This document shows positions 1 through 64,000 of a DNA stretch of 64,000 nucleotides, one piece after another; position 1 is the first letter of the stretch; each line of letters begins with the position of its first letter. The notes under the pieces were generated by a model, which saw only the letters and a program-made list of their open reading frames with translations, was not told where the DNA came from and did not search any database. Source of the DNA: Aureococcus anophagefferens (Eukaryota > Sar > Pelagophyceae > Pelagomonadales > Pelagomonadaceae); assembly GCF_000186865.1 (NCBI RefSeq), contig NW_008705576.1, positions 79,756 to 143,755 of the forward strand, in the 5' to 3' direction. The position numbers and the translations under genes are program-made.

Positions 1-3000
1 CCCGCTGGGGCGCGGGCGCCGCGGCCCCGCGCCGCTCCGCGTCCTCCAGATCCGCGCGCGCGTCCTCGAGATCCTGGCGCGCGTCGTCGAGCTCCGCCCG
101 CAGCTGGGCGACGACGCGGCTCTCGCCGCCGCCCTGCTCCGCGGCCGCGCGCAGGTCGTCGGCGTCGCGCTTGAGATGGCGGATTTCCGCCGCGGCGGAC
201 GACGCCGCGAGCTCCGCGGCGGCCGCGCCGTCCTCGGCCCGCCGCTCCGCGTCGCGGAGCTGCTTCCGCAGCTTGCGCGCGTCGTCGCCGCTGGCCTTCT
301 TCGCGGTCTCCGCGGTCGCGAGGTCGTCGCGCGCGCTCGAGAGGGACGCCTTGAGCCGCGCGACGACGTCGGACTCGTCGACGATGACCGACGACCGCCG
401 CCGCTCGGGGGCGGCCGCCGGCCGGCGCCGCTCCGCGTCCTCGAGATCCGCGCGCGTCGCCGCCAGGTCGCGCTGGGCCTCCTCGAGCTCGGACGTCACG
501 CGCGCGACCTCCCGCTCCGCGGCGGCCTCCCGCTCCGCGGCGGCGGCGTCGGACTCGCGCGCGCGCCGCCGCGCGTCGGACTCGAGCTTCCGCGACGCCT
601 CGTCGCTCGCCGCGCGCGCGTCGGCGGCGTCGCGCCGCGCGGCGGCGAGCTCCTGGCGCAGCGTGCGCTGGTCGTCGCCGGCGGCCTTCTTTGCGGCCTC
701 GGCGTCGGCCCGCGCCGCCTCGTACTCTTTCCGCGCCTCGTCGAGGCTCGCGCGCAGCTTGGCCACGACCGTCGACTCGTCGACGATGACGGACGACCGC
801 CGCCGCGACGGCTTCGACGTCGACCGCGCCTCGGCGTCCTCGAGATCCGCGCGCGTCGCCGCGAGCTCGCGGTTCGCTTCCTCGAGGTCGCCGCGAAGCC
901 GCGCGAGCACGCGGCTCTCGTCGGCCGGCGCCGCCGCCGCCGCGCGCGCCTCGGCCAGCTCCCGCTCCGCCTCGTCGACGCGCCGTTGGTCGTCGCCCCG
1001 CGACCGCTTCAGCGCCTCGCACTCCTTCGACTTGGCCTCGTAGTCGCGCCGCGACTCGTCGACGTGCCGGTGGAGCTGCGCGACGACGGCGGAATCCGGC
1101 GCCGCGACGCTCGCGCGCCGGCCGGAATTTTTGGTCGCCGCCTCGAGGTCCCGCCGCGCGTCCGCGAGGTCCGACCGGAGCCGCGCGACGGTGCGGCTCT
1201 CCGACGACGGCGGCTCGTCGTCGTCGTCGAAGGAGCCGAAGACCTTGAGCGCGCCCGAGCCCGACCGGGGCCGCGCCGTCGGCTCCGGCTCCGCGGCGCG
1301 CGCCTCCGCGAGGTCCCGGCGCAGGCCGTCCACCACGGCCTTGAGGTCGTCGTCGCCGCTGCGCTCCGCGGCGGCCCGGCGCTCGAAGTCGAGGTCCCGG
1401 CGCAGCTTGGACACCTGGTCGCCCAACGTCTCCCGCTCGACGGCCGCGTCGCCGAGCCTGCGCTCGAAGTCGACGCGCGACGCCTCGGCGCGGCGGTCGG
1501 CGTCGGCCTCCGCCGCGGCGACGGCCGCGTCGCGCTTCTTGCGCTCGAGCTCCGCGCCCTCGCGCCGCGCGTCCGCTAGGGCCCGCTCGTCGCTGACGAC
1601 GACGCGCGTCTCCACGGGCGGCGGCGGCGGCGGCGGCGCGGCGGCCGCCGCCGCGGCCGCGCGGAGCTCCGCGGCGTGCGCCGCCTTCACGTCCGCGAGC
1701 GTCGCGCCGAATTTCGACTCCGCGTCCTTGAGCGTGGCCATGCCCGCGGCCGCGGCCCGGTCCGCGCCGCGCTGCTCCGCGGCCCGCAGGTCGTCGGCCC
1801 GCACCCGCTCGGCGTCGTCGCGGTCGCGGACGGCGGCCTCGAGGTGCGCCGCGACGGCGTCCTCGACGGACGCGACGACGACGGACGCGCGCGACTTGGG
1901 CGCCGCCTTTTGGGACGAAGCGTCGGGCGCAGCACCCTTCGTCACGACGGCGCGCAGCTTGTCGGCGAAGGCGTCCTCGGAGCGGCGCACGGCCGCCGCG
2001 ACCTCGGCGTCCCGGAGCGCGCGCTCGTCGTCGAGCGCGTCGCGGCGCGCCTTGTCCGCGGCCGCCAGGTCCGCCTCGTGCGCCGTCCGCAGCTCCCGCA
2101 GGGCCTGCGCGTGCGCGTGCTCGAGCTGCGCCCGGTCCTCGCGGCGCCGCGACTCGGCCTCGACGGCCCGGAGGGCCTCCGCGTCCTCGGTCGGGCCGCG
2201 CGCGTCGTCGACCGCGGCGAGACGGCCGGCCCGCTGGCCCGATTCCAGCGCCCGCGCCACGTCGACGGACCGCCGCGACTCGGCGCTCGCGAGCCGCGCC
2301 TCGTAGGACTCGCGCAGGGCCCGGAGCTCGACGCCGTGCGCGTCCTCCGCGGCCGCGAGCGCGACGTTCGCGCCGCCGCTCGCGTCCGCCGCGGCCGCGC
2401 GCGCGCGCTCGAGGCTCTCCTTGTACTGGGCCGCGAGCGCCTCGAGGCTCGCCGCCGCCCGGGCCTGCTCCTCCTTGACGCGGCCCACGAGCTCCGCGTC
2501 GTGCTTCGCCTCGGCGTCCGCGAGCGCGCGCGCCGCGTCGCGCCGCGCGTCGCGGAGCGCCGCCGCGCGCGCCGCCTCGAGCGTCCGCGTCGCCTCGTCG
2601 AGGCGCTTCGCGCCCCGGTCCGCCTCGAAGGCGACGGCCGCGTCGAGGTCGCGCTGCGCGTCGTCGCGCTCCTCCTTGGCCTGCTGCAGCAGCAGCTTCG
2701 CCTTGGCCGTCGCGTCGATGGCGACGATGGACGCGCGGCTCCGGCGGCCGCCGGGCGACGGCGGCGGCGACGCCGGCAGCAGCGCGGCGCCGGAGACGGC
2801 GTCGCGGAGCTTCGTCGCGAAGACGTCCTCGGTCCGCCGCACCGCGCGGTCCTTGTCGCGCGCGGCGGCCTCGGCCTCGCCCGCGAGCCGCCGCGCCCAG
2901 CCGGTCTCGGAGTCCTCGAGCTTGCGGCCCCAGGCCTCGTTCGCCGCCGCCAGCGCGACCGCGCCGTCGCGCTTCTCCCGGTCGAGGCGCGACGACCACG

Positions 3001-6000
3001 ACGCGTCGCGCGCTTCCTCCGCGGCCGCGGCCGCCTCGCGGAGGGCCGACGCGTGCGACGCCGCCAGCGTCTCGACGCGGGCGTCGGCGTCGTTTTTGCA
3101 CCGGGCGACGACGCGCGCCTCCGCGTCCGCGACGTCGCGCGCGACGCGCGCCTCCCAGCGCTCCGCGAGCGACGCGCGCTGCGCGTCGAGCTCGGCTTCG
3201 ACGTGCGTCGCGTGCGCGCGCTTCTCCTCGGCGACGGCGCGCTCGACGGCCGTCTCCCGGTCGTCCGCCGCGCGCTCGGCGAGCTCGCCCTTGAGGGCCT
3301 CGAGGTCGGTCTCCGCGGCCGCGCGCTCCGCGGACCGCTTCGCCCGTTCGTTGTCGAGCTTCCGCGCAAAGTCGTCGCCCGCGGCGGCCGCGACGGCCAC
3401 GAGGCGCGCCTTCTCGAGGGCCCAGTCGCGCTGCGCGGCGTCGAGGACCTCGAGCGCGGCCGCCTTGTCGCGCCGCCGCGCGTCGTCCGCCGCGGTCGCG
3501 GCGCTCGCGTGCTCGTCGCGCAGGAGGTCGCTCGCCTTGGCGTGCTCGTCGCGGAGCGCCGCCGCGGCCTCCGCGGACCGCCGCCGCTCCTCCTCGAGGG
3601 CCTCGTCGCGCGCGCGGTGCGCGTCGTCGTAGCGCCTCCGCGCCTCGTCGAGGGCCTCGCCGTGCTCGGCGCGGCGCCGCTCGAGCGTCTCCGCGTGCTC
3701 GGCCCGGTGCTGCTCGAGCCGCGCCTCGTGCGCCGCGCGCGTCTCCTCGAGCGCCTTCCTCCCCTGGACGCGCTCGCGCTCCGCGTCCTCGACGTGCCTC
3801 GCCAGCTCCTCCGCGTGCTCGTCGCGCCGCGCGTCGTGGGCCGCGCCGAGCTCGTCGAGCGCCGCCGCGTGCTCGACGCGCCGCGCCTCGAGCGCCGCGG
3901 CGTGCTCGGCCCGGTGCTGCTCCAGCGTCTCCGCGTGCTCCGAGCGGTGCGCGTCCAGCGCGCCCGCGTGCTCCGCGCGCGCGGCGTCGAGCGCCGCCGC
4001 GGCCAGGGCCCGCTCGCGCTCGAGGTCCTCGAAGGACCCGGCCTTGTGCGTCTCCAGCTTCGAGCTCACGTCGCGGTGCGCCTCCCGGTGCTGCTCGACG
4101 ACCTCGAGGTGCTCCGCGCGGTGGCGCTCGATCTCCTCGCTGTGCGCCTCGCGGTGCTGCTCGACGATTTCGAGGTGCTCCGCGCGGTGGCGCGCCATCT
4201 CCTCGCTCGCGGCGGTCCGCGCGGCGTCGAGCTCGCGCGCGTGGGCCTCGAGGGCGTCGGTGTGCTTCCGGTGGAGCTCGTCGTGGGCCCGGTCCTTCTC
4301 CTCGGCGTGGGCCTCGAGGGCCTCGGCGTGCGCTTGGACGTGGCGCTCGATCTCTTCCTGATGCTTCTTGACCCAGGCGTCGTGCGCGTCGCGCTTCGCC
4401 CGCTCCCAGGCGTCGCGCGCCTCGTTGTGCTTCGCCTCCCAGGCCTCGTGGGTCTCGGCGTGCTTCGCCTCCCAGTGCTCCGTGGTCTCGGCGTGCTTCG
4501 CCTCCCAGTGCTCCGTGGTCTCGTTGTGCTTCGCCTCCCAGTGCTCCGTCGTCTCGGCGTGCTTCGCCTCCCAGGCTTCCGAGTGCTCCGCGTGCCGCCG
4601 TTCCCACTCGGCGTGCGTCTCCTCCTTGGCCGAGTGGGCGAGCTCCAGATGCTTGCGCGCCTCCTCGCGGTGGGCCTCGAGGTCCCGGGCGGCCCGGGCG
4701 ACCTGCTCCCGCAGCCGCGTCTCGTTGTCCGCCTGGCTCGCGGCGAGCGCGGCCTCCAGAGCCGCGCGCATGTCCGCGGCGACGCAGGCCGCCGCGTCCG
4801 TCGACACGGCCAGCGAGTCCTGGAACTCGGAGCGCATCTTCTTCTCGCGGCTCAGGGCCGCGGCGACCTCGGCGGCGGCCGCGGCCGCGGCGGCCGCGGC
4901 GGCCGCGTCGGCGACGAGGAGCGCGGTCCGGCGGGCCTCGGCGTCGCGCGCCGCCGCGGCGTCGCGCGCGCGCTCGGCGGCGCCGGTCGCGGCCGCGGCG
5001 TCGCGCGCGCGGTCCGCGGCGGCGGCGGCGAGCGCCTCGCCGCGCTGCTCCGCCGCGGCGACGGCCTCGGCGGTCTGCTTCGACGCGAGCGATCGGAGGC
5101 TCGACTCGAGCGCGTCGGCCTCGGCCAGGGCCCGCGCCTTGTACTGGCGCTCGACGGCCGCCGCGGCCTCGGCGCTCGCGGCCTCGGCGCTCGCGAGCCG
5201 CTCGTCGAAGGCGTCGCCGGCGCGCGCGAGGGCCGCGGAACTCGCAGTCTCAGCGTCCGCGAGGCGCCGCCGCGCGGTCTCGCCCGCGGACCGCAGGAGC
5301 CGCTCGTGGCCGTCGCAGAGCGCCGCGGCGTCGACGGCGAGGCCCGCGACGCTCGTCGCCGCGGCGGCGACGAGGGCGTCGGGCCGCAGGGACGCGTCGA
5401 GCTTCGATTTCGCCGCGTCCGCGGCGCCCGCGGCCAAAGCGGCCACCGTGTCGCGCGCCGCCGCGTCGAAGGCGCCGACGTCGACCGCGCCCGCGGTGAA
5501 CTGCGCCAGGACCGCGTCCATGGCCCGGGTCACGCGCGCGACGTCGCAGGGCACGTCGGCGAGCGCGCTCGGCGCCCCCTCGACGGTCAAGGCGCATACG
5601 GGGGTCGCGCGCGCGTCCAGCGTCTCGGAGGCGACCGTCGGCCGCGCGGGCGGCTCGAGCTTCGACAGCGCGGCCCGGACCTTGTCCACGGCGAGCTTCC
5701 CGGCGCGGACGATGGCCCGCGCCTTGGAGGCCTTGAAGCGCCGCAGCAGGTCGCCCGTGTCCTTCGCGTGCCGCGCGTCGCGGTCCGCGACGGCCCTATC
5801 CAGGCTCTTCGCGAGCTCGCTCTGGAGGTTCTCCACCGTCGCGTCGTGCTCCCGCTTCCGCCGCTCCAGCGTGTCCTCGAGATCTTCGACGAGGCGCGCC
5901 GCCTCGACCTCGCGGAGCGCCGCGTCCTTCTCGGACCGCGCGACGGACTCCGAGAGTTCGCGGTGCTCCGCGTCGCGCGCGGCCCGGAGCCGCGCCTCGC

Positions 6001-9000
6001 GCTCCTCCGCCGCCGCGCGCTCGCCGGCGCGCTCGTCCTCCGCGAGGGCCTTGTCCCGGGCGTAGCGCTCGGCGATGGCCAGCGCGTCCCGGTCCGCCTC
6101 CGCCGCGAGCCGCTCCTTGTGGTTTTCGAAGTCGGCCTGCGCGGCCGTGAGCCGCTTCATGGCGATGTCGCGCGCGGCCTCGGCGGCGTCGGCCCGCACC
6201 TTCTCCGCCAGCGCCTTCTCCGACAGCGCCGCCGCCTGCTGCTCGGACGCGCCGAGCGACGCGCGGCACGTCTTGAGCTCGAGGTCCAGGTCGTCGGCCT
6301 TGGCTTTCGCGTCCTCGAGGCACCGCGCGGCGCACTCCCGTTCCACTCTTCGCAGCTCGCTCTCCGTCTGCTGGAGCTTGCCGACGCTCGACGCGAGGCG
6401 GTCCTCGCGCTCCGCGGCCAACGCCTTCTCGTCCGTCAACAGCCGCTCGAAGCGTTTTTTCAAATCCGCGTCCTCGGCCCGTACCAAACGCAGCTCCTCC
6501 TCCGCGCGCCGCGCGGACCGCTGCGACTCCTCGCCGGCGAGGCGCAGCTCGCGGCCCGCGGCGCGCTCGCGGTCCAGCGCGTTCGCCGCCGTCTCGCGCG
6601 CCGCGGACTCCGCGTCGAGCAGTTTGGCCAATCGCGACGCCTCGTCGGCCAGGCCCGCGCGCTCGTGCTCCAGGCTCGCCTTGTCCCGCTCGGCCTCGAC
6701 CAGGTGCACGTCCCGGAGCCGCGCGAGCTCCGCGCGGGTCTCGTCGAGCGCCGTCCGCAGGCCCTCGGAGTCGCGGCGGTAGCGCCGCGCGGCCTCCTCC
6801 GCGCCCGCGGCGCCGCGGCGCGCGCGCGGCAGCGCCTTGAGCACGAGCCGCGCGAGCCGCGCGGCCGCGGGCCCGCCGACGGCCTCGGCCGCCGCCGCCG
6901 CCTCGCCGCGCGCGGCCTCGCGCGCGTCCTCGACGGTCGCCGCGTACGCGAGCGCGTCGCCCGCGTCGCGCGCCAAAACCTTCGACGCGAGCGCGACGGC
7001 GTCGACGGCCCAGGGGCTCCCGCGCGGCGACGGCCGCGGCGTCTCGCGCCGCAGGGCCGGCGGCTGCGGCGGCGGCGTCGCCAGGAGGTCCTCGGCGCCG
7101 CCGAGAAAACTCGACGCGTCGTCGTCGCCGAGGTCCGGCAGCGCCGGCGTCGGCGGCGCGGACGCCGACGCGCGCGTCGCGTCGTCGTCAAAGTCCAAAA
7201 GCTCGCAGACCCGCGCCGCGAGCTTCTCGAGCTGGAAGCCCGTCTCGTCGAGGGCCGCGCGGAGCGCCGCCGCGGCGACGACCGCGGACCGCTCGCGCGC
7301 GGCCGCCGCGTCGCCGTCGCGCTCCGCCGTCGACGCCCGCAGCTCGAGCGCGTCCCGCGTGTCCTTGAGCGCCGCGGCGTAGCGCTCCTCGACGTCCTGC
7401 ACCGCCGCGGCCGCGCGCGCCTCCGCGTCGCGGAGCTCGGCGTCGTGGCGGACCGCGGACCGCTCCAAGTCGTCGTCGCCGCGGCGCCGGTCGACGGCCG
7501 TCCGCGCGCCGTGCTCCGCCTCCGCCGCCTCGAGGTCCTCGATGCGCCGCGCCCGCTCCGTCTCGAGCTCCGCGGCCGCGCGCGCCTTGAGATCCTCGAA
7601 CTCGCGGCGCTCCAGCGCGAGCGCCTGCTCTAAATCCTCGCAGCGCCGCGCGGCGACCGCCGCGGCGTCGTCGGCATCGCGTTTCGCCTCGAGCGCCGCG
7701 CGCGCGTCGCCCTTGAGGCTCTCGAACATGTCCTCGCAGGCCCGCTCCGCCGTCGCCTCGGCCCGCCGCGCCTCGCCCTGGGCCTCCTCGACGGCCTCGA
7801 CGGAGGTCCGCCGGTCGTCGTCGCGCTCGCGCCGCGCGGCGTCGCGCTCCGCGCGCAGCACGTCGCAGGCCTCCGCCGCCGCCTCGAGCCGCGCCGTCGC
7901 CTCGGCCTCGGCCGCCGTGACCCGGAGCACCGCCGCCCGCGCGACCTCGAGCTCCGCGGCGGCCCGCGACGCCTCGCTCTGGAGCTCCGCGTTGGCGCCC
8001 TCGGCCCTTCTCAAACTCTCGAGGTGGCGGCCGGCGGCCTCGACGGCCTCGTCGCGCGTCGCCAGCGCGTCGCGCCGCGCGGCGTCGAGCGACGCCTCGA
8101 GCTCGGACGTCGCGTCGGCCTGCCGCGATTCCAACGTCCGCTTCTCGGCATCCGCGGCGTCGCGCTCGCGCTTCACGGCGATGGCGAGGTCGTTGTGGAG
8201 CTTCTGGCGCTCCTCGCCGAAGGCGCGGTCCTTCGTGGCCTGGGCGGCGACGGCGGCCTCGAAGCGCTTCGCGACGTCGTCGACGCGTTTTTCCAGAAAC
8301 TCGGACCGCTCCTTGCCCTTGGCGAGCTCGCTCCGCAACGACCCGGCCGACGACCGCTCCGACTCCACGAGGGACCGCAGCCGGTCGCGGTCGCTCTCGA
8401 GCAGCGCGAACTTGACCTCGAAGTCCTTCGCGGCCGACGCGAGCGCGGTCGACTTTTGGGTCCGCGCCTCCGCGAGCTGGGCCTTGAGCGCGGCGCCGTC
8501 GTCGCGCTCGCGGGCGACGCGCGCGTTCGTCGCGTCGAGCTTCGCCTCGAGGCGCGTCGTCTCGTTTTTCGCGTCGCGGAGGGCCCGCTCCGCGTCGGCC
8601 GCGCGCTTCTCCAGGCCCTCGACCTTCCCCCGCGCGTCCTTCTCGCGGGAGACGGCGCCGGCGCAGCGGCTCTCGGTCTCCTCGATGGTCGCCTCGAGCT
8701 TGGCGACGATGGAGACGCGGCTCTTCGCCTCCGCCTCCGTCCGGGCCTGGCACGTCCGCGCGTCGCGGCCGACGAGCTCGAGCTCGCGCCTCGCGCCCCG
8801 CGCCTCCAGGGACGCGTCGTCGCGCTCCCGGCGGAGCGACTCGGCTTCCGCGCGCAGCTTGGCGCACGCGTCGCGGTCCTGTTGGGCCTTGGCGGCGCTC
8901 TCGCGCGCCGCGTCCTTGGCGCGGTTCGTTTCGGCGTCCGACGCGCGCTTCTCGTCCTCCGCGGCTACGACCTGGGCCTCCGCCGCGGCCCGCAACGCCT

Positions 9001-9823
9001 TCTCCTCCGCGAGCTCGCGGCCCAGGGTCCGGGCGAGCGCCGCGGCCTCGCCGTCGACGACGGCGAACGACCGCGACTGGCGCTTGCTTTTTAATTCGTC
9101 GACCTCGGCCTCGAGCGCCGCGCAGCGCTTCCGCAGGTCGTCGCGCTCCGCCACTAGAGCCCCGGATTCCAGGGCTTCGAGGCGCTGCTCGAGCTCCTCC
9201 TTCTGCATCTGGACGTAGCGCAGCGCGTGGACCTCCGCGACGACGGCGTCGCGGTCGTCGCCGGACCGCGGCGCGCCCTCGAGCTCCTTGGCGAGGACGG
9301 CGTTCTCCCGGCGCAGGCGGAGCGCCTCGGCCTGGGCGTCGCGCAGGAGCTCCGCGGCCTCGTCGTCGCCGCCCATGCTGCGCAGCAGCTCGTTCTCGTC
9401 CAAGAGCCGCTTCGCCTCGCGCCGCGCGTCCGCGAGCGCGGCCTCGACGTCGCTCGGCGGCGCGCGCCGCTTCAGCCGCTCGTTCTCGTCCCGCAGCCGG
9501 TCGAGCTCGTAGCCGCCCCCGCTCCGGCCCCGCTCCGCGGCGTCCGCGCGCGCCTCCGCGGCGTCGCGCTCCGCCGCGGCCGCGGTCAGCGCCGCGGCGT
9601 ACTCGTCGCGCTCGCGGCGCAGCGCCAGCGTCGAGCCGGCGTCGTCGAAGGCGCCGTCGACGCGGCACGCGCGGTCCCGGAGCCGCGCCTCGAGGGACGC
9701 GACGATCTCGGCGTGCTTCAGCGTCTCCGTGCCCCGCACCCAGGCCTTCAAGACCCAGCGCCGGAGCAGGTCCTCGCAGCGCGACAGCTCCGCGGCGAGC
9801 TCGCCGCGGCTCATGGTCGCCAT
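1..9823 (-). CDS. Giant coiled-coil protein (5' part, runs off left edge)
   Basis: One uninterrupted minus-strand frame runs from ATG at 9823 (second ATG at 9814) to the window edge, 3,274 codons without a stop. I chose the upstream ATG because the frame continues cleanly from it. Nearly all of it is Glu/Arg/Ala/Lys-rich heptad-like sequence, so it should form very long coiled coils. There is a tandem WEAKHAETTEH unit at about 4427-4600 and a histidine-rich stretch of EHxxxLExHRAEH units after it (about 3640-4390). Near 7000-7180 is a Pro-rich, non-helical break. Short R-x-S-[VI]-V modules recur near 8715, 2730, 1880, 1105, 790 and 390, each followed by coiled coil. I see no motor, kinase or membrane segment. 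A structural role (cytoskeletal, centrosomal or Golgi-like tether) is inference only; no family is recognised. The C-terminus is outside the window. Confidence 0.85.
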   Translation of the reverse strand, partial: MATMSRGELAAELSRCEDLLRRWVLKAWVRGTETLKHAEIVASLEARLRDRACRVDGAFDDAGSTLALRRERDEYAAALTAAAAERDAAEARADAAERGRSGGGYELDRLRDENERLKRRAPPSDVEAALADARREAKRLLDENELLRSMGGDDEAAELLRDAQAEALRLRRENAVLAKELEGAPRSGDDRDAVVAEVHALRYVQMQKEELEQRLEALESGALVAERDDLRKRCAALEAEVDELKSKRQSRSFAVVDGEAAALARTLGRELAEEKALRAAAEAQVVAAEDEKRASDAETNRAKDAARESAAKAQQDRDACAKLRAEAESLRRERDDASLEARGARRELELVGRDARTCQARTEAEAKSRVSIVAKLEATIEETESRCAGAVSREKDARGKVEGLEKRAADAERALRDAKNETTRLEAKLDATNARVARERDDGAALKAQLAEARTQKSTALASAAKDFEVKFALLESDRDRLRSLVESERSSAGSLRSELAKGKERSEFLEKRVDDVAKRFEAAVAAQATKDRAFGEERQKLHNDLAIAVKRERDAADAEKRTLESRQADATSELEASLDAARRDALATRDEAVEAAGRHLESLRRAEGANAELQSEASRAAAELEVARAAVLRVTAAEAEATARLEAAAEACDVLRAERDAARRERDDDRRTSVEAVEEAQGEARRAEATAERACEDMFESLKGDARAALEAKRDADDAAAVAARRCEDLEQALALERREFEDLKARAAAELETERARRIEDLEAAEAEHGARTAVDRRRGDDDLERSAVRHDAELRDAEARAAAAVQDVEERYAAALKDTRDALELRASTAERDGDAAAARERSAVVAAAALRAALDETGFQLEKLAARVCELLDFDDDATRASASAPPTPALPDLGDDDASSFLGGAEDLLATPPPQPPALRRETPRPSPRGSPWAVDAVALASKVLARDAGDALAYAATVEDAREAARGEAAAAAEAVGGPAAARLARLVLKALPRARRGAAGAEEAARRYRRDSEGLRTALDETRAELARLRDVHLVEAERDKASLEHERAGLADEASRLAKLLDAESAARETAANALDRERAAGRELRLAGEESQRSARRAEEELRLVRAEDADLKKRFERLLTDEKALAAEREDRLASSVGKLQQTESELRRVERECAARCLEDAKAKADDLDLELKTCRASLGASEQQAAALSEKALAEKVRADAAEAARDIAMKRLTAAQADFENHKERLAAEADRDALAIAERYARDKALAEDERAGERAAAEEREARLRAARDAEHRELSESVARSEKDAALREVEAARLVEDLEDTLERRKREHDATVENLQSELAKSLDRAVADRDARHAKDTGDLLRRFKASKARAIVRAGKLAVDKVRAALSKLEPPARPTVASETLDARATPVCALTVEGAPSALADVPCDVARVTRAMDAVLAQFTAGAVDVGAFDAAARDTVAALAAGAADAAKSKLDASLRPDALVAAAATSVAGLAVDAAALCDGHERLLRSAGETARRRLADAETASSAALARAGDAFDERLASAEAASAEAAAAVERQYKARALAEADALESSLRSLASKQTAEAVAAAEQRGEALAAAAADRARDAAAATGAAERARDAAAARDAEARRTALLVADAAAAAAAAAAAAEVAAALSREKKMRSEFQDSLAVSTDAAACVAADMRAALEAALAASQADNETRLREQVARAARDLEAHREEARKHLELAHSAKEETHAEWERRHAEHSEAWEAKHAETTEHWEAKHNETTEHWEAKHAETTEHWEAKHAETHEAWEAKHNEARDAWERAKRDAHDAWVKKHQEEIERHVQAHAEALEAHAEEKDRAHDELHRKHTDALEAHARELDAARTAASEEMARHRAEHLEIVEQHREAHSEEIERHRAEHLEVVEQHREAHRDVSSKLETHKAGSFEDLERERALAAAALDAARAEHAGALDAHRSEHAETLEQHRAEHAAALEARRVEHAAALDELGAAHDARRDEHAEELARHVEDAERERVQGRKALEETRAAHEARLEQHRAEHAETLERRRAEHGEALDEARRRYDDAHRARDEALEEERRRSAEAAAALRDEHAKASDLLRDEHASAATAADDARRRDKAAALEVLDAAQRDWALEKARLVAVAAAAGDDFARKLDNERAKRSAERAAAETDLEALKGELAERAADDRETAVERAVAEEKRAHATHVEAELDAQRASLAERWEARVARDVADAEARVVARCKNDADARVETLAASHASALREAAAAAEEARDASWSSRLDREKRDGAVALAAANEAWGRKLEDSETGWARRLAGEAEAAARDKDRAVRRTEDVFATKLRDAVSGAALLPASPPPSPGGRRSRASIVAIDATAKAKLLLQQAKEERDDAQRDLDAAVAFEADRGAKRLDEATRTLEAARAAALRDARRDAARALADAEAKHDAELVGRVKEEQARAAASLEALAAQYKESLERARAAAADASGGANVALAAAEDAHGVELRALRESYEARLASAESRRSVDVARALESGQRAGRLAAVDDARGPTEDAEALRAVEAESRRREDRAQLEHAHAQALRELRTAHEADLAAADKARRDALDDERALRDAEVAAAVRRSEDAFADKLRAVVTKGAAPDASSQKAAPKSRASVVVASVEDAVAAHLEAAVRDRDDAERVRADDLRAAEQRGADRAAAAGMATLKDAESKFGATLADVKAAHAAELRAAAAAAAAPPPPPPPVETRVVVSDERALADARREGAELERKKRDAAVAAAEADADRRAEASRVDFERRLGDAAVERETLGDQVSKLRRDLDFERRAAAERSGDDDLKAVVDGLRRDLAEARAAEPEPTARPRSGSGALKVFGSFDDDDEPPSSESRTVARLRSDLADARRDLEAATKNSGRRASVAAPDSAVVAQLHRHVDESRRDYEAKSKECEALKRSRGDDQRRVDEAERELAEARAAAAAPADESRVLARLRGDLEEANRELAATRADLEDAEARSTSKPSRRRSSVIVDESTVVAKLRASLDEARKEYEAARADAEAAKKAAGDDQRTLRQELAAARRDAADARAASDEASRKLESDARRRARESDAAAAEREAAAEREVARVTSELEEAQRDLAATRADLEDAERRRPAAAPERRRSSVIVDESDVVARLKASLSSARDDLATAETAKKASGDDARKLRKQLRDAERRAEDGAAAAELAASSAAAEIRHLKRDADDLRAAAEQGGGESRVVAQLRAELDDARQDLEDARADLEDAERRGAAAPAPQR
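3640..4600 (-). repeat. Tandem coding repeats inside the giant coiled-coil gene
   Basis: At about 4427-4600 a 33-bp unit encoding the 11-residue WEAKHAETTEH (variants NETTEH, AETHEA, NEARDA) repeats about five times almost identically. Downstream in the protein, related EH-rich units (AEHLEVVEQHREAH and similar) repeat with more divergence. The 11-residue period fits a hendecad coiled coil rather than a heptad. Confidence 0.8.
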
Positions 9824-10189
9824 CGGGCGTCGGTCCCGCGTGGCGCGCAAGGCTACGTTCGGCTCGCAGCAGTGGCGGTTCCCATTGATCGACGCTGCCC
9901 CGAGTAAATGATAGATTTTTTTGTTGAAGCCATATAGAAAATAGTCAAGCTATGAAAACCAGAGTAGCGATCTTTTGTCCGAGACGCACCATTTTCTTCA
10001 AAATTGCGATGAAGGGCACCTGGCGGCGTCCCGAGGCCACCCATTCACAAAAATACTTCCAGGTACCGCAGCGTGTGGCGTCGGACAAAGAATACGTGTT
10101 ATCTTCTGTCCTCGACCAATGAAATCGCTGGAATATGCGACTGACTTTAATTTTTCCATAATATAACTATTTTCTATATGCACAATTAA
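9824..10189. other. Intergenic, AT-rich
   Basis: This 366-bp gap lies upstream of the giant coiled-coil gene and downstream of the ASCH-GRF gene. Most of it is occupied by the inverted-repeat element at 9931-10180, which is far richer in A and T than anything around it. I see no other coding or RNA feature. Confidence 0.6.
9931..10180. mobile_element. Candidate MITE-like element with 15-bp terminal inverted repeats
   Basis: The segment begins with catatagaaaatagt (9931-9945) and ends with its exact reverse complement (10166-10180). A second nested inverted pair, tttgtccga at 9974-9982 and tcggacaaa at 10081-10089, lies inside. The interior is AT-rich against the 70% GC surroundings and has no long frame. 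Size and structure suit a non-autonomous DNA transposon. No clear target duplication is visible, although the repeat tips contain TATA, so TA duplication (mariner type) cannot be excluded. It could instead be a hairpin in untranslated RNA. Confidence 0.5.
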
Positions 10190-11387
10190 TTACCCGAACC
10201 GCGCGAGCCGCTTCTGGCGGAGGTCGTCCGCGTCCCGCGGCGGCGGCGGCGGCGGCTGGCGGGGCGCGGCGGCCGGCGGGAAGTGGGGCGACGTCTTGCC
10301 CTTGAGCGCCTTCTTCAGCGAGGACATGCCCTGGAACTTCTGAGCGTCGCGGCGCTCGTGCTCCTTGGAGACGACGCCCTTGAGGCCCTTCTTGCCGTCG
10401 AAGCCGAAGACGTTGCCCCGGGGCCCGCCGTCGTTGCGCGCGGCGGACCGCTCCGCGGCGCCGCGCGTCTGCGCGTCCTCGGCGCGCTTGATGTCCGCGT
10501 AGGACGCGCCGCTGAGGCCGATGTTCTTCGTCTTCGGCTTCGCCGCGGGCGCGTCCGCGGCGTCGTCGGCCCAGCCGACCCAGGCGTCGCAGGGGAAGCA
10601 CTTGTAGTACTTGCGGCCCGGGTTCTTCTCGCTCCGCGAGACGCGCGCCTCGCAGGCCGCGCCGCACGTGCCGCACGTCGGCGGGCCCGCGGCGGCGGCG
10701 GGGGCGGCGGCGCCCGCCGGCTCGGGCTGCGCGGGCGGCGCGGCGCCCGCCGGCGGCCGGGTCGTAGCGCTCCTCGCGGCCTGTCTTCGGGTCCTGGAGC
10801 GCGAGCCGCCGGCCGAGGTGGAGCGCGATGACGACGTCGACGCCCTTGAAGAGCTCGCGGTGCGCGGCAGTGCCCGGCGCCGGCGCGAGGCCCGCGGGGA
10901 TCGCGCCCGTCGCGAGCAGCTCGACCCGCGTCGTCTCGTAGACGCAGAACGGCGCGGCGTCGCCGCGGCCGTTGACGAGCCGCACGTTCAGCGCCGCCTT
11001 GCCGAGGAGCCGCGACCGCCAGTACTGCGACGCCTCGCGGAACTCGACGCGCTTCTTCCCGTAGCAGATGGCCTCGAACCACTCGCGCTTGATCGGCAGC
11101 TGCGCCTCGGGCACGAGCGCGGGCTGCGCGGCCGCGGGCCGCGGCGCGGCGGCGGGCCGCGGCGCGGCGGCGGCGGGTCGCGCGGCGGCGAAGACCGGCG
11201 CCTCGACGCGCGCGCGCTTCGCCGGCTTCGCCTCGGCGCCGCCTCGCAGGAGGCGCTCGTCCTCGGAGTGATCACTCAGGTCTTCGACGAGGCGGTCCGC
11301 GGTCACGAAGGCCGGCAACGCTTGCGCCGGCGCCGGAGGCGGCGCGTCGTCGTCGGAATCGCTGATTAAGTCGACGATCTCGGCCAT
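10190..11387 (-). CDS. ASCH domain - GRF zinc finger protein with N-terminal SUMO-interacting motif
   Basis: Starts at ATG 11387 (MAEIVDLISDSDDD), an acidic SUMO-interaction-type motif. A middle block beginning LPIKREWFEAICYGKK and continuing VEFREASQYWRSRL matches the ASCH fold (PUA-like, nucleic-acid binding). The C-terminal third has a GRF zinc finger: TCGTCGAAC, then NPGRKYYKC. GRF fingers bind single-stranded DNA in TOP3A, NEIL3 and APE2, so a nucleic-acid repair or surveillance role is plausible. The frame shifts once near 10750-10765, in a GCC/GGC-rich tract, between the ASCH part and the finger; the ending ARFG-TAA at 10190 is in the finger frame. The shift is probably an assembly indel or a missed short intron. 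Confidence 0.75.
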
Positions 11388-11639
11388 CGTGTCGCGCGGC
11401 GCGTCGCGCTGGCCGTCGCGCACCTGCCCACGCGACCTTGAGCCGCAGCATCAACGACGACCGCAACAACGCTTCAACCACGCGTCCGCCACATTGCCGG
11501 AGGGAGGACGCGGGCACCAGCTTCGCCAGCTTCGCCAGTTGAAGGCCAGCTTCGAAGCCAGTCACCGCGACCTCCCTCTGCACATTGCACGACGTCTCGA
11601 ACACGCCTTTTGCGCCAACCAAGGAAGGCAAACACACCC

Positions 11640-13289
11640 TTACCGCCGGCTGCTGCGCGCGAGGACGTCGTGCTCCTTGAAGGCGATGTTCGGGTAGCGG
11701 CGCTCGACGTTGACCCACTGCTCCGGGAGCGTCGCGTCGCGCTTGCGCTGGAGCTCGTCCGGGTGCGTCCCGCCGAGCTCGACGCAGAGCGCCTCGAGCG
11801 CCGCCCAGGTCGAGCCGAAGGCCTCGGGCTGCAGCGCGCCGGACGCGATCTGCGGGAAGAAGACCTTCGGGTCCTCGGAGCGGTACTCGTTGCCGTGGAT
11901 GTCGAGGAGGTCCTCGAGGCCGACCCAGATGGCGCCGACGCTGTGGAAGGACGGCACGGTCTTGATGGGCTTGGGCTGGACGGCGTCGGGCTCCGCGAAG
12001 AACAACGCGCGCACCGTCTTCTTCTCCGAGGGCTCCATGAGGATCCGCAGCAGCCCCCGCGGCGACACCTTGACGTTCGTGTCGCGCAGGCACGACGCCA
12101 CGGCGGCCTCGACCATGGTCTCGCCCGGCCGCGCCTTGCCCGCGGGGATCCAGTACCGCGGCTTGCCGTTGCAGTTCGCCGTGTGCGCCGACTCGAGCAC
12201 GAGCAGGAACTTGCCGTCGGCGGGCCGGCGCACGACGAGCAGCGCGTAGGCGTCGAAGGTCTTCTCCGGCGCCGCCGCCGCGAAGTCCGCGACCGCGGGC
12301 GGCGCGAGGCCCCGGTGCACCTTGGGATTCGACAGCACCATGCACTTGAGCTCGTGCGACGAGATGAACGCGTCGCCGTCCTGGTCCGTGCCCTCGGGCG
12401 TGTGGTACTCCTCGAGGTGCGTCGCGAAGGACTCGAAGCCCTTGGTCCGCCGCGTGACCTTGGCGCAGAGCGGGCATTTCGCGTCCGCGCCCCGCTCGGC
12501 GACGTGGAAGAGCGAGTAGTGCGCGAAGAGCTGGGGCGGCGTCAGGCCGTCGAGGCCGCAGGCCGGGCAGGCGACGCGCGCGCGCCGCTCGCCCTCGGTC
12601 TTCGCCGGGTCGGCCACGGACGACGCGCGCGCGAGTTCCAGCGCGCGCGTCGCGTCCCCGGCGACGCCCGTCACCATGCGCGCGCCGGCGCCCAGCGCGT
12701 CCAGCGTGTAGCGCGGGCTCGCGGCGACGGGCCGGCTGTAGACGATGACGAAGATGCGCTTCAGCGACGCCTCGAAGGGCGCGTGCGGCCGCTGGATCAC
12801 GCGCAGCAGCGGCCACGACATCTCGCCCTGGTCGATGACGCCGTCGCCGTCCTCGTCGTAGGCGTCGACGAGGCAGGCCAGGGGCAGGCTCCGACCGGAC
12901 CGCGGGTGCTGGATCGCCGCGAGCTCGTCGAGGGCGCCCTGGGCCGTGCGGTGGAACGCGCTGCCGAAGCCCGCGCGCTCCGCGAGCGCGGTCAGCTCCG
13001 GCCGCCGCCGCTCGTCGGCGGACCGGATCAGGACCCAGGGCCGGTCCGTCGGCGGGCCCGTCGCGGCCCCCGGCGCGGGCCGCGACAGCGCACCGGCGCT
13101 CGACTTCCCAAAGGGGTCCGACCCGCAATTTAGCAGCGCGCCGTCCACGGTTCGCAGCACCTGCGGCGACGACACGGGCCCGACGCTCGGCGCGCTCGCC
13201 AGCGTCGGCGCGCGGGAGGCCACGGGCGTGACCTCCGGCGGCGGCGCGACGGCCACCTTGTTCACGCGGTATTTGGACGCGCGACCCAT
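11640..13289 (-). CDS. EF-hand / C2H2 zinc finger / Nudix-domain protein, 549 aa
   Basis: Single exon from ATG 13289. After a Pro/Ala-rich start, about residues 145-160 hold a canonical EF-hand loop, DEDGDGVIDQGE. Two zinc fingers follow: CPACG...HYSLFH (about 230-255) and CPLCA...HLEEYH (about 265-290). A second calcium loop, DQDGDAFISSHE, lies at about 298-310. The C-terminal 200 residues look like a Nudix hydrolase fold (ALLVVRRPADGKFLLVLES, then YWIPAGKARPGETMVEAAV), but the Nudix box is degenerate: after the conserved G-x5-E the usual REUxEE is replaced by SCLRD. Catalysis is therefore doubtful. A calcium-responsive nucleotide- or RNA-binding protein is inference. Tandem with the ASCH-GRF gene, same strand, about 250 bp apart. 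Confidence 0.8.
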   Translation of the reverse strand: MGRASKYRVNKVAVAPPPEVTPVASRAPTLASAPSVGPVSSPQVLRTVDGALLNCGSDPFGKSSAGALSRPAPGAATGPPTDRPWVLIRSADERRRPELTALAERAGFGSAFHRTAQGALDELAAIQHPRSGRSLPLACLVDAYDEDGDGVIDQGEMSWPLLRVIQRPHAPFEASLKRIFVIVYSRPVAASPRYTLDALGAGARMVTGVAGDATRALELARASSVADPAKTEGERRARVACPACGLDGLTPPQLFAHYSLFHVAERGADAKCPLCAKVTRRTKGFESFATHLEEYHTPEGTDQDGDAFISSHELKCMVLSNPKVHRGLAPPAVADFAAAAPEKTFDAYALLVVRRPADGKFLLVLESAHTANCNGKPRYWIPAGKARPGETMVEAAVASCLRDTNVKVSPRGLLRILMEPSEKKTVRALFFAEPDAVQPKPIKTVPSFHSVGAIWVGLEDLLDIHGNEYRSEDPKVFFPQIASGALQPEAFGSTWAALEALCVELGGTHPDELQRKRDATLPEQWVNVERRYPNIAFKEHDVLARSSRR

Positions 13290-13353
13290 GACGGGCTGCT
13301 CCCACCGCGGCGCTGCCCGCGGACCGTTGCGGACAAAGTTGCGCAAGGAACCA

Positions 13354-15467
13354 TTACCCCGCGGCCGCGGCCGCCGCCTCCGGCGCCTCGCCCGGCGCGG
13401 GCTCCGGCGCGAGCGCGGCGGCCTCGTCGTCGAGGAGCAGCCGCCCGTGGAGGGGCGTGCGGCGCTTCGCCTGGCGCCACTGGAACCAGGCGTCGGTCGG
13501 CGCGCCGCTCGACCGGCCCTCGCGGCGCGTCGCGCGCGCGAGCACGTGGCCGTCGCCCGCGGCCGCGGCGACGACGCGCCGCGACGCGAGGGGCCAGACG
13601 GGCATGGGCGCCTTGACGGGCGCGTCGCGGCCGAGCACGGCGCCCGAGCCCCAGACGTGGAGCACGCCGTCGTCGTCGAGCGCGGCCGCGAAGGTGCGGC
13701 CCGCGCCGACCCAGAGCGCGTCGCGCACCGCGTCGACCTTCCGCGGCGCGCCGGACGCGACGGCGGCCGCCCTCGCCTTCTTCGGCGTCGCCTCGGGCGC
13801 CGGCGGCGCCGACGCTCTCGTCGCCAAAGGCGAAGACGGAGCCGTCGACGGCGAGCGCGACGACGAACGACGCGCCCGCGGCGACCTGGGACACGGCGAC
13901 GGGGAGCGCGACGCGCTCGAGGCGCGGCGCGGCGCTCCGGCTCGCGGCGGCGGCGAGCCGCCGGAGGCGGTCGTCGGGCCCGTCGACGCGCGCCGCGACG
14001 GCGGCCGCGACGGCGCGCGACCGGAGCACCGCGGCGCGCGCGGCCGCCAAAGCCGCGACGGACCGCTGCATGCGCCGCAGGTCCGGCCCGCCGAGGCCGT
14101 GCGCCTTCTCCGCCCGGTGCGCCGCGAGCAGCGCGCCGCGGCGCGCGGGCGGCGGCAGCGTCGCGAGCGAACCGTCGGCCGCGTCGGACTCGAGTTTCAG
14201 CGCGACGTCCGCCGTGCGCCGCGCGCGGCGCACGGCGTCGCGGGCCGCGCGGTCCGGGTGCGCGTGGTCCTGCCAGCAGTCCGGCGGCGCCGCCGCCGCC
14301 GGCGCGTCGCCGGCCCTGGCGCGCCACGCGAAGCAGGTCCCGTCGCGCGCCGCGACGACGTTCACCGCCTGTGTGGAAATCAAATCTTCAACCCGACTGC
14401 AATGTGATCGTATGCGTTCGTTTCGACGCAAGCTCTTCCGCCGTGTTTCAAGAACTCGACGAGAGCAATCGATTCGTCCAAAAATCAGCCGAATCGACAT
14501 CGATTTGACGGAGCTAGAGAGTTCTGAAGTTTGGTGGGGACCCCCCAAACCAGTGGTTGATTTCCACACAGTTCACCGCGGCCGTCGCCGCCGCGGAGAC
14601 GACGTCGACGGTCGCGAGGGCCGCCCGCAGCCCCAGCGCGCCGGCGCCGCCGTCGAAGGCCGGCGTGCGCTTCGCCGCGAAGCCGAAGAGCCGCCGGCAC
14701 CCGTCCGCGTACTCCGCGCAGACCTCGACGCAGTCGCGCCGCGGCGACAGCGCGACGCGCGTCGGCGGGCCCGCGGGCGGCCGCGCCGCCGCGGTCGACG
14801 GCGCCTCGCCGTGGTCGGCGTCGTCGTCGAGCCAGGGCCCCTCGTCGAAGGCGGCCTCGGCCTCCGGCTCGAGCGGCGCGAGTTTGGCGGGCCGGTCGCG
14901 GAACGCCTCGCCCACGGTCGCGCCCCAGGCGTAGACGGACCCGTCGGCGCAGCCGCAGGCCGACCGGTCGCCTAGCGCGGCGACGCAGACCACGGCGCGG
15001 CCTCGCAGCGCGTCGTTCGGGGCTTTCCTCGTCCGCGAGTCGCCGAGGCCGAGCTGCCCGCGGCCGTTCGCGCCCCAGCCGTAGACCTCCGCCGTCCGCG
15101 CGCCGTCGAGGTCGCGGAACCCGGCGACGTAGGGCGGCGGCCGCGACGCCGCCGTGCCCGCGGCGAGGCGCCAGAGCGCGTCGTCGCCGACGACGCGCGC
15201 GCCGAGGCACCGGCACGCGGCGCCCAAAGCCGCCAGCGCGCCGCCGCCCAAGAAGCGCGCGAGCACGCCGAGGCCCTGGCGCGGCAGCCGCGCGAGCCAG
15301 GTCTTCGGCGGGCCCGCGTTGAGCTCCCAGGGGTCGTCCCACTCGGGGCACCGCACCGCGCCCAATAGCGACGCCTCGGAGCCGACGGACTCGCCGGAGT
15401 CGTAGCCGTCGCCGTCGCGGCGCGGCGACCTGCGGGAAAGCGCCCATGTCCCTCGCCAAAAAGCCAT
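13354..15467 (-). CDS. RCC1-repeat-like protein, interrupted by an introner-type intron
   Basis: Exon 1 (15467-14580) carries RCC1-type units such as VYGWGANGRGQLGLGD and SVYAWGA, preceded by an F-box-like leucine/tryptophan stretch (LGARVVGDDALWRLAAG). Splicing of the element at 14369-14571 joins ...ATAA to AVNVVAARDGTCFAW in frame. Exon 2 continues with RCC1-like blades (VALAVDGSVFAFGDE, AALDDDGVLHVWGSG) to TAA at 13354. A frame change occurs at about 13800-13830 in a GGCGCC-rich tract, probably an indel. RCC1 propellers serve as Ran exchange factors or as protein-interaction scaffolds; this one has no further domain to decide. The ATG at 15467 may not be the true start: a 46-nt intron (15475-15430) would fuse it in frame to the upstream Lys/Ser-rich gene. 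Confidence 0.7.
14369..14571 (-). mobile_element. Introner-type element, family A (A1), sense
   Basis: 203 bp with terminal inverted repeats ctgtgtggaaatc/gatttccacacag, flanked by an exact 8-bp duplication (GCGGTGAA on the minus strand; 14572-14579 and 14361-14368). The intron is 14579-14369: the upstream duplication gives a GC 5' splice site and the element end gives CAG. Removal restores the RCC1-like frame. The internal core gctgatttttggacga is shared with all other copies. Confidence 0.9.
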
Positions 15468-17135
15468 TTAGGGACGCCGGTCGAAAAGAGGACGCGCTCC
15501 GCCGCTTCCGCCGCTCGTAGCGGTCGCTCTCGCAGGACGCCATGACGCAGACGGGCAGCCAGCCCCCGCGGCGGAGCGCGTGGCGCGCCGGGCGGAAGCC
15601 CAGGTTCGCCGCGAGCGTCACGCGGCGGCGCACGGCCTCGCCGGCGACCTTGACGGCGCCGACGGCCGCGCGGGGCACGCCGCAGCCTGTGCCGGAAACA
15701 ACCGGTGGAATGGCCCCGTCCAGCAAAATTTCAAGCCTCTCTCTCTCGGTCGAATCGACGTCGATTCGGCTGATTTTTGGACGAGTCGCTTTCTCTCGTC
15801 GAGCTCTGCGAAAAAAAACATGTCAAAACCACATGCATATTGAAGTCGTGTTGAATATTCTCGTTTCCCGCCCGGGCCGCGGCGGGACGGCCGCGCGATG
15901 GACCACGCCTTCGAGTTGGGCCGCTTCACGAGGGCCACGACGTCGTCGTCGTCGGAGCGGGGCTCCCGCTCGGGCCGCCGCTGGTCGCACCAGCGCCGCT
16001 CGAGGCCGTCCGCGGGGCCCTCGCGCGACGGCGACCCGGCGGACGGGCTCCGGGAGCCGCGCGACCCGCCGCTCGGGCTCCGCGACTTGCGGCCCGGCGA
16101 CTTGGACTTGCGGCCCGCCGGCGGCGCCGCGGTCGCCGCGGCGGCGCGCGGGGGCTCGGTGACGCGCGCCTGCCGCGGCCGCGCGACCGGCGGCGGCGGC
16201 GGCGGCTCCTTCCGCCGCGCGCGCCGCTCGAGCGCCAGCAGCGTGCGGCCGTGCTCGTCGAGGGGCGCCGCGGCCGGCGCGTCGAGGGGCGCCAGCGGCG
16301 TCAGGACGACGCGCGTCATGCCCGCGCACGCGTCCGCCGCGCCGGCCGCCATCGTCGCGGCGCGCCGCGCGGTCCCGAACGCGAGCCACGCGGTCTCCTC
16401 GGCGACGGCCGCGGCCGTGTCGACGATGCCGTCCATGGGCGCGTAGAAGTGGCCGTCGGCCGGCGGCCGCGCGAGCACGGCGCGGCACGCCGCGCGCCGC
16501 GCGAGGTCGAAGACGCCGAGCTTGCGCCGCCGCGAGCGAAAGTGGACCGCCGGCGCGGCCTCCGCGGCGAGCATGAGGCGCACGGCCCGGGGCTGGATGC
16601 CCCGGGGCCGCCACTCCTCCTCGCTGGACGACGACGAGTCGCTGTCCGAGTCCTCGAGCCGCGCGCGGCCGCGCGTCCGCGACCGCGCGCGGTCGACGTC
16701 GCGCTTCGTGATCCGCCGCGCCGGGTCCGGCGACTTCGAGCGGCTCCGGACGCCCGCGCGCCGCCAGCGCCGCGGCCGCGCGGCGAGCTCCACGGCCGTC
16801 CAGGCGCGCGCGCGCGCGAGGGCCTTGTGGGCGCGCTTCTCGGCCTCGCGGTCGATCTCCCGCACGACCAACGCGACGCCCTCGGCCTCCGCGGACCGCC
16901 AGAGCCGCTCCTCCTTCTCCGTGATGAGCTTCTCCCGCCACTGGGCGTCGGCCAGCGCTTTTTCCGCGGCCGTCTGGGGCTTGATCATGCCCATGGACTC
17001 GAAGAACATGGTCAGCTCGTGCTCGGTCCAGGACTCCAAGGCCTCCGCGGGCACCTCCAGGCTCCCGCAGTTCTGGTAGCGCGCGCGGCACGCGTCGATC
17101 CAGCGCAGCCGCGCCGCCACGCGGGACTCGGCCAT
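15430..17135 (-). CDS. Lys/Ser-rich protein with acidic serine tract
   Basis: Exon 1 runs 17135-15884 (ATG within gccATGgtg context, 17135). The N-terminus is structured (IDACRARYQNCGSL, then ELTMFFESMGMIKPQ), followed by charged helix, RS/KS-rich stretches (RSRSKSPDPARR), an acidic serine run SDSDSSSSSEEE, and a proline/KSPGRKSRSPS tail resembling SR-related nuclear proteins. Removing the diverged family-A element at 15687-15875 joins ...RPSR to CGVPRAAVGAVKVAGE. This exon has no convincing stop of its own before running into the RCC1-like coding region. A 46-nt GT-AG intron (15475-15430) would continue it in frame into that gene, making one protein. That fusion is an inference; two separate genes with a missed terminator is the alternative. 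Family not recognised. Confidence 0.6.
15687..15875 (+). mobile_element. Introner-type element, family A (A2), antisense to its gene, diverged
   Basis: 189 bp. Left end ctgtgccggaaac and right end gtttcccgcccgg are degenerate inverted repeats, flanked by near-identical 8-mers (minus strand GCCGCGGC upstream, GCTGCGGC downstream). The core ttcggctgatttttggacga reads on the plus strand although the gene is on the minus strand, so the left end provides the CAG acceptor. The intron (15883-15687) has a GC donor. The unused end has lost AG. Confidence 0.75.
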
Positions 17136-17362
17136 GGTGTGGCTTTGCAGTGGTTACATTGCTGCGATCCCGGGTTGCCGCCGCATCACTCCATACAAAA
17201 GAAGCGCAGCCCGGTGCAATGCAAACTATGCCGTGCAATCACCAGAGATATTGACCTGAGAACGACAGAAACGCCAGCCCTGGGGTTTCATCCTTATCCG
17301 GGCCAGCTCTCCTCGCAAGAAAAGACGAGGCCCATCGCGCGCCGGCAAGGCGGTGTGCCGCC
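17136..17362. promoter_or_regulatory. Shared divergent upstream region
   Basis: A 227-bp gap separates the start codons of the Lys/Ser-rich gene (minus) and the K+ channel gene (plus), so both promoters must lie here. It is less GC-rich than its flanks. No TATA box or recognisable operator is evident. Confidence 0.4.
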
Positions 17363-20300
17363 ATGGCGTCGCCGGCGGGCTCGACGGGCGCGCCGTCGCC
17401 GAAGCTCGGCGCCAAGGAGCGCGAGGAGAAGCGGGCCCGCGAGAGCCGGGCGCGGGCCATGGCGAAGAAGATGGAGCTCAAGAAGGCCATGGAGGAGCGC
17501 AAGGAGCCCGAGAGCAACGCCGAGGCCCTCGCGGGCATGCGCGACCTCCACCCGGAGCTCAAGAACCTCGCGCGCCTCCAGGCGCAGCAGCAGCAGGTCT
17601 ACGAGGCCACGGGCGTGGGCGGCGTCGCGCGGCGGCCGAGCCTCCTGAAGCACGACAGCGTCCGCGGGTCGAACCTCCTCGGCCGCGGGTCGGCGACCAT
17701 CGTGTCGCGGTCCTCGGACCAGGCCGGCGCCGGCGGCGCGCGCGCGTCCGTGAGCGCGCGCGGCCGGAGCAGCCTCGTGCCGCGCGCGTCGCTCGCCTTC
17801 GCGCCGTCCGCGGAGCAGATCCGCGTGGCCTTCGGGGGCGCGGCGCGGCGTCCCGGGGGCGCGAGCGAGGTCCCGGCCGGAACCGCTCCGTCGTAGGCAA
17901 GGAGGCGCCGGCGGACGACGCGGCGGCGGGCGACGCGGAGGAGGCGTACGTCGCGCCCCACAGGGCGGCAAAAGAGAGCGAAATTCCCAACTTCAAAGGC
18001 TCCGATTTCGGCCGTTTTCCACTCGTTTTGGCTGATTTTTAAACGAGCGATCATCTCTCGGAACGGTCTCGAAGCGTGGATGCTTTTTATGGAACGCGCT
18101 TGCGCGGAACACTCACGTTGAAGCGATGTTGAATCACTCTTTTGCTGCCCAGGCTCCCCAGGCGTCGATCCTCGACTCGAACTACGTCGCCGTGCGGCGG
18201 CTCTGCAACCGGGACCACCCCTGGCGCAAGCGCTGGGACCTCGCGGTCATGATCGTCATCTCCCTGGACTTCCTCATGACGCCCTTCCTCGCCGCGCGCG
18301 GACCCGGCGTCGCGAGTGTCTCGCGAAGGCGACGATCGTCCCGCGCAGGTTCAACCAGCATTATTCGCGCGCGGGGCGGGGCTTCGGCGTCGCCGCGGAC
18401 CGCGACTACTTCCAGGGCCTCGTCGTCGGCTACGTCGTCGACTGTTTCCTGCTCGTCGACATGGGGCTCCAGGGCATCACGATCATCTACGACGTCCGCT
18501 GGGGCATCGTTGACACGGTCGACGAGCTCCGGCGCCGCTACGTGCGGAGCTGGCGCTTCGTCGTCGACGCGGCGGCCTGCCTGCCCTGGGAGGTCGTCGC
18601 CCTCACGCTCGGCCGCGGGCCGAACTCGCTCCTGTTTTCGCAGCTCCGCATGAGTCGCGTCGTGCGCATCTACCGCGTGCGCGAGACGCTCCAGCGCTGG
18701 GGTTTGAACATCCGCATGAACTCGAACGCCGTGGGCATCGTCAACTGCGTGTTCTTCATCGTCTTCGCGTCCCACTTCGTCGCCTGCGTCTGGTTCTGGC
18801 TCGCGTACACGTCGTCGAGCACGAAGCGCGACGTCGTCCAGCAGAGCGTCGAGTCGCTCCTGGCCTCGGAGCCGAACACGTGGCTGGACCTCGTGCTGGA
18901 CTGGCAGGACATGAAGACGAGCCTGCTCTACGTCAAGTCGCTCTACTGGACCATGAGCACGATGACGACCGTCGGCTACGGGGCCGCGAAGGGGCGCGAC
19001 GTTCCCAACTTCTCTCTCGGCCGTGTTCCACTCGTTTCGGCTGATTCTTGGACGAGGGATCGTTTCACGGAGCGTTTGCGACGCGCGGATGCCTTTTCTT
19101 TGGAACGCGCGCGCGCGGAACGCCCACGTCGAAGCGACGTCGAATCGCCCGTTCGCGGCCCAGGTCGGCTACGGCGACCTCACGCCCGTGTCCACGAAGG
19201 AGCACTGGTACGCGATCTTCGTCATGCTCTTCGGGTCCATCCTGTTCGGCTACATCTTCGGCCTCATGGCGTCGCTCGTCGCGAGCATGGACGTGACCAT
19301 GGCGGCCTTCCGCATGAAGGTCGACTCCGTGCAGCGGTTCCTCCACTACCGGAACGTGCCGCGGGAGCTGTGCGAGCGCGTGCACCGCTACCACGACAAC
19401 ACGTGGGCGCAGACGCGGGGCTTCGACGAGCACGCCATCATGTGCGACCTGCCGAGCTCCATCCACCTCGACCTGGCCCTGCACCTCTACGGCGACATGC
19501 AGGGCAGGAAAAGAGTGCGACATTCCCAACTTCAAAGGCTCCTCTCTCGGCCGTTTTCCACTCTTTTTGGCTGATTTTTGGACGAGCGATCATCTCTCGG
19601 AACGGTCTCGAAGCGTGGATGCTTTTTTCTGGAACGCGCGCGCGCGGAACACTCACGTTGAAGCGACATTGAATCTCTCTTTTCCTACCCAGGCGACATG
19701 ATCATCTCCGTGCCGCTCTTCAAGAACGCGGAGCCCGCGTTCGTGCGCGCGATCGTGCTGCGGCTGCTGCCGACGGTCTTCCCCGAGAACGAGAAGGTCG
19801 TGCTCAAGGGCGAGGTGGGCCGCGAGATGTTCTTCATCCAGCGGGGCCACTGCGAGGTCGTCAACGACGAGACGGGCGAGATGCTCGTCGAGCTCCAGGA
19901 CGGCCAGTACTTCGGCGAGGTGTCGATCTTGTGCGAGGCGCGGCGGACGGCGACGGTGCGGTCCGTCACGGAGGTCGACCTCCTCGTGCTGAACAAGCAG
20001 GACCTGGACCTCGTCTGCAGGGACTTCCCGCGGGTCGCCGCCTGTGTGGAAATCAAACAGTGGGTTATCCCGACCAAACTTCAGAACTCTCTCGCTCGGT
20101 CACATCGAAGTCGATTCGGCTGATTTTTGGACGAATCGATTGCTCTCGTCGAGTTCTCGAAGCACGGCAGAAGCGCGCGCGTCGAACCCGTCGCATACGC
20201 TCGCATTGAAGTCGGGTCGAAGATTTGATCTCCACGCAGGTCGCGGCGAAGATGAAGGACCTCGCGGACGAGCGGCGGAAGATCATCGGCGCGCGCGTCT

Positions 20301-20809
20301 GCAAGGTGCTCAACGGGAAGAAGCGCGACGACGCCGCCAAGCCGGAGACGGACGAGGAGCGGCGCCAGCGCGCGGAGAAGCGGAAGCTCGAGCAGAAATT
20401 GGAGGAGGTGTCCGCGAACACGGCCAAGTCGTCGGAGGCGCGCGAGGAGGAGCGGACGCGCATCGTCGGCCAGACCATGGTCCAGGCCTTCAAGGCGCGC
20501 CGCGCGTCGACGCTCGCGCCCGTCGAGGAGCAGAAGGCCGACGTCCAGGCGTCCGTCATGTACGCGGCGCCGAAGCCGACGCGCGTCGGCCTCGAGCGCA
20601 TGTCGTCGAAGCGCCGGCTCTCGGCCGCGGGGGGGTCCGTCCGCGCCGTCAACGTCGCCGCGCTCCGGCAGGCGCCCAAGGTCGCGCCGGACCTCGTCGT
20701 CGAGGACAGCAGCGACAGCGACAGCGGCGACGACGACGACGCGCCGCCGCCGGCGTCCCCGGGCTCGACGGGGCCGACGCCGGCGAAGCGGGACCTCGAG
20801 GAGGCGTAG
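17363..20809 (+). CDS. Cyclic-nucleotide-binding voltage-gated K+ channel (KCNH/HCN/plant-Shaker type)
   Basis: Exons: 17363-17952, 18153-18970, 19164-19491, 19693-20033, 20240-20809, separated by four introner-type introns. After a charged cytoplasmic N-terminus come S1 (WDLAVMIVISLDFL), S2 (VVGYVVDCFLLVDMGL), S3, an arginine-bearing S4 (RMSRVVRIYRVRET), S5 (VFFIVFASHFVACVWFWL), pore helix and filter MTTVGYGDLTP, S6 (FGSILFGYIFGLMASLV), a C-linker, and a cyclic-nucleotide-binding domain with YFGEVSILCEARRTATV, which keeps the FGE and R-T-A phosphate-cassette residues. A 190-residue charged tail follows. K+ selectivity and cNMP modulation follow from these motifs. The frame breaks once in exon 1 (about 17860-17900) and once after S1 (about 18300-18320); each needs one base, probably assembly indels or tiny introns. 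Confidence 0.85.
17961..18152 (+). mobile_element. Introner-type element, family B (B1)
   Basis: 192 bp, ends cagggcggcaaaag and cttttgctgcccag. Flanking 8-mers GCGCCCCA (17953-17960) and GCTCCCCA (18153-18160) differ at one base. Intron 17953-18152 (GC donor, CAG acceptor) joins ...EEAYV to APQASILDSN just before S1 of the channel. Confidence 0.88.
18979..19163 (+). mobile_element. Introner-type element, family B (B2), inside the K+ filter codons
   Basis: 185 bp with ends cggggccgcgaa/ttcgcggcccag, a diverged, GC-richer version of the family B ends. Exact duplication GTCGGCTA (18971-18978, 19164-19171) encodes V-G-Y of the selectivity filter. Intron 18971-19163 is GT-AG, phase 0; splicing gives MTT|VGYGDLTP. 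Confidence 0.92.
19500..19692 (+). mobile_element. Introner-type element, family B (B3)
   Basis: 193 bp, ends cagggcaggaaaag/cttttcctacccag, exact duplication GCGACATG (19492-19499, 19693-19700). Intron 19492-19692 uses a GC donor. Splicing joins LHLYG to DMIISVPLFKN at the C-linker/cNMP-domain boundary. Confidence 0.92.
20042..20239 (+). mobile_element. Introner-type element, family A (A3), sense
   Basis: 198 bp, ends ctgtgtggaaatc/gatctccacgcag. Flanking 8-mers GTCGCCGC (20034-20041) and GTCGCGGC (20240-20247) match at seven of eight. Intron 20034-20239 is GT-AG, phase 0, joining DFPR to VAAKMKDLADERR just after the cyclic-nucleotide-binding domain. Confidence 0.88.
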
Positions 20810-21042
20810 TCTTCTTATTTTGGGCTGTGTACCGGGGGTGATGACTGGGGGCTCGGCCTCGGGTTCGCCGATCTATGCGTCGGATAAACCCTTGCCGCAG
20901 CGCGAGGTAACACGCCACGCGCAAGCTGAGATTTCGAGTTTTCTGACTGCTCGACTCCTTATCCACTGCTCCGCGTGCACCGATTGCGACGCGCCGTCCG
21001 AGACCCACAAACCTCACACGAAATGCCTCGCCAGACGCCGGG

Positions 21043-21525
21043 ATGCTGCGCATGACCGACGCAAGCGATGAGCGCCGCGCCGCAAACTGCTGGGCGATTC
21101 CCGTCCTGATCCTCTCCATCATTCAGATCATCTTCATCGTTATCTTGGACTTCCCCTCTTTTGTCGTGGGTGTCTTCGGCACCGTGACGTCGTCGCTTGT
21201 TGTTTGCGGCTGTCTGCCCGCGACCGGAGCGCAGGGTTGCGGCTACACCGCGGCGAAGGTCCTTGGCATCATCACGTCGGTCCTCCAACTCGGCGCTATG
21301 ATCGCGCACATCTCGTTGTGGGTGATATTTTCGGTGTCGGGCACAGAAGCGATTGGGTGGATCATATGGATCGTCATCAAGATCGCGTCGTTGGGGTGCA
21401 CGGTCGCGCTCACGCAGAAGCTCTTCAAAGCGCACGCCGCGGCGCTGCGCGACGAGTCCTCGCGCCAACCGTCGGTGATCATCGGATCCGTCGTCGAGAT
21501 GACGCCGGCCCACGAGAAGGCGTGA
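21043..21525 (+). CDS. Small four-helix membrane protein, 160 aa
   Basis: ATG 21043 (another at 21052) opens a frame with four hydrophobic segments at about residues 16-38, 40-60, 70-93 and 98-122, short polar loops, two cysteines in the second loop (CGCLPAT), and a charged C-terminal tail ending EMTPAHEKA. The layout resembles tetraspan/MARVEL-type proteins, but no family signature is clear. Codon use is noticeably more AT-tolerant (isoleucine ATC/ATT, mixed third positions) than in neighbours, consistent with membrane composition or a different history. Function unknown. Confidence 0.7.
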   Translation: MLRMTDASDERRAANCWAIPVLILSIIQIIFIVILDFPSFVVGVFGTVTSSLVVCGCLPATGAQGCGYTAAKVLGIITSVLQLGAMIAHISLWVIFSVSGTEAIGWIIWIVIKIASLGCTVALTQKLFKAHAAALRDESSRQPSVIIGSVVEMTPAHEKA

Positions 21526-21672
21526 AGCAAGTCCAAGTACCGCCCCGGCGCGCCCAAGAAACGCGCCTCCCCGTCGTGGAGCGGCTCCTCGAAGCTCCCC
21601 CCCCCCGTCGCAAACCCCTCGACGCGTCCCCCATCGCCCCGGTTCCTAAAGGCCCATCGGCCGCTCTCCACA

Positions 21673-22980
21673 TTACGCGACGAACACGTCGAGGTCGTCG
21701 TCCCAGTCCGGCACGTGGAGCCGGACGCGCCTCCGCGCGTTCGCGTCGCCGTAGGCCCAGAGGCGCAGGACCCCCGGCGCGCGGCGGAGGAGCTCCGGCG
21801 GGAACTCCGGCGGCGGCGTGCGCTTCGAGGGCCGCCACTCGCGGGTCTCGACGCGGAGAGGCGCGAGCGCGTGCGCCTCGAGGTCCGCCCGCCAAAGGTC
21901 GACGGTCCGCCCGACGCTCGTGAGGAGCACGTCGCCGTGCCTCGGGAACCGCGTCAGGAGGGCGTGGACCTTGATGCGCCGCAGGTTCTCGAGCGAGAGC
22001 CGGCCGTGGACGCGCGTCTTCTGCCGCGGGTGCTGCCGCCAGCCGAAGAACGCCGTCTCCGGCAAACCATCAACCGCGCCGCTCCGCGGCGACGCGACCC
22101 GCCCGCAGGTGAGCCCGAGGCGAAAGAACTCGAGCCACCACCAGAGGTCCACGGGCGTGTCCAGGTCGCACGCGCCGTGCGGGCCGTCGCGGTAGCAGCC
22201 GCCCGTCGCTTCTAAAACCCGGTCGACGGCGGCGCGCGCGAAGAGCGCGGTCTGGTGGAGCGCGGGGATCTCGACGTAGCGCGCCGCGGCGAGGTCGGCG
22301 GGCGTCGCGAGCGCGTTCTGCCAGGACACGTACGCGACCATGCGCGCGCTCGGAGACCCGAACGCGACCGCGTCCGAGCAGACGCCGTCCCAGCGCTCCG
22401 CCCGGAGCGCGTCCATCATCGTCCGGAAGGCCGCGGGGTTCGGCCGCGCGTCGTCGGCCTCCATCTGCGCGATGAGAGGCGCGGTCGCCTGCTTGAGCGC
22501 GAGCGACATCGCGCTGCCTTGCCCTCGGTTCAGACCGTCGCGGTAGCGGACGACGGTCAGCGCGTGCTCGGGGCGCGCGGCGCCCACGACGTCGGCGACG
22601 CTCAGCGCGTCAAAGGCCGCGCGCGCGACGCCCGGGTGGTCCTCGTCCTCGGCCTGGCGCGGCGCGGCGGCGGCGGCGGGATTGCCTGCGGGCGTCCGCG
22701 CGGGCGCGTCCGCGTCGCCGGGCTCGACTTCCTTCACGGCGCCGCCCAAACCCGCGGCGACATCCACGAGGAAGTCCCAGGCGTCCCGGTCGCCGCCGTC
22801 CCAGGCGCAGATCAGCTCAAGGCGCTCGCCGGCGGCGAGCTCCTGCCGCAGGACGTCGCGCACGGCGACGGTCAAGTAGGGCATGGCGTTGTAGACCGGC
22901 AGGATGACGCTGAGGGCTGCAACGGCTGCTTCATCGACGGCTGCGGCATCGGCGCAGGGATCGGCCGCGAGGGCGGCCAT
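21673..22980 (-). CDS. GT2-family glycosyltransferase (B3GNTL1-like), 435 aa
   Basis: ATG at 22980; TAA at 21673. The N-terminal half is a GT-A fold: LSVILPVYNAMPYL, a CAWDGGDRD segment, LNRGQGSAMSLALKQAT, and QMEADDARP, which supplies the acidic metal-binding motif. The C-terminal half (WWWLEFFRLGL, FFGWRQHPRQKTR) resembles the conserved W-R-x-H-P-x-Q/T-R region of B3GNTL1-type enzymes. It should transfer a sugar from a nucleotide-sugar donor; donor and acceptor are not readable. No signal peptide or membrane anchor is seen. It is divergent from the phosphatase gene on the right with only 74 bp between start codons. Confidence 0.8.
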   Translation of the reverse strand: MAALAADPCADAAAVDEAAVAALSVILPVYNAMPYLTVAVRDVLRQELAAGERLELICAWDGGDRDAWDFLVDVAAGLGGAVKEVEPGDADAPARTPAGNPAAAAAPRQAEDEDHPGVARAAFDALSVADVVGAARPEHALTVVRYRDGLNRGQGSAMSLALKQATAPLIAQMEADDARPNPAAFRTMMDALRAERWDGVCSDAVAFGSPSARMVAYVSWQNALATPADLAAARYVEIPALHQTALFARAAVDRVLEATGGCYRDGPHGACDLDTPVDLWWWLEFFRLGLTCGRVASPRSGAVDGLPETAFFGWRQHPRQKTRVHGRLSLENLRRIKVHALLTRFPRHGDVLLTSVGRTVDLWRADLEAHALAPLRVETREWRPSKRTPPPEFPPELLRRAPGVLRLWAYGDANARRRVRLHVPDWDDDLDVFVA

Positions 22981-23054
22981 CGCCTAGCCTCGCTTGTTGA
23001 GGTCAACCTCAGTGTTTTTTTGTGATTTGTGGCAATTCTGGGCCGCCCTACAGA
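22981..23054. promoter_or_regulatory. 74-bp divergent promoter gap
   Basis: Only 74 bp separate the ATGs of the GT2 gene (minus) and the inositol-monophosphatase-like gene (plus), so transcription start sites and short leaders for both must fit here. It contains a gtgtttttttgtgatttgtgg tract that is AT-richer than its flanks. Confidence 0.4.
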
Positions 23055-24107
23055 ATGTCGCACAGCCGCAACGTCTTCGCCGCCGGCGTGGCCGTCGGCG
23101 CCTCCGCGACGCTCATCTCCTGGGCCGTCGTCCACGTGCGCGACAAATTGAAGCGCTTCGGCCGTGCGCGGTCGGAGCAGCTGACCCTGGCGCAGCTCGA
23201 GGTCGACAGCGTGCCGGAGGCGCTCGCAGCCTGGCGCCGCGAGGCCGAGGTCGCGGTCGAGCTCGCGCGCGAGTGCGGCCTCGCCATGCGGCGCGCCGCC
23301 GACGACGCCAAGGCCGTGGACTGGAAGGGCGCGGGCACGCTCGATCCGTGCACGGCGACGGACCGCGACAACGAGGCGCTCGTCTGCCGGCGCCTCGCTC
23401 TAGAATTCCCGGCCCACGCCGTCGTCGGCGAGGAGGCCGCGGCCGCGACGGGCCGCATCCCCGCCGTCGATCCGGCCGTGCCGACGTGGGTCGTCGACCC
23501 CATCGACGGGACGCAGAACTTCTTCCACGATCTGCCTTTGGCCTGCGTGTCCATCGGGCTCATGCACCGCGGCGCGCCGCAGCTCGGCGTCGTCTACGAC
23601 CCCTACCGCGACGAGATGTACGTCGCCGCGCGGGGCTACGGCGCGTTCGTCAACGGGCGGCGGCTCAAGCCCGCGGGCGGCGCCGGCGAGCCCGCGGAGC
23701 TCGCGGAGGCGCTCGTGCTGACGGACCCGGGCTACGAGCGGTCGCCGGGCGGCGTCGCGAAGCTCGTCGCGCTCCACGGGAAGCTCCTGGCCGCGCGGAC
23801 GCGCGCGGTCCGCGTCGTCGGGAGCTCCGTGCTCTCGGTGCTCCTCGTGGCCTCGGGCCGCGCGTCGGCCTTCGTCGCGGGCGTCGGCGACGGCGGCGAC
23901 TCGCCCAAGCCCTGGGACTGGTGCGCCGCCGCCGTGTTCGCGAGGGAGACGGGCTGCGTGCTGGAGCCCCTCGACGACCGCGTCCACGCGCCCGCGACGC
24001 CGAAGCCGCGGCGGCCCGGCGACGACTTCGACGTCTTCGCCATGTCGGGCGTCTGCAGCCGCTCCCGGGCCCTCGCCGATGCGATCATCAAGATCGCGCG
24101 GCCTTAA
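23055..24107 (+). CDS. Inositol monophosphatase-family phosphatase, 350 aa
   Basis: ATG 23055 follows an upstream non-ATG extension. Residues about 8-28 are hydrophobic (VFAAGVAVGASATLISW), a probable membrane anchor or targeting signal. The family's metal sites are all present: VVGEEAAA (metal-binding Glu pair), VVDPIDGTQNF (the DPIDGT signature), and a C-terminal PWDWCAAAVFA. The enzyme should dephosphorylate inositol monophosphate or a related small phosphate (FIG superfamily: IMPase, PAP phosphatase or histidinol-phosphatase-like); the sequence does not fix which. Its stop codon overlaps the stop of the convergent ADAT1 gene through the palindrome TTAA (24104-24107). Confidence 0.88.
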   Translation: MSHSRNVFAAGVAVGASATLISWAVVHVRDKLKRFGRARSEQLTLAQLEVDSVPEALAAWRREAEVAVELARECGLAMRRAADDAKAVDWKGAGTLDPCTATDRDNEALVCRRLALEFPAHAVVGEEAAAATGRIPAVDPAVPTWVVDPIDGTQNFFHDLPLACVSIGLMHRGAPQLGVVYDPYRDEMYVAARGYGAFVNGRRLKPAGGAGEPAELAEALVLTDPGYERSPGGVAKLVALHGKLLAARTRAVRVVGSSVLSVLLVASGRASAFVAGVGDGGDSPKPWDWCAAAVFARETGCVLEPLDDRVHAPATPKPRRPGDDFDVFAMSGVCSRSRALADAIIKIARP

Positions 24108-25315
24108 TCTAGGCCCCGGCTCGACAGCCAGTCGCGGAACGGCGCGCGCGGCCCGGCGCAGAGCGCGGCGAACGCCGCGCGCCGCTCCCCGTCGTCCGCG
24201 GCGCGCTTGAGCGCCTCGTAGGGCGCCGCCGCGTCGACGGCGGCGCCCAGGGCGCCGCAGAGCGCGACGTAGCGGCCCCGGGCCGCGCGGCGGCAGAGCG
24301 CGGAGGGCGCGCCGTCGGCGGCGACGCCCGCGGCGCCGTCGAGGTCCTCGGGCGCCTCGCCCGACGTCCACGCCACGCAGCCCCGCCCCAGGAAATCCGC
24401 GCCGACGCCGCCCAGGTACACGCCCTCGTCGCAGGGGATCGCCGTGCCCATGAGCGCCGGGTGCCTCTCGAGGAACGGCACGCGGCAGCAGAACGCGCGC
24501 CGCGCGTGCTCGAAGGAGAACTTGCGGCCCACGACCACGCCGCCGAGCGGGATCCGCACGAAGCGCGACAGCAGGGCGCCCTCGAGGCCCAGGGCGGCCC
24601 AGCGCGCGACCTTGTCGCTGCAGCAGTGGGGCCGCAGGACGTCGCCGTCGACCGCGCAGCATCCGCCCGGCGCGTCGCCGCCTTCCGGCCGCGCGTCGTC
24701 GGGCCGCCGCTTGCCGAGGAGCGCCACCTGGCCCGGCGCCATCACATGGAAGGGCGCGTGGGGTTCGAGCGGCGGGCCGTCGCCCAGCTCTTCCCGGAAG
24801 ACCTCGCGCTTCGTCTTCGCCCATTTCCGGATCGTGCTGTTGCCGCAGGGCGCGCTGCTGCAGTAGAGGTAGAACGCGACGCCCGCGCGTAACACAAAAC
24901 TCCCGTCGCTGCGCCGCTCGAAGAAGTCGCCGCCGCCGCGGCCGAGCGCGGCGGCGACGTAGCGGCGGAACGCGCGCACGGCCAGGACCTCCGCGTGGCA
25001 ATCCCGCAGGACCTCGCCGCGGGCGTCGTCGGCGACGGCGCTCCGCCGCGCGACCTTCGTGCCCGCGCCCAGCGCCAGGCAGGCGCACCGGGGCCCGACG
25101 GCCGCGACGATCGCCGCGACGCAGGTCTGGCCGGGCAGCTTCGAGGCGTCGAGCGCGCGCCACTCCGCCAGCGCCGATCGCGCGACGTTGTCCGCGAGCG
25201 CGCACGTCGACGCGGACCGGCGCTTTTCCGCGTGGCGCACGTTCGCCGGCGGCGCGCTGCACGCCTGCGGCTCGGTCGTGCCGCTCTCCATCGATGCCAT
25301 CTCGATCGTCAACAT
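24104..25315 (-). CDS. ADAT1: tRNA-specific adenosine deaminase 1 (ADAT1/Tad1-like), 403 aa
   Basis: ATG 25315 (MLTIEMASM). Zinc/proton-shuttle motif DCHAEVLAVRAFRRY and the cysteine motif YCSSAPCGNSTIRKW match editing deaminases; a third motif, CCSDKVARWAALGLEG, with LSRFVRIPLGGVVVGRKFS is characteristic of the ADAT1/ADAR A_deamin domain. Known ADAT1 enzymes convert adenosine 37 of tRNA-Ala to inosine. Length and domain order fit ADAT1 rather than ADARs because no double-stranded-RNA-binding domain is present. The annotated frame is intron-free. Its TAA overlaps the stop of the convergent phosphatase. Confidence 0.9.
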   Translation of the reverse strand: MLTIEMASMESGTTEPQACSAPPANVRHAEKRRSASTCALADNVARSALAEWRALDASKLPGQTCVAAIVAAVGPRCACLALGAGTKVARRSAVADDARGEVLRDCHAEVLAVRAFRRYVAAALGRGGGDFFERRSDGSFVLRAGVAFYLYCSSAPCGNSTIRKWAKTKREVFREELGDGPPLEPHAPFHVMAPGQVALLGKRRPDDARPEGGDAPGGCCAVDGDVLRPHCCSDKVARWAALGLEGALLSRFVRIPLGGVVVGRKFSFEHARRAFCCRVPFLERHPALMGTAIPCDEGVYLGGVGADFLGRGCVAWTSGEAPEDLDGAAGVAADGAPSALCRRAARGRYVALCGALGAAVDAAAPYEALKRAADDGERRAAFAALCAGPRAPFRDWLSSRGLD

Positions 25316-25465
25316 CGGCAAGATGAGCTTCAACCAGACGAAGTACCAGACGCGCTCGGCACCTGCGCCCGACTGCTGCGGCCGTGCTCTCGATCGTCAA
25401 CCTGCGGTGCACGGCGTGCTTCAACGTACGAGTCGCGCAGGCAAAGATCGGGTTACGCCCCCCCC

Positions 25466-28400
25466 TCACGCCGCCCCGACGATGGCGCGGTCCTCGGGCG
25501 AGAGCGCGGCCTTGGTCGAGACGTCGTCCTCGGCGGGCGGCGGCGCGTCGTCGCCGCGGTCCTCGGGCGGGAGCGTCGACGGGTGGCGCTCGTCGCCCGC
25601 GCGCGGTGGCTTGCGCGGCGACGCGGCGACGGCCGGCGGCGCCGGCGCGGCGGCCGCGGCCGCGAGCGCCGGGTTCAGGCTCACGCCCTCGAGGAGCGCC
25701 GCGAGCGTGCCGTGGTTCTTGCCCCGCGCGAGGTAGGCGGCCGTCGCCCCGTGGTTGTCCGCGTGCGCCGGGTCCGCGCCCGCCGCGAGCAGGAGCCGGC
25801 ACAAATCGTCGCGGCCGGCGTAGGCCGCGGCCATGAGCGCGGTCTCGCCGCCCGCGGCCGCGCGGACGTGCGCGGCGTCCGCGCCGTTCGCTAGGAGCGC
25901 CTCGAGGGGCGCGAAGTCCTTGGACTTGAACGCGTCCCAGATCGCGCGGTCCATGCGCTTCTCGAGCACGCGCTTCTGCTCCGCCGCGTGCGCCTCGGGC
26001 TCGACGGCCGCGGGCGCGCGGCGGCGCCGGCGGCGCCGTCGCCGGCGCCGGCGCCGGGCGCCGCGTCCGGCGCGTCGGCGAAGCGCGCGGACTTGCGCGA
26101 CGACGACGACGCCTTCTTCAGCGCCGACCGCGGCGGCGGGCCCCGGGGCGTGAGCGGCGCGAGCGGCGCGGCGGATTCGCCGTCGTCGAACGTCGCCAGG
26201 GGCCGCGGCGCGGGCTCGGCCTTGACGCGCTTCGCGGGCGGCTCGTCGCTCGTCAGGTCCACGACGTCGCGCGGCGCGCGCGCCTCCTCCGCGCTCCGCT
26301 CCCCCGTGACGACGACGTCGTCGTCGTCGTCGCGCTCCGCGGGCTCGCGCGGCGGCGGTTCCTCGGCGCGCGGCGCGGCCTCGGCGCGCGGCCGCTTCTC
26401 GCGCCTGCGACGGTACGATGGAGACGCGCGTTTCGGATGCGCCTGGACGCGGGCCGCGCGCGGCGTCGCGAGCTGCCGGTCCACGGACGCGAGCCACGCG
26501 CCGAGCCTCGCCTGCGAGCGCGGAAACGCCTCGACGTTGCTTTCAGAGATTTCGATGCGGCGTGGCGCGAGGGCCCATGGAGATTTGGCGTGGCGCGAGG
26601 GCCCATGGAGATTTGGCGTGGCGCGACGGCCCATGAAGACTTGTGTGGCTTTTGTGCGGTGCGACAGCCCGAGGGACGTCGTGCACTCGTGATTCCGCGA
26701 TGCCGCGACGTAACGCGACGGCCGCGGAAACGGCGCGGCGACGGCCCTCGTCTTTTTTGTGTCGGCAAGCGAAGGCAGGTTCGATGAAGCGAGCGCCGGA
26801 AGGAAGGAACGGCGGCGGCTCGCCGCCGCCGGGGAAACGGACGTTTCCGCGGCGACGGAGCGCGCGCCGCGTCTTTTTCCGCGGGCTGTGTTCGCTGTTT
26901 CGTCGGCAAGAGAGAGAGAAGCCGCGTCGTCCAAGCCGCGGAAGCAGGCCAGGGCGGAAGCAGCGGCGCCGCCTCGTCGCTGTCGCCGCGAAAGCCGGCG
27001 TCCTGCCGCCCGCGAGTCCATCTGGATGGTCCGACGACGACCCGATCCGCGACGAGGGCCTCGGAGACGCGCCTGCCCCCCGTGCCCAGCCGTCGCCGCG
27101 ACGACCCGGGTCTCCAGGGGAGCTCCGGGCCGCCTGGGTGCGGACCCCTGACCGGTCCCCGAAGAGCCGCCGCGGCGCTCCCCGCCATCGCGGCCTCCTC
27201 GGCCTCCGCCGACGCCGCGCGCGCGCGCCGCCGCCCTCGCAACCGCCGCCCTCGCAACCGCCGACCACCGACGACCACCGACCGCGGAGCGCGACGCGCG
27301 CCGACCGACGAAAAACGAGCGAACGGACGGACGCGGGCGCGGCACCTTCTGCTTCGACGTCGCGGCGTCGAGGCGCTTCGCGGCGCGGATGACGCGGCCG
27401 AGCACGCGGAGCGCGTCGTCGCGGTCGCCGTCGCCGAGCTTGCCGCGGTCCGCGTCGCCGACGGACTCCGGGCCCAGCGCTTGGACCTGTGTGGAAATCA
27501 ACCACTGGTTTGGGGGGTCCCCATCAAACTTCAGCACTCTCTATCTCAATCAAATCCAGGTCGATTCGGCTGATTTTTGGACGGATCGATTGCTCTCGTC
27601 GAGCTCTCGAAGCACAGCGAAAGAGTCTGGTCCGAACCGTTCGATTACGCGCCCATTGAAGTCGGGTTGAAGATTTGAGTTCCACGCGGGCTCGCACCGC
27701 GTTGTAGAGCGCCGCGGCCGTCTTCGGGTTCCGGTAGGGGTCCGGCCGCGGCGGCGCGCCGGGCCGGTCGCCCTCGGGCCGCGCGGCGAGGCGCGCGTCG
27801 ACCTAGGCGGCGGGGGTTTCGCGGGACAAGAGGGGGTTTCGCGAGGGAGACGCGGCGGTGCGGACGGCGCGGATCGCCGCGAAGCTGTCGGTCCGCGCGA
27901 GGGCCGCGGCGCGCTTGAGGGCGTCGTCCTCGACGTGGCAGGCGGCCTGGAGCAGCCCGTCGGCGCGCTGAACGGCGCGCTGCCAGAAGGGCGTCGCGCG
28001 GAGCGCCGCGGAGCACCGCTGCGTCTGCGGCGGCGGCCGCCGCGGCGCGTCCGCTAGCAGGAGCGTGGACCGCAGGTGGCCCAGGAGCTGGCGGTCGACG
28101 AGCACGAAGGTGTCCTCGGCCTTGCGCACGCCCGGCGAGGCGTGGAGCTGGAAGAGGGGGCCGCACGCGTTCAGCACCGAGAAGAGGCCCCCGTGGACGT
28201 TGAGGTGGTCCTTGCCGCCGGCGCTGAGCCCGACGAGCGCGCGGCGCGCGCAGCAGGCCTCGTGGGTCCGGCTCGACGCGCGCGCCTCGCGGCCCGCCTC
28301 GACGCCGTCGAAGGCGCTGCCGTGGTCGCTCGGCGTCCGGGGGAGGCTCGCCGTCGCCGCGAGCTCGGACAGGACGCCGTTGTGGAGCGCGAGCGGCGGC

Positions 28401-28780
28401 AGCGGCGGCGCCGGCGGCGCCGCGGGCGCCGCGCGGAAGGCCGCGCGGGGCGGCGCGCGGAAGCCGCCGCGGGCCGCCGGCGCCGCGGCGAAGCCCCGCG
28501 GCGCCGCGGGCGGGACGCCGCCGGGCGGCGCGGACGAGAAGTTCGAGAAGCCGCCGCGCCGCGACGGCGCGGGCGGCGGCGGCGGGGGCGCGGCGACGGC
28601 GGCCGCGACCTGCTCCTGGGCCGACAGGCGCACGGCGTCGGGGCCGTACTTCCTCGCCAGCTGCTCCCAGAGCACCTCCTCGCGGTCGCCGAAGGACGCG
28701 ACGATGTTGTCGACGTTGCCGATGTTCTCGGGATTCCAGCGCGCGTAGAAGCGCCGCACGCGCTCGCGCAGGGAGTCCAT
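25466..28780 (-). CDS. Multi-exon ankyrin-repeat protein with SUMO-interacting motif
   Basis: Proposed exons (minus): 28780 to about 27866, 27802-27698, 27486 to about 27346, 26515-25466. N-terminus MDSLRERVRRFYARWNPEN...KYGPDAV resembles a short helical motif common in protist proteins. A proline/glycine-rich linker follows. The exon ...NPKTAAALYNA has no ATG and must be spliced from upstream; a 63-nt GT-AG intron ending at 27803 does this in phase 0. An introner-type element (27487-27689) then joins YNA to VQALGPESVGD. After a probable 830-nt intron come RPRAEAAPRAEEPPP, VVDLTSDEP (SUMO-interaction type) and a C-terminal ankyrin pair (GETALMAAAYAGRDDLCRLLL, GATAAYLARGKNHG). A frame change at 26020-26060 lies in a GGCGCC repeat. 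Exon boundaries other than the introner are inference. Confidence 0.55.
26516..27345. other. Probable large intron of the ankyrin gene
   Basis: About 830 bp with atypical codon content between ...DAATSKQK (donor GTGCCG) and ARLGAWLASVDRQ (acceptor CTCGCAG). The minus frame happens to stay open through it, so retention as coding sequence cannot be ruled out. It holds the 28-bp tandem repeats at 26559-26642 and low-complexity arginine/proline-coding stretches. I see no separate gene. Confidence 0.45.
26559..26642. repeat. Three 28-bp tandem repeats
   Basis: Three head-to-tail copies (26559-26586, 26587-26614, 26615-26642) of a unit starting ggcgtggcgcgagggcccat; copies 1 and 2 are identical and copy 3 has three changes. 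The period is not a multiple of three, so the repeat does not encode a repeated peptide, supporting a non-coding location. Confidence 0.85.
27487..27689 (+). mobile_element. Introner-type element, family A (A4), antisense to its gene
   Basis: 203 bp. The core gctgatttttggacgg reads on the plus strand while the gene is on the minus strand. Flanking 8-mers (minus strand) are GTGCGAGC and GTCCAAGC, six of eight identical. The left end ctgtgtggaaatc, read in reverse, supplies the CAG acceptor; the unused right end reads ccacgcgg and has lost AG. The intron is 27697-27487 (GT donor). Confidence 0.82.
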
Positions 28781-28998
28781 CGCTAGATTTACGGGGGGTC
28801 GGCCCGCGCCCCGGGGCGGGCGCGCGACGACGACGCGCGCTCCTGGTCTGCGGCCGGGCCTGCAAGCGAGCGACAGTGAGTAGATGTTGCCTTTCGCCCA
28901 AGGATACAAGGCTGCCTCGGCGGGCGCTACTCAACGTGCTGGTGCCGGTCCGCGCTCCTCCGTGGTCGCGGGACGCGGCCCGGAGCGCCGGTGGCGCC

Positions 28999-31119
28999 AT
29001 GGTGGCGATCAAGTCGTCGTCGATGAGCGCGCTCACGGCGCCGCCCGGGTCGAAAAAGAAGCACACCAAGGGCATGCTCCTGGAACCCATCGAGAATCAG
29101 GGCGGCGCGAAGAGCTCGAAGCGGCCCATGTTCACGAAGAAGGACCTCACGGAGGCCGTGCGGCGCCTGACGCCCGGGGCGGGGACGACGGACCTCACGC
29201 ACGGCGCGCCCTACAACACGACGTCCGTGGAGGCGTCGACGCGGCGCGGCGGGTCGAGCTCGTCGATGACGCCGCTCGCGCTCATGGAGTGGGGCGTCAA
29301 CTTCAACGCGCGCAAGTTCAACGAGCTGCGCACGTCGGCGGACCGCAAGGCCGCGGCGCTCAAGGCGCGCCTCGACCAGCTGCGGGCCCTCAAGATGGAG
29401 CAGGAGTCGCTCGAGAAGATGCTCTCGCCCGACTCGCCCGACGCGACGAAGATCGACGTGCTGCTCACGGCGATCCAGGCCGTCAACGACGAGACGGACC
29501 GGCGCCTCCACTACCGGCGCCAGCTCGAGCACATACTCCGACGCCTCCAGAAGAACCAGGTGACCTTCGACAGCCACCTCTCGAACATGGACGAGGCCAG
29601 GACCGCGGCGCTCCGGGAGCACAAGGACATGAAGGCCATGACGCGGACCATCGAGGCGGGCCACACGCAGGCCGTCCTCGAGCTCGCCGAGGCCCAGCGC
29701 CTCGTCGCCGTGGAGAAGGGCGAGCGCCACCGGGCCATGGAGACGCGGAAGACGGAGGCCGAACAGGCGAGCCGCATGGACGCGTGGCGCAAGAAGCGCG
29801 AGATCGCGCGGCGCGAGTTCGCGAGCGAGCTCCGCGGCGACCTGAGCCAGGAGGAGGAGGTGCTGCTCCAGGCGCGTTTGACGTCCCAGAAGGCGAATTT
29901 GGCGACGCTCCGGTCCGACCACGAGAAGCTGCAGCGCGAGGCGAACTCGCTCGAGTCGGCCTTCGTCGCCGTGCGCCAGGCCACGGGCGTCAACTCGCTC
30001 GACGAGGTCGTCGAGAAGTTCCTGGGCCAGCAGGGCAACCGCCGCGCGCTCCTCCAGGAGAAGCGCGAGGCCGAGGAACGGCTCGCGAACGCGAAGCGCG
30101 CCAAGGAGGAGATCGAGAACCGCTTCAGCGAACTCAAGGCCTCGGGCATCGGGTCCACGGAGATGAACCGCGAGATCGCCGAGCAGCTCGAGCGCGAGAT
30201 CGCCGCCGCGCGCGTGGAGCTCAAGGCGTCGAACGCGGGCTGCGAGCGCCTCGAGGGCGTCCTCGTCGCGCTCCGCCAGGGCGCCGTGGGCCTCTACCAG
30301 CGGCTCCGGCCCTTCGGCCACCTCCTCGAGGGCGAGGGCGCCCTGCCGACGGCGGCCATGCTGCCCGGGGCCGTGCCGCCGTCCGCCGTCGCGTCCGCCG
30401 GCGGCGCGGGGCCCGAGGCGCCGACGATCGACTCCATCGACGCGATCCACCTCTCGGAGATCATGCTCTCGAAGATGGTCGAGATCATCTCGGGCGGCGA
30501 GCACGGCGCGGGCACGTCGGGCATCATGAACCTCCACGACTCGTCCGGCCCGACCGCGGACGACTTGGACGACGACGAGTCGACGGCCGAGGACTCGCTG
30601 CCCCACCCGACGAACAACATCCGCGTGCGGTCCGAGGCCCAGCAGAAGGAGCTCGACCGCAAGATCAACGAGAAGTCGGGCTCCTTCTTCATCACCGCGG
30701 GCGGCGACGACGACGAGGAGGACCGCGCCGAGGAAGCCAAGGACGACGAGGACGAGGGCGAGGACGGCGTCGGCCTCGCCGTGGGCCTGAGCGACGCCCA
30801 GGTCGCCGAGGCCCTCGACGACATGGTGCCCTCGCGCACCTTCCTCAAGCTCTCGAGCAGCCGCCAGCACCAGGAGCAGATCCGCCGCAACGAGCAGGAC
30901 GCGCGGAAGAAGCGCATGCTCGAGCGCATCGAGATGGCCGAGGGCGCCGAGCGCGCCCAGATGTCGTCGCGCGCCGCGCGCAAGAAGGCGCAGACGGAGG
31001 CGAACAACCGCCTCTCGAAGATGGTCAAGCAGGGGCAGCCGCCGCCGCTCTCCAAGACCAAGGACAGCGCCATCGAGCGGTCCATGATGTTCCTCAAGCA
31101 GGTGCCCGAGCTGCTCTAG
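28999..31119 (+). CDS. Outer dynein arm docking complex coiled-coil protein (ODA1/CCDC114/CCDC151 type), 706 aa
   Basis: ATG 28999 (MVAIKSSSMSALT) is the first ATG in frame. Long coiled coil from about residue 100 to 480. The diagnostic stretch is FVAVRQATGVNSLDEVVEKF followed by a GQQGNRRALLQEKREAEERL helix and LKASGIGS, the pattern I know from ODA docking subunits (F-x-x-[VI]-x-x-ATGV...F...L...LK-x-x-G). The C-terminal third has an acidic tract (DDDEEDRAEEAKDDEDEGED) and a basic, helical end. Docking subunits fix outer dynein arms to axonemal doublets. Exactly which subunit cannot be told. Presence implies that the lineage keeps, or recently kept, a motile flagellum at some stage. Confidence 0.75.
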   Translation: MVAIKSSSMSALTAPPGSKKKHTKGMLLEPIENQGGAKSSKRPMFTKKDLTEAVRRLTPGAGTTDLTHGAPYNTTSVEASTRRGGSSSSMTPLALMEWGVNFNARKFNELRTSADRKAAALKARLDQLRALKMEQESLEKMLSPDSPDATKIDVLLTAIQAVNDETDRRLHYRRQLEHILRRLQKNQVTFDSHLSNMDEARTAALREHKDMKAMTRTIEAGHTQAVLELAEAQRLVAVEKGERHRAMETRKTEAEQASRMDAWRKKREIARREFASELRGDLSQEEEVLLQARLTSQKANLATLRSDHEKLQREANSLESAFVAVRQATGVNSLDEVVEKFLGQQGNRRALLQEKREAEERLANAKRAKEEIENRFSELKASGIGSTEMNREIAEQLEREIAAARVELKASNAGCERLEGVLVALRQGAVGLYQRLRPFGHLLEGEGALPTAAMLPGAVPPSAVASAGGAGPEAPTIDSIDAIHLSEIMLSKMVEIISGGEHGAGTSGIMNLHDSSGPTADDLDDDESTAEDSLPHPTNNIRVRSEAQQKELDRKINEKSGSFFITAGGDDDEEDRAEEAKDDEDEGEDGVGLAVGLSDAQVAEALDDMVPSRTFLKLSSSRQHQEQIRRNEQDARKKRMLERIEMAEGAERAQMSSRAARKKAQTEANNRLSKMVKQGQPPPLSKTKDSAIERSMMFLKQVPELL

Positions 31120-31154
31120 GGCGCGCGCACGGGCTAAGGCGCGGGTTCTCTGTC

Positions 31155-31913
31155 TTAACACAGGAACATCCCCGCGAGCGCGGCGCCGACGTCGCCGTCG
31201 TCGCCGGCGCCGGCGCCGCGCGCCGCCGCGCGCAGCGCGAGCTCCCTGAGCTCGTCGACGAGGGACCGCGTCGTCCGGTGCGCGCGGCGCACGCAGGTCC
31301 CGAAGAGCTCGGGGAAGACCGCGTCCCGGAGGCGCCGCGTCGCGGGCGCGAGGAGCTCGAACTCGAAGCGCGCGTCGACGGCCGGCGACCGCCGGAGCGC
31401 GCGCCGGAGCGCCGCGAGGGTCCGCCGCTCGAGGGCCCGGGGGACCCACATGGCGATCGTGAAGACGACGATGCCGTCGCCCACCGACGACGCGAGGAGC
31501 CACGCCGTCGACTTGGCGACCTTCGCGAGGAAGACGCGGAGGAGCCGCGCGCAGCGGCCGCGGCGCTCGCAGCCGACGTCGGCGCGCACGACCTGCACGG
31601 CGTGCATGCCGCCGCAGGCGAGGTACGCCGCGCCGTCGGGCGTCCCGGGCGCCTCGCAGCCGAGGCCCACGCGGACGACGAGGTCGCGCTCGGCGACGAT
31701 CGCGGACGTCTGAGGCAGGAGGTGGGCGAGCGCGACGGTTTCGCTGACGGCGCAGGACGCGTCGCTGTTGAGGGAGTGCCTTTCTTGTAAAAGGAGCTCT
31801 TTGCAGCGCGCGCCTTCATCGGTGACGATGCGCTGCCGGAGGTGGATCCGTGGACCAGGGCGGAAGACAGCGTTTCGCACCGCCGCGGCCTCGTATGCGA
31901 TGGTGGGCAGCAT
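31155..31913 (-). CDS. Unrecognised protein, 252 aa
   Basis: ATG 31913 to TAA 31155, single exon. It contains a globular-looking block (VSETVALAHLLPQTS, RDLVVRVGLGC, GAAYLACGGMHAVQVV) followed by a hydrophobic patch (GDGIVVFTIAMWVPRAL) and an arginine/alanine-rich helical C-terminus. No signal peptide is evident and no catalytic motif is recognised; a lipid-binding START-like fold was considered but is not supported by any motif. Codon composition matches neighbours and the frame is clean, so I regard it as a real gene of unknown function. Confidence 0.6.
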   Translation of the reverse strand: MLPTIAYEAAAVRNAVFRPGPRIHLRQRIVTDEGARCKELLLQERHSLNSDASCAVSETVALAHLLPQTSAIVAERDLVVRVGLGCEAPGTPDGAAYLACGGMHAVQVVRADVGCERRGRCARLLRVFLAKVAKSTAWLLASSVGDGIVVFTIAMWVPRALERRTLAALRRALRRSPAVDARFEFELLAPATRRLRDAVFPELFGTCVRRAHRTTRSLVDELRELALRAAARGAGAGDDGDVGAALAGMFLC

Positions 31914-32174
31914 GTTTCAGGATGTCGCGAGCGGTCATGGTGGCTTTGCGTTCGGATTAGCGCTGCATGCTTGCGTCGGGTAGCGCTCGGGCAGCGCGCG
32001 GGCAGCGTTCGGATAGCGTCGGGCGCCGCGTCGGTCGAGGAACGCGCTCGCAAATTGGGGTAACACTCCGCGGACCTGCCTCCCCTCCCCGGACGGACGC
32101 AGTCGGGCGCGCATCCCCTTCAATAACTAGTCCAACACAAACCTTGCACGGCACTTCCCCCGCAGCGCACGAGC
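31914..32174. promoter_or_regulatory. Divergent upstream region with short 11-bp repeats
   Basis: 261 bp between divergent start codons. At about 31977-32020 an 11-bp unit (cgggcagcgcg, variants cgggtagcgct, cgggcagcgtt, cggatagcgt) occurs four times in tandem, which could be a protein-binding array or simple slippage. A CACAAACC-like AT-rich patch precedes the plus-strand ATG. Confidence 0.35.
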
Positions 32175-34343
32175 ATGGGGGGCTGCTTGCGCGGCTGTCT
32201 CGCGCTCGCCGCCCTCGTCGCGTCCACGACCGATGTCCGCGTCGCGACCTGGCAGAACGACGCGCGCGCCGCGATCTCGCTGACCTTCGACGACGGCAAG
32301 GTCGCGTCCCTCGGCGCCGGCGGCGACCTGCTCGACGCCCACGGCCTCCCCGGCACGTTCTACGTGTCGTCGGGCTACCTCGACGGGTCGTCGCCGCACG
32401 TCGTCGCCGGCGGCGCGGACCCGGCGGTGGCGCGCGCCCTCGCGCGGCGGCGCCTCGCCGGCGGCCACGAGGTCGGCTGCCACGCGGCGACGCACGCGAG
32501 GCCGCTCCGCGACGAGACGCTCGCCAACGCCACGATGGAGCTGGCGGCCTGCGACGCGGCCTTTGCGGCGCTCTTCGGCGACCACCCGCGGGCGGCGGCG
32601 ACCATGGCCTACCCCTGGGGCGCCGGCGACGGCGACCCGGGCGTCCGCGCGGCCGCGCTCCGGTACCACGTCGCCGCGCGGGGCGTCCGCTACCACCTCG
32701 CGCCGGCGGCGGGCGTCGACCGCGCGGCCGTGCCCTGCGTCGTCGAGGGCCGCGACACGGGCCTCGACGAGATGGCGTCGCGCGTGGACCGGGCCGTCGA
32801 GGAGCGCGCCTGGTTGTGCACCTTCAACCACGGCGTCGACCGGCGCGGCGGCGGGCCCTTCGCCGCGGACCGGGCCTACTCGGCGCCGGACCGCGGGAAC
32901 CTGACGCGCCACTACGCGGCGTTGGCGCGGCGGCGCGACGCCGGCGAGGTCTACGTCGCGCCGCTCTGCGACGTGCTGGCCTACGCCGCGGTGCGCGCGA
33001 CCGCGTTCGTCGAGCGCGTCGAGGAGACGGCGGACGCGCTTGAGGCGTCGCTCGTCGCGCCGCTCGTCTGTGCGACGGACGCCGAGCGGCGGCGCTGGCG
33101 CGACGTGTCCGTCGACCTCACGGTCGTCGCGGCGCTCGACTGGGCGGACGCCGACGTTTTCGTCGACGGCCGCAAGGCGGCGGCCACGCGGACGGCGGCG
33201 GGCTGGGCCGCGAGCGCGCCCGTGGCGCCCTGCGCCGGCGCGCGGCGCGCGTTCGCCTGGCGCCGGCGGCCGCCGCCGCCGGCCGCGTCGGCCGAGGCCC
33301 TCGCGTCGGACGTGCTCCGGCTCTTGGGCTTCCAAGAACCCGACGAGCTCCGGCGCCTCCGCGACGAGCTCGTGGCCGCGGGCGCGCCGCTGCCGCTCCA
33401 CGAGCTCCGCGCGACGCCGCTCTGGCGCGCGGGCGGCCCGCTGCTGCCCGAGCTGCTGCGGGAGGCGCTTTTTTTAGCAAAAGTCGACCGGTCGAGCGGC
33501 GACCTCGGCCGGCGCATCGTGACGACGCGCGGCGCGCCCATCGAGCGCGCGTCCCTCGACGCCTGGGTCGCCGCGACGGCCCCGAACGTCGACGCGCCCC
33601 GGGACTGCGTGGAGTGGGGCAGCGGCCACGCGCGGTACCTCGACCACTTCCGCTGCCGCTCGACGCACGTCTTCGAGTACGCGAAGGAGCCCGCCTGCGG
33701 TGGAAATATTGGGCTCTTCGGGACCATGCGCTGCGGCGACCTCGAGGACCCGGCGACGGTGCCCGAGGCGGCCTACGACCTCGTCCTCTGCTTCCACGTC
33801 TTCAACATGCTCCCCGGAGCGTCGCCGAAGGTCCCGGCCGCGGCGCTCGCGCGCCTGCTGCGCCGGGGCGGCTCGCTCCTCTGGGCCGCGCCGTCGGCCG
33901 TGCCGTCCTTCACGGCGCTCCCGGACACGCTGCGCTTCACGCTGCGGGGCGCGACGGCGCTCTTCGCGGACGCGCTGTGCGTCGTCGACGCGGCGCCGTC
34001 GTCCGACGCCGCGACGACGCTCGCGGCCCTCGCGGGCTTCAGCGCCGAGGACGTGCCGCGCCGGGGGCCGCCGGACGCGGGCCTGTCGAGCATGGTCTAC
34101 CTCTGGGCCGTGAAGCCCGCCGACTCGGGCTTCCGCGGCTGCGACGGCTACGCCGCCGGCGACGCGGCGGCGCCGGCCCCCGCGGGCGCCCCCGCGCCGC
34201 CGGTCACGGCGAGCTGCGCGGACCGGCCCCGCGCGCTCCGGGCGCTGTCGTCGGCGCTCGGCGCCGGCCTGGACCCGGACGCGGCGGCCGCCGCGCGGCG
34301 GCGGCTCGTCGACGATCGGACGTGTAGTAACGCGGCGCCATGA
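32175..34343 (+). CDS. Secreted polysaccharide deacetylase (NodB/CE4) fused to a methyltransferase-like domain, 722 aa
   Basis: ATG 32175. A signal peptide (GCLRGCLALAALVAS) leads into a NodB domain: AISLTFDDGK supplies the catalytic/metal aspartates, CHAATHARP the metal histidines (H-x3-H), and MAYPWGAG the third motif, so the deacetylase core looks intact. CE4 enzymes remove N- or O-acetyl groups from chitin-like or other polysaccharides. Residues about 470-650 form a second domain with CVEWGSGHARYLDHF, THVFEYAKEPA, YDLVLCFHVFNMLP and LLRRGGSLLWAAP, the layout of a class I SAM-dependent methyltransferase. The last part has a Cys-containing, Ala/Pro-rich tail. The combination suggests two successive modifications of an extracellular glycan; that is inference. 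Stop is 22 bp from the convergent M16 gene's stop. Confidence 0.82.
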   Translation: MGGCLRGCLALAALVASTTDVRVATWQNDARAAISLTFDDGKVASLGAGGDLLDAHGLPGTFYVSSGYLDGSSPHVVAGGADPAVARALARRRLAGGHEVGCHAATHARPLRDETLANATMELAACDAAFAALFGDHPRAAATMAYPWGAGDGDPGVRAAALRYHVAARGVRYHLAPAAGVDRAAVPCVVEGRDTGLDEMASRVDRAVEERAWLCTFNHGVDRRGGGPFAADRAYSAPDRGNLTRHYAALARRRDAGEVYVAPLCDVLAYAAVRATAFVERVEETADALEASLVAPLVCATDAERRRWRDVSVDLTVVAALDWADADVFVDGRKAAATRTAAGWAASAPVAPCAGARRAFAWRRRPPPPAASAEALASDVLRLLGFQEPDELRRLRDELVAAGAPLPLHELRATPLWRAGGPLLPELLREALFLAKVDRSSGDLGRRIVTTRGAPIERASLDAWVAATAPNVDAPRDCVEWGSGHARYLDHFRCRSTHVFEYAKEPACGGNIGLFGTMRCGDLEDPATVPEAAYDLVLCFHVFNMLPGASPKVPAAALARLLRRGGSLLWAAPSAVPSFTALPDTLRFTLRGATALFADALCVVDAAPSSDAATTLAALAGFSAEDVPRRGPPDAGLSSMVYLWAVKPADSGFRGCDGYAAGDAAAPAPAGAPAPPVTASCADRPRALRALSSALGAGLDPDAAAAARRRLVDDRTCSNAAP

Positions 34344-34365
34344 TCGTACGTCCGATATAGCTCTC

Positions 34366-37300
34366 TTAGTGCGCGGGCGCCTCGGGCCCCGCCCCCTCGT
34401 CCCAGACCTTGGCCGGCGGCCACAGGTCCCGGCCCCGCTTGAACGCGCGGAGCTCGTCCAGGCTCCGGAGCACGACGCCGCCGGCCGGCGCGGCGTCGGC
34501 CGGCGCGTCCGCGGCGAGGTCCGGCGAGTAGACGCGGGACCGGAAGAGGCGCCGCTGCGGCGCGCCGGGGAGCACGTGCGCCTCGAGCACGCGGACGAGG
34601 TCCTCGCGCGACACGTCGCGGAGCTGCGCCGCGCGCGTCGCCACGTGGCTGAACTTGCGCCGCCCGGACGAGATCTCGTGCCAGTCCCGCGACACGACGT
34701 CGCGCAGGCTCGCGGGCCGCTGGAGGATCTCCGTCGCCAGGCCCTCGCGCTTCAGCGCCAGGTCCGCGTCGCTCAGGTCCCGGAGCTCCTGGGCGAAGAC
34801 CGCCAACCACGCCTCCACCCTGTCCTCCAGCTCGGGAGGGCTCTTGCCCGTCGCCGACTGGAGCAAACACGTAAAGCCGATGACGCCGCCCGAGCTATCG
34901 AGACCCGCCGACGCGATGTAGCCGAGCTGCTCCACCGTGCGCAGGCGGTTGAACGCGGACGCCTGCGCGAGGCGGCCGAGTAAGGTCGCCGCGGCGTCCC
35001 GCTTCGCCGCGGACGGCCAGCCCGCGTCGACGGCGTCGTCGTCGTCGCCGCTGCGGCCCAGCTGCCAGTACATCTCGACGGCGTTGTTCGGGTCCGACGG
35101 CTCCGCGGCCTTGGCGTTGGGCTCGCCCCGGAACCGCGTGCCGCTCGCCTCGCCCTCGCGGAGCGCCCGCAGCTCGACGGCGACGCCGAAGTCGCCGCGG
35201 GGGAGCCGCAGCGCGGGGTGCGGCGCCAGGGGTTCCGTGGGCTCCCCCGGGTCCGCGACGGCCGCCAGCGCCGCGGCCGCGTACGCGCGCGCGCCGGCGT
35301 CGTCGGCGTTGCCTGGGCAGCACAAGAGTGATTCAACGTCGCTTCAACGTGAGTGTTCCGCGCGCGCGCGTGACGGAAAAAGCATCCACGCTTCGAGACC
35401 GTTCCAAGAGATGATCGCTCGTCCAAAAATCAGCCAAAACGAGTGGAAAACGGCCGAGATAGGAGCCTTTGAAGTTGGGAATTTCGCTCTCTTGTGCTGC
35501 CCTGGGCGTTGCCCGCGACGTAGATCTCGAGGGACCCGTCGCGCAGCCGCGCCCGCGCGATGGCCGCGGCGACCTCCATGGTCAAGGAGTCGTCCGCCAA
35601 CGCGGCGCCCAGCGCGTCGACGTCCAGCGCGTCCGCGTCGCCGTCCATGGCGTAGCGCGACCACGTCGTCACGAGCGACGACGGCTCGTCGCGCGTCGAA
35701 TCGGAGCACCGCCGCGCGAGCTCCTCCTTCTCCGACTCGAAGAGCTTGCGCTCCGCGTCCGTGAAGTCGGACTTGGCGACGAGCTCCCGGAGCTTCGTCG
35801 CCGCGAGCTCGAGCGCGTCGCGCGCCTTGTCGGAAAATCCCGACGACCGGAGCACGAAGCCCGCGCGCGACGCGTCCACGGAGAACGACAGCCCCGCGAG
35901 CGACGCGTCGTAGGCCTCGTGGTTCATGAGCGCGAAGACCGTGTTGCCGATGGCCTTGGTCGCCGCGAGCGACCGCGCCGTGTGCTTCTCGGCCTCGCGG
36001 AAGAGCGCCGCGACCATGACCTTGGGCACCTTGGGCACCGTCGGCGGCGCGTCGGCGAGGTCCGCGCGGCGCCAGACCGTGGCCCGGCCCGTGCCCGGCA
36101 GGCGGTAGACGCCCGCGCGGTCGTCCGGGTCGTCGACGAGCGACAGGTCCCCGGCGACGTAGCGGTTCGGCTTCGGCAACGCGAGGCGGGAGTCCCCCGC
36201 GTCCGACGCGCGCGCCCAGCGCGCCAAGACGTCGTCGCCCGTGCGGTCCGACCGGTACGTCGCGCCGTGCCAGGGCTCCCGCGTCCAGCCGCCGTCCGTC
36301 GCGTGCTTGCGAGCGTCGAAGACCACGGAATTCTCCGGCGTCAGCGCGTCCAAGACGACCCGCACGGCCTCTTCGTCGAACGTGCCCGCGAGCGACGGGC
36401 CGCTCAGCGGCTGCGTGGGGTGGTCCCAGAGCGCGTCGGCCAGATCCGACGCCGTGTCCGCCGCGCTCCGCTTCTCCGCGAAGCGGAAGCGCGCGCCGTG
36501 GAGCGCCTGGAGTTCGTCGGACAGCGTCCGCAGCGCTTCCACCGGCGCGGACCGCACGGTGCCGACCCAGGCCCAGATGAGGTCCAGCACGTCGTCGACG
36601 CGCGCCTCCCCGAGCTCCGTGAGGTCCACGGAGAGTTCGAAGAGCTGCGCGTCGTCGAATTTCGCGGCCGTCCCGCAGCTCAGCGCGTCGACCCAGCCGC
36701 GGTCGCGCAGAAGCGCGTGCAGACTCTCCTCGCCCTCGTGGCCGAGCAGGTGGGACACGAAGAGCTCGGGCGTCGCGCCGCGTTCGTGCAGCGTGGACCG
36801 CGCGGGCAGCGGCCAGAGCAGCTGCAAAGAGCGCCAGTCGCGCACGGGCACGACCTTGACGACCCGCGGGACCTCCTCGCTCTCGGCGGCCCAGGGCGTG
36901 ACCCGCGGCGCCTTGGCCCGGCCCGCGCCCGACGACGGGATGGCCCCGAAGCGGCCGTCGCCGGCGACGAGCTTTTCGAGCTCGTCGAGCGACTCCCTGC
37001 CGACGACGGCCAAACGCATCTTGTCCCCCACGTAGTGCTCCGCGTTCCAGCGCTTCAGCTCGTCGTGGAGGCCCCGCTCGCCGTTCAGCGTGTCCAGCGA
37101 CCCCGTGGAGAAGCGCGAGAACGGGTGCGCGCCGTTCGCCGTCGCCTTGAGGACCGAAAGCATGCGCCAGCCGTCGTCCTGGAGCGCCATGGCGTACTCC
37201 GAATCGACGGCCTTGACCTCCCGCTCGACGCAGTCCAGACTCAGCAGCGGATCCACGAAGAACTGGGCCAGGCGGTCCAGCGCGCCGTCGAGCGCGCCCG

Positions 37301-37769
37301 CGTTCACGTTCAAATAGTAGCACGTCTCCTCGTCGGCGGTCCACGCGTTCGAGCCGCCGCCGTGGGCGTTGAGGTAGGCCTCGTACTCGTCCTCGTCGGG
37401 GTACTTGCGCGTGCCGAGGAAGAGCATGTGCTCGTGGAAGTGCGCGAGCCCGAGCCGCGTGTCGTCGAAGCTGCCGGCCTTGACGGACAGCGCCGCGCCG
37501 GCCTCGTCCGCGTCGCCGTCGGACACCAGCAGCGCCTCGACGCCGTTGGCGAGGCGCACGAGGCGGTACCGGCGCCGGTCCACGGCCGGCCGCTCGATGT
37601 CGGCGTCGTCGAGGACGATTTCCACGGCCTCGCTGATCGTCGACGTGCGCAGGGCCGTCCTGACGCTGCGCACGACGCTGCCGACGCCGGTGCGGCGGGG
37701 GCCCAGGGCGCTCGGCTTCAAACTCAGCGTGGCGCTCACGACCAGCGCCAGGAGCGCGACTGCGGCCAT
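34366..37769 (-). CDS. M16A metalloprotease, insulin-degrading-enzyme type, 1,067 aa
   Basis: Exon 1 37769-35513, exon 2 35312-34366, separated by the family B element at 35313-35504; the join reads EIYVAG|NADDAGARAY in frame. A hydrophobic N-terminus (MAAVALLALVVSATLS) suggests targeting to the secretory route or plastid. The inverted zinc motif HFHEHMLFLG (about residue 110) with the distal EREVKAVDSEY glutamate is intact. The C-terminal half carries YRSDRTG-adjacent structural M16 domains and RTVEQLGYIASAG, which is typical of IDE/pitrilysin/nardilysin. Full-length, four-domain size. It should cleave short peptides, possibly degraded transit peptides; substrate is inference. Confidence 0.92.
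35313..35504 (-). mobile_element. Introner-type element, family B (B4)
   Basis: 192 bp, in sense with the M16 gene. Exact 8-bp duplication GCAACGCC on the minus strand (35505-35512, 35305-35312). Intron 35512-35313 has a GC donor and GCTGCCCAG acceptor; removal restores the reading frame of the peptidase. Confidence 0.93.
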
Positions 37770-37866
37770 CCTTGCCGGCCGAGCTGGCGGAGACGATCAG
37801 CACGCGCGAGAGGACAAGTGCGGGGTATCGGGGCAAGCAGCCGATCGTGCCGTAGATTGGCGGACG

Positions 37867-38787
37867 ATGGGGCGGGCAGCGTCCTACGAGCCCCTCGCCG
37901 GGTCGCGGTCCCGCATGGACCGCATCCTCGCGATGGCGGCCGTGTCCACGGCGCTCTGCGGCGCGGCGTACCTCAGCGTCGGCTTCGTCAACGGCCGCAG
38001 CCCGCGCTGGATCGACGCCCTCGGCGACGCGGCCTTCGAGGCCGACGCCGGCGGCCACGCCATGCTCACGAAGCGCGCGGCCTGGGCCCACCTCCAGGAG
38101 ACGTCCTACGACGTCACGTGCAGTGGCGTCACCTACGCCTACTGCGGCATGGCGACGTGCCGCTTGAATGGGGACGGCGCGACGGCGTCCTGCGGCTGCA
38201 AGCGCGAGCGCGACGCCGAGGGCCGCCTCTTCCTCCACGCCAACTCGGCCTACCTCGTCTACAGCGAGACCGTGCGGCGGGCGCTGTACGAGGACGTCGT
38301 CGAGGGGCGGCGCCACCGCTTCCGGGAACGTTTGTGCGCCGCGGTCGCCGACGGCTCTTTGTGGTCCGACGCGGGCTTCAACGTGTCCTACGGCAGCTTC
38401 GCGGACCCCTCCGGCAACTACTGGGCCCAGCACGACATCGGCTGCTCCGAGAGCGGCGACTTCCACCTCGCGGACTGCGAGGGCGCGCCCTGCGACTTCA
38501 AGGACTTCGACGAAGTCTACGACGCGGTCTGCGCGTGCCCCTACGTCACGGCGACCATGGGCGCGACGGCGTCGACGAAGAAGATACGACGAGCGACGGC
38601 GAAGAGCTGCCGCGAGATCTCGGCGACCCACGGCGACTGCGCGCTCCAGGAGACGCTCGAGCCCGGCGAGCTCATGGCCGACTACGACGCCATGGAGACG
38701 CTGCGCGGGTACCTCGCCGACGCCCGCTTCCGGCGGGGCGGCACGGCGTGCAAGACCTACGACGACTACTCCTACTCGTACTCGTAA
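37867..38787 (+). CDS. Cys-rich type II membrane protein, 306 aa
   Basis: ATG 37867. A short cytoplasmic N-terminus precedes one transmembrane segment (about residues 20-38, AMAAVSTALCGAAYLSVGF). The lumenal/extracellular part has about 14 cysteines, many paired in short loops (DVTCSGVTYAYCGMATC, SCGCKRE, CSESGDF, CEGAPCDF, VCACPY), consistent with disulfide bonding in the secretory pathway. It ends in a Tyr/Ser-rich YDDYSYSYS tail. No enzyme motif recognised; function unknown. Head-to-head with the M16 gene, 97 bp between ATGs. Confidence 0.7.
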   Translation: MGRAASYEPLAGSRSRMDRILAMAAVSTALCGAAYLSVGFVNGRSPRWIDALGDAAFEADAGGHAMLTKRAAWAHLQETSYDVTCSGVTYAYCGMATCRLNGDGATASCGCKRERDAEGRLFLHANSAYLVYSETVRRALYEDVVEGRRHRFRERLCAAVADGSLWSDAGFNVSYGSFADPSGNYWAQHDIGCSESGDFHLADCEGAPCDFKDFDEVYDAVCACPYVTATMGATASTKKIRRATAKSCREISATHGDCALQETLEPGELMADYDAMETLRGYLADARFRRGGTACKTYDDYSYSYS

Positions 38788-38806
38788 TTAGCGGGCGGGT
38801 CTTTCT

Positions 38807-40504
38807 TCAGGGGAGGTTGCCGAGCTTCGCGGCCCGTCGCTTCTGCGACGCGGCGATGGCGTCGGCGAGGGACCCGCCGCCGCCGCCGCCCGCCGGTTTC
38901 GGCGCCGGCGGCGGCGCCGCGGCCTTGGGCTTGGCCTTTTTCAGCTGCTTGCCCGCGGCGATCTGCGCCATGAGGTCCATGCCCCCCCCCGCCGCGGGCT
39001 TCGGCGCCGGCGGGGCCGTGGACTTCTTCTTCAGCTTCTTCCCCGCCTGGATCTGCGACAGCAGGTCGCCGCCGCCGCCCGCCGGCGCGGCGGCCTTCTT
39101 CGTCGGCGGCGGGATCGACACCTTCTTCGGCGCGGGCGACGCCACCGACGCGCCGAAGAGCAGCGCGGGATCCAGGCCCTCGGCGCGCATCTTCTGCTCC
39201 ACGGCGCCCTGGGGCAGGTGCATCTTGAGCATCATGTTGAATTTCTTCAGCTTCGGGTCGTCCGCGGCGCCGGGCTTGACGGCCGCGGCCGCGGGCGCCG
39301 GCGGCGCCGCGGGCGCGCCGCCGCCGCCGCCGCCGCCGCCGCCGGAGCCGCCGGAGCCGGCGCCGAAGAGGAGGGCCGGGTCGACGCCCTCGGCGCGCAT
39401 CTTCTGCTCGACGGCGCCCTGGGGCAGGTGCATCTTGAGCATCATCTCGTACTTCTTGAGCTTCGGATCGCCGCCGCTCGGCGCGGGCGGCGGCGCGGGC
39501 GCGGGCGCGGCGCGCGGCGCGGGCGGCGGCGCCGGCGCGGCGGCGACCGCGGGCGCGGCGGAAACGACCGGCGGCGGCGGCGGCGCGGCGGCCTGCTTGT
39601 GGCCGAGGTCGAGCGTCCGCTGCGACGCGGCCGTCGCCTTCGCTTTCGACGTGTTCGTGATGCACCACTGGATGGACGCGCGCCACTCGTCGAACTGGGC
39701 CTGGTCCGGCGCCCGCAGCGCGAAGCCGTCCTTCTTGGGCTTGCGCGTCTCGCCGTCGATGACGAGCTCGAGGCTAAAGTAGTACGCCTCCGCGGCGTCG
39801 GAGCCCTTGCCGTGCTTGCCCCGGAAGGTCTTCGCGCCGCCGTCGCCGAACTTCGAGAGGCCGCCCAAGAAGACGGAGCCCTTCTGCACCTTCAGCGTCT
39901 CGTCGGAGAAGTACTTGAGCTCCGAGCGCTTGAGGTCCAACACGAAGTGGCGGTACTGCCAGTTCCGCCGCCCGAAGAGGGAGCTGCCGCCGCCCTTCTT
40001 GAGCAGGACGCCCCGCGTCCGCAGGCGCGCGCCGTCTTTGGCGTCCTCGAAGCAGTCGGCCTCGGCGACGCCCGCGCCCGGGAAGTCGCCCCTCTTCGGC
40101 GGCGGCGTCGCGGCCGCGGCCGGGCTCGGCGGCTCGTCGGCGGCGGCCGCGTCCGCGGCGCCGTAGATGTCGCCGAGCTCGGGCTCCGGGTCCGCGACCT
40201 CCTCGACGCTCCAGCCCGTGGCGCCCGTGCGCGTGTTGCTGTAGTACGTGTAGCCCGAGCTCTCGTCGTAGCCGCTGACGACGCCGTCGGGCAGGCTCTC
40301 CGCGGCGCCGCCGACCTCCTCCCGGCTCCAGCCCGTCGCGCCCGTGACGGAGTTGACGTAGTAGGTGTTGCCCGCGCCGTCGTCGACGGCCTGGATCGGG
40401 TCCCCGAGGAGTTCTTCCCGGGACCAGCCGGTCTGGCCCGTGCGCTGGTTGACGTAGTACTTGTTCCCGGCGCCGTCGTCGGCCTCGACGATGTCGTCGG
40501 CCAT
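38807..40504 (-). CDS. WW-like / PH / WASHC3-like motif / WH2 actin regulator, 565 aa
   Basis: ATG 40504, single exon. Three consecutive WW-like units (GNKYYVNQRTGQTGW, GNTYYVNSVTGATGW, GYTYYSNTRTGATGW) open the protein; each keeps the YY-N-TG-W core but lacks the usual first Trp. A PH domain spans about residues 155-275 (RGVLLKKGGG ... WRASIQWC). Then two near-identical blocks, LKKYEMMLKMHLPQGAV and LKKFNMMLKMHLPQGAV, each ending in MRAEG.DPALLFG, resemble the CCDC53/WASHC3 signature. WH2 actin-binding motifs follow: DLLSQIQAGKKLKK and DLMAQIAAGKQLKK, plus a weak third (LADAIAASQKRR). Polyproline linkers separate the parts. WASP-like promotion of actin assembly at membranes is a reasonable inference. 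Confidence 0.82.
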   Translation of the reverse strand: MADDIVEADDGAGNKYYVNQRTGQTGWSREELLGDPIQAVDDGAGNTYYVNSVTGATGWSREEVGGAAESLPDGVVSGYDESSGYTYYSNTRTGATGWSVEEVADPEPELGDIYGAADAAAADEPPSPAAAATPPPKRGDFPGAGVAEADCFEDAKDGARLRTRGVLLKKGGGSSLFGRRNWQYRHFVLDLKRSELKYFSDETLKVQKGSVFLGGLSKFGDGGAKTFRGKHGKGSDAAEAYYFSLELVIDGETRKPKKDGFALRAPDQAQFDEWRASIQWCITNTSKAKATAASQRTLDLGHKQAAAPPPPPVVSAAPAVAAAPAPPPAPRAAPAPAPPPAPSGGDPKLKKYEMMLKMHLPQGAVEQKMRAEGVDPALLFGAGSGGSGGGGGGGGGAPAAPPAPAAAAVKPGAADDPKLKKFNMMLKMHLPQGAVEQKMRAEGLDPALLFGASVASPAPKKVSIPPPTKKAAAPAGGGGDLLSQIQAGKKLKKKSTAPPAPKPAAGGGMDLMAQIAAGKQLKKAKPKAAAPPPAPKPAGGGGGGSLADAIAASQKRRAAKLGNLP

Positions 40505-40737
40505 GGACGCGCGCCGAGTGGGTCCTCCGGGAGAAGACGCGGCCGACGGAGGCGGGGATCACCAATTTATGGGCTGCCCATGGCCATCGTTTCCTTCCTG
40601 TTCGAGCGCTCGGAGCGGCCGAGCGCGCCGAAACCGAAATCATCGGGCCGGGCCGGCGGCGCGCGCGCGCCGCCGCCGACGCCGACGGCGGACGCGTCTT
40701 CGCAACATCTGGAGACAGGGCTTAGACAGTGGTGGCG

Positions 40738-41424
40738 CTAGAGCACGGAGGGCTCGGAGAGGTAGCGGTTGCCGGCGCCCGCCGTCGGGAGCGTCCGCTT
40801 GGCCTGCGGCGGCGGCGACCGGGGGCTGCCGATGTCCGCGGCCTCGCGGGCGGACCGCGGGGGCGTGTTCGCCGCGGGCGCCGTGTTCGCCCGCCCCCGG
40901 GCCGGCGTGCCCGGGGCGCCGGGCTTCACGGAGACGACGTCGTCGGGCCCCTCGCCGACGACGGCGGAGCCGGCGTCGCGCGAGGCGCGCGACCCCGGGA
41001 GCTGGAGGGCCCCGAGGCGCGTGGCGATGGACGACGCGGGGAGGTGGACCTTGCCGTCGGCGTGCTTGCGCATGGCGCTCTCGACCATGGCGGGCAGGTC
41101 CGCGAAGTCGTCGTCGCTGTCGGTGTCGAAGTCGGACGACGCGGCGCGCTTCATGGGCGGCGCGCCGTCGCCGCCGTCGAAGGCGACGGCCCAGGGGTGG
41201 GCCTCCCAGGCCTCGGGGTCGCCGTCGCCGGACGGCCGCGGCTCCGCGTCGTCGAGGTAGCGCCGGAGGCTGCTCGCGCGGTCGCGGTCGGCCGCGCGGA
41301 TGGACCCGTCGCTGTGCGCCCGGTGCCGTCGTCGGCCCGTGCCGCCGCCGCAGAAGAGGGAGCCGACGAGGTCGGGCAGCTCCTTGAGGGCCTCCGTCAC
41401 CGAGCTCGAGTCGCCCTTGGACAT
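40738..41424 (-). CDS. Disordered Ser/Pro/Asp-rich protein, 228 aa
   Basis: ATG 41424 to TAG 40738. Mostly low-complexity: RRRHRAHSDGSI, an acidic DFDTDSDDDFADLP patch, and several SP/TP sites (NTPPRSA, GSPRSPPP) suited to proline-directed phosphorylation. A short amphipathic helix is likely at the N-terminus (VTEALKELPDLVGSLF). No recognised domain. The frame is clean and composition matches coding neighbours. Confidence 0.55.
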   Translation of the reverse strand: MSKGDSSSVTEALKELPDLVGSLFCGGGTGRRRHRAHSDGSIRAADRDRASSLRRYLDDAEPRPSGDGDPEAWEAHPWAVAFDGGDGAPPMKRAASSDFDTDSDDDFADLPAMVESAMRKHADGKVHLPASSIATRLGALQLPGSRASRDAGSAVVGEGPDDVVSVKPGAPGTPARGRANTAPAANTPPRSAREAADIGSPRSPPPQAKRTLPTAGAGNRYLSEPSVL

Positions 41425-41742
41425 GGTCGCTTCGCGATTCGCCGCGGGTTGGCGCGAGGCGTCGGCCGCGGCGGGGCAGCCCCGGTCGCGGCTGCCCCCC
41501 CCGGGTGCGGCTCGGCCGGGCCCCGCCGACGCGACTTAGGACGCCCGCGCCCCCGCGCGTGGAGACGCTGTTAAGACGGCTTGCTCGCGTTCCCAGCCGA
41601 GCGGCACCGAAACGCTCAGAGAGATGCAAGGTCGGCAGTGCTGCGGTGCTGCCATCTTGTGCCCCTGGCTCCTATCGCTTGATCGCAGAGCTGCCACTAC
41701 CCCAGAGCATCGACTGCCGCATCGCAATCCTCGACGACCACC
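41425..41742. promoter_or_regulatory. 318-bp divergent promoter region with hairpin
   Basis: Lies between the disordered-protein gene (minus) and the formaldehyde-detoxification fusion gene (plus). It contains a perfect 9-bp inverted repeat, ggggcagcc/ggctgcccc, at 41473-41481 and 41490-41498 with an 8-bp loop. The last 120 bp before 41743 are less GC-rich. The plus-strand ATG sits in ccaccATGg, an optimal start context. Confidence 0.45.
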
Positions 41743-43821
41743 ATGGCGACGGTCATCAGCAAGGTGAAGGTGGGCGGCGGCACGCTGACGCGCGCGTCGC
41801 ACGCGTCGGCGTGCACGCAGGGCACGATGACCTTCGCCGTCTTCGTCCCCGACAGCGTCTGCGGCCCGCCGGCCGGCGGGTGGCCCGTGCTCTACTGGCT
41901 CAGTGGCCTCACGTGCACGGACGAGAACTTCTCGACCAAGGGCGGCGCCTTCGGCTTCGCCGCCAAGGAGGGCGTCGCGCTCGTCATGCCGGACACGTCG
42001 CCGCGCGGCGCGGGCGTCGCCGGCGAGGACGATTCCTACGACCTCGGCTCCGGCGCGGGCTTCTACGTCGACGCGACGGCGCCCAAGTGGGCCAAGTACC
42101 AGATGTACACCTACGTCACGAAGGAGCTCCCGGCGCTCGTGGTGGCCGAGTTCGCCATCTCGCCGACGCTCCAGAGCGTCTTCGGCCATTCCATGGGCGG
42201 CCACGGCGCGTTGACGTTCGCGATGCGCGACCCGGCCGCGTACGCGTCCGTGAGCGCCTTCGCGCCCATCACGCACCCGACGGCCGTGCCCTGGGGCCAG
42301 AAGGCCTTCGGCGAATACCTCGGCGGCGTCGAGGGCGCGCCGGACGCGTGCGACCTCGTCGAGAAAAGCGGCCCCTTCGACTTCGAGATTTTGGTCGACC
42401 AGGGCGACGCGGACACCTTCCTGACGGGCGACGTCGACCAGCTCATGCCGACCAAGTTCAAGGAGGTCTGCAAGGCCAAGAACCAGAAGCTGCGCCTGCG
42501 CACGCGCGAGGGCTACGACCACTCGTACTACTTCATCTCCTCGTTCGTGGGCGAGCACGTCGCGTTCCACGCCGCGGCCCTCCGCGCGAGGGCCCTCGCG
42601 GCCGTCGTCGACCTGCCGCCGCCGGTGCCGACGACGGCGACGTCCGTCCTCTCCCAGCTCCACAGCGCCGTCGTCGGCTGCCCCGTGATCCACCAGCCCA
42701 TCACGTGCAAGGCCATGGTCGCGTGGAAGGCCAAGGAGGACCTGAAATTGGAGACCATCGTCGTCGCCCCGCCGAAGGCCGGCGAGGTCCGCGTCAAGGT
42801 CGTCGCGAACGCGCTCTGCCACACGGACGTCTACACGTGGTCCGGCCAGGACCCCGAGGGCCTGTTCCCGTCGATCTTGGGCCACGAGGCCGGCTGCATC
42901 GTCGAGGCCGTCGGCGAGGGCGTCACGTCCGTCAGGGTCGGCGACCACGTCGTCCCGGGCTACACGCCCCAGTGCAGCGAGACGAGCTGCATCTTCTGCA
43001 TGAGTCCGAAGACGAACCTGTGCCCGAAGATCCGGTCGTCGCAGGGCAAGGGCGTCATGCCCGACGGCACGTCGCGCTTCTCCCTGGAGGACGGCACGGT
43101 GCTCTACCACTTCATGGGCTGCTCGACCTTCGCCGAGTACTCGGTCCTCGCGGAGATCTCCTGCGCGAAGATCGCGCCGACGATGCCGTTGTACAAGGCG
43201 TGCCTCTTCGGCTGCGGCGTCTCCACGGGCATGGGCGCCGTGCTCAACACGACGAAGGTCTACCCCGGCGCGACCGTCGCCGTCTTCGGCCTCGGCGCCG
43301 TCGGCCTGGCCGTGATCCAGGCGGCCAAGACCGTCGGCGCGCGGCGCATCATCGCCGTCGACATCAACCCCGACAAGTTCGAGCTCGCGCGACAGATCGG
43401 CGCCACGGACACGGTCGACCCCACGGCCTGCGAGAAGCCCGTGCAGCAGGTCATCGTGGGCATGACCCAGTGGGGCGTCGACTTCTCCTACGACTGCACG
43501 GGCAACGTCCAGGTCATGCGCGCGGCGCTCGAGTGCGCGCACCGCGGCTGGGGCACGTCCTGCGTCATCGGCGTCGCGGCGTCGGGCAAGGAGATCTCGA
43601 CGCGGCCCTTCCAGCTCGTCACGGGCCGCACGTGGGTCGGCACGGCCTTTGGGGGCTTCAAGACGCGCACGGACGTGCCCAAGCTCGTCGACCAGCACCT
43701 CGCGGGCGAGCTGCCCATCGACCACTTCATCACGCACACGCTCCAGGGCGTCGACAAGACCATGGAGGCCATCCACATCCTCGAATCCGGCAAGTGCCTC
43801 CGCTGCGTCGTCCTCTACTAG
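41743..43821 (+). CDS. Fused S-formylglutathione hydrolase - class III alcohol dehydrogenase, 692 aa
   Basis: One intron-free frame encodes two complete enzymes. Residues 1 to about 285 are S-formylglutathione hydrolase (esterase D): nucleophile [10 protein letters not shown] at Ser150, Asp in [10 protein letters not shown] (about 220), His in GYDHSYYF (about 259), the same spacing as the human enzyme. After a short alanine/proline linker, about residues 322-692 are S-(hydroxymethyl)glutathione dehydrogenase (class III ADH/GSNOR): [27 protein letters not shown], structural-zinc cysteines in CSETSCIFC...TNLC (two extra residues between the first two cysteines), NAD fold [13 protein letters not shown] and the class [14 protein letters not shown]. 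Together these turn the glutathione adduct of formaldehyde into formate plus glutathione; the two catalyse consecutive steps, so fusion could channel S-formylglutathione. Confidence 0.95.
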
Positions 43822-43934
43822 GCTGGGTCGGGCGTCGCGCCGGGCCCGCGCGCGTTAAAGCTGCCAGAGGCGTGGCATCTCAGCGATCCGTTACTTGGGC
43901 CGCGCGCGGTGTGTGTGTGTGTGCAGGCCGCGGC

Positions 43935-44248
43935 CTAGTTCTTGTGGAGGAGGCCGAGCTCGAAGGCGACGCGCCGGCGCTGGAGCCGCGCGGTGATGCC
44001 GATGTCCTCGAGGGTCTCGTCGAGCTCGTCGGGGGAGAGCGTCGCGAGGAAGGCGCCGTCGCAGCCGCCGTCGACGATCGCGGCCTCGTACTGCGCGAAG
44101 TTGGGCGCGATGCTCGAGACGCGCGCGGCGACGCCCGCGGGATCGAGCGTGATGAGCGCCGCGTGGATCTGGTTCGTGCGCGGCGCGGCGACGGGCGCCG
44201 GCGGCGGCGGCGGCGGGGGCGCGGCGACGGGCGCCGCGGCGGCCGGCA

Positions 44249-44294
<46 letters not shown>

Positions 44295-44334
44295 GGACGC
44301 CGCGGGCGCCGCGGGCGGCCGGGGCGCGGCGACG

Positions 44335-44366
<32 letters not shown>

Positions 44367-45291
44367 GGCCGCGGCGGGCGCCGCCGGGGGCTTGGGCGCC
44401 GCCGGCGGCGCGGCGACGGCGGCGGGCGCCGCCGGACGCGCCGGGCGGCCGTCGTCGGCCGTCGCCTCGGCGACGAAGACGTTCTTCGCCTGCCCCAGCA
44501 TGTCCTTGAGCGCGAAGACGAACTGGTCCGGCGGCTCGTCGCCGTTCTGCACCTGCTGCGCGTACTGGATGAGGCCCGCGAGCGCCTTGGACACGCACTC
44601 CTTCTCGCGGGCCTCGAGCTCGACGCCCGCCACCGCGGGCTCGCGGTAGTAACTCGGGTCCGGCTCGGGCGCCATCACGGGCTCGGGCTTGGCCGGCGCC
44701 TCCCAGCGCTCGCCGGGCTTGAGCGGGTTCGCGTAGACGGAGTCGCGGAGGTCGACCTCGCCCTCCTGGTCGGGCCGCGCGCCGAACGTCCGGTCGATGA
44801 CGTCGAGGGATCTGCGTCTTGCCGTGCACGGACCAGTGGCGCTCGCTGCTGTCGGCCGTGAGGTCGCTCAGGTAGCCCTCGCCCGTGTTGTAGTAGGGCG
44901 TGTAGCCCGCGGGCGCCCGCGCGAAGCGCTCCTTGATCGCGCCGCCCGTCTCGAGCTTGTCGGAGCCCGCGGCGCGCGACGCGCCGTAGTCCGCGCGCTC
45001 CGGGGGCGGCGGCGGCGGCGCCTCGAAGTTTTTGGGCGGCGGCGGGGGGCGCGTCAGCGTCGCCCCGGCGGGCGGCTCGTAGTCCTCGCCGCCCTGCATC
45101 TTCTGGATGCGCTCCGCGGCGCGCTGCGACGCCTCGAGCAGCGCCTGGCGCCGGGCCTCCCGCGCGGCGTCGTCGGACATCTTCACGACGGTGAGGGGCG
45201 CGGACCGCGGCTGGACGCTCAGGAACGCCTGCGCGGCGCCGCCGAGGAGGGCCAGGGCGACGACCACCCGGGAGTGATGCGGGCCCGTCAT
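43935..45291 (-). CDS. Plastid-targeted, proline-rich protein with C-terminal SAM domain (frameshifted)
   Basis: ATG 45291. Residues 1-24 form a signal peptide (RVVVALALLGGAAQA) cleaved before Phe in AQAFLSVQPRS, the ASAFAP-like motif of heterokont bipartite plastid leaders. Then a charged helix (AREARRQALLEASQRAAERI), Pro-rich stretches and YYNTGEGYLSDL. Near 44808 the frame breaks: one surplus C in atccctcgac; without it HGKTQILDVIDRTFG reads through. A long polyproline/alanine linker precedes a C-terminal sterile-alpha-motif-like domain (FAQYEAAIVDGGCDGAFLAT, LDETLEDIGITARLQRR). SAM domains mediate protein association. Role in the plastid is unknown. The one-base break may be an assembly error. 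Confidence 0.65.
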
Positions 45292-45373
45292 CGTGCGGTT
45301 CTTCACGACCTCGCAAGACCTTCAAGCCATCGACGAGAAACGTCGGCTCATATCCGCCCGTGTTGCACCAGGT

Positions 45374-47035
45374 ATGGGCTCGATGGACGAGAATGCACCA
45401 CTTGCCGAGGCAGCCCCCGTGGGCGTCGCGAAGATCGTGTGCACGCTCCTGGAGGGCCGGAGCGTCCTGTCCACGGTCGCGCACCGGCAGCCCGTGCGCG
45501 TCCAGCCCCTGCCGTCGGCGCTCTCCGCCGCCGCCGGCGCGGCCTGCGCCGTGCTCTCGTCCCTCGGCGGCGGCCTGCTCGGCGGCGACGTCGTGGAAGT
45601 CGACGTGGACGTCGGCGCCGGCGCGACGCTCTGGTTCGGGTCCCAGTCGTCGAACAAGATCTACCGCAAGAAGCGGCGGCGCGGCCCGACGCGCGTCGAC
45701 GCCCGATACAGAGTCGCCGGCGGCGGCCTGCTCGTCGTCGCGCCGGACCCGACGGTGCCCTACGCGCGGTCGCGGTACCGAGGGACGACGCGGCTGGCGC
45801 TGGACGAGGACGCGCGCGCCGTCGTCGTCGAGTGGCTCGGGAGCGGCCGCGCGGCCGCGGGCGAGCGGTGGGCGTTCGACGAGTTCGCCGCCGAGGTCGC
45901 GGTGTTCCGCGGCGAGGAGTGCATCTGCGTCGACGCCGTGTCCCTCGGCGGCGGCGACGACGGCGGCGCGGACGTCGGGGGCGTGCCGCGGGACCACGTC
46001 GCGACGCTCTACTGCCGCGGATGCCCGGACGTCGCCGCGCGCGTCGCGGCGACGTCGCTCGCGCTCACCGTCGCCCGCGGCGCCCGCGCGCGCCGGGGCG
46101 GCGCCGAGGACGACGCGGCGAATCGCGTCGTCGCGTCGCTCGGCGGCGACGCGCTCCTGGGGTCGTCGGACGCGGGCGGCGGCGTCGTCGTCGCGCGCGT
46201 CGCGGCCGCCCGGGCCGAGGACGTCTACCGCATCCTCGCGGCCGTGCTCGCGCCCCTGGAGGCCGACCTCGGCTTCCGGCCCTACGCGGACCGCGTCGCG
46301 GCGACGAAGAGCCGCGGCGGCGTCGACGACGCGGCGCATCCGCCGCCGCCGCCGCCGCCGCCGCCGCCCGAGGAGTCGGCCCCGGTGCCCGAAGCGACGG
46401 CGTCGACGACGCGCCTCGCGTTCCAGCTCGCCGACGCGACGCTGCCGACGGGCGGCTTCGCGCACAGCGGCGGCCTCGAAGCCGCGTTCCAGCTCGGCGT
46501 CGTCCGCAAGGGCGACGACGCGGCCGTCGCGGCGTTCGCGCTCGCCGTCCGGTCGACGACCGCGACGCTCCACGCGCCCTTCCTCGCGGCGGCGCACGCC
46601 GCGGGGGGGGACGGCGCCGCCCTCGACGCGCTCAGCGCGCGCCTCGACGCGCTCCTCCGGTCCAACGCGCCCGCGCGCGACGCGAGCCGCCGCCTCGGCA
46701 CGGCGCTCCGGCGCCTGAGCGCCGAGCTCGTCGGCCTGTCCGGGCCGCCGCGCCACGCGGCCGTCGCCTTCGGCGCGCTCGCGGCCGCCGCGGGCGTGGA
46801 GGTCGGAGTAGCGCTTCTGGCCTTCGAGCACGCGCAGGTCCGCGACGTCTTCTCCGCGGCCGTGCGCCTCGGCCTCGTCGGCCCGCTCAAAGCCGCGAAG
46901 CTCCAGTTCGACGTCGCGAAGCGGCCGCCGGCGCGGCGCCGCCCGGCCGTCGCGGACGCCGCGAACGCCGCGCCGATGCTCGACGCGATCCACTGCTGCC
47001 ACGCGCAGCTCGACATGCGCCTGTTCCAGACCTAA
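45374..47035 (+). CDS. Urease accessory fusion protein UreD-UreF, 553 aa
   Basis: ATG 45374 (MGSMDENAPLAEA). Residues about 15-330 match UreD/UreH: LLGGDVVEVDVDVGAGATLW, FGSQSSNKIYRKK, ALDEDARAVVVEWLGSGR. After a polyproline run (10 prolines) residues about 360-553 match UreF: LAFQLADATLPTGGFAHSGG, LEAAFQLGVV, and a C-terminal LGLVGPLKAAKLQ (the R/G-L-G-x-x-GP region). UreD and UreF are normally separate subunits that, with UreG, load nickel and CO2-lysine into apo-urease. Here they are one polypeptide in one exon. The structural urease and UreG are not in this window. The gene suggests urea use as nitrogen source. Confidence 0.92.
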   Translation: MGSMDENAPLAEAAPVGVAKIVCTLLEGRSVLSTVAHRQPVRVQPLPSALSAAAGAACAVLSSLGGGLLGGDVVEVDVDVGAGATLWFGSQSSNKIYRKKRRRGPTRVDARYRVAGGGLLVVAPDPTVPYARSRYRGTTRLALDEDARAVVVEWLGSGRAAAGERWAFDEFAAEVAVFRGEECICVDAVSLGGGDDGGADVGGVPRDHVATLYCRGCPDVAARVAATSLALTVARGARARRGGAEDDAANRVVASLGGDALLGSSDAGGGVVVARVAAARAEDVYRILAAVLAPLEADLGFRPYADRVAATKSRGGVDDAAHPPPPPPPPPPEESAPVPEATASTTRLAFQLADATLPTGGFAHSGGLEAAFQLGVVRKGDDAAVAAFALAVRSTTATLHAPFLAAAHAAGGDGAALDALSARLDALLRSNAPARDASRRLGTALRRLSAELVGLSGPPRHAAVAFGALAAAAGVEVGVALLAFEHAQVRDVFSAAVRLGLVGPLKAAKLQFDVAKRPPARRRPAVADAANAAPMLDAIHCCHAQLDMRLFQT

Positions 47036-47219
47036 AAATGCGGGCGAGTCGTGTGTAGACGCGCGCGCAGATGTTGCCAGCACGGTCGGGGAATTCCGAC
47101 TGGCCGGAGGCGTCGGCGAGTACTATCGACCTCTATCGGAGGTACGTAGTGCGGCGCCGAGTCGCCAAAGGCAATTTTTTGCGCCGCAGGCGCGACCCGG
47201 GCGCTGGGCCCCGCGCGAT

Positions 47220-48038
47220 ATGGTCCTCTCCTCCGCCGCCTTTATCGCAGCGTTCGATGGTGATTTCCAAGGCGTCGTTGCCGCGCTTGACACGGGCACG
47301 AACGTCAATGACAGAACAGCGCCGGCGAGCGAAGACGATCCGACTTATGATAGAATGCTCGTGGTCGCGGCCCGTTTCAAACACTACGAAATAATGCGTC
47401 TTCTGCTTGAACGAGGCGCGGACCCGAACCTCCCTGATTGCGAATATTTGTGTAACACGCCTCTGATGCTAGCCGGCGACGAGCGCGCGATCGACCTGCT
47501 CGTCGCGTATGGCGCCGACGTTAATTACGCGTCAAGAACAAACGTCGAATTCGAGGATGGCCTAGGCAAGACAGCGCTCATGAGCCAAGCCGAAATGCAC
47601 CGCCTCGGATGTGTACGCGCTTTACTCAGACACGGAGCCTCGTTAAGTCTTCGCGCAGATAATGGTCGGACTGCGCTCGAGACTGTACAACGCGTGCAAC
47701 GTTATATGATTCATACGCATGATTTGAGAACGAGAGAAAAATATCAAGATGTCATCGACCTGCTCACGGCCGTCGAAACCAGCGGGTCGTGGAAGAAGTA
47801 CGTGCGGGAGCCCGTCGTCTCGCTCCTCTCGCTGCGCTACCTTTGCCTCGCCGGCCGCGCGACGCCGCCGCCGCATCTCTTGCGCTGCTTTGGATCGCCA
47901 CTGATCGCGAACGCCGACAAGGCGCGAACACGCTCACGACGCCTCGCGAGCAGCGCCGCGCGAACATCGCTCCCCGACGAGGTCTTCGAGCACATCCTGA
48001 CCTTCTGGAACTTCGCGCCGCGAATCGCGGGAACCTGA
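47220..48038 (+). CDS. Ankyrin-repeat protein, 272 aa, with conserved C-terminal WxxY...LPDEVFEHIL tail
   Basis: ATG 47220. Three to four ankyrin repeats: FDGDFQGVVAALDTG, KHYEIMRLLLERGADPN, TPLMLAGDERAIDLLVAYGAD, GKTALMSQAEMHRLGCVRAL. The C-terminal part reads SGSWKKYVREPVVSLLSLRY, then ALPDEVFEHILTFWN-like LPDEVFEHILTFWN, an F-box-like ending I associate with an expanded ankyrin family in stramenopile algae. Base composition changes inside the gene: the first 540 bp are AT-richer with codons like tta, aaa, cgt, whereas from about 47765 it is typical GC-rich host sequence. Role may be substrate adaptor for ubiquitination; inference only. Confidence 0.75.
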   Translation: MVLSSAAFIAAFDGDFQGVVAALDTGTNVNDRTAPASEDDPTYDRMLVVAARFKHYEIMRLLLERGADPNLPDCEYLCNTPLMLAGDERAIDLLVAYGADVNYASRTNVEFEDGLGKTALMSQAEMHRLGCVRALLRHGASLSLRADNGRTALETVQRVQRYMIHTHDLRTREKYQDVIDLLTAVETSGSWKKYVREPVVSLLSLRYLCLAGRATPPPHLLRCFGSPLIANADKARTRSRRLASSAARTSLPDEVFEHILTFWNFAPRIAGT

Positions 48039-48056
48039 ATGCCCAGTAGTAGCGCC

Positions 48057-49875
48057 CTAGGTCGTTAGCTCTGCCCACCGCGGCCAGACCGCCGCCGCGG
48101 CGCAACCCGCGCCGCGGCACGCGAAGAGCTCCGCGAGGGCACCGTGCAACGCGGCTCGGCGCGCGGGCGTCGCGGCGCCGTAGGCGTTGCGCTGCTGGTA
48201 GGGGTCGTCCCCCAAGTCGTAGAGCTCGTAAAATTGAAGCTCCGTGGCGTTCCACGTCCACGAATTGTCGTATTCGACGTACGCCAGGTCCTCGTCCTCG
48301 GTGAGAACCCGGAGCATGCGCCAGCTGTTGGAGTGCGTCGAATCGACGATGTAGCAGTCGCCGTCGCCGACCTGGGCAGCAAAAGGGTGATTCAACGTCG
48401 CTTCAACGTGAGTGTTCCGCGCCCGCGCGTTCCGGATAGAGCATCCACGCTTCGAGACCGTTCCGAGAGATGATCGCTCGTCCAAAAATCAGCCAAAACG
48501 AGTGGAAAGCGGCCGAGATATGAGCCTTTGAAGTTGGGAATTTCGCACCCTTTTGCTGCCCTGTCGCCGACGCCCTCCGACTCGACGCATTCTGTCGTGT
48601 TCGCGCCGTCCGGACCGCGCGGGATGGGCCCGCACCTCGCGTCGCTGCTCCAGATCGACGTATGGTCGAAATAGTAGGTGCCGACGCTCATGTACTCCAC
48701 GATGAACGCGCCCCGGCCTGCGGGGCCGTCGCCGCCGAGGAGCCGCGACGCGAAGGAGCTGCCGTCGACGTCCTCTGGAATCGCGAGCCCCGCGAGGTCC
48801 AAGACCGTCGGCAACAGGTCGACGTTCCCCACGAGGTCCGGCAGCGTCGAGCCCGGCGCGATGCCCGGCCCGCGGACGATGAAGGGGATGCGCACGTCCG
48901 TTTCGTAGGGATGAGTTTTGCTCGTCGTCTGCCGCCACTGGCCGAACTTGTAGCCGTGGTCCGACGTGTAGACGATGTAGGTGTCGTCCAAAACGCCCAT
49001 CGCCTCGAGCTTGTGGTAGAGGCTGAACACCAGGTCGTCGACGCTCAGCAGCGACGCCCAGCGATCGCGGAAATGTTGCGACTGCCAGCACTTGACGCGG
49101 TCGTCGATGGGCGGCGTCTGGCGGACGTGCTGGACCTTGTCCTCGTGGCTACAGTTGTAGTTCGGGGTTTCGGGTATGCCCACGTCGTCGAAGGCGTGCG
49201 CGTACCAGGGCGCGGGCGTCGCCGGGAAGTGGGGCGCGTGCGGGCCCACGTAGGCGAAGAACGGGCCCGTGTGCGCCCGTCGAGCCAGCGCAGCGTCCGG
49301 TTGCCGATCTGGGATGTCTGGTACACAGTACCGAACACCGGCGCCGTCTCGTTGAGGAGCTCTTCGTAGGGTTCCGAGCCCGCTTCGTAGCGGAAGTATT
49401 TCAGCCCGTCGTAGTCGTTGTACTGCGACGGGCTGTCGACGTAGGCCGCGGACCGCGCCGCGGCGATGCGCCGCAGGATATCCGGCTGGTCGTTCGTGAC
49501 CTTGCCGAAGATGCCGACGTCGTAGCCCGCCGCGGAGAGGAGCCCGAAGAGGCCCGCGTCCGCGCGCTCCACGAACGACGTGTCCACGTGCATGCACGCG
49601 CCGCCCGGCGTGCCGAGGTTGTGGTACATGCGGCCCGTCAGGAACTCCGTGCGCGACGGGCAGCAGATGGGCGTGTTGACGAAGGCGTTCGTGAGCAGCG
49701 CGCCCTCGTCGACGAGGAGCTTCTGGGTCTGGGGCATGATCTCGAGGCTGCCCATTGAAGTGTAGTCGCTGCTCCGCCCGAGGCGCGTGTCCTGGTCGTC
49801 CGTGAGGATGAACAGGACGTTCGGCTTCGCCGCGGCGCCGACGAGGAGCAGCGCGAAGGGCACGAACATCATCAT
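48057..49875 (-). CDS. Sulfatase, N-acetylglucosamine-6-sulfatase-like
   Basis: Exon 1 49875-48572, exon 2 48371-48057. Signal peptide MMMFVPFALLLVGAAA, then KPNVLFILTDDQD with metal aspartates and the formylglycine site NTPICCPSRTEFLTG (C-x-P-S-R). Downstream GPFFAYVGPHAPH and YTSDHGYKFGQ carry further active-site residues. CCPSR and the overall length fit GNS-type enzymes acting on sulfated glycans, but substrate is not fixed. The family B element at 48372-48563 splits the C-terminus; splicing gives VESEG|VGDGDCYIV. One frame change at about 49275-49285 (LDGRT to HTGPFF) needs one base, probably an indel. An upstream in-frame ATG at 49920 would lengthen the leader and lies in a duplicated 45-bp block. 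Confidence 0.82.
48372..48563 (-). mobile_element. Introner-type element, family B (B5)
   Basis: 192 bp in sense with the sulfatase gene. Exact 8-bp duplication GTCGGCGA on the minus strand (48564-48571, 48364-48371). Intron 48571-48372 is GT-AG, phase 0. Ends cagggcagcaaaag/cttttgctgcccag. Confidence 0.93.
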
Positions 49876-49950
49876 GCTGCTCCTACAATTTAAGACGAGC
49901 GAGAAGGGCACGAACATCATAAGCTGCTCCCCTGCACCTTGAGACGATGC
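49855..49950. repeat. Tandem duplication of about 46 bp over the sulfatase start
   Basis: 49855-49900 and 49903-49950 are diverged direct copies (gaagggcacgaacatcat then ctgctcc and agacga). Because the block contains the start codon, the sulfatase has two candidate ATG clusters, each followed by FVPF. The gap to the divergent HDAC-like gene is only 115 bp, so promoter elements were probably duplicated too. Confidence 0.7.
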
Positions 49951-49990
49951 AGTAATCTTGCCGTAGATGGTGAAGGAGAGCCCGTGAGCT

Positions 49991-52305
49991 ATGACGGCAT
50001 CAATCCCTCAAATGGCGATCAGCCTCGCGCTGCTGCTCGCGGCAACCCATGCGCTCGCACCCTCGCAACCACCGGTCACGCTCCACTACACGCCGAAGCA
50101 CCGCTTGCACCGGAACCGCCGCGGCCACCCGGAACACCCCGGCCGCCTCGACGAGTTCATCCTCCCCACGGCGCGAAATCTCGGCGACGCCGTCGCCTGG
50201 CGCGAACTCGGCGCGCCGCGGAGCGACGCGTTGGACGCCGTGCTGCGCGTGCACGACGGCGACCACGTGGCGCGCGTCGAGCGCGCGTCCGCGCGGCGCT
50301 TCGGTCGCGCGCGGCTCGGGCCGGACACGTTCGTGAACCGGCGATCGCACGAGGCCTTCCTCTGCGGCGTGAGCCTCTGGCTCGACGCCGTCGACGGCGC
50401 GCTGAACCGGTCGTCGGGCGTCGAGTTCGCCCTGAGCCGGCCGCCGGGCCACCACGCGGGCCGCGCCTCGGCGGACGGCTTCTGCGTCTACAATTACTGC
50501 GCGGCCGCCGCGGCGCACGCGCTCGACGTACATAAATGCGACTGGGTCGCGATCCTCGACTGGGACGCGCACCACGGCAACGGCGTCGCGGCCTACGCCG
50601 ACGAGGACCCAAGAATTTGCTACGCGTCGGTCCACCAGGCGCCGCTCTGGCCGAACACGGGCGACGACGCCAGCGACCGCGGCTTCCACGGGAACCGGTT
50701 GAGCGCGCCCGTGGCCCGCGGCGCCGGGCCGGCGGCCTTCGAGGCGGCGTGGCGGTCCTGCGTCGACTTCTGCGAAGCGTTCGCGGAGAAGAGGGGCGGC
50801 AAAGGCCTCGTGATCGTCTGCGCGGGCTTCGACGCGTTGGAGGACGATCCCCTGGTCCAGTGCCGCCTGGGCGTCGACGACTTCGCGCCCCTCATGGAGG
50901 CCGTGCTCGACTGGCAGCCAACCGTCGTCGCCGGCCTCGAGGGCGGCTACTGCGCGGCCATGGGGCCCGCGCTGCGCGCGGCGCTCGACCCGGCGCTCGG
51001 CGGCGACCTCGCCGCGCGCGTGCTCGCGGCGCGCGCGCCGGACGGCGGGAGCGACGACGGCGGGCGGGTCGCGCTGTGCTCGGAAGCGAACCTGCCGCCG
51101 CGGGGCGGCCTGAAGCGGTGCGAGGGCGTCGTCGTCTGCGTCGACGCCGACGGCGCGCCGCGCGCCGTCGCCGCGCGCCTGCCGCCGCTCGGGCTGCCCA
51201 CCTCGGGCTTCGGCGACTTCGACCCGAACGTGCGCACGCTCCGGGACCGCGCCACGGGCACGAAGTTCTACGTCGACAGCGGCGACGTCCGCGGGCCCTG
51301 GTGCCCCGAGTGGGCCTTCGGGCGCCGGGGCGGCGACAAGCCGGGCCGGCCGAAGCTCTCGACCGTGGCCCGCAAGGCCGCGTCCTGGGTCCTCTACCGC
51401 CGGGCGCGCCGGGACCGCCGGACGCTGGCGACGGCGCGCATCGAGGTCGTCGACGGCGCCGCGACGGTGTCCCGCGCCGAGTACGACGCGCTGGTCGCCG
51501 CGGCCGCGAAGACGTCGATCCCGACGCGCAAGCGGCTCCGGCGGCTCGTGCTCGCCGGCGCGATCTCCCAGGGGAACTTCGACGCGTTGGCGGCGTCGGG
51601 CGCGGCGACGATCACGACGGCCTACGACGCGAGCGCCGGCACCGTGCGGTCGAGCTGCGTCACTTCCGGCGGCTTCGAGCTCGGCTCCTACCTCGTCCGC
51701 CTCTCCGGCGAGCCGACGCCCGGCACGGACGCCGTCATCGCCCAGCTCCTCCACGGCGGCGACTTCGCCCGGGTGAAGCGGTCCGCCGACGGCTTCGCGA
51801 AGATCGCCGCGGGCGTCGCGGTCTTCGTGGAGCCGGCGGCGCGCGGCCGGAACCTGGGGGTCGTGCTCTTCAAGGAGGCCATGCGCGCGTGCCGCGCGCT
51901 GGGCTTCGACTACATGCTCTTCATCGAGCAGGACACGGGCAGCGGGCGGCTCGTGGCGTGGTACGAGAGCATCGGCTTCGTCGTCGTGCCGTCGGAGGCG
52001 ATCCCGGGCTTGGACCAGGGCAGCAAAAGAGAGCGAAATTCCCAACTTCAAAGGCTCCGATCTCGGCCGTTTTCCACTCGTTTCGGCTGATTTTTGGACG
52101 AGCGATCATCTCTCGGGACGGTCTCGCAGCGTGGATGCTTTTGTCGGAACGCGCGCGCGCGGAACGCTCACGTTGAAGCGACGTTGAATCACCCTTGTGC
52201 TGCCCAGGCTTGGACCGCGCGATGGTCGGCCCCCTGCCGGACGACGCGGCCTACTACGACGCGGACCGCGAGGACGCGATCCGCGTCGTTCAGTTCGAAA
52301 GGTAA
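49991..52305 (+). CDS. Secretory/plastid-type leader - histone deacetylase domain - GNAT acetyltransferase fusion, 704 aa
   Basis: Exon 1 49991-52007, exon 2 52208-52305. Leader MAISLALLLAATHALAPS looks like a signal peptide followed by a plastid-type A-x-AP site. Residues about 30-340 are an arginase-fold deacetylase: RPPGHHAGRA (His dyad), WVAILDWDAHHGNG (zinc Asp/His), YASVHQAP, GFDALEDDPL, and GLEGGYC (catalytic Tyr), so class II/acetylpolyamine-amidohydrolase chemistry should be intact. After a middle region, about residues 590-680 resemble GNAT: VAVFVEPAARGRNLG with the R-G-x-x-L-G acetyl-CoA loop, KEAMRACRALGFDYML, and YESIGFVVVP. The enzyme may remove and add acyl groups; the leader argues against a nuclear histone role. 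Splicing of the element restores AIPGLDRAMVG. Confidence 0.85.
52016..52207 (+). mobile_element. Introner-type element, family B (B6)
   Basis: 192 bp, ends cagggcagcaaaag/cttgtgctgcccag, exact duplication GCTTGGAC (52008-52015, 52208-52215). Intron 52008-52207 uses a GC donor and phase 1. It lies near the 3' end of the HDAC-GNAT gene. Confidence 0.93.
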
Positions 52306-52487
52306 CAGCACGCGCGAGCTCACGAGAAGCTACGAGTGGTAGTGTTAGCGGGAGGCGCGCGCGCGCGCCGCCCGATGACGTCGCGGGTTCCGACGGGCGG
52401 GGGCCGGCGCCGGCGGCCCCCCCGTGCTCGGAGATGATGCTGGCGATGATCGCGAAATTGGACGCGGCCCCGCCGTCACCGGGCCGC

Positions 52488-53261
52488 TCAGTCCTTGTCG
52501 ACGGCCGTCTTCTTGAGGCCGCGGAGGCGGCCCGTGCGGCGCGCGGCGATGAGGCCGACCTTCTTGCCCGCGGAGCAGATGCGCTTCGTCGTCGACGGGT
52601 GGCCGATGTGCTGGTGGTTGCCGCCGCCGTGGGGGTGCTCGACGGGGTTCATGGCGACGCCGCGGACCTTGGGCCACTCGTTGCGCTTGACGCGGTACTT
52701 GTGGTAAGCGCGGCCGGCCTTGAGCATGGGCTTGTCCGTGCGGCCGCCGCCGGCGACGATGCCGATCATGGCGCGGCAGACGGACTTGACCGTCTTCTTG
52801 CCGCCGGACGGGAGGCGGAGCTTCGTCGTGCCGTGGTCCTCGTCGTGCGTCACGACGACGGCGTAGTCGCCCGAGCACCGCGCGAACGCGCCGCGGTCCC
52901 CCGGGCGCGCCTCCGCGTTGCAGATGACCGTGCCCTCGGGGATGGCACTGATGGGCAGCACGTTGCCCACGGCGAGCTGGGCCTTGGCGCCGCAGTAGAT
53001 GAACGCGCCCTCGTAGAGGCCCTCGGCCGCGACGAAGAGCTCGTTGTCGCGCTGGAAGCGGTACGAGTTCTGGAACTGGACCTTGGCGATGGGCGCGCCG
53101 CGGCCGGACTCGTGGACGATGGCCTTGACGACGCCCTTGACGTAGCCCGTCTTCTCCGCGTAGTCGGCCTTGCGCAACTTCACGGGGCCCTTGCGGAGCC
53201 GCGTGTGCGCCGTGAAGATGGTCCCCTTGCCCTTACGGCAGCCGCGGATGACCTTGCCCAT
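52488..53261 (-). CDS. RPL8: 60S ribosomal protein L8 (uL2), 257 aa
   Basis: ATG 53261 to TGA 52488, intron-free. [16 protein letters not shown] at the N-terminus, [16 protein letters not shown] in the middle and the hallmark [19 protein letters not shown] near the peptidyl-transferase centre are all present; the length equals eukaryotic L8. It binds 23S/28S-type rRNA and is needed for subunit association. This gene confirms a eukaryotic nuclear (not plastid) locus. The region upstream has two related GC-rich hairpins. Confidence 0.98.
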
Positions 53262-53369
53262 GGTGTCTGCGGAGGGGGGGGAAGGTGAGGGTCCGGGGCT
53301 TTGGGGTGGTGGGGGGGGGCTCTCTCGATTCAGGGGAGGCGGCGATCCGGCGGCGGAGCGGCGGCGGCG

Positions 53370-53404
53370 CGCGGCGCTCGCGTAATTTTTGCGCGAGCGC
53401 CGCG
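53370..53404. repeat. Perfect 13-bp inverted repeat upstream of RPL8, with a second related copy at 53541-53568
   Basis: Cgcggcgctcgcg at 53370-53382 and its exact reverse complement at 53392-53404 flank the loop taatttttg. A second copy of the same element, cggcgctcgcg then ttttttt and cgtgagcg, occurs at 53541-53568 with an imperfect right arm. Located 100-300 bp upstream of the RPL8 ATG, they could be promoter elements. Confidence 0.6.
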
Positions 53405-53879
53405 ACGCCGTCACGCAACTGCCGCCGTCGGGGAGCCCCACATCGCGTCGGCGGAGGCGGGGTTGGGGGTCCCGGGGGCGCGCGCGTCGCCCGCTCTCGT
53501 GCGGCGGCGGCCTCCGGCGGCGAGCGGCGGCGACGGCGTGCGGCGCTCGCGTTTTTTTGCGTGAGCGACGAGCACACGGCGTCGTCGGCGTGCTGCCACC
53601 GTCGGAGAACCGCGCGTACCGCGTAAAGTCTCGCTCTCAGCCCGTCCCGACGGTCGCCCATCATCGCACCTTGGTAGCCGCTGGCGACGCAAAGCGAGCG
53701 AGGATTGGATGTGGCCGGGGTCTTTGCCAGCCCGCGGAATGGTCGAGCAACGCGCGCGGACGCGCTGGCAGGGCTACGGGGTCGGCTCGCGCGGCGCGGG
53801 CGCCCGGCGACCGCCCTCGCGCGGGCCCGGGGCGTGCGGGGGGTGGCGGCGATGGATGTTGAGCCGCCGGCTGCACGCG

Positions 53880-54088
53880 CGCGCCGGCGACGAGCTTGTC
53901 GAGCGCCGAGACGGTGTGCATCAGGCCCTTGCCGAGGAGGACGGAGCCGCTGAGCGCGAGGACGAAGAACGGCCGGCCGTCGCTCGCGCGCTTCACGTAG
54001 ATGAGGGTGTGGTTCGACAGGTCCTGGACGAGGCAGCCCAGCGTGTCCTCGACCTCAGGCTTGGCGTGGACGGCGCAGGACTCGGAGG
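53880..54088 (-). pseudogene. Coding-like fragment (minus strand)
   Basis: An open stretch with protein-like composition reads VHAKPEVEDTLGCLVQDLSN, HTLIYVKRASDGRPFFV, LALSGSVLLGKGLMHTVS. It has no matched start or stop and is abutted by an opposite-strand fragment, so it looks like a relic or an isolated exon. Family not recognised. Confidence 0.3.
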
Positions 54089-54091
54089 CGC

Positions 54092-54226
54092 GAGGCGCTC
54101 GCGGGCATCGGCTACGAGAAGTTCCGCGCCTTCCTGTCCCAGTTCTGCAAGGACAAGTTCGCGGCACTCCCGGAAAGCCAGAAGATCCGCCGCCTCGTGA
54201 CGCTCTGGGCCAACTGCGTGCCGTAG
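54092..54226 (+). pseudogene. Coding-like fragment (plus strand)
   Basis: EALAGIGYEKFRAFLSQFC followed by KDKFAALPESQKIRRLVTLW and ANCVP-stop at 54224-54226 has a plausible helical protein composition, but no upstream start or exon is visible. It begins immediately where the minus-strand fragment ends, suggesting rearranged remnants. It could be the last exon of an unrecognised gene. Confidence 0.3.
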
Positions 54227-54621
54227 CCGTAACGGTTGTAGCTCGCCTGTGGGGCACGAAGAATCCATGGACATCGACGAGGCCGCGGCGGTGCACAGCC
54301 GGAGCCAGGCGATTGGTAGTTGGTGCTTGTCGATATCGACTCGCACGTCGACCCAGCCCCAGGCGCTCGCGGGCGCCGACGCGCGGTTCGCATGAGGCGG
54401 ACCCCCGGTCAAAGTGCCTGCTCTCTGGACCTTGGCCGAGGACCTTGGCCGAGCTCGAGCTCGACCTCGACGCGCGCCGCCCCGGCCCGCTGCCCGCCCG
54501 CCCAAACCCGAAATTCGGCGCCGAAGCTCGAGAGCAGCTCGAGAGCAGCTCGACGCGCAAAGGCGCCGCTCAGCGGCCGCGCACGACCCCGGACGCGCGC
54601 CGCCACTCCAACCACTCGACC

Positions 54622-55191
54622 ATGAGCGCGTCGAGCAAGAGCCACGCGCGCATCGGCGAGCAGGTCTGGGCGAAGATGCCCAAGATCAACGCCGAGTTCT
54701 TCTGCCTCACCTACGGTACCATGGTCGTGCAGCTCATGAAGGACTTCGAGGACGTGCGCGAGGTCAACAAGAAGCTCGAGAGTATGGGCCACGGCATCGG
54801 CATGCGGCTCATCGACGAGTTCCTCGCCAAGAGCGGCATCAACAACTGCCACGACTTCTCCGAGACCTGCGACGTCATCGCCAAGGTCGCGTTCAAGATG
54901 TTTTTGGGCGTCGGCGTCGACGTCGCGAACTGGAACGCGGACAAGACGGCGTGCTCGCTGCTCCTCTACGACAACCCGCTCAACGACTTCGTCGAGATCC
55001 CGCCGAACACGAACTTGCTCTACTCGAACATCCTGTGCGGCGTCATCCGCGGCGCGCTCGAGATGATCATGATGAAGGTCGACGCGTTCTTCGTCCGGGA
55101 CGTGCTCCGGGGGGACGACGTCAACGAGATCCGTGTCGAGCTCAAGGAGCGCATGGTCTCCGAGATGGACGACCAGTACAAGGAGGGCTAG
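54622..55191 (+). CDS. TRAPPC3: TRAPP complex subunit 3 (Bet3), 189 aa
   Basis: ATG 54622, intron-free, full length for the family (about 180-193 aa). INAEFFCLTYGTMVVQL, LIDEFLAKSGINNCHDF (with the cysteine that is palmitoylated in known Bet3), VIAKVAFKMFLGV, LYSNILCGVIRGALEMI are all family hallmarks. Bet3 is a core subunit of TRAPP complexes, which activate Rab1 and tether ER-derived vesicles at the Golgi. Confidence 0.97.
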   Translation: MSASSKSHARIGEQVWAKMPKINAEFFCLTYGTMVVQLMKDFEDVREVNKKLESMGHGIGMRLIDEFLAKSGINNCHDFSETCDVIAKVAFKMFLGVGVDVANWNADKTACSLLLYDNPLNDFVEIPPNTNLLYSNILCGVIRGALEMIMMKVDAFFVRDVLRGDDVNEIRVELKERMVSEMDDQYKEG

Positions 55192-55335
55192 GGTCGTGGA
55201 TCGTAAGCCGCATCGCGTCGACGTCGGGTCTTTCGGCGAACCGCCGCGCGAAGTCGCCGCGAACGGCCCGGGGAGAAACGCGAAGACACCGGGAGTTGGA
55301 CACCGGTCGGGCGGAAGCCGATCGCCGGATCGTCG

Positions 55336-55341
55336 AATAAA
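55336..55341 (+). terminator. Possible polyadenylation signal AATAAA after TRAPPC3
   Basis: AATAAA lies 145 bp downstream of the TRAPPC3 stop in an otherwise very GC-rich region, where the hexamer is unlikely by chance. It overlaps nothing coding. Whether this lineage relies on AATAAA is not known to me. Confidence 0.35.
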
Positions 55342-55363
55342 CACGAAGGGCACTTACGAACTC

Positions 55364-56452
55364 TCACGGGAGCCACGCGGTGGGGTAGGGCCCGCCCCGC
55401 TGGCGCGCGATCGGCGGGTGCGGCGTCGCCGGCGGCGGCGGCGCGAGGTTCGCCGCGACGCCCGGCGGCGGCGCGAGGGGCGGCGCCGGCGCGGTCAACG
55501 GCGCGGTCGGCGGCGGCTGGCCCGGGAGCCAGAGCGGCGGCGCGTAGGGCTGGAGGGGGAGGAAGACGTGGCGGGGGAAAAGGTGCGGCCGCGGCGCGAG
55601 GAGCGGCGGCGGCGGCGCGCCCGGCGACCGCGGGACCATGGCCGCGTAGGCCGGCGGCGGCTGCCAGGGCGGCAGGCCCGGCACGGGCGCCGCCGGCCCC
55701 CGGGGCGGCGCCTGGGCCGCGGCGATGGCCGAGAGCAGCGAGGCGACCTCGCTCGCCTGGCGCCGCTGGTGGTAGTGGAGGCTCGCGGCGATGTCCTCCT
55801 GGCGGCGGCGCTCGCGGCCCGCGGCGCCGCCGGGGAGCGTCGTCCGGTTCCGCCGGGGGCCGGACGGCGGCGTCGCGCCGATGTCGCGCGGCCGCGCCGA
55901 GAGCGTGCGGCAGTGCGCGAGGCCTCCGGGCGGCGCGAACGGCGCGGCGTCCGTCGTCTGGCCCACGTCGCGCTGGATGACGCGCCGGGCCGCGCAGACG
56001 TGGCCCTGCTTCGGCGCGCCGCAGATGCCGCAGCGGTAGGACCCGCGCTTCGCGGGGCGAGCGCTCGGCCCGTCGCCGCCGAGCGACGACCCGCCGTCGT
56101 CGGACTCGTCCATGGGCGCGGGCGGCCACTTGTCGGCGGGCAGGTCGGCGACGCCCGACGGCGACTCCTCGTAGGCCGGCGGCGGCGGCGGCGGCGGCGA
56201 CAGCGCGGGGAGCGGCGCGCCGGCGTCGACGTCGAAGCGGTCGCGCGCCGCGGCGACGTCCGCGGCCCCGGGGTCCCCGATGGGCGGCAGGGCCCGGCTC
56301 TTCTTCGTCGTCGGGACGTCCGCCGCGGCCTCGCCGGGGCGCTTCTTCTCCACGAGCTCCTGGTCCTGCGGGCGGCGACGCGTTCGAGATCGCGTCGCGA
56401 CCCGACTCGGATCGGGCGGGGCGGCCGCGCGCGCGACGAGGGTGGGGTACAT
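55364..56452 (-). CDS. Proline-rich nuclear-type protein with CxxC...PKxGHxC zinc knuckle, 362 aa
   Basis: ATG 56452 to TGA 55364. Basic N-terminus with nuclear-localisation-like RSRTRRRP and KKSRALPP. At about residues 139-153 the motif YRCGICGAPKQGHVC forms a short zinc knuckle (C-x2-C-x5-H-x-C) found in DNA/RNA-associated proteins of plants and stramenopiles. The C-terminal half is mostly proline (LPPWQPPPAYAAM and similar), with a helical RRRQEDIAASLHYHQRRQAS segment. Function unknown; a transcription- or RNA-associated role is inference. Convergent with TRAPPC3. Confidence 0.65.
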   Translation of the reverse strand: MYPTLVARAAAPPDPSRVATRSRTRRRPQDQELVEKKRPGEAAADVPTTKKSRALPPIGDPGAADVAAARDRFDVDAGAPLPALSPPPPPPPAYEESPSGVADLPADKWPPAPMDESDDGGSSLGGDGPSARPAKRGSYRCGICGAPKQGHVCAARRVIQRDVGQTTDAAPFAPPGGLAHCRTLSARPRDIGATPPSGPRRNRTTLPGGAAGRERRRQEDIAASLHYHQRRQASEVASLLSAIAAAQAPPRGPAAPVPGLPPWQPPPAYAAMVPRSPGAPPPPLLAPRPHLFPRHVFLPLQPYAPPLWLPGQPPPTAPLTAPAPPLAPPPGVAANLAPPPPATPHPPIARQRGGPYPTAWLP

Positions 56453-56554
56453 ATCCCCGACGACGAACGAGGGGCGTTTTTCGTTTGCGAGGAGGCGTCG
56501 TCGGGCGTCGCGTTCCCGACCCCCCGGGCGAAAGATGCGGCGGATTTATTTGTG

Positions 56555-56764
56555 ATGACGCAGAAGCTCACCATGAGGTGGAGCAACCCGATACAGGCGT
56601 GGGTCTCGATGGACGGCGTGCGCACGTGGCCCGGCGGCGGCGGCGGCGCGCCGGGCGGCTTGGCGCCCGTTCCCCAGAGCGCGGGCATCTTGAGAATCCG
56701 CACCGAGCGCTCTCAGAGACTCGGAGAGGCTGTTGCCGAGCACCAAATTTTGACGAGATGTTGA
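56555..56764 (+). CDS. Doubtful small frame, 69 aa
   Basis: ATG 56555 to TGA 56762-56764. MTQKLTMRWSNPIQAWVSMD starts a short peptide with a glycine run and a charged C-terminus. It sits between divergent/convergent neighbours without domain or conserved feature. It may be part of an untranslated region. Confidence 0.2.
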   Translation: MTQKLTMRWSNPIQAWVSMDGVRTWPGGGGGAPGGLAPVPQSAGILRIRTERSQRLGEAVAEHQILTRC

Positions 56765-56791
56765 CTTTCGGACGACGCCTGGAGAGCTCCC

Positions 56792-58685
56792 TTACGCCCA
56801 CAACCCGTAGACGCAGACGACGGCGACGGCGGCCCCCAGGACCCCCAACGAGAAGGACGACGTCGGGTGGCGCACGCCGAAGAGGACCGCGTCCCGGAGC
56901 GCGAGGGACCCGTCCACGGCCGCGCCGTAGAGCGCGTCGTGCGCGTCCGCGAGGAAGCCGCCGAGGCGGTCGCCGAGGGACACGACGGGCGGCCGCTTCG
57001 CCGCGGCCTGGATGCGGTCGTAGAGCGCCTGGGCGTCGCGGAGCGCCGTGCCCAGGGGCGTGTTCACCGCGCCCTCGTCCTCGGACGACTTCCGCGACAG
57101 CGCCGCGCGCAGCGGGAAGTCGACGATGAGCCCGTAGGCCGCGTCGAGCGCCTGGGCGAGCACGGCGGCGTCGCGCCGGTCCATGGCCTCGCGCAGCGCC
57201 TCGACGGCCGCGAGCTCGCCGCGCAAGATGGTCAGCAACCGCTCCGCGTCCTGCCGCTCCTGGCCGGCGGTTTCGTCGTAGTCGTAGTGATCCCCCAAGT
57301 CCTCCGTCGTCGCCAGGGCGTTCTCCAGGTCCCGGACGGCGGCGAAGGTCCGCTCGGCGTCCGCGGCGGCCCGGGCCTGCGCCAGGGAGAACGCGCCGCG
57401 CGGCACAGGGCTCGCGGACTCGAGCGCCGCGACCGACCGCCGCGCTTGCTCCGCGAGCTCTCCCGAGCCGCCGTGGACGTCGCGCAAGAGGCGCCGCAGG
57501 GCCGGCACGTCGCGGCGCCGCAGCGCGTCCTCGAGGCCGTGGTCGATGACCTTGGCGCGGTGCCGCGCCGCCGTCGAGTCGGGCCCGTCGTCCTCGTCGT
57601 CGTCGTCCGAGAGCCGCGACGATTCCACGAGGTACAGGTCGTCGAGCACGCCCCGCAGCTCACCGAGCAGGCGCGACGACCCGCCGCGGGACCGGTCGAC
57701 GGCCTCGACGACGACGCGCCGCAGCGCCGCCGCGGACACCGCGTCCTTCGCGGCCGCGTCGCGACACGCGCTCCGCGCGGCGTCGACGTCGGCGTCGTCG
57801 CCGGCGTTCGCCGCGCCCACCAAACCCTGGAGCGCCGCCTCGGCGGCCTCCTGCGCCGCGACCTCGACGCGCAGCGCGCGCATCGCCGACGGCGACGGCG
57901 GCGCGGGATCGACCGGTTTGAAGATCGCGGCCGGCGAGCTCGCGTCGCCCCGGAGCGGCGCCGCGTAGGTCGCGCCCCGCGAGTCGACGCGGACGCGCAG
58001 GTCGCCCTGGCTGAAGGTGCGCTCGAGCTCCTCGTCGGAGCCGTAGGCCTTGTCGTCGTCGTCGGCGCGCCGCGCCTCGGCCTCGGCCGCGAGGTCCAAT
58101 AGGCCGAGCGACGACCCGTGGAGCGAGCCCGCGGCGACGGGCTGGAACGCGCCGCCGCCGAGGGGGCTCGCCTCCGTGGAGGCGCTCGTCTGGCGCGACG
58201 CGGGCGGGGGGCTCTCGAGCGTCGCGAGCTCTTGAATGGACAAAGAGTCGAGCGAGTGGTCGCTGCCGAGCATGCCCTCGCGCAGGCTCCGCGACGGGCC
58301 CTCGGGCGTGGAATCGTCGTCGAGGGCCGCGATGACGTCGAGCTGGCGCGGCGTCAGGTCCGCGGCGCGCGCCGCCGCGAGCGCCTGCGAACGGTCGAGG
58401 CGATCGGTCCCGCGGCTCGCGCGCGCGCGACGCGCGGGGGGGGTCGGCGACGCGTGGAGGGGCGGCGCGGGCGCGCGCCGCGAGCTGGGCACGACTCATG
58501 GCCTTGAGCGCCGCCTCGTCGATGGCCTGGACCTCCTCGCCTACGACGAACGTTTTTTTAGAGAGCATTTTTTGGAAGTTTATCGTACGGGTCGCGACGT
58601 CTTTCAGGTCGTCGTCGCCGCTGTCTGCTGGCGACAACGCGGGCTTCGGGAGCGTCGGGACGAAGGCGTTCGAGGACATCATCAT
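56792..58685 (-). CDS. Tail-anchored protein of unknown function (frameshift at a G8 run)
   Basis: The start is the ATG triplet at 58685 (MMMSSNAFVPTLPKP). The N-terminal frame ends its sensible sequence at LAARARAAPPRVADPP; from there a one-base shift at the run of eight G (58436-58443) leads into RASRGTDRLDRSQALAAARA, which continues to TAA-side 56792. The body is helical and acidic, with a Ser-rich middle (SDHSLDSLSIQELATLES) and aspartate cluster DDDDEDDGPDS. The last 25 residues are a single hydrophobic anchor (SLGVLGAAVAVVCVYGLWA), so the protein is probably tail-anchored in a membrane with its bulk in the cytosol. No family recognised. Confidence 0.6.
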
Positions 58686-59166
58686 TAGCTTGCACGAGGC
58701 GTCGCGCCGATCCTCTCGCTAGCGCTATAGCCGTCGGGCAGTGCTCGCCTCGAGCAGGCCGCGACACTCGCTCGGATCGCGCCCATGGACGCCTCCGCGG
58801 GCGATGCCCCGCCGGTCCACTCCAGAGCCACGGCCTCCCGTGCTCATCTTAGGGACTCGCAGTCTGCCGATCGCGTGCGGGCGCTGCCGATGCCGCGAAC
58901 CGCGCCGCGTCGTCGCCGCCGCGGCGGACAACGGCGACACCGTACCACACGTGAAGCACGACCAGCGACACCGCGCTTCTTGTCTTGTCGACACCCTTAC
59001 CGAGAACCGCCTCCGACGCAGACCCTCTCGCGGGTGAGCACTGCCCAGGAGGCGCACACACGTTGGCCGGGGTTCAATAAGCCAAGGTTGCCGCCAAAGC
59101 CGACTCCACAGCTGGCGACGCGGCCGAACGCGCCGAGCCTCGACGCTGCGCGCCGCCTCCGCCGCC
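58686..59166. promoter_or_regulatory. 481-bp divergent intergenic region
   Basis: Between start codons of the tail-anchored protein (minus) and the small basic protein (plus). It is GC-rich with mixed composition; frames through it on both strands are arginine-rich and look non-coding. I see no repeat, hairpin or recognisable promoter box. Confidence 0.35.
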
Positions 59167-59628
59167 ATGTCGGAGGCCGACGACATGTCCGTCGCGGACT
59201 CGAGGAAGCCGTCGTCGAAGGGCCTCAAGCCGCGCAACGACCGCGTCAAACTCACGCGGGACGAGAAGGACGAGTTCATCAACTGGCTGGCCCTCGAGTT
59301 CGCCGAGGCGTCCCTGCGCCGCGCCTGGATGGAGACGAAGGTCCTCGCGCGCGCGCGCAACCTCATCCTCAAGGCCGCGCGCGGCGGCGCCATGGCGCCG
59401 CGGTCCAGGTGCCTCGAGCAGCCGAGCACGGCCAACGACGTCGTCGCGCGCGCGTGCGCCCAGGTCATCGGCGACCACGGCGACCGCCTCCTCGCGCACT
59501 GGACGAAGCTGACCCACCACGCCAAGGGCTCGAAGAAGATCCTCGCGCGGCGCGAGAAGGAGAGCCGCAACGCGGGGCGCACGATCTTCCGCGCGAAGCA
59601 GAAGAAGCACCAGTGCCGCCACGGGTAA
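59167..59628 (+). CDS. Small basic protein, 153 aa, unrecognised
   Basis: ATG 59167 in gccATGtcg context. Sequence is helical and basic: MSEADDMSVADSRKPSSKG, VKLTRDEKDEFINWLALEFA, then ARARNLILKAARGG and a Lys/His-rich C-terminus (KQKKHQCRHG). No signal peptide, membrane segment or catalytic motif. The central DEFINWLALEF stretch could be a helix-turn-helix-type or other small fold. Convergent with the GT90 gene, 71 bp between stops. Confidence 0.6.
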   Translation: MSEADDMSVADSRKPSSKGLKPRNDRVKLTRDEKDEFINWLALEFAEASLRRAWMETKVLARARNLILKAARGGAMAPRSRCLEQPSTANDVVARACAQVIGDHGDRLLAHWTKLTHHAKGSKKILARREKESRNAGRTIFRAKQKKHQCRHG

Positions 59629-59699
59629 ACTAGGAAGCTCGACACAGGCGCGGGCCGCGGGGGTGTCGGGTCGCCTCGCCCCGCCCCATAGCATAGGGT

Positions 59700-61328
59700 T
59701 TACTGCGACGCGGGGCCGGCCTCCGCGGGCGTCGCCGGCCGGCCCGCCTTCCGTTTCTTGCGGCGCCGGCCGAGCAGCTTCGACTTCCCCTTCCGCTCCC
59801 GGCGCCCGCCGGGGTTCGACTTCCCCTCGCACTTGCGCGTCGCGTGGTGGAGCAGGTAGCCGCAGCCGCCGAGGTCCCCGCGCGTCTTGTTCCCGACGAG
59901 CCGCGCGTCGACGAGCGCGTGGGTCCAGCCGCCGTGGGCCGACTTCTCCATGCGGGGCAGCTCGTCGAGGCGCGAGCCGTCGACGTCGTGGCGCGCGCCG
60001 TCTTTGGCCAGGGGCGTCCACGCCTCGAAGGAGTGCCGCCACGAGTTCACGTTCGACATGAGCTTGTTCTCGTAGGTCGCGACGATCTCCACGAGGTCCA
60101 GGCCCGCGCAGCCGATGGCGTCGGCGTCGGCTTCCAGGAAGGCGGCGAAGGCGCAGGGGTCGTCGAGGACGACGTCGGCGCGCCAGCGGTCCCGCAGCCG
60201 CCGCAAGACGGCGTCGAAGTAGTCGGCGATGCAGTCCGCGCAGAGGAGGCGGCGGTCGACCGCCGTCGCGCCGTCGACGAGCCGCTTCGCGCGCGCCGGG
60301 TCGCCCTCGAGCGCCTCGACGACCTCGGGCAGCGTCGCGTGGTCGACCTCGACGTGCGTCGCGCCGTCGGCGAGCGCCGCGTAGTACCACTCGACCGCCG
60401 GCTGGCGCCACTGCAGCACGACGCTGCCCAGGAACCAGAGGTGGTTCAGGTTCCGCGAGTAGGAGCCGTGCGTCGACCCCGGCAGGTTCAGCAGGTACTT
60501 GTACTTGGCGTAGTCCTCCTGCATCGTCCACCGCGGCGACGTGACGATCGCCGGCTTTTTCGCCACGGCGACCATGTCCGGCGTGTAGGGCATGGGCGGC
60601 ACGCCCTCGACGCCGTCGCAGAAGTGGGCGTCCTCGCGCGGCGCGCAGACGCCCGTGGACCCGCAGCGGACGTCGACGAACCGCGACGCGCTCAGCGTGA
60701 GGCTCGCGGCCTGGAGCCGCGCGTAGTTGCCGCCGGCGATGGCGCAGTCGTGCCTCCGGTGCGCCGGGTCCGCCTTCCCCGGGCGGATCGCGCCGCGCCA
60801 GAAGGCCCGGCGGCTCCGTTTCTCGAAGGGCGAGTCCTTGGCGACCGCGTGCAGCCGCTTCCGGAAGTCGTGCCAGTCGCGCCAGTCGCCGAGATAGGGG
60901 TTCGGGATCAGCACGCCCGGCCGGTCCGGCGGGTCCTTGGCCATGACGAGGCACGGCTCCCAGGGCTCGAGGCCCGGGCACTCGCCCGTCGACGTCGTCG
61001 AATACCGGTACGCGACGTTCGGCAGCCGCTTCGCGCCGTCGCGCGCGAGGAGCGACTTGACGAAGCTGACGTGCTTCCGCGTCTTGTCGTTGTTCGCCTC
61101 GATGAACAAACGGTCCACGAAGACCTTGCCCTCGTAGATGAGGACCGTCGTCTTCTTGTCCCAGAGGTAGCTCCGCAGGAAGCGCCGCGCGCTGCCGCCG
61201 ACGTCGCCCCGGACCCAGCCGGGCGGCGGCGGGTAGGCGTCGACGGACCGGTTCAGGGCCGCGTACACGCGCGACGCGTCCAGGGCACCGCACCGCGCGA
61301 CGACGACCGCCGCCAGAGCGATGAGCAT
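59700..61328 (-). CDS. Glycosyltransferase family 90 (CAP10/POGLUT-like), secreted, 542 aa
   Basis: ATG 61328. Signal peptide MLIALAAVVVARCGALDA. Family hallmarks: AFWRGAIRPGK, YKYLLNLPGSTHGSYSRNL, LQWRQPAVEWYYAAL, DGATHVEVD. GT90 enzymes (yeast/fungal CAP10, animal POGLUT/KDELC) add xylose or glucose to proteins or polysaccharides in the ER/Golgi. Many cysteines outside the core fit a lumenal location. The basic C-terminus (RRERKGKSKLLGRRRKKRK) is unusual. A closely similar partial GT90 lies at 62826-64000, with a kinase-like gene between them on the same strand. Confidence 0.85.
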   Translation of the reverse strand: MLIALAAVVVARCGALDASRVYAALNRSVDAYPPPPGWVRGDVGGSARRFLRSYLWDKKTTVLIYEGKVFVDRLFIEANNDKTRKHVSFVKSLLARDGAKRLPNVAYRYSTTSTGECPGLEPWEPCLVMAKDPPDRPGVLIPNPYLGDWRDWHDFRKRLHAVAKDSPFEKRSRRAFWRGAIRPGKADPAHRRHDCAIAGGNYARLQAASLTLSASRFVDVRCGSTGVCAPREDAHFCDGVEGVPPMPYTPDMVAVAKKPAIVTSPRWTMQEDYAKYKYLLNLPGSTHGSYSRNLNHLWFLGSVVLQWRQPAVEWYYAALADGATHVEVDHATLPEVVEALEGDPARAKRLVDGATAVDRRLLCADCIADYFDAVLRRLRDRWRADVVLDDPCAFAAFLEADADAIGCAGLDLVEIVATYENKLMSNVNSWRHSFEAWTPLAKDGARHDVDGSRLDELPRMEKSAHGGWTHALVDARLVGNKTRGDLGGCGYLLHHATRKCEGKSNPGGRRERKGKSKLLGRRRKKRKAGRPATPAEAGPASQ

Positions 61329-61479
61329 TATTGGTCGCCTCGAGAAACAGCTCGCTGGACAATCTGTGACATTTCAGTAATTGCAAGGCCTCCGAGGCCT
61401 ACTCGGCCGATAGGTGCCTCGCTAGACCTCGGCTGAAGAGGTGGGCACTGGGCTTCACTAAAACCACGCTTAAGGTCCG

Positions 61480-62645
61480 TCATCTCTCGCCCAGCTCCCG
61501 GAGCAGCGCGGAGAACGACGGCCGGCGGCGCGGGTCTTCGCTCATCATCCGCGGCAGGAGCCGCTCGAGCCGCGCGGCCGCGGCCCGGTCTTCCGCGACC
61601 GCGATGATGTGCGGCAGGATCCACTCTCGCGCGGCCGCGTCGAAGACGTGGACGCGCCAGTCGAAGGGCGCGCAGGCGCCGTCGACGCAGTCCGTCACCT
61701 CCGGGCCGCTCAGCCACCGTTCGCCGCACTTGCGCGGCATGTTTGATCGAGTGCGGCACCCGTTGTGGTACGGGTGCGTGCGCCGCGCGCACACGCCCGC
61801 GCCCGCGTCGGCGTCGTCGCTCGGGCAGGGCCGCGCGGCGCCCGGCTCGAGGTCCGGCTTGTCTGGCCGCTCCATGCCGATGCCCTCGACGTAGATCCGC
61901 GCCTCCTTGAGTTTGTGGGCCTGCTTCGTGCTGTTCGCCTTGTGCCACCAGCTGTGTTTCGGATGATACCCCCGCGCCTGGAAGTGGCGGCGCGCGAGCC
62001 GGGCGATCGGCCCGGAGTTCGGCGCCGGGCCGTCGACGAGGTAGACGTCGCCGGCCGCGTCGAGCGTGAACTGGTTCGGCTTGAAATCCGTCAAGACGAA
62101 GCCGCCCCGTTCGCCGAAGCTCCGGAAGCACCGCAGCCACGCCCGCGCGAGGTCGAGGGGCGCGCCGCGCGCCCGAGCGTCGTAGACCTCCGAGTACTCG
62201 AGGTCGCGCTTCTCGGGGTCCGTGTTCGTCCCCGTCGCCACGCGGCCGCCGCCGTTCGACGTCGCCCACACCACGTGCGTCGGCGTCTCGTACGCGCCGA
62301 ACAGCTCCGGAATGCCCGGCTCGCCCCGGAGGCCCTCGAGGAAGAGGCGACGTCGCTCGCGCGGCCGCCGAGTTTGAACGGTTCTTCCTGGCGGAGCGCC
62401 TTGACGACGACGCGTCGGCCGTCGCGCAGCTGCGAGAGCCAGACGTCCTTCAGGCCGCCGTGCTCGAGGACGTGGTCCGTGCGGTTGTCCAGGTCGTCGG
62501 GGGAGCGCACGCGCCAGTGGGTGGGAGGAGCGGAGGCGTTCGTGAGCCAGGCGTCGAGGCGCTCGAGGCGTTTAAATGTTTGGAAGGCGGCGTCGGTGAT
62601 CGTGAGGAGTGATGCGAGGGCGATGTGCCGCGCGAGGCGACACAT
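61480..62645 (-). CDS. Secretory-pathway protein kinase-like protein (frameshifted)
   Basis: ATG 62645; signal peptide ARHIALASLLTITDA. Kinase subdomains are readable: DVWLSQLRDGRRVVVKALR (VAIK-type lysine), GLRGEPGIPELFGAYETP, FVLTDFKPNQFTL (catalytic D-x-K-P-x-N without HRD), VYLVDGPAPN (VDG in place of DFG), and a C-lobe ending DPRRRPSFSALLREL. Several cysteines and lumenal leader suggest a Golgi/extracellular kinase or pseudokinase (FAM69/DIPK- or FAM20-like in style, not proven). The frame breaks near 62345-62365 by one base between KLGGRAS and RRLFLEGLRG. Sits between two GT90 genes. Confidence 0.65.
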
Positions 62646-62825
62646 CGTTGCGCCCTAAGGCGCCCGGCAAGGCCAAGATAGGGCGGCAACGTGTCGTCTC
62701 GCCACTCGAGAACTGCTCGCCGAAAATCGTAACCACCGCGGCGGCAAACTCGTACTCCGTGAACGCTCCCAAGGCCTCCCGACCAGCACTCCCGGGACAC
62801 CGCCGCGGGACGAGAGACGCCACCC

Positions 62826-64000
62826 TTACCCGCCGCGTTTGGATCTGCACTCGACTGCCGCGTGGCTCGCGATCCAGCCGCAGCCTGGCGGCATGGGCCG
62901 AGCGTCGACGAGCGCGTGCGTGTGCCAGCCGTAGAGCTTGTCGCTCGGCAGGATGTCCGTGCGGGACGGTTTGCGCGCCTGGATCCGCGGGTCCTGCCAG
63001 TCCTCGAAGGAGTGCTGCCACGAGTCCACGCGCTCCCGGAACAACGTGTCGTGCGACGCGACGATCTCGACGAATTCGAGGCCGTCGCAGCCGACGGCCT
63101 CGCGGTTCGCGGCGTCGCCGAAGAACGCCGCCATCGCGCAGGGGTCGTCCAGCACGGTGTCCATGCGGTAGGCGTCCCGGAGCTTCTCGAGCACGGCGAC
63201 GAAGAAGTCCGCGAGGCATTTCGGGCATAAAAGGTTTTGGTCGACGGCTTTCGCGCCCTCGACGAGCGCCGCCGCGCGCGACGCGTTCCGCTCCAGATCC
63301 TTCACCGTCGCGAGCAGGTCGTCGCCGTCGACCTCGAGGTGCGTCGCGCCCTCCTTGAGAGCCGCGTAGTACCACTCGACCGCCGGCTGGCGCCACTGCA
63401 GCACGACGGCGCCGAGGAACCACAGATGGTTCAGATTCCGCGAGTAAGAGCCGTGCGTCGACCCCGGCAAGTTCAGCAGATACTTGTACTTCGCGTAGTC
63501 CGCCTGCGACGTCCAATTCCCGTCGCTGAGCTTCTCCGGCTGTTTCGCGGCCTCCTCCAGCGCGTGCGTGTACGGCATCGGTTGGATTTCGCCGCGTTTA
63601 TCCTTAACGCCGTCGCAGAGGGACCCGTCGGTGCGCGGCTTGCAGTGCCGCGCCTCTTGGCACTTGGCGTCGACGTGCGCCGGATCGTCCAACGTCAAAG
63701 CCACGGCGCGCAGGCGCGCGTAGTTCCCGAAATCCTTCTTGCATACCAGCCCGGCGTCCCCCGCGGCCGAGCCTTTCTCGCTGTGGCGGATCGCGCCGCG
63801 CCAGAAAGCGGTCTTTTCCCGCTCCGCGAAGGGGTGGTGCCGGCTCGCCTCGTGGAGCCGCGCGCGGAAATCGTGCCAATCCTGCAACGTGGCGACGTAG
63901 GGGTTCGGCACCATGATGCCGGGTCTTGGACGGTCCTTGGCCATGATGAGCACGGGCTCCTTGTCGTGCTTCGTCTGGCCCGTGGAGGTATGCGACCAGA
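62826..64000 (-). CDS. Glycosyltransferase family 90, second copy, partial (5' end outside window)
   Basis: Open from the right edge (first full codon ends at 63998: WSHTSTGQTKHDKEP) to TAA 62826. It matches the GT90 at 59700-61328 closely along its length: AFWRGAIRHSEK, YKYLLNLPGSTHGSYSRNL, LQWRQPAVEWYYAAL, EGATHLEVDGDD, and the same WQHSFEDW/W..HALVDAR C-terminal block. It lacks the basic C-terminal tail of its neighbour. A tandem duplicate followed by divergence is the simplest reading. Confidence 0.85.
   Translation of the reverse strand, partial: WSHTSTGQTKHDKEPVLIMAKDRPRPGIMVPNPYVATLQDWHDFRARLHEASRHHPFAEREKTAFWRGAIRHSEKGSAAGDAGLVCKKDFGNYARLRAVALTLDDPAHVDAKCQEARHCKPRTDGSLCDGVKDKRGEIQPMPYTHALEEAAKQPEKLSDGNWTSQADYAKYKYLLNLPGSTHGSYSRNLNHLWFLGAVVLQWRQPAVEWYYAALKEGATHLEVDGDDLLATVKDLERNASRAAALVEGAKAVDQNLLCPKCLADFFVAVLEKLRDAYRMDTVLDDPCAMAAFFGDAANREAVGCDGLEFVEIVASHDTLFRERVDSWQHSFEDWQDPRIQARKPSRTDILPSDKLYGWHTHALVDARPMPPGCGWIASHAAVECRSKRGG

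What the first reader, a model, noticed from the sequence alone, without database searches (positions are those of the whole stretch)
14369..52207. Ten introner-type DNA elements that are exactly spliceable introns
Ten copies share the core gctgatttttggacga (one base varies in some copies) and lie in six gene loci. Each has terminal inverted repeats and an 8-bp flanking duplication (exact in seven of the ten, 6-7 of 8 in the others). The duplication starts with GT or GC and acts as 5' splice site; the element end gives CAG. Removing duplication plus element rejoins the exons in every case. This matches the DNA-transposon introner mechanism reported for Aureococcus and Micromonas, with enough copies in 38 kb to compare.
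Basis: partly seen in the sequence, partly recalled or inferred. Interest (0 to 1): 0.85.

Follow-up and report, generated by a model that had tools for sequence, protein, structure and literature searches.

The report
Transposon-made introns in brown-tide alga
These ten repeats are short mobile DNA pieces in the brown-tide alga Aureococcus that become removable introns when they land in genes, a phenomenon already described in this species, although some details found here (a one-base switch that marks the splicing strand, and a scarcity of copies outside genes) are worth following up.

Summary
Ten elements (six A-type, 185-193 bp; four B-type, 189-203 bp) have inverted ends and 8-bp duplications; six duplications are exact, not seven. 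Two copies (15687, 27487) are spliced on the strand opposite to the core.

The organism is Aureococcus anophagefferens, where Huff 2016 described such introners. That paper was not held; I rely on papers citing it. The class is already known.

Exact excision leaves the coding frame intact in 48 of 49 testable copies, against 0 of 49 with both duplications kept and 4 of 49 with the element retained. Homologues support five of ten window junctions.

Possibly new:
(1) Family A's two ends differ at the penultimate base in 42 of 42 sampled copies; that base marks the splicing strand, and the interior occurs in both orientations behind it.
(2) Of 833 A copies with exact ends and core, 0 lack an acceptor, and 571 of 571 forward copies are followed by G.
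(3) A and B share an interior but have unrelated ends.
(4) 1 of 65 copies lacks coding signal on both sides, 15 on one side.

No autonomous partner was found.

The parts
14369..14571 (-). B element, 203 bp; duplication GCGGTGAA (exact); intron 14369-14579 on minus strand, GC..CAG
   Evidence: both flanks coding in one frame after excision; RCC1-like gene
15687..15875 (+). B element, 189 bp (core on plus strand), spliced on the MINUS strand; duplication 7/8; intron 15687-15883, GC..CAG
   Evidence: second-ranked boundary solution, chosen by hand; codon signal weak
17961..18152 (+). A element, 192 bp; duplication 7/8; intron 17953-18152, GC..CAG; first introner of the K+-channel gene
   Evidence: open frame only, codon model gave no consistent frame
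18979..19163 (+). A element, 185 bp; duplication GTCGGCTA (exact); intron 18971-19163, GT..CAG; splits the selectivity filter TT|VGYG of the channel
   Evidence: gap-free against Chrysophaeum taylorii P0003 and A. anophagefferens P0004
19500..19692 (+). A element, 193 bp; duplication GCGACATG (exact); intron 19492-19692, GC..CAG
   Evidence: gap-free against P0003
20042..20239 (+). B element, 198 bp; duplication 7/8; intron 20034-20239, GT..CAG
   Evidence: gap-free against P0003
27487..27689 (+). B element, 203 bp (core on plus strand), spliced on the MINUS strand; duplication 6/8; intron 27487-27697, GT..CAG
   Evidence: P0046-P0049 align without a gap next to the junction
35313..35504 (-). 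A element, 192 bp; duplication GCAACGCC (exact); intron 35313-35512, GC..CAG; M16 (insulin-degrading-enzyme-like) gene
   Evidence: Pfam and PDB relatives of the spliced protein, whose printed PDB alignment does not cover the junction
48372..48563 (-). A element, 192 bp; duplication GTCGGCGA (exact); intron 48372-48571, GT..CAG; sulfatase gene
   Evidence: junction VESEG|VGDGDC without a gap within 3 residues in 73 of 111 covering homologues
52016..52207 (+). A element, 192 bp; duplication GCTTGGAC (exact); intron 52008-52207, GC..CAG; histone-deacetylase/acetyltransferase-like gene
   Evidence: same frame but strong codon signal on one side only
17260..20809 (+). cyclic-nucleotide-gated K+-channel gene holding four introners (outer limits approximate); at least one further, ordinary intron probably lies between the first and second introner, because the open frame changes there
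   Evidence: Ion_trans 6.4e-22, cNMP_binding 5.6e-16

Best explanation
The ten elements are introners of Aureococcus anophagefferens: short non-autonomous DNA transposons (MITEs). A transposase supplied in trans makes an 8-bp staggered cut and inserts the element (inferred). The target duplication starts with GY, and its upstream copy becomes the 5' splice site (GC or GT). The element's outer end supplies CAG, the 3' splice site. The spliceosome removes duplication plus element and restores the coding frame (supported by frame and homology, not by RNA). Family B carries CAG on both strands and is used in either orientation. Family A carries it at one end only, marked by the penultimate base of the inverted repeat. 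Its interior lies in either orientation behind that end, most simply through recombination between the two inverted repeats (inferred). Copies that do not splice are lost, or are not made.
For: Duplications and inverted ends. The 8 bases differ from site to site and match the downstream exon: exact in 48 of 64, 7/8 in 9, 6/8 in 6, 4/8 in 1.

Frame test on 65 copies: 49 have both flanks coding on one strand. Of these, 48 of 49 are in frame after exact excision, 0 of 49 if both duplications are kept, 4 of 49 if the element is retained. Removing 200 random bases at control points left 31 in frame and 1112 out of frame. In all 48 the coding strand has GY..AG: A+ 24/24 along the core, A- 11/11 against it, B 8 along and 5 against; 4 of the 48 (all B) have GY..AG on both strands and say nothing about the strand.

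Homologues span five window junctions. Donors are GC in 40 and GT in 24 of 64; phases 16/16/16.

Genome-wide: 833 A copies with exact ends and core, 0 without an acceptor, 571 A+ followed by G and 0 followed by A, C or T. The two ends covary at positions 9 and 11 (38/42, 36/42 against shuffled means of 20.5 and 21.2). They differ at position 2 in 42 of 42 copies tallied without sorting by end letters.
Against: No RNA was available. No transposase was found: PF05699, PF18758, PF10551 and PF12762 gave 0, and no control genome rang for the first two. Two end-plus-foreign-interior patterns gave 1 match (a plain B copy) and 0; each would miss many true partners.

One of 65 copies (L026) has no GY..AG and needs other splice sites. 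Sixteen of 65 copies could not be tested by frame. Of 111 sulfatase homologues covering the junction, 38 have a gap within 3 residues of it and 4 have five or more extra residues near it.
Confidence: 0.95

Rival explanations
1. The copies spread by RNA: excised introns were reverse-spliced into other transcripts and copied back into DNA, which would explain why most lie in coding sequence on the sense strand.
For: 64 of 65 copies have GY..AG in at least one orientation, and 1 of 65 has neither flank coding, against 9.5% of 2539 control points.
Against: Reverse splicing carries the intron's own first bases. Here the first 8 intron bases differ between copies and match the downstream exon, which needs a staggered cut in DNA. 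The two inverted ends covary.
Confidence: 0.02
2. Insertion is random and selection removes whatever cannot be spliced; nothing else is needed to explain where copies lie.
For: The strand agreement (48 of 48, of which 44 are informative) and the conserved first two duplication bases (1 mismatch in positions 1-2 against 24 in positions 3-8 over 64 copies) show selection for splicing.
Against: Non-coding copies should survive unselected. By my estimate only about a tenth (A) to a fifth (B) of random coding insertions would have GY in the right direction, while control points have no coding signal on either side in 9.5% and on one side only in 33%. A large share of survivors should then be non-coding. 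Observed: neither side coding in 1 of 65 and one side only in 15 of 65, and 0 of 571 A+ copies followed by a base other than G. If the target is not itself G-biased, that bounds copies at unselected sites below about 1%. The control is not a genome annotation, so this is strong but not final.
Confidence: 0.15
3. Insertion itself is directed to transcribed coding DNA or to G-starting 8-bp targets, and selection then fixes the strand. This refines the best explanation rather than opposing it.
For: The scarcity of copies without coding signal and 571 of 571 G. PMC9860276 reports gene and nucleosome-linker bias for introners (passages).
Against: Target preference alone cannot explain the strand agreement, because a transposase is not known to read the coding strand; the GY rule is also what splicing selection would give.
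Confidence: 0.55
4. The shared sequences are ordinary introns spread by gene duplication or descent.
For: None found; some genes hold several copies (window 17953-20239; L068).
Against: The host genes are unrelated (channel, M16 peptidase, sulfatase, deacetylase), and the copies carry inverted ends and site-specific duplications.
Confidence: 0.01

Closest known systems
Aureococcus anophagefferens introner elements (Huff, Zilberman and Roy 2016, doi 10.1038/nature20110)
   Same: Same species; introners with direct repeats and inverted ends of constant length (PMC7789003, passages), length near 210 bp (PMC9481584, passages), insertion in both orientations with co-opted splice sites (PMC10228655, passage). 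The paper itself was not held; 'one splice site carried, the other co-opted from the duplicated target' is recalled from its abstract.
   Different: I could not check whether it reports the penultimate-base polarity of family A, the shared interior of A and B, or the absence of acceptor-less copies.
Aureococcus sp. introner family 4 (Gozashti et al. 2022, PMC9860276 Fig. 2F legend; passages)
   Same: 8-bp duplication in the same genus.
   Different: That family carries both splice sites and adds 12 bp to the transcript; here splicing is exact and the 5' site comes from the duplication.
Symbiodinium microadriaticum introners (PMC9860276 Fig. 2B legend; passages)
   Same: Inverted ends, element carries the 3' site, duplication gives the 5' site.
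   Different: 4-bp duplication.
Amoebophrya introners (PMC7789003; passages)
   Same: Direct and inverted repeats at intron ends.
   Different: 3-5 nt direct repeats and non-canonical splice sites; here 64 of 65 copies are GY..AG.
hAT-type MITEs
   Same: 8-bp duplication; the donor-side end of family A reads CAGGG (hAT end consensus and duplication length recalled, no call).
   Different: No hAT transposase detected (uninformative); family B ends CTGTG and the acceptor end of A reads CTGGG.

Membership tests
Introner (intron-generating transposable element) | Many near-identical introns at unrelated gene positions | tested here: met
   2136 exact core copies; mean identity to consensus A+ 0.943 (n=31), A- 0.960 (n=11), B 0.863 (n=22); unrelated host genes
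Introner (intron-generating transposable element) | Excision at GY..AG restores the reading frame | tested here: met
   48 of 49 testable copies in frame; five window junctions supported by homologues
Introner (intron-generating transposable element) | Splicing shown in RNA | not testable with these tools
   no RNA-seq available
Introner (intron-generating transposable element) | Insertion between nucleosomes | not tested
   no nucleosome data used
DNA-transposon (MITE) introner of A. anophagefferens | Inverted ends and 8-bp target duplication | tested here: met
DNA-transposon (MITE) introner of A. anophagefferens | One splice site in the element end, the other in the duplication | tested here: met
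   64 of 65 copies GY(duplication)..CAG(element)
DNA-transposon (MITE) introner of A. anophagefferens | Host is A. anophagefferens | tested here: met
   P0004 AURANDRAFT_29384 and P0001, P0002 are near-identical outside mis-modelled exons
hAT superfamily | 8-bp target duplication | tested here: met
hAT superfamily | hAT transposase with matching ends in the genome | tested here: inconclusive
   PF05699 gave 0, but no control genome rang
Reverse-spliced (RNA-based) introner | No site-specific duplication | tested here: not met
   8-bp duplications match the downstream exon, 48 of 64 exact

The most novel reading that the evidence does not exclude
In family A the splicing strand is marked by one asymmetric base pair at the outer edge of otherwise matched inverted repeats, and the interior has repeatedly flipped behind it by recombination between the repeats. 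The pool of intact copies consists of splice-competent polar forms (0 acceptor-less of 833; 571 of 571 forward copies followed by G) with very few copies away from coding sequence. Propagation would then be tied to spliceable sites in genes beyond plain post-insertion selection. The core shared by A and B, used in both RNA orientations, would be a DNA-level transposition signal rather than a splicing signal, carried by two unrelated end pairs.
Probability: 0.3. Interest if true: 0.65.

Novelty: already known. Interest (0 to 1): 0.42.

Why it matters
The class is known in this very species, so the finding itself is a confirmation. Three consequences are useful.

First, the excess of GC-AG introns in A. 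anophagefferens (39.6%), called an enigma in 2011 (PMC3033335, passages), would follow from donors copied out of GC-rich targets: 40 of 64 here.

Second, public protein models mis-handle these introns. P0001, P0002 and P0004 each carry introner-derived or missing residues at one or more of the four channel junctions, including inside the K+ selectivity filter in P0001 and P0002.

Third, the scarcity of free copies and the one-base polarity make a sharp test of whether introners are merely tolerated in genes or are targeted to them.

Tried and rejected
Reverse splicing was rejected because the first 8 intron bases match the downstream exon at each site.

The core as an RNA splicing signal is unlikely: A-, and B in part, are spliced with the core in antisense. 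The core is better conserved than the rest in copies not fetched by it. My first tally (35 copies) wrongly included four baited copies. Corrected: 31 copies, of which those of 150 bp or more give A 0.957 against 0.877 (n=13) and B 0.928 against 0.804 (n=13). It is not the best-conserved stretch: 11 of 177 (A) and 29 of 188 (B) 16-base windows score higher.

A viral source was checked: 9 exact core hits in viral contigs, GC 0.38-0.60, with only short matches around the core. I take these as chance.

Autonomous partner: four transposase families and two end patterns, nothing.

An early idea that A+ and A- each gained an acceptor from an acceptor-less ancestor found no support: 0 such copies. Of 11 two-acceptor matches, about six are genuine by my reading; five are forward copies read 5 bases off. 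The tree of 55 A copies is weak (6 of 52 inner branches starred) but its starred branches force at least 3 label changes for A-. Repeated interior flips remain an inference; paired point mutations are not excluded. Bases 15-18 of the ends fit only in part: the left/right pair AGAG/GGTG occurs in 2 of 7 A+ and 1 of 3 A- copies of the GC haplotype.

The sorting into A+ and A- used the end letters, so the 0 of 42 could have been by construction. A tally without that sorting gave the same (24 CAG..CAG, 11 CTG..CTG, 6 CGG..CAG, 1 CCG..CAG, 0 two-acceptor; 5 two-acceptor copies occur only among loci L058-L070, most of which were fetched for that pattern).

Dropped rows: 6 of 71 core hits with unclear ends (the seventh 'odd' hit, window 15687, was kept by hand) before the 65-copy count. 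Sixteen of 65 had no usable signal on both flanks. Of the 9 homologues, 3 do not reach the junction and 2 are A. anophagefferens models that differ there.

The codon model was trained on four genes of this window, so window copies in those genes are not independent of it; copies elsewhere are.
Full report
Check of the observation. The core GCTGATTTTTGGACGA occurs ten times in the window with at most two mismatches, against a shuffled mean of 0.15; an eleventh match with three mismatches at 56760 shows no element by eye. A search for inverted ends plus an 8-bp repeat gave the element boundaries as the top-ranked solution in nine of ten cases; for 15687 I took the second-ranked one. Six elements belong to type A (185-193 bp) and four to type B (189-203 bp). 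In splice direction each of the ten reads GC or GT at the start of the duplication and CAG at the end of the element. Copies 15687 and 27487 do so only on the strand opposite to the core.

Organism. The spliced channel gene gives Aureococcus anophagefferens proteins among its best hits, near-identical to the window outside mis-modelled exons. The assembly is 49.05 Mb in 86 contigs and has 2136 exact cores. Of 31 copies not fetched by the core, 12 have it exact, and 7 of the 10 window copies do, so the two families together may number roughly three to five and a half thousand copies; that is a crude extrapolation.

Splicing in the window. The introner at 18971-19163 splits the selectivity filter of a cyclic-nucleotide-gated K+ channel. 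Exact removal gives TTVGYGDLTP, as in the Chrysophaeum taylorii relative P0003, which also aligns without a gap across the junctions at 19492 and 20034. The opposite-strand B intron at 27487 is supported by P0046-P0049, four of the nine homologues returned: the alignments have no gap next to the junction, the nearest lying 7 residues away in P0047. The sulfatase junction at 48372 is gap-free within three residues in 73 of 111 covering homologues out of 120 examined, including the eight best shown. The printed alignment to an M16 relative in the PDB does not cover the junction at 35313. Junctions 14369 and 35313 have clear coding signal in one frame on both sides; 52008 and 15687 are weaker; 17953 has an open frame only.

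Splicing in a genome sample. I fetched copies listed first on contig 1 and trained a codon model on 2753 codons of four Pfam-supported window genes. Of 71 core hits, 65 were used (six with unclear ends dropped). Both flanks code on one strand in 49. Exact excision of one duplication plus element leaves 48 of 49 in frame; keeping both duplications, 0 of 49; retaining the element, 4 of 49. In all 48 the coding strand has GY..AG; four of these, all B, have it on both strands and are uninformative. The single frame exception, L026, has no GY..AG and would need other splice sites; a frame-restoring alternative exists. Donors are GC in 40 and GT in 24 of 64, and phases are even, 16 each.

Polarity of family A. 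In 42 A copies, TIR positions 9 and 11 vary but match between the two ends (38 and 36 of 42; shuffled means 20.5 and 21.2), while position 2 does not match in any. Because the sorting used end letters, I repeated the tally without it on the loci not fetched for end patterns: 24 CAG..CAG, 11 CTG..CTG, 6 CGG..CAG and 1 CCG..CAG, with no two-acceptor and no acceptor-less copy. The acceptor end carries T and the other end A, G or C. In core-forward copies (A+) the acceptor is the right end; in A- it is the left end. A- occurs in three TIR haplotypes (CA 6, GC 3, GA 2). Starred branches of the tree force at least three changes of the A- label, on a weak backbone. Genome-wide, 833 A copies have exact ends and core: 571 are A+ followed by G, 0 are A+ followed by A, C or T, 0 lack an acceptor and 11 match the two-acceptor pattern, about six of them genuine; the remainder, about 250, are A-. 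If each swap went through a two-acceptor stage, such copies might be expected to be common. Recombination between the matched ends, turning the interior round, is the simplest account, but it is inferred, and the bases next to the ends fit it only in part.

Families A and B. Outside the core, the left and right interiors of the A and B consensus align above mononucleotide shuffles (z 4.7 and 6.0), whereas the outer 20 bases do not (z -1.3 and -0.1). The same interior thus carries two unrelated end pairs. Because the interior is spliced in both orientations, its conserved core is more likely to act in DNA than in RNA (inference).

Where copies lie. One of 65 copies has no coding signal on either side and 15 have it on one side only, against 9.5% and 33% of 2539 control points. 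Selection for splicing keeps about a tenth (A) to a fifth (B) of coding insertions by my estimate (GY at the site, right strand) but should leave non-coding ones alone, so many free copies are expected. An HMM scan of 214 kb found only five further, degraded copies (seven rows, two of them repeats of L006 in L007). Either insertion is directed to genes or non-coding copies are lost; I favour directed insertion plus selection, without proof. The control is drawn from the same loci and window and is not a genome annotation.

Known and new. Citing papers state that A. anophagefferens introners have direct repeats and inverted ends of constant length (PMC7789003, passages), a length near 210 bp (PMC9481584, passages) and insertion in both orientations (PMC10228655, passage). 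PMC9860276 (passages) describes gene and linker bias and the method of a search for mobilizing elements; its supplement was not seen. I could not read Huff 2016. The literature searches covered open-licence papers only and none asked for the polarity or the shared interior as such, so I do not claim that these are unpublished.

Verdict. A correct finding of a known phenomenon in its known host, with some sharper quantitative features that deserve a check against the original paper.

Noticed in passing
P0001, P0002, P0004 against window 17953-20239: Public A. anophagefferens models of this channel keep introner sequence as protein or skip exons at one or more introner junctions; P0002 starts inside an introner.
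   Followed up: partly
window 18971-19163: An introner sits inside the TTVGYG selectivity filter of the K+ channel, where inexact splicing would alter the pore.
   Followed up: yes
window 27803-27870, minus strand: A probable short ordinary intron (about 60 nt, ending CCTAG) lies just upstream of the opposite-strand introner at 27487.
   Followed up: partly
window 1580-7630 and 3100-4620: A 2017-aa open frame over GC-rich 33/66/99-bp tandem repeats with strong AT skew and no Pfam match; gene or not is unclear.
   Followed up: no
window 39150-39538: A 210-bp tandem repeat, 1.8 copies, 83% matches.
   Followed up: no
window 26559-26643: Three copies of a 28-bp repeat, 94% matches.
   Followed up: no
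L026 around 1492: The one copy of 65 without GY..AG (duplication CGCGCACC); it lies against the gene's direction and could use a GT one base into the duplication and an AG inside the element.
   Followed up: partly
L068: Three B-type matches within about 1.5 kb of one another.
   Followed up: no
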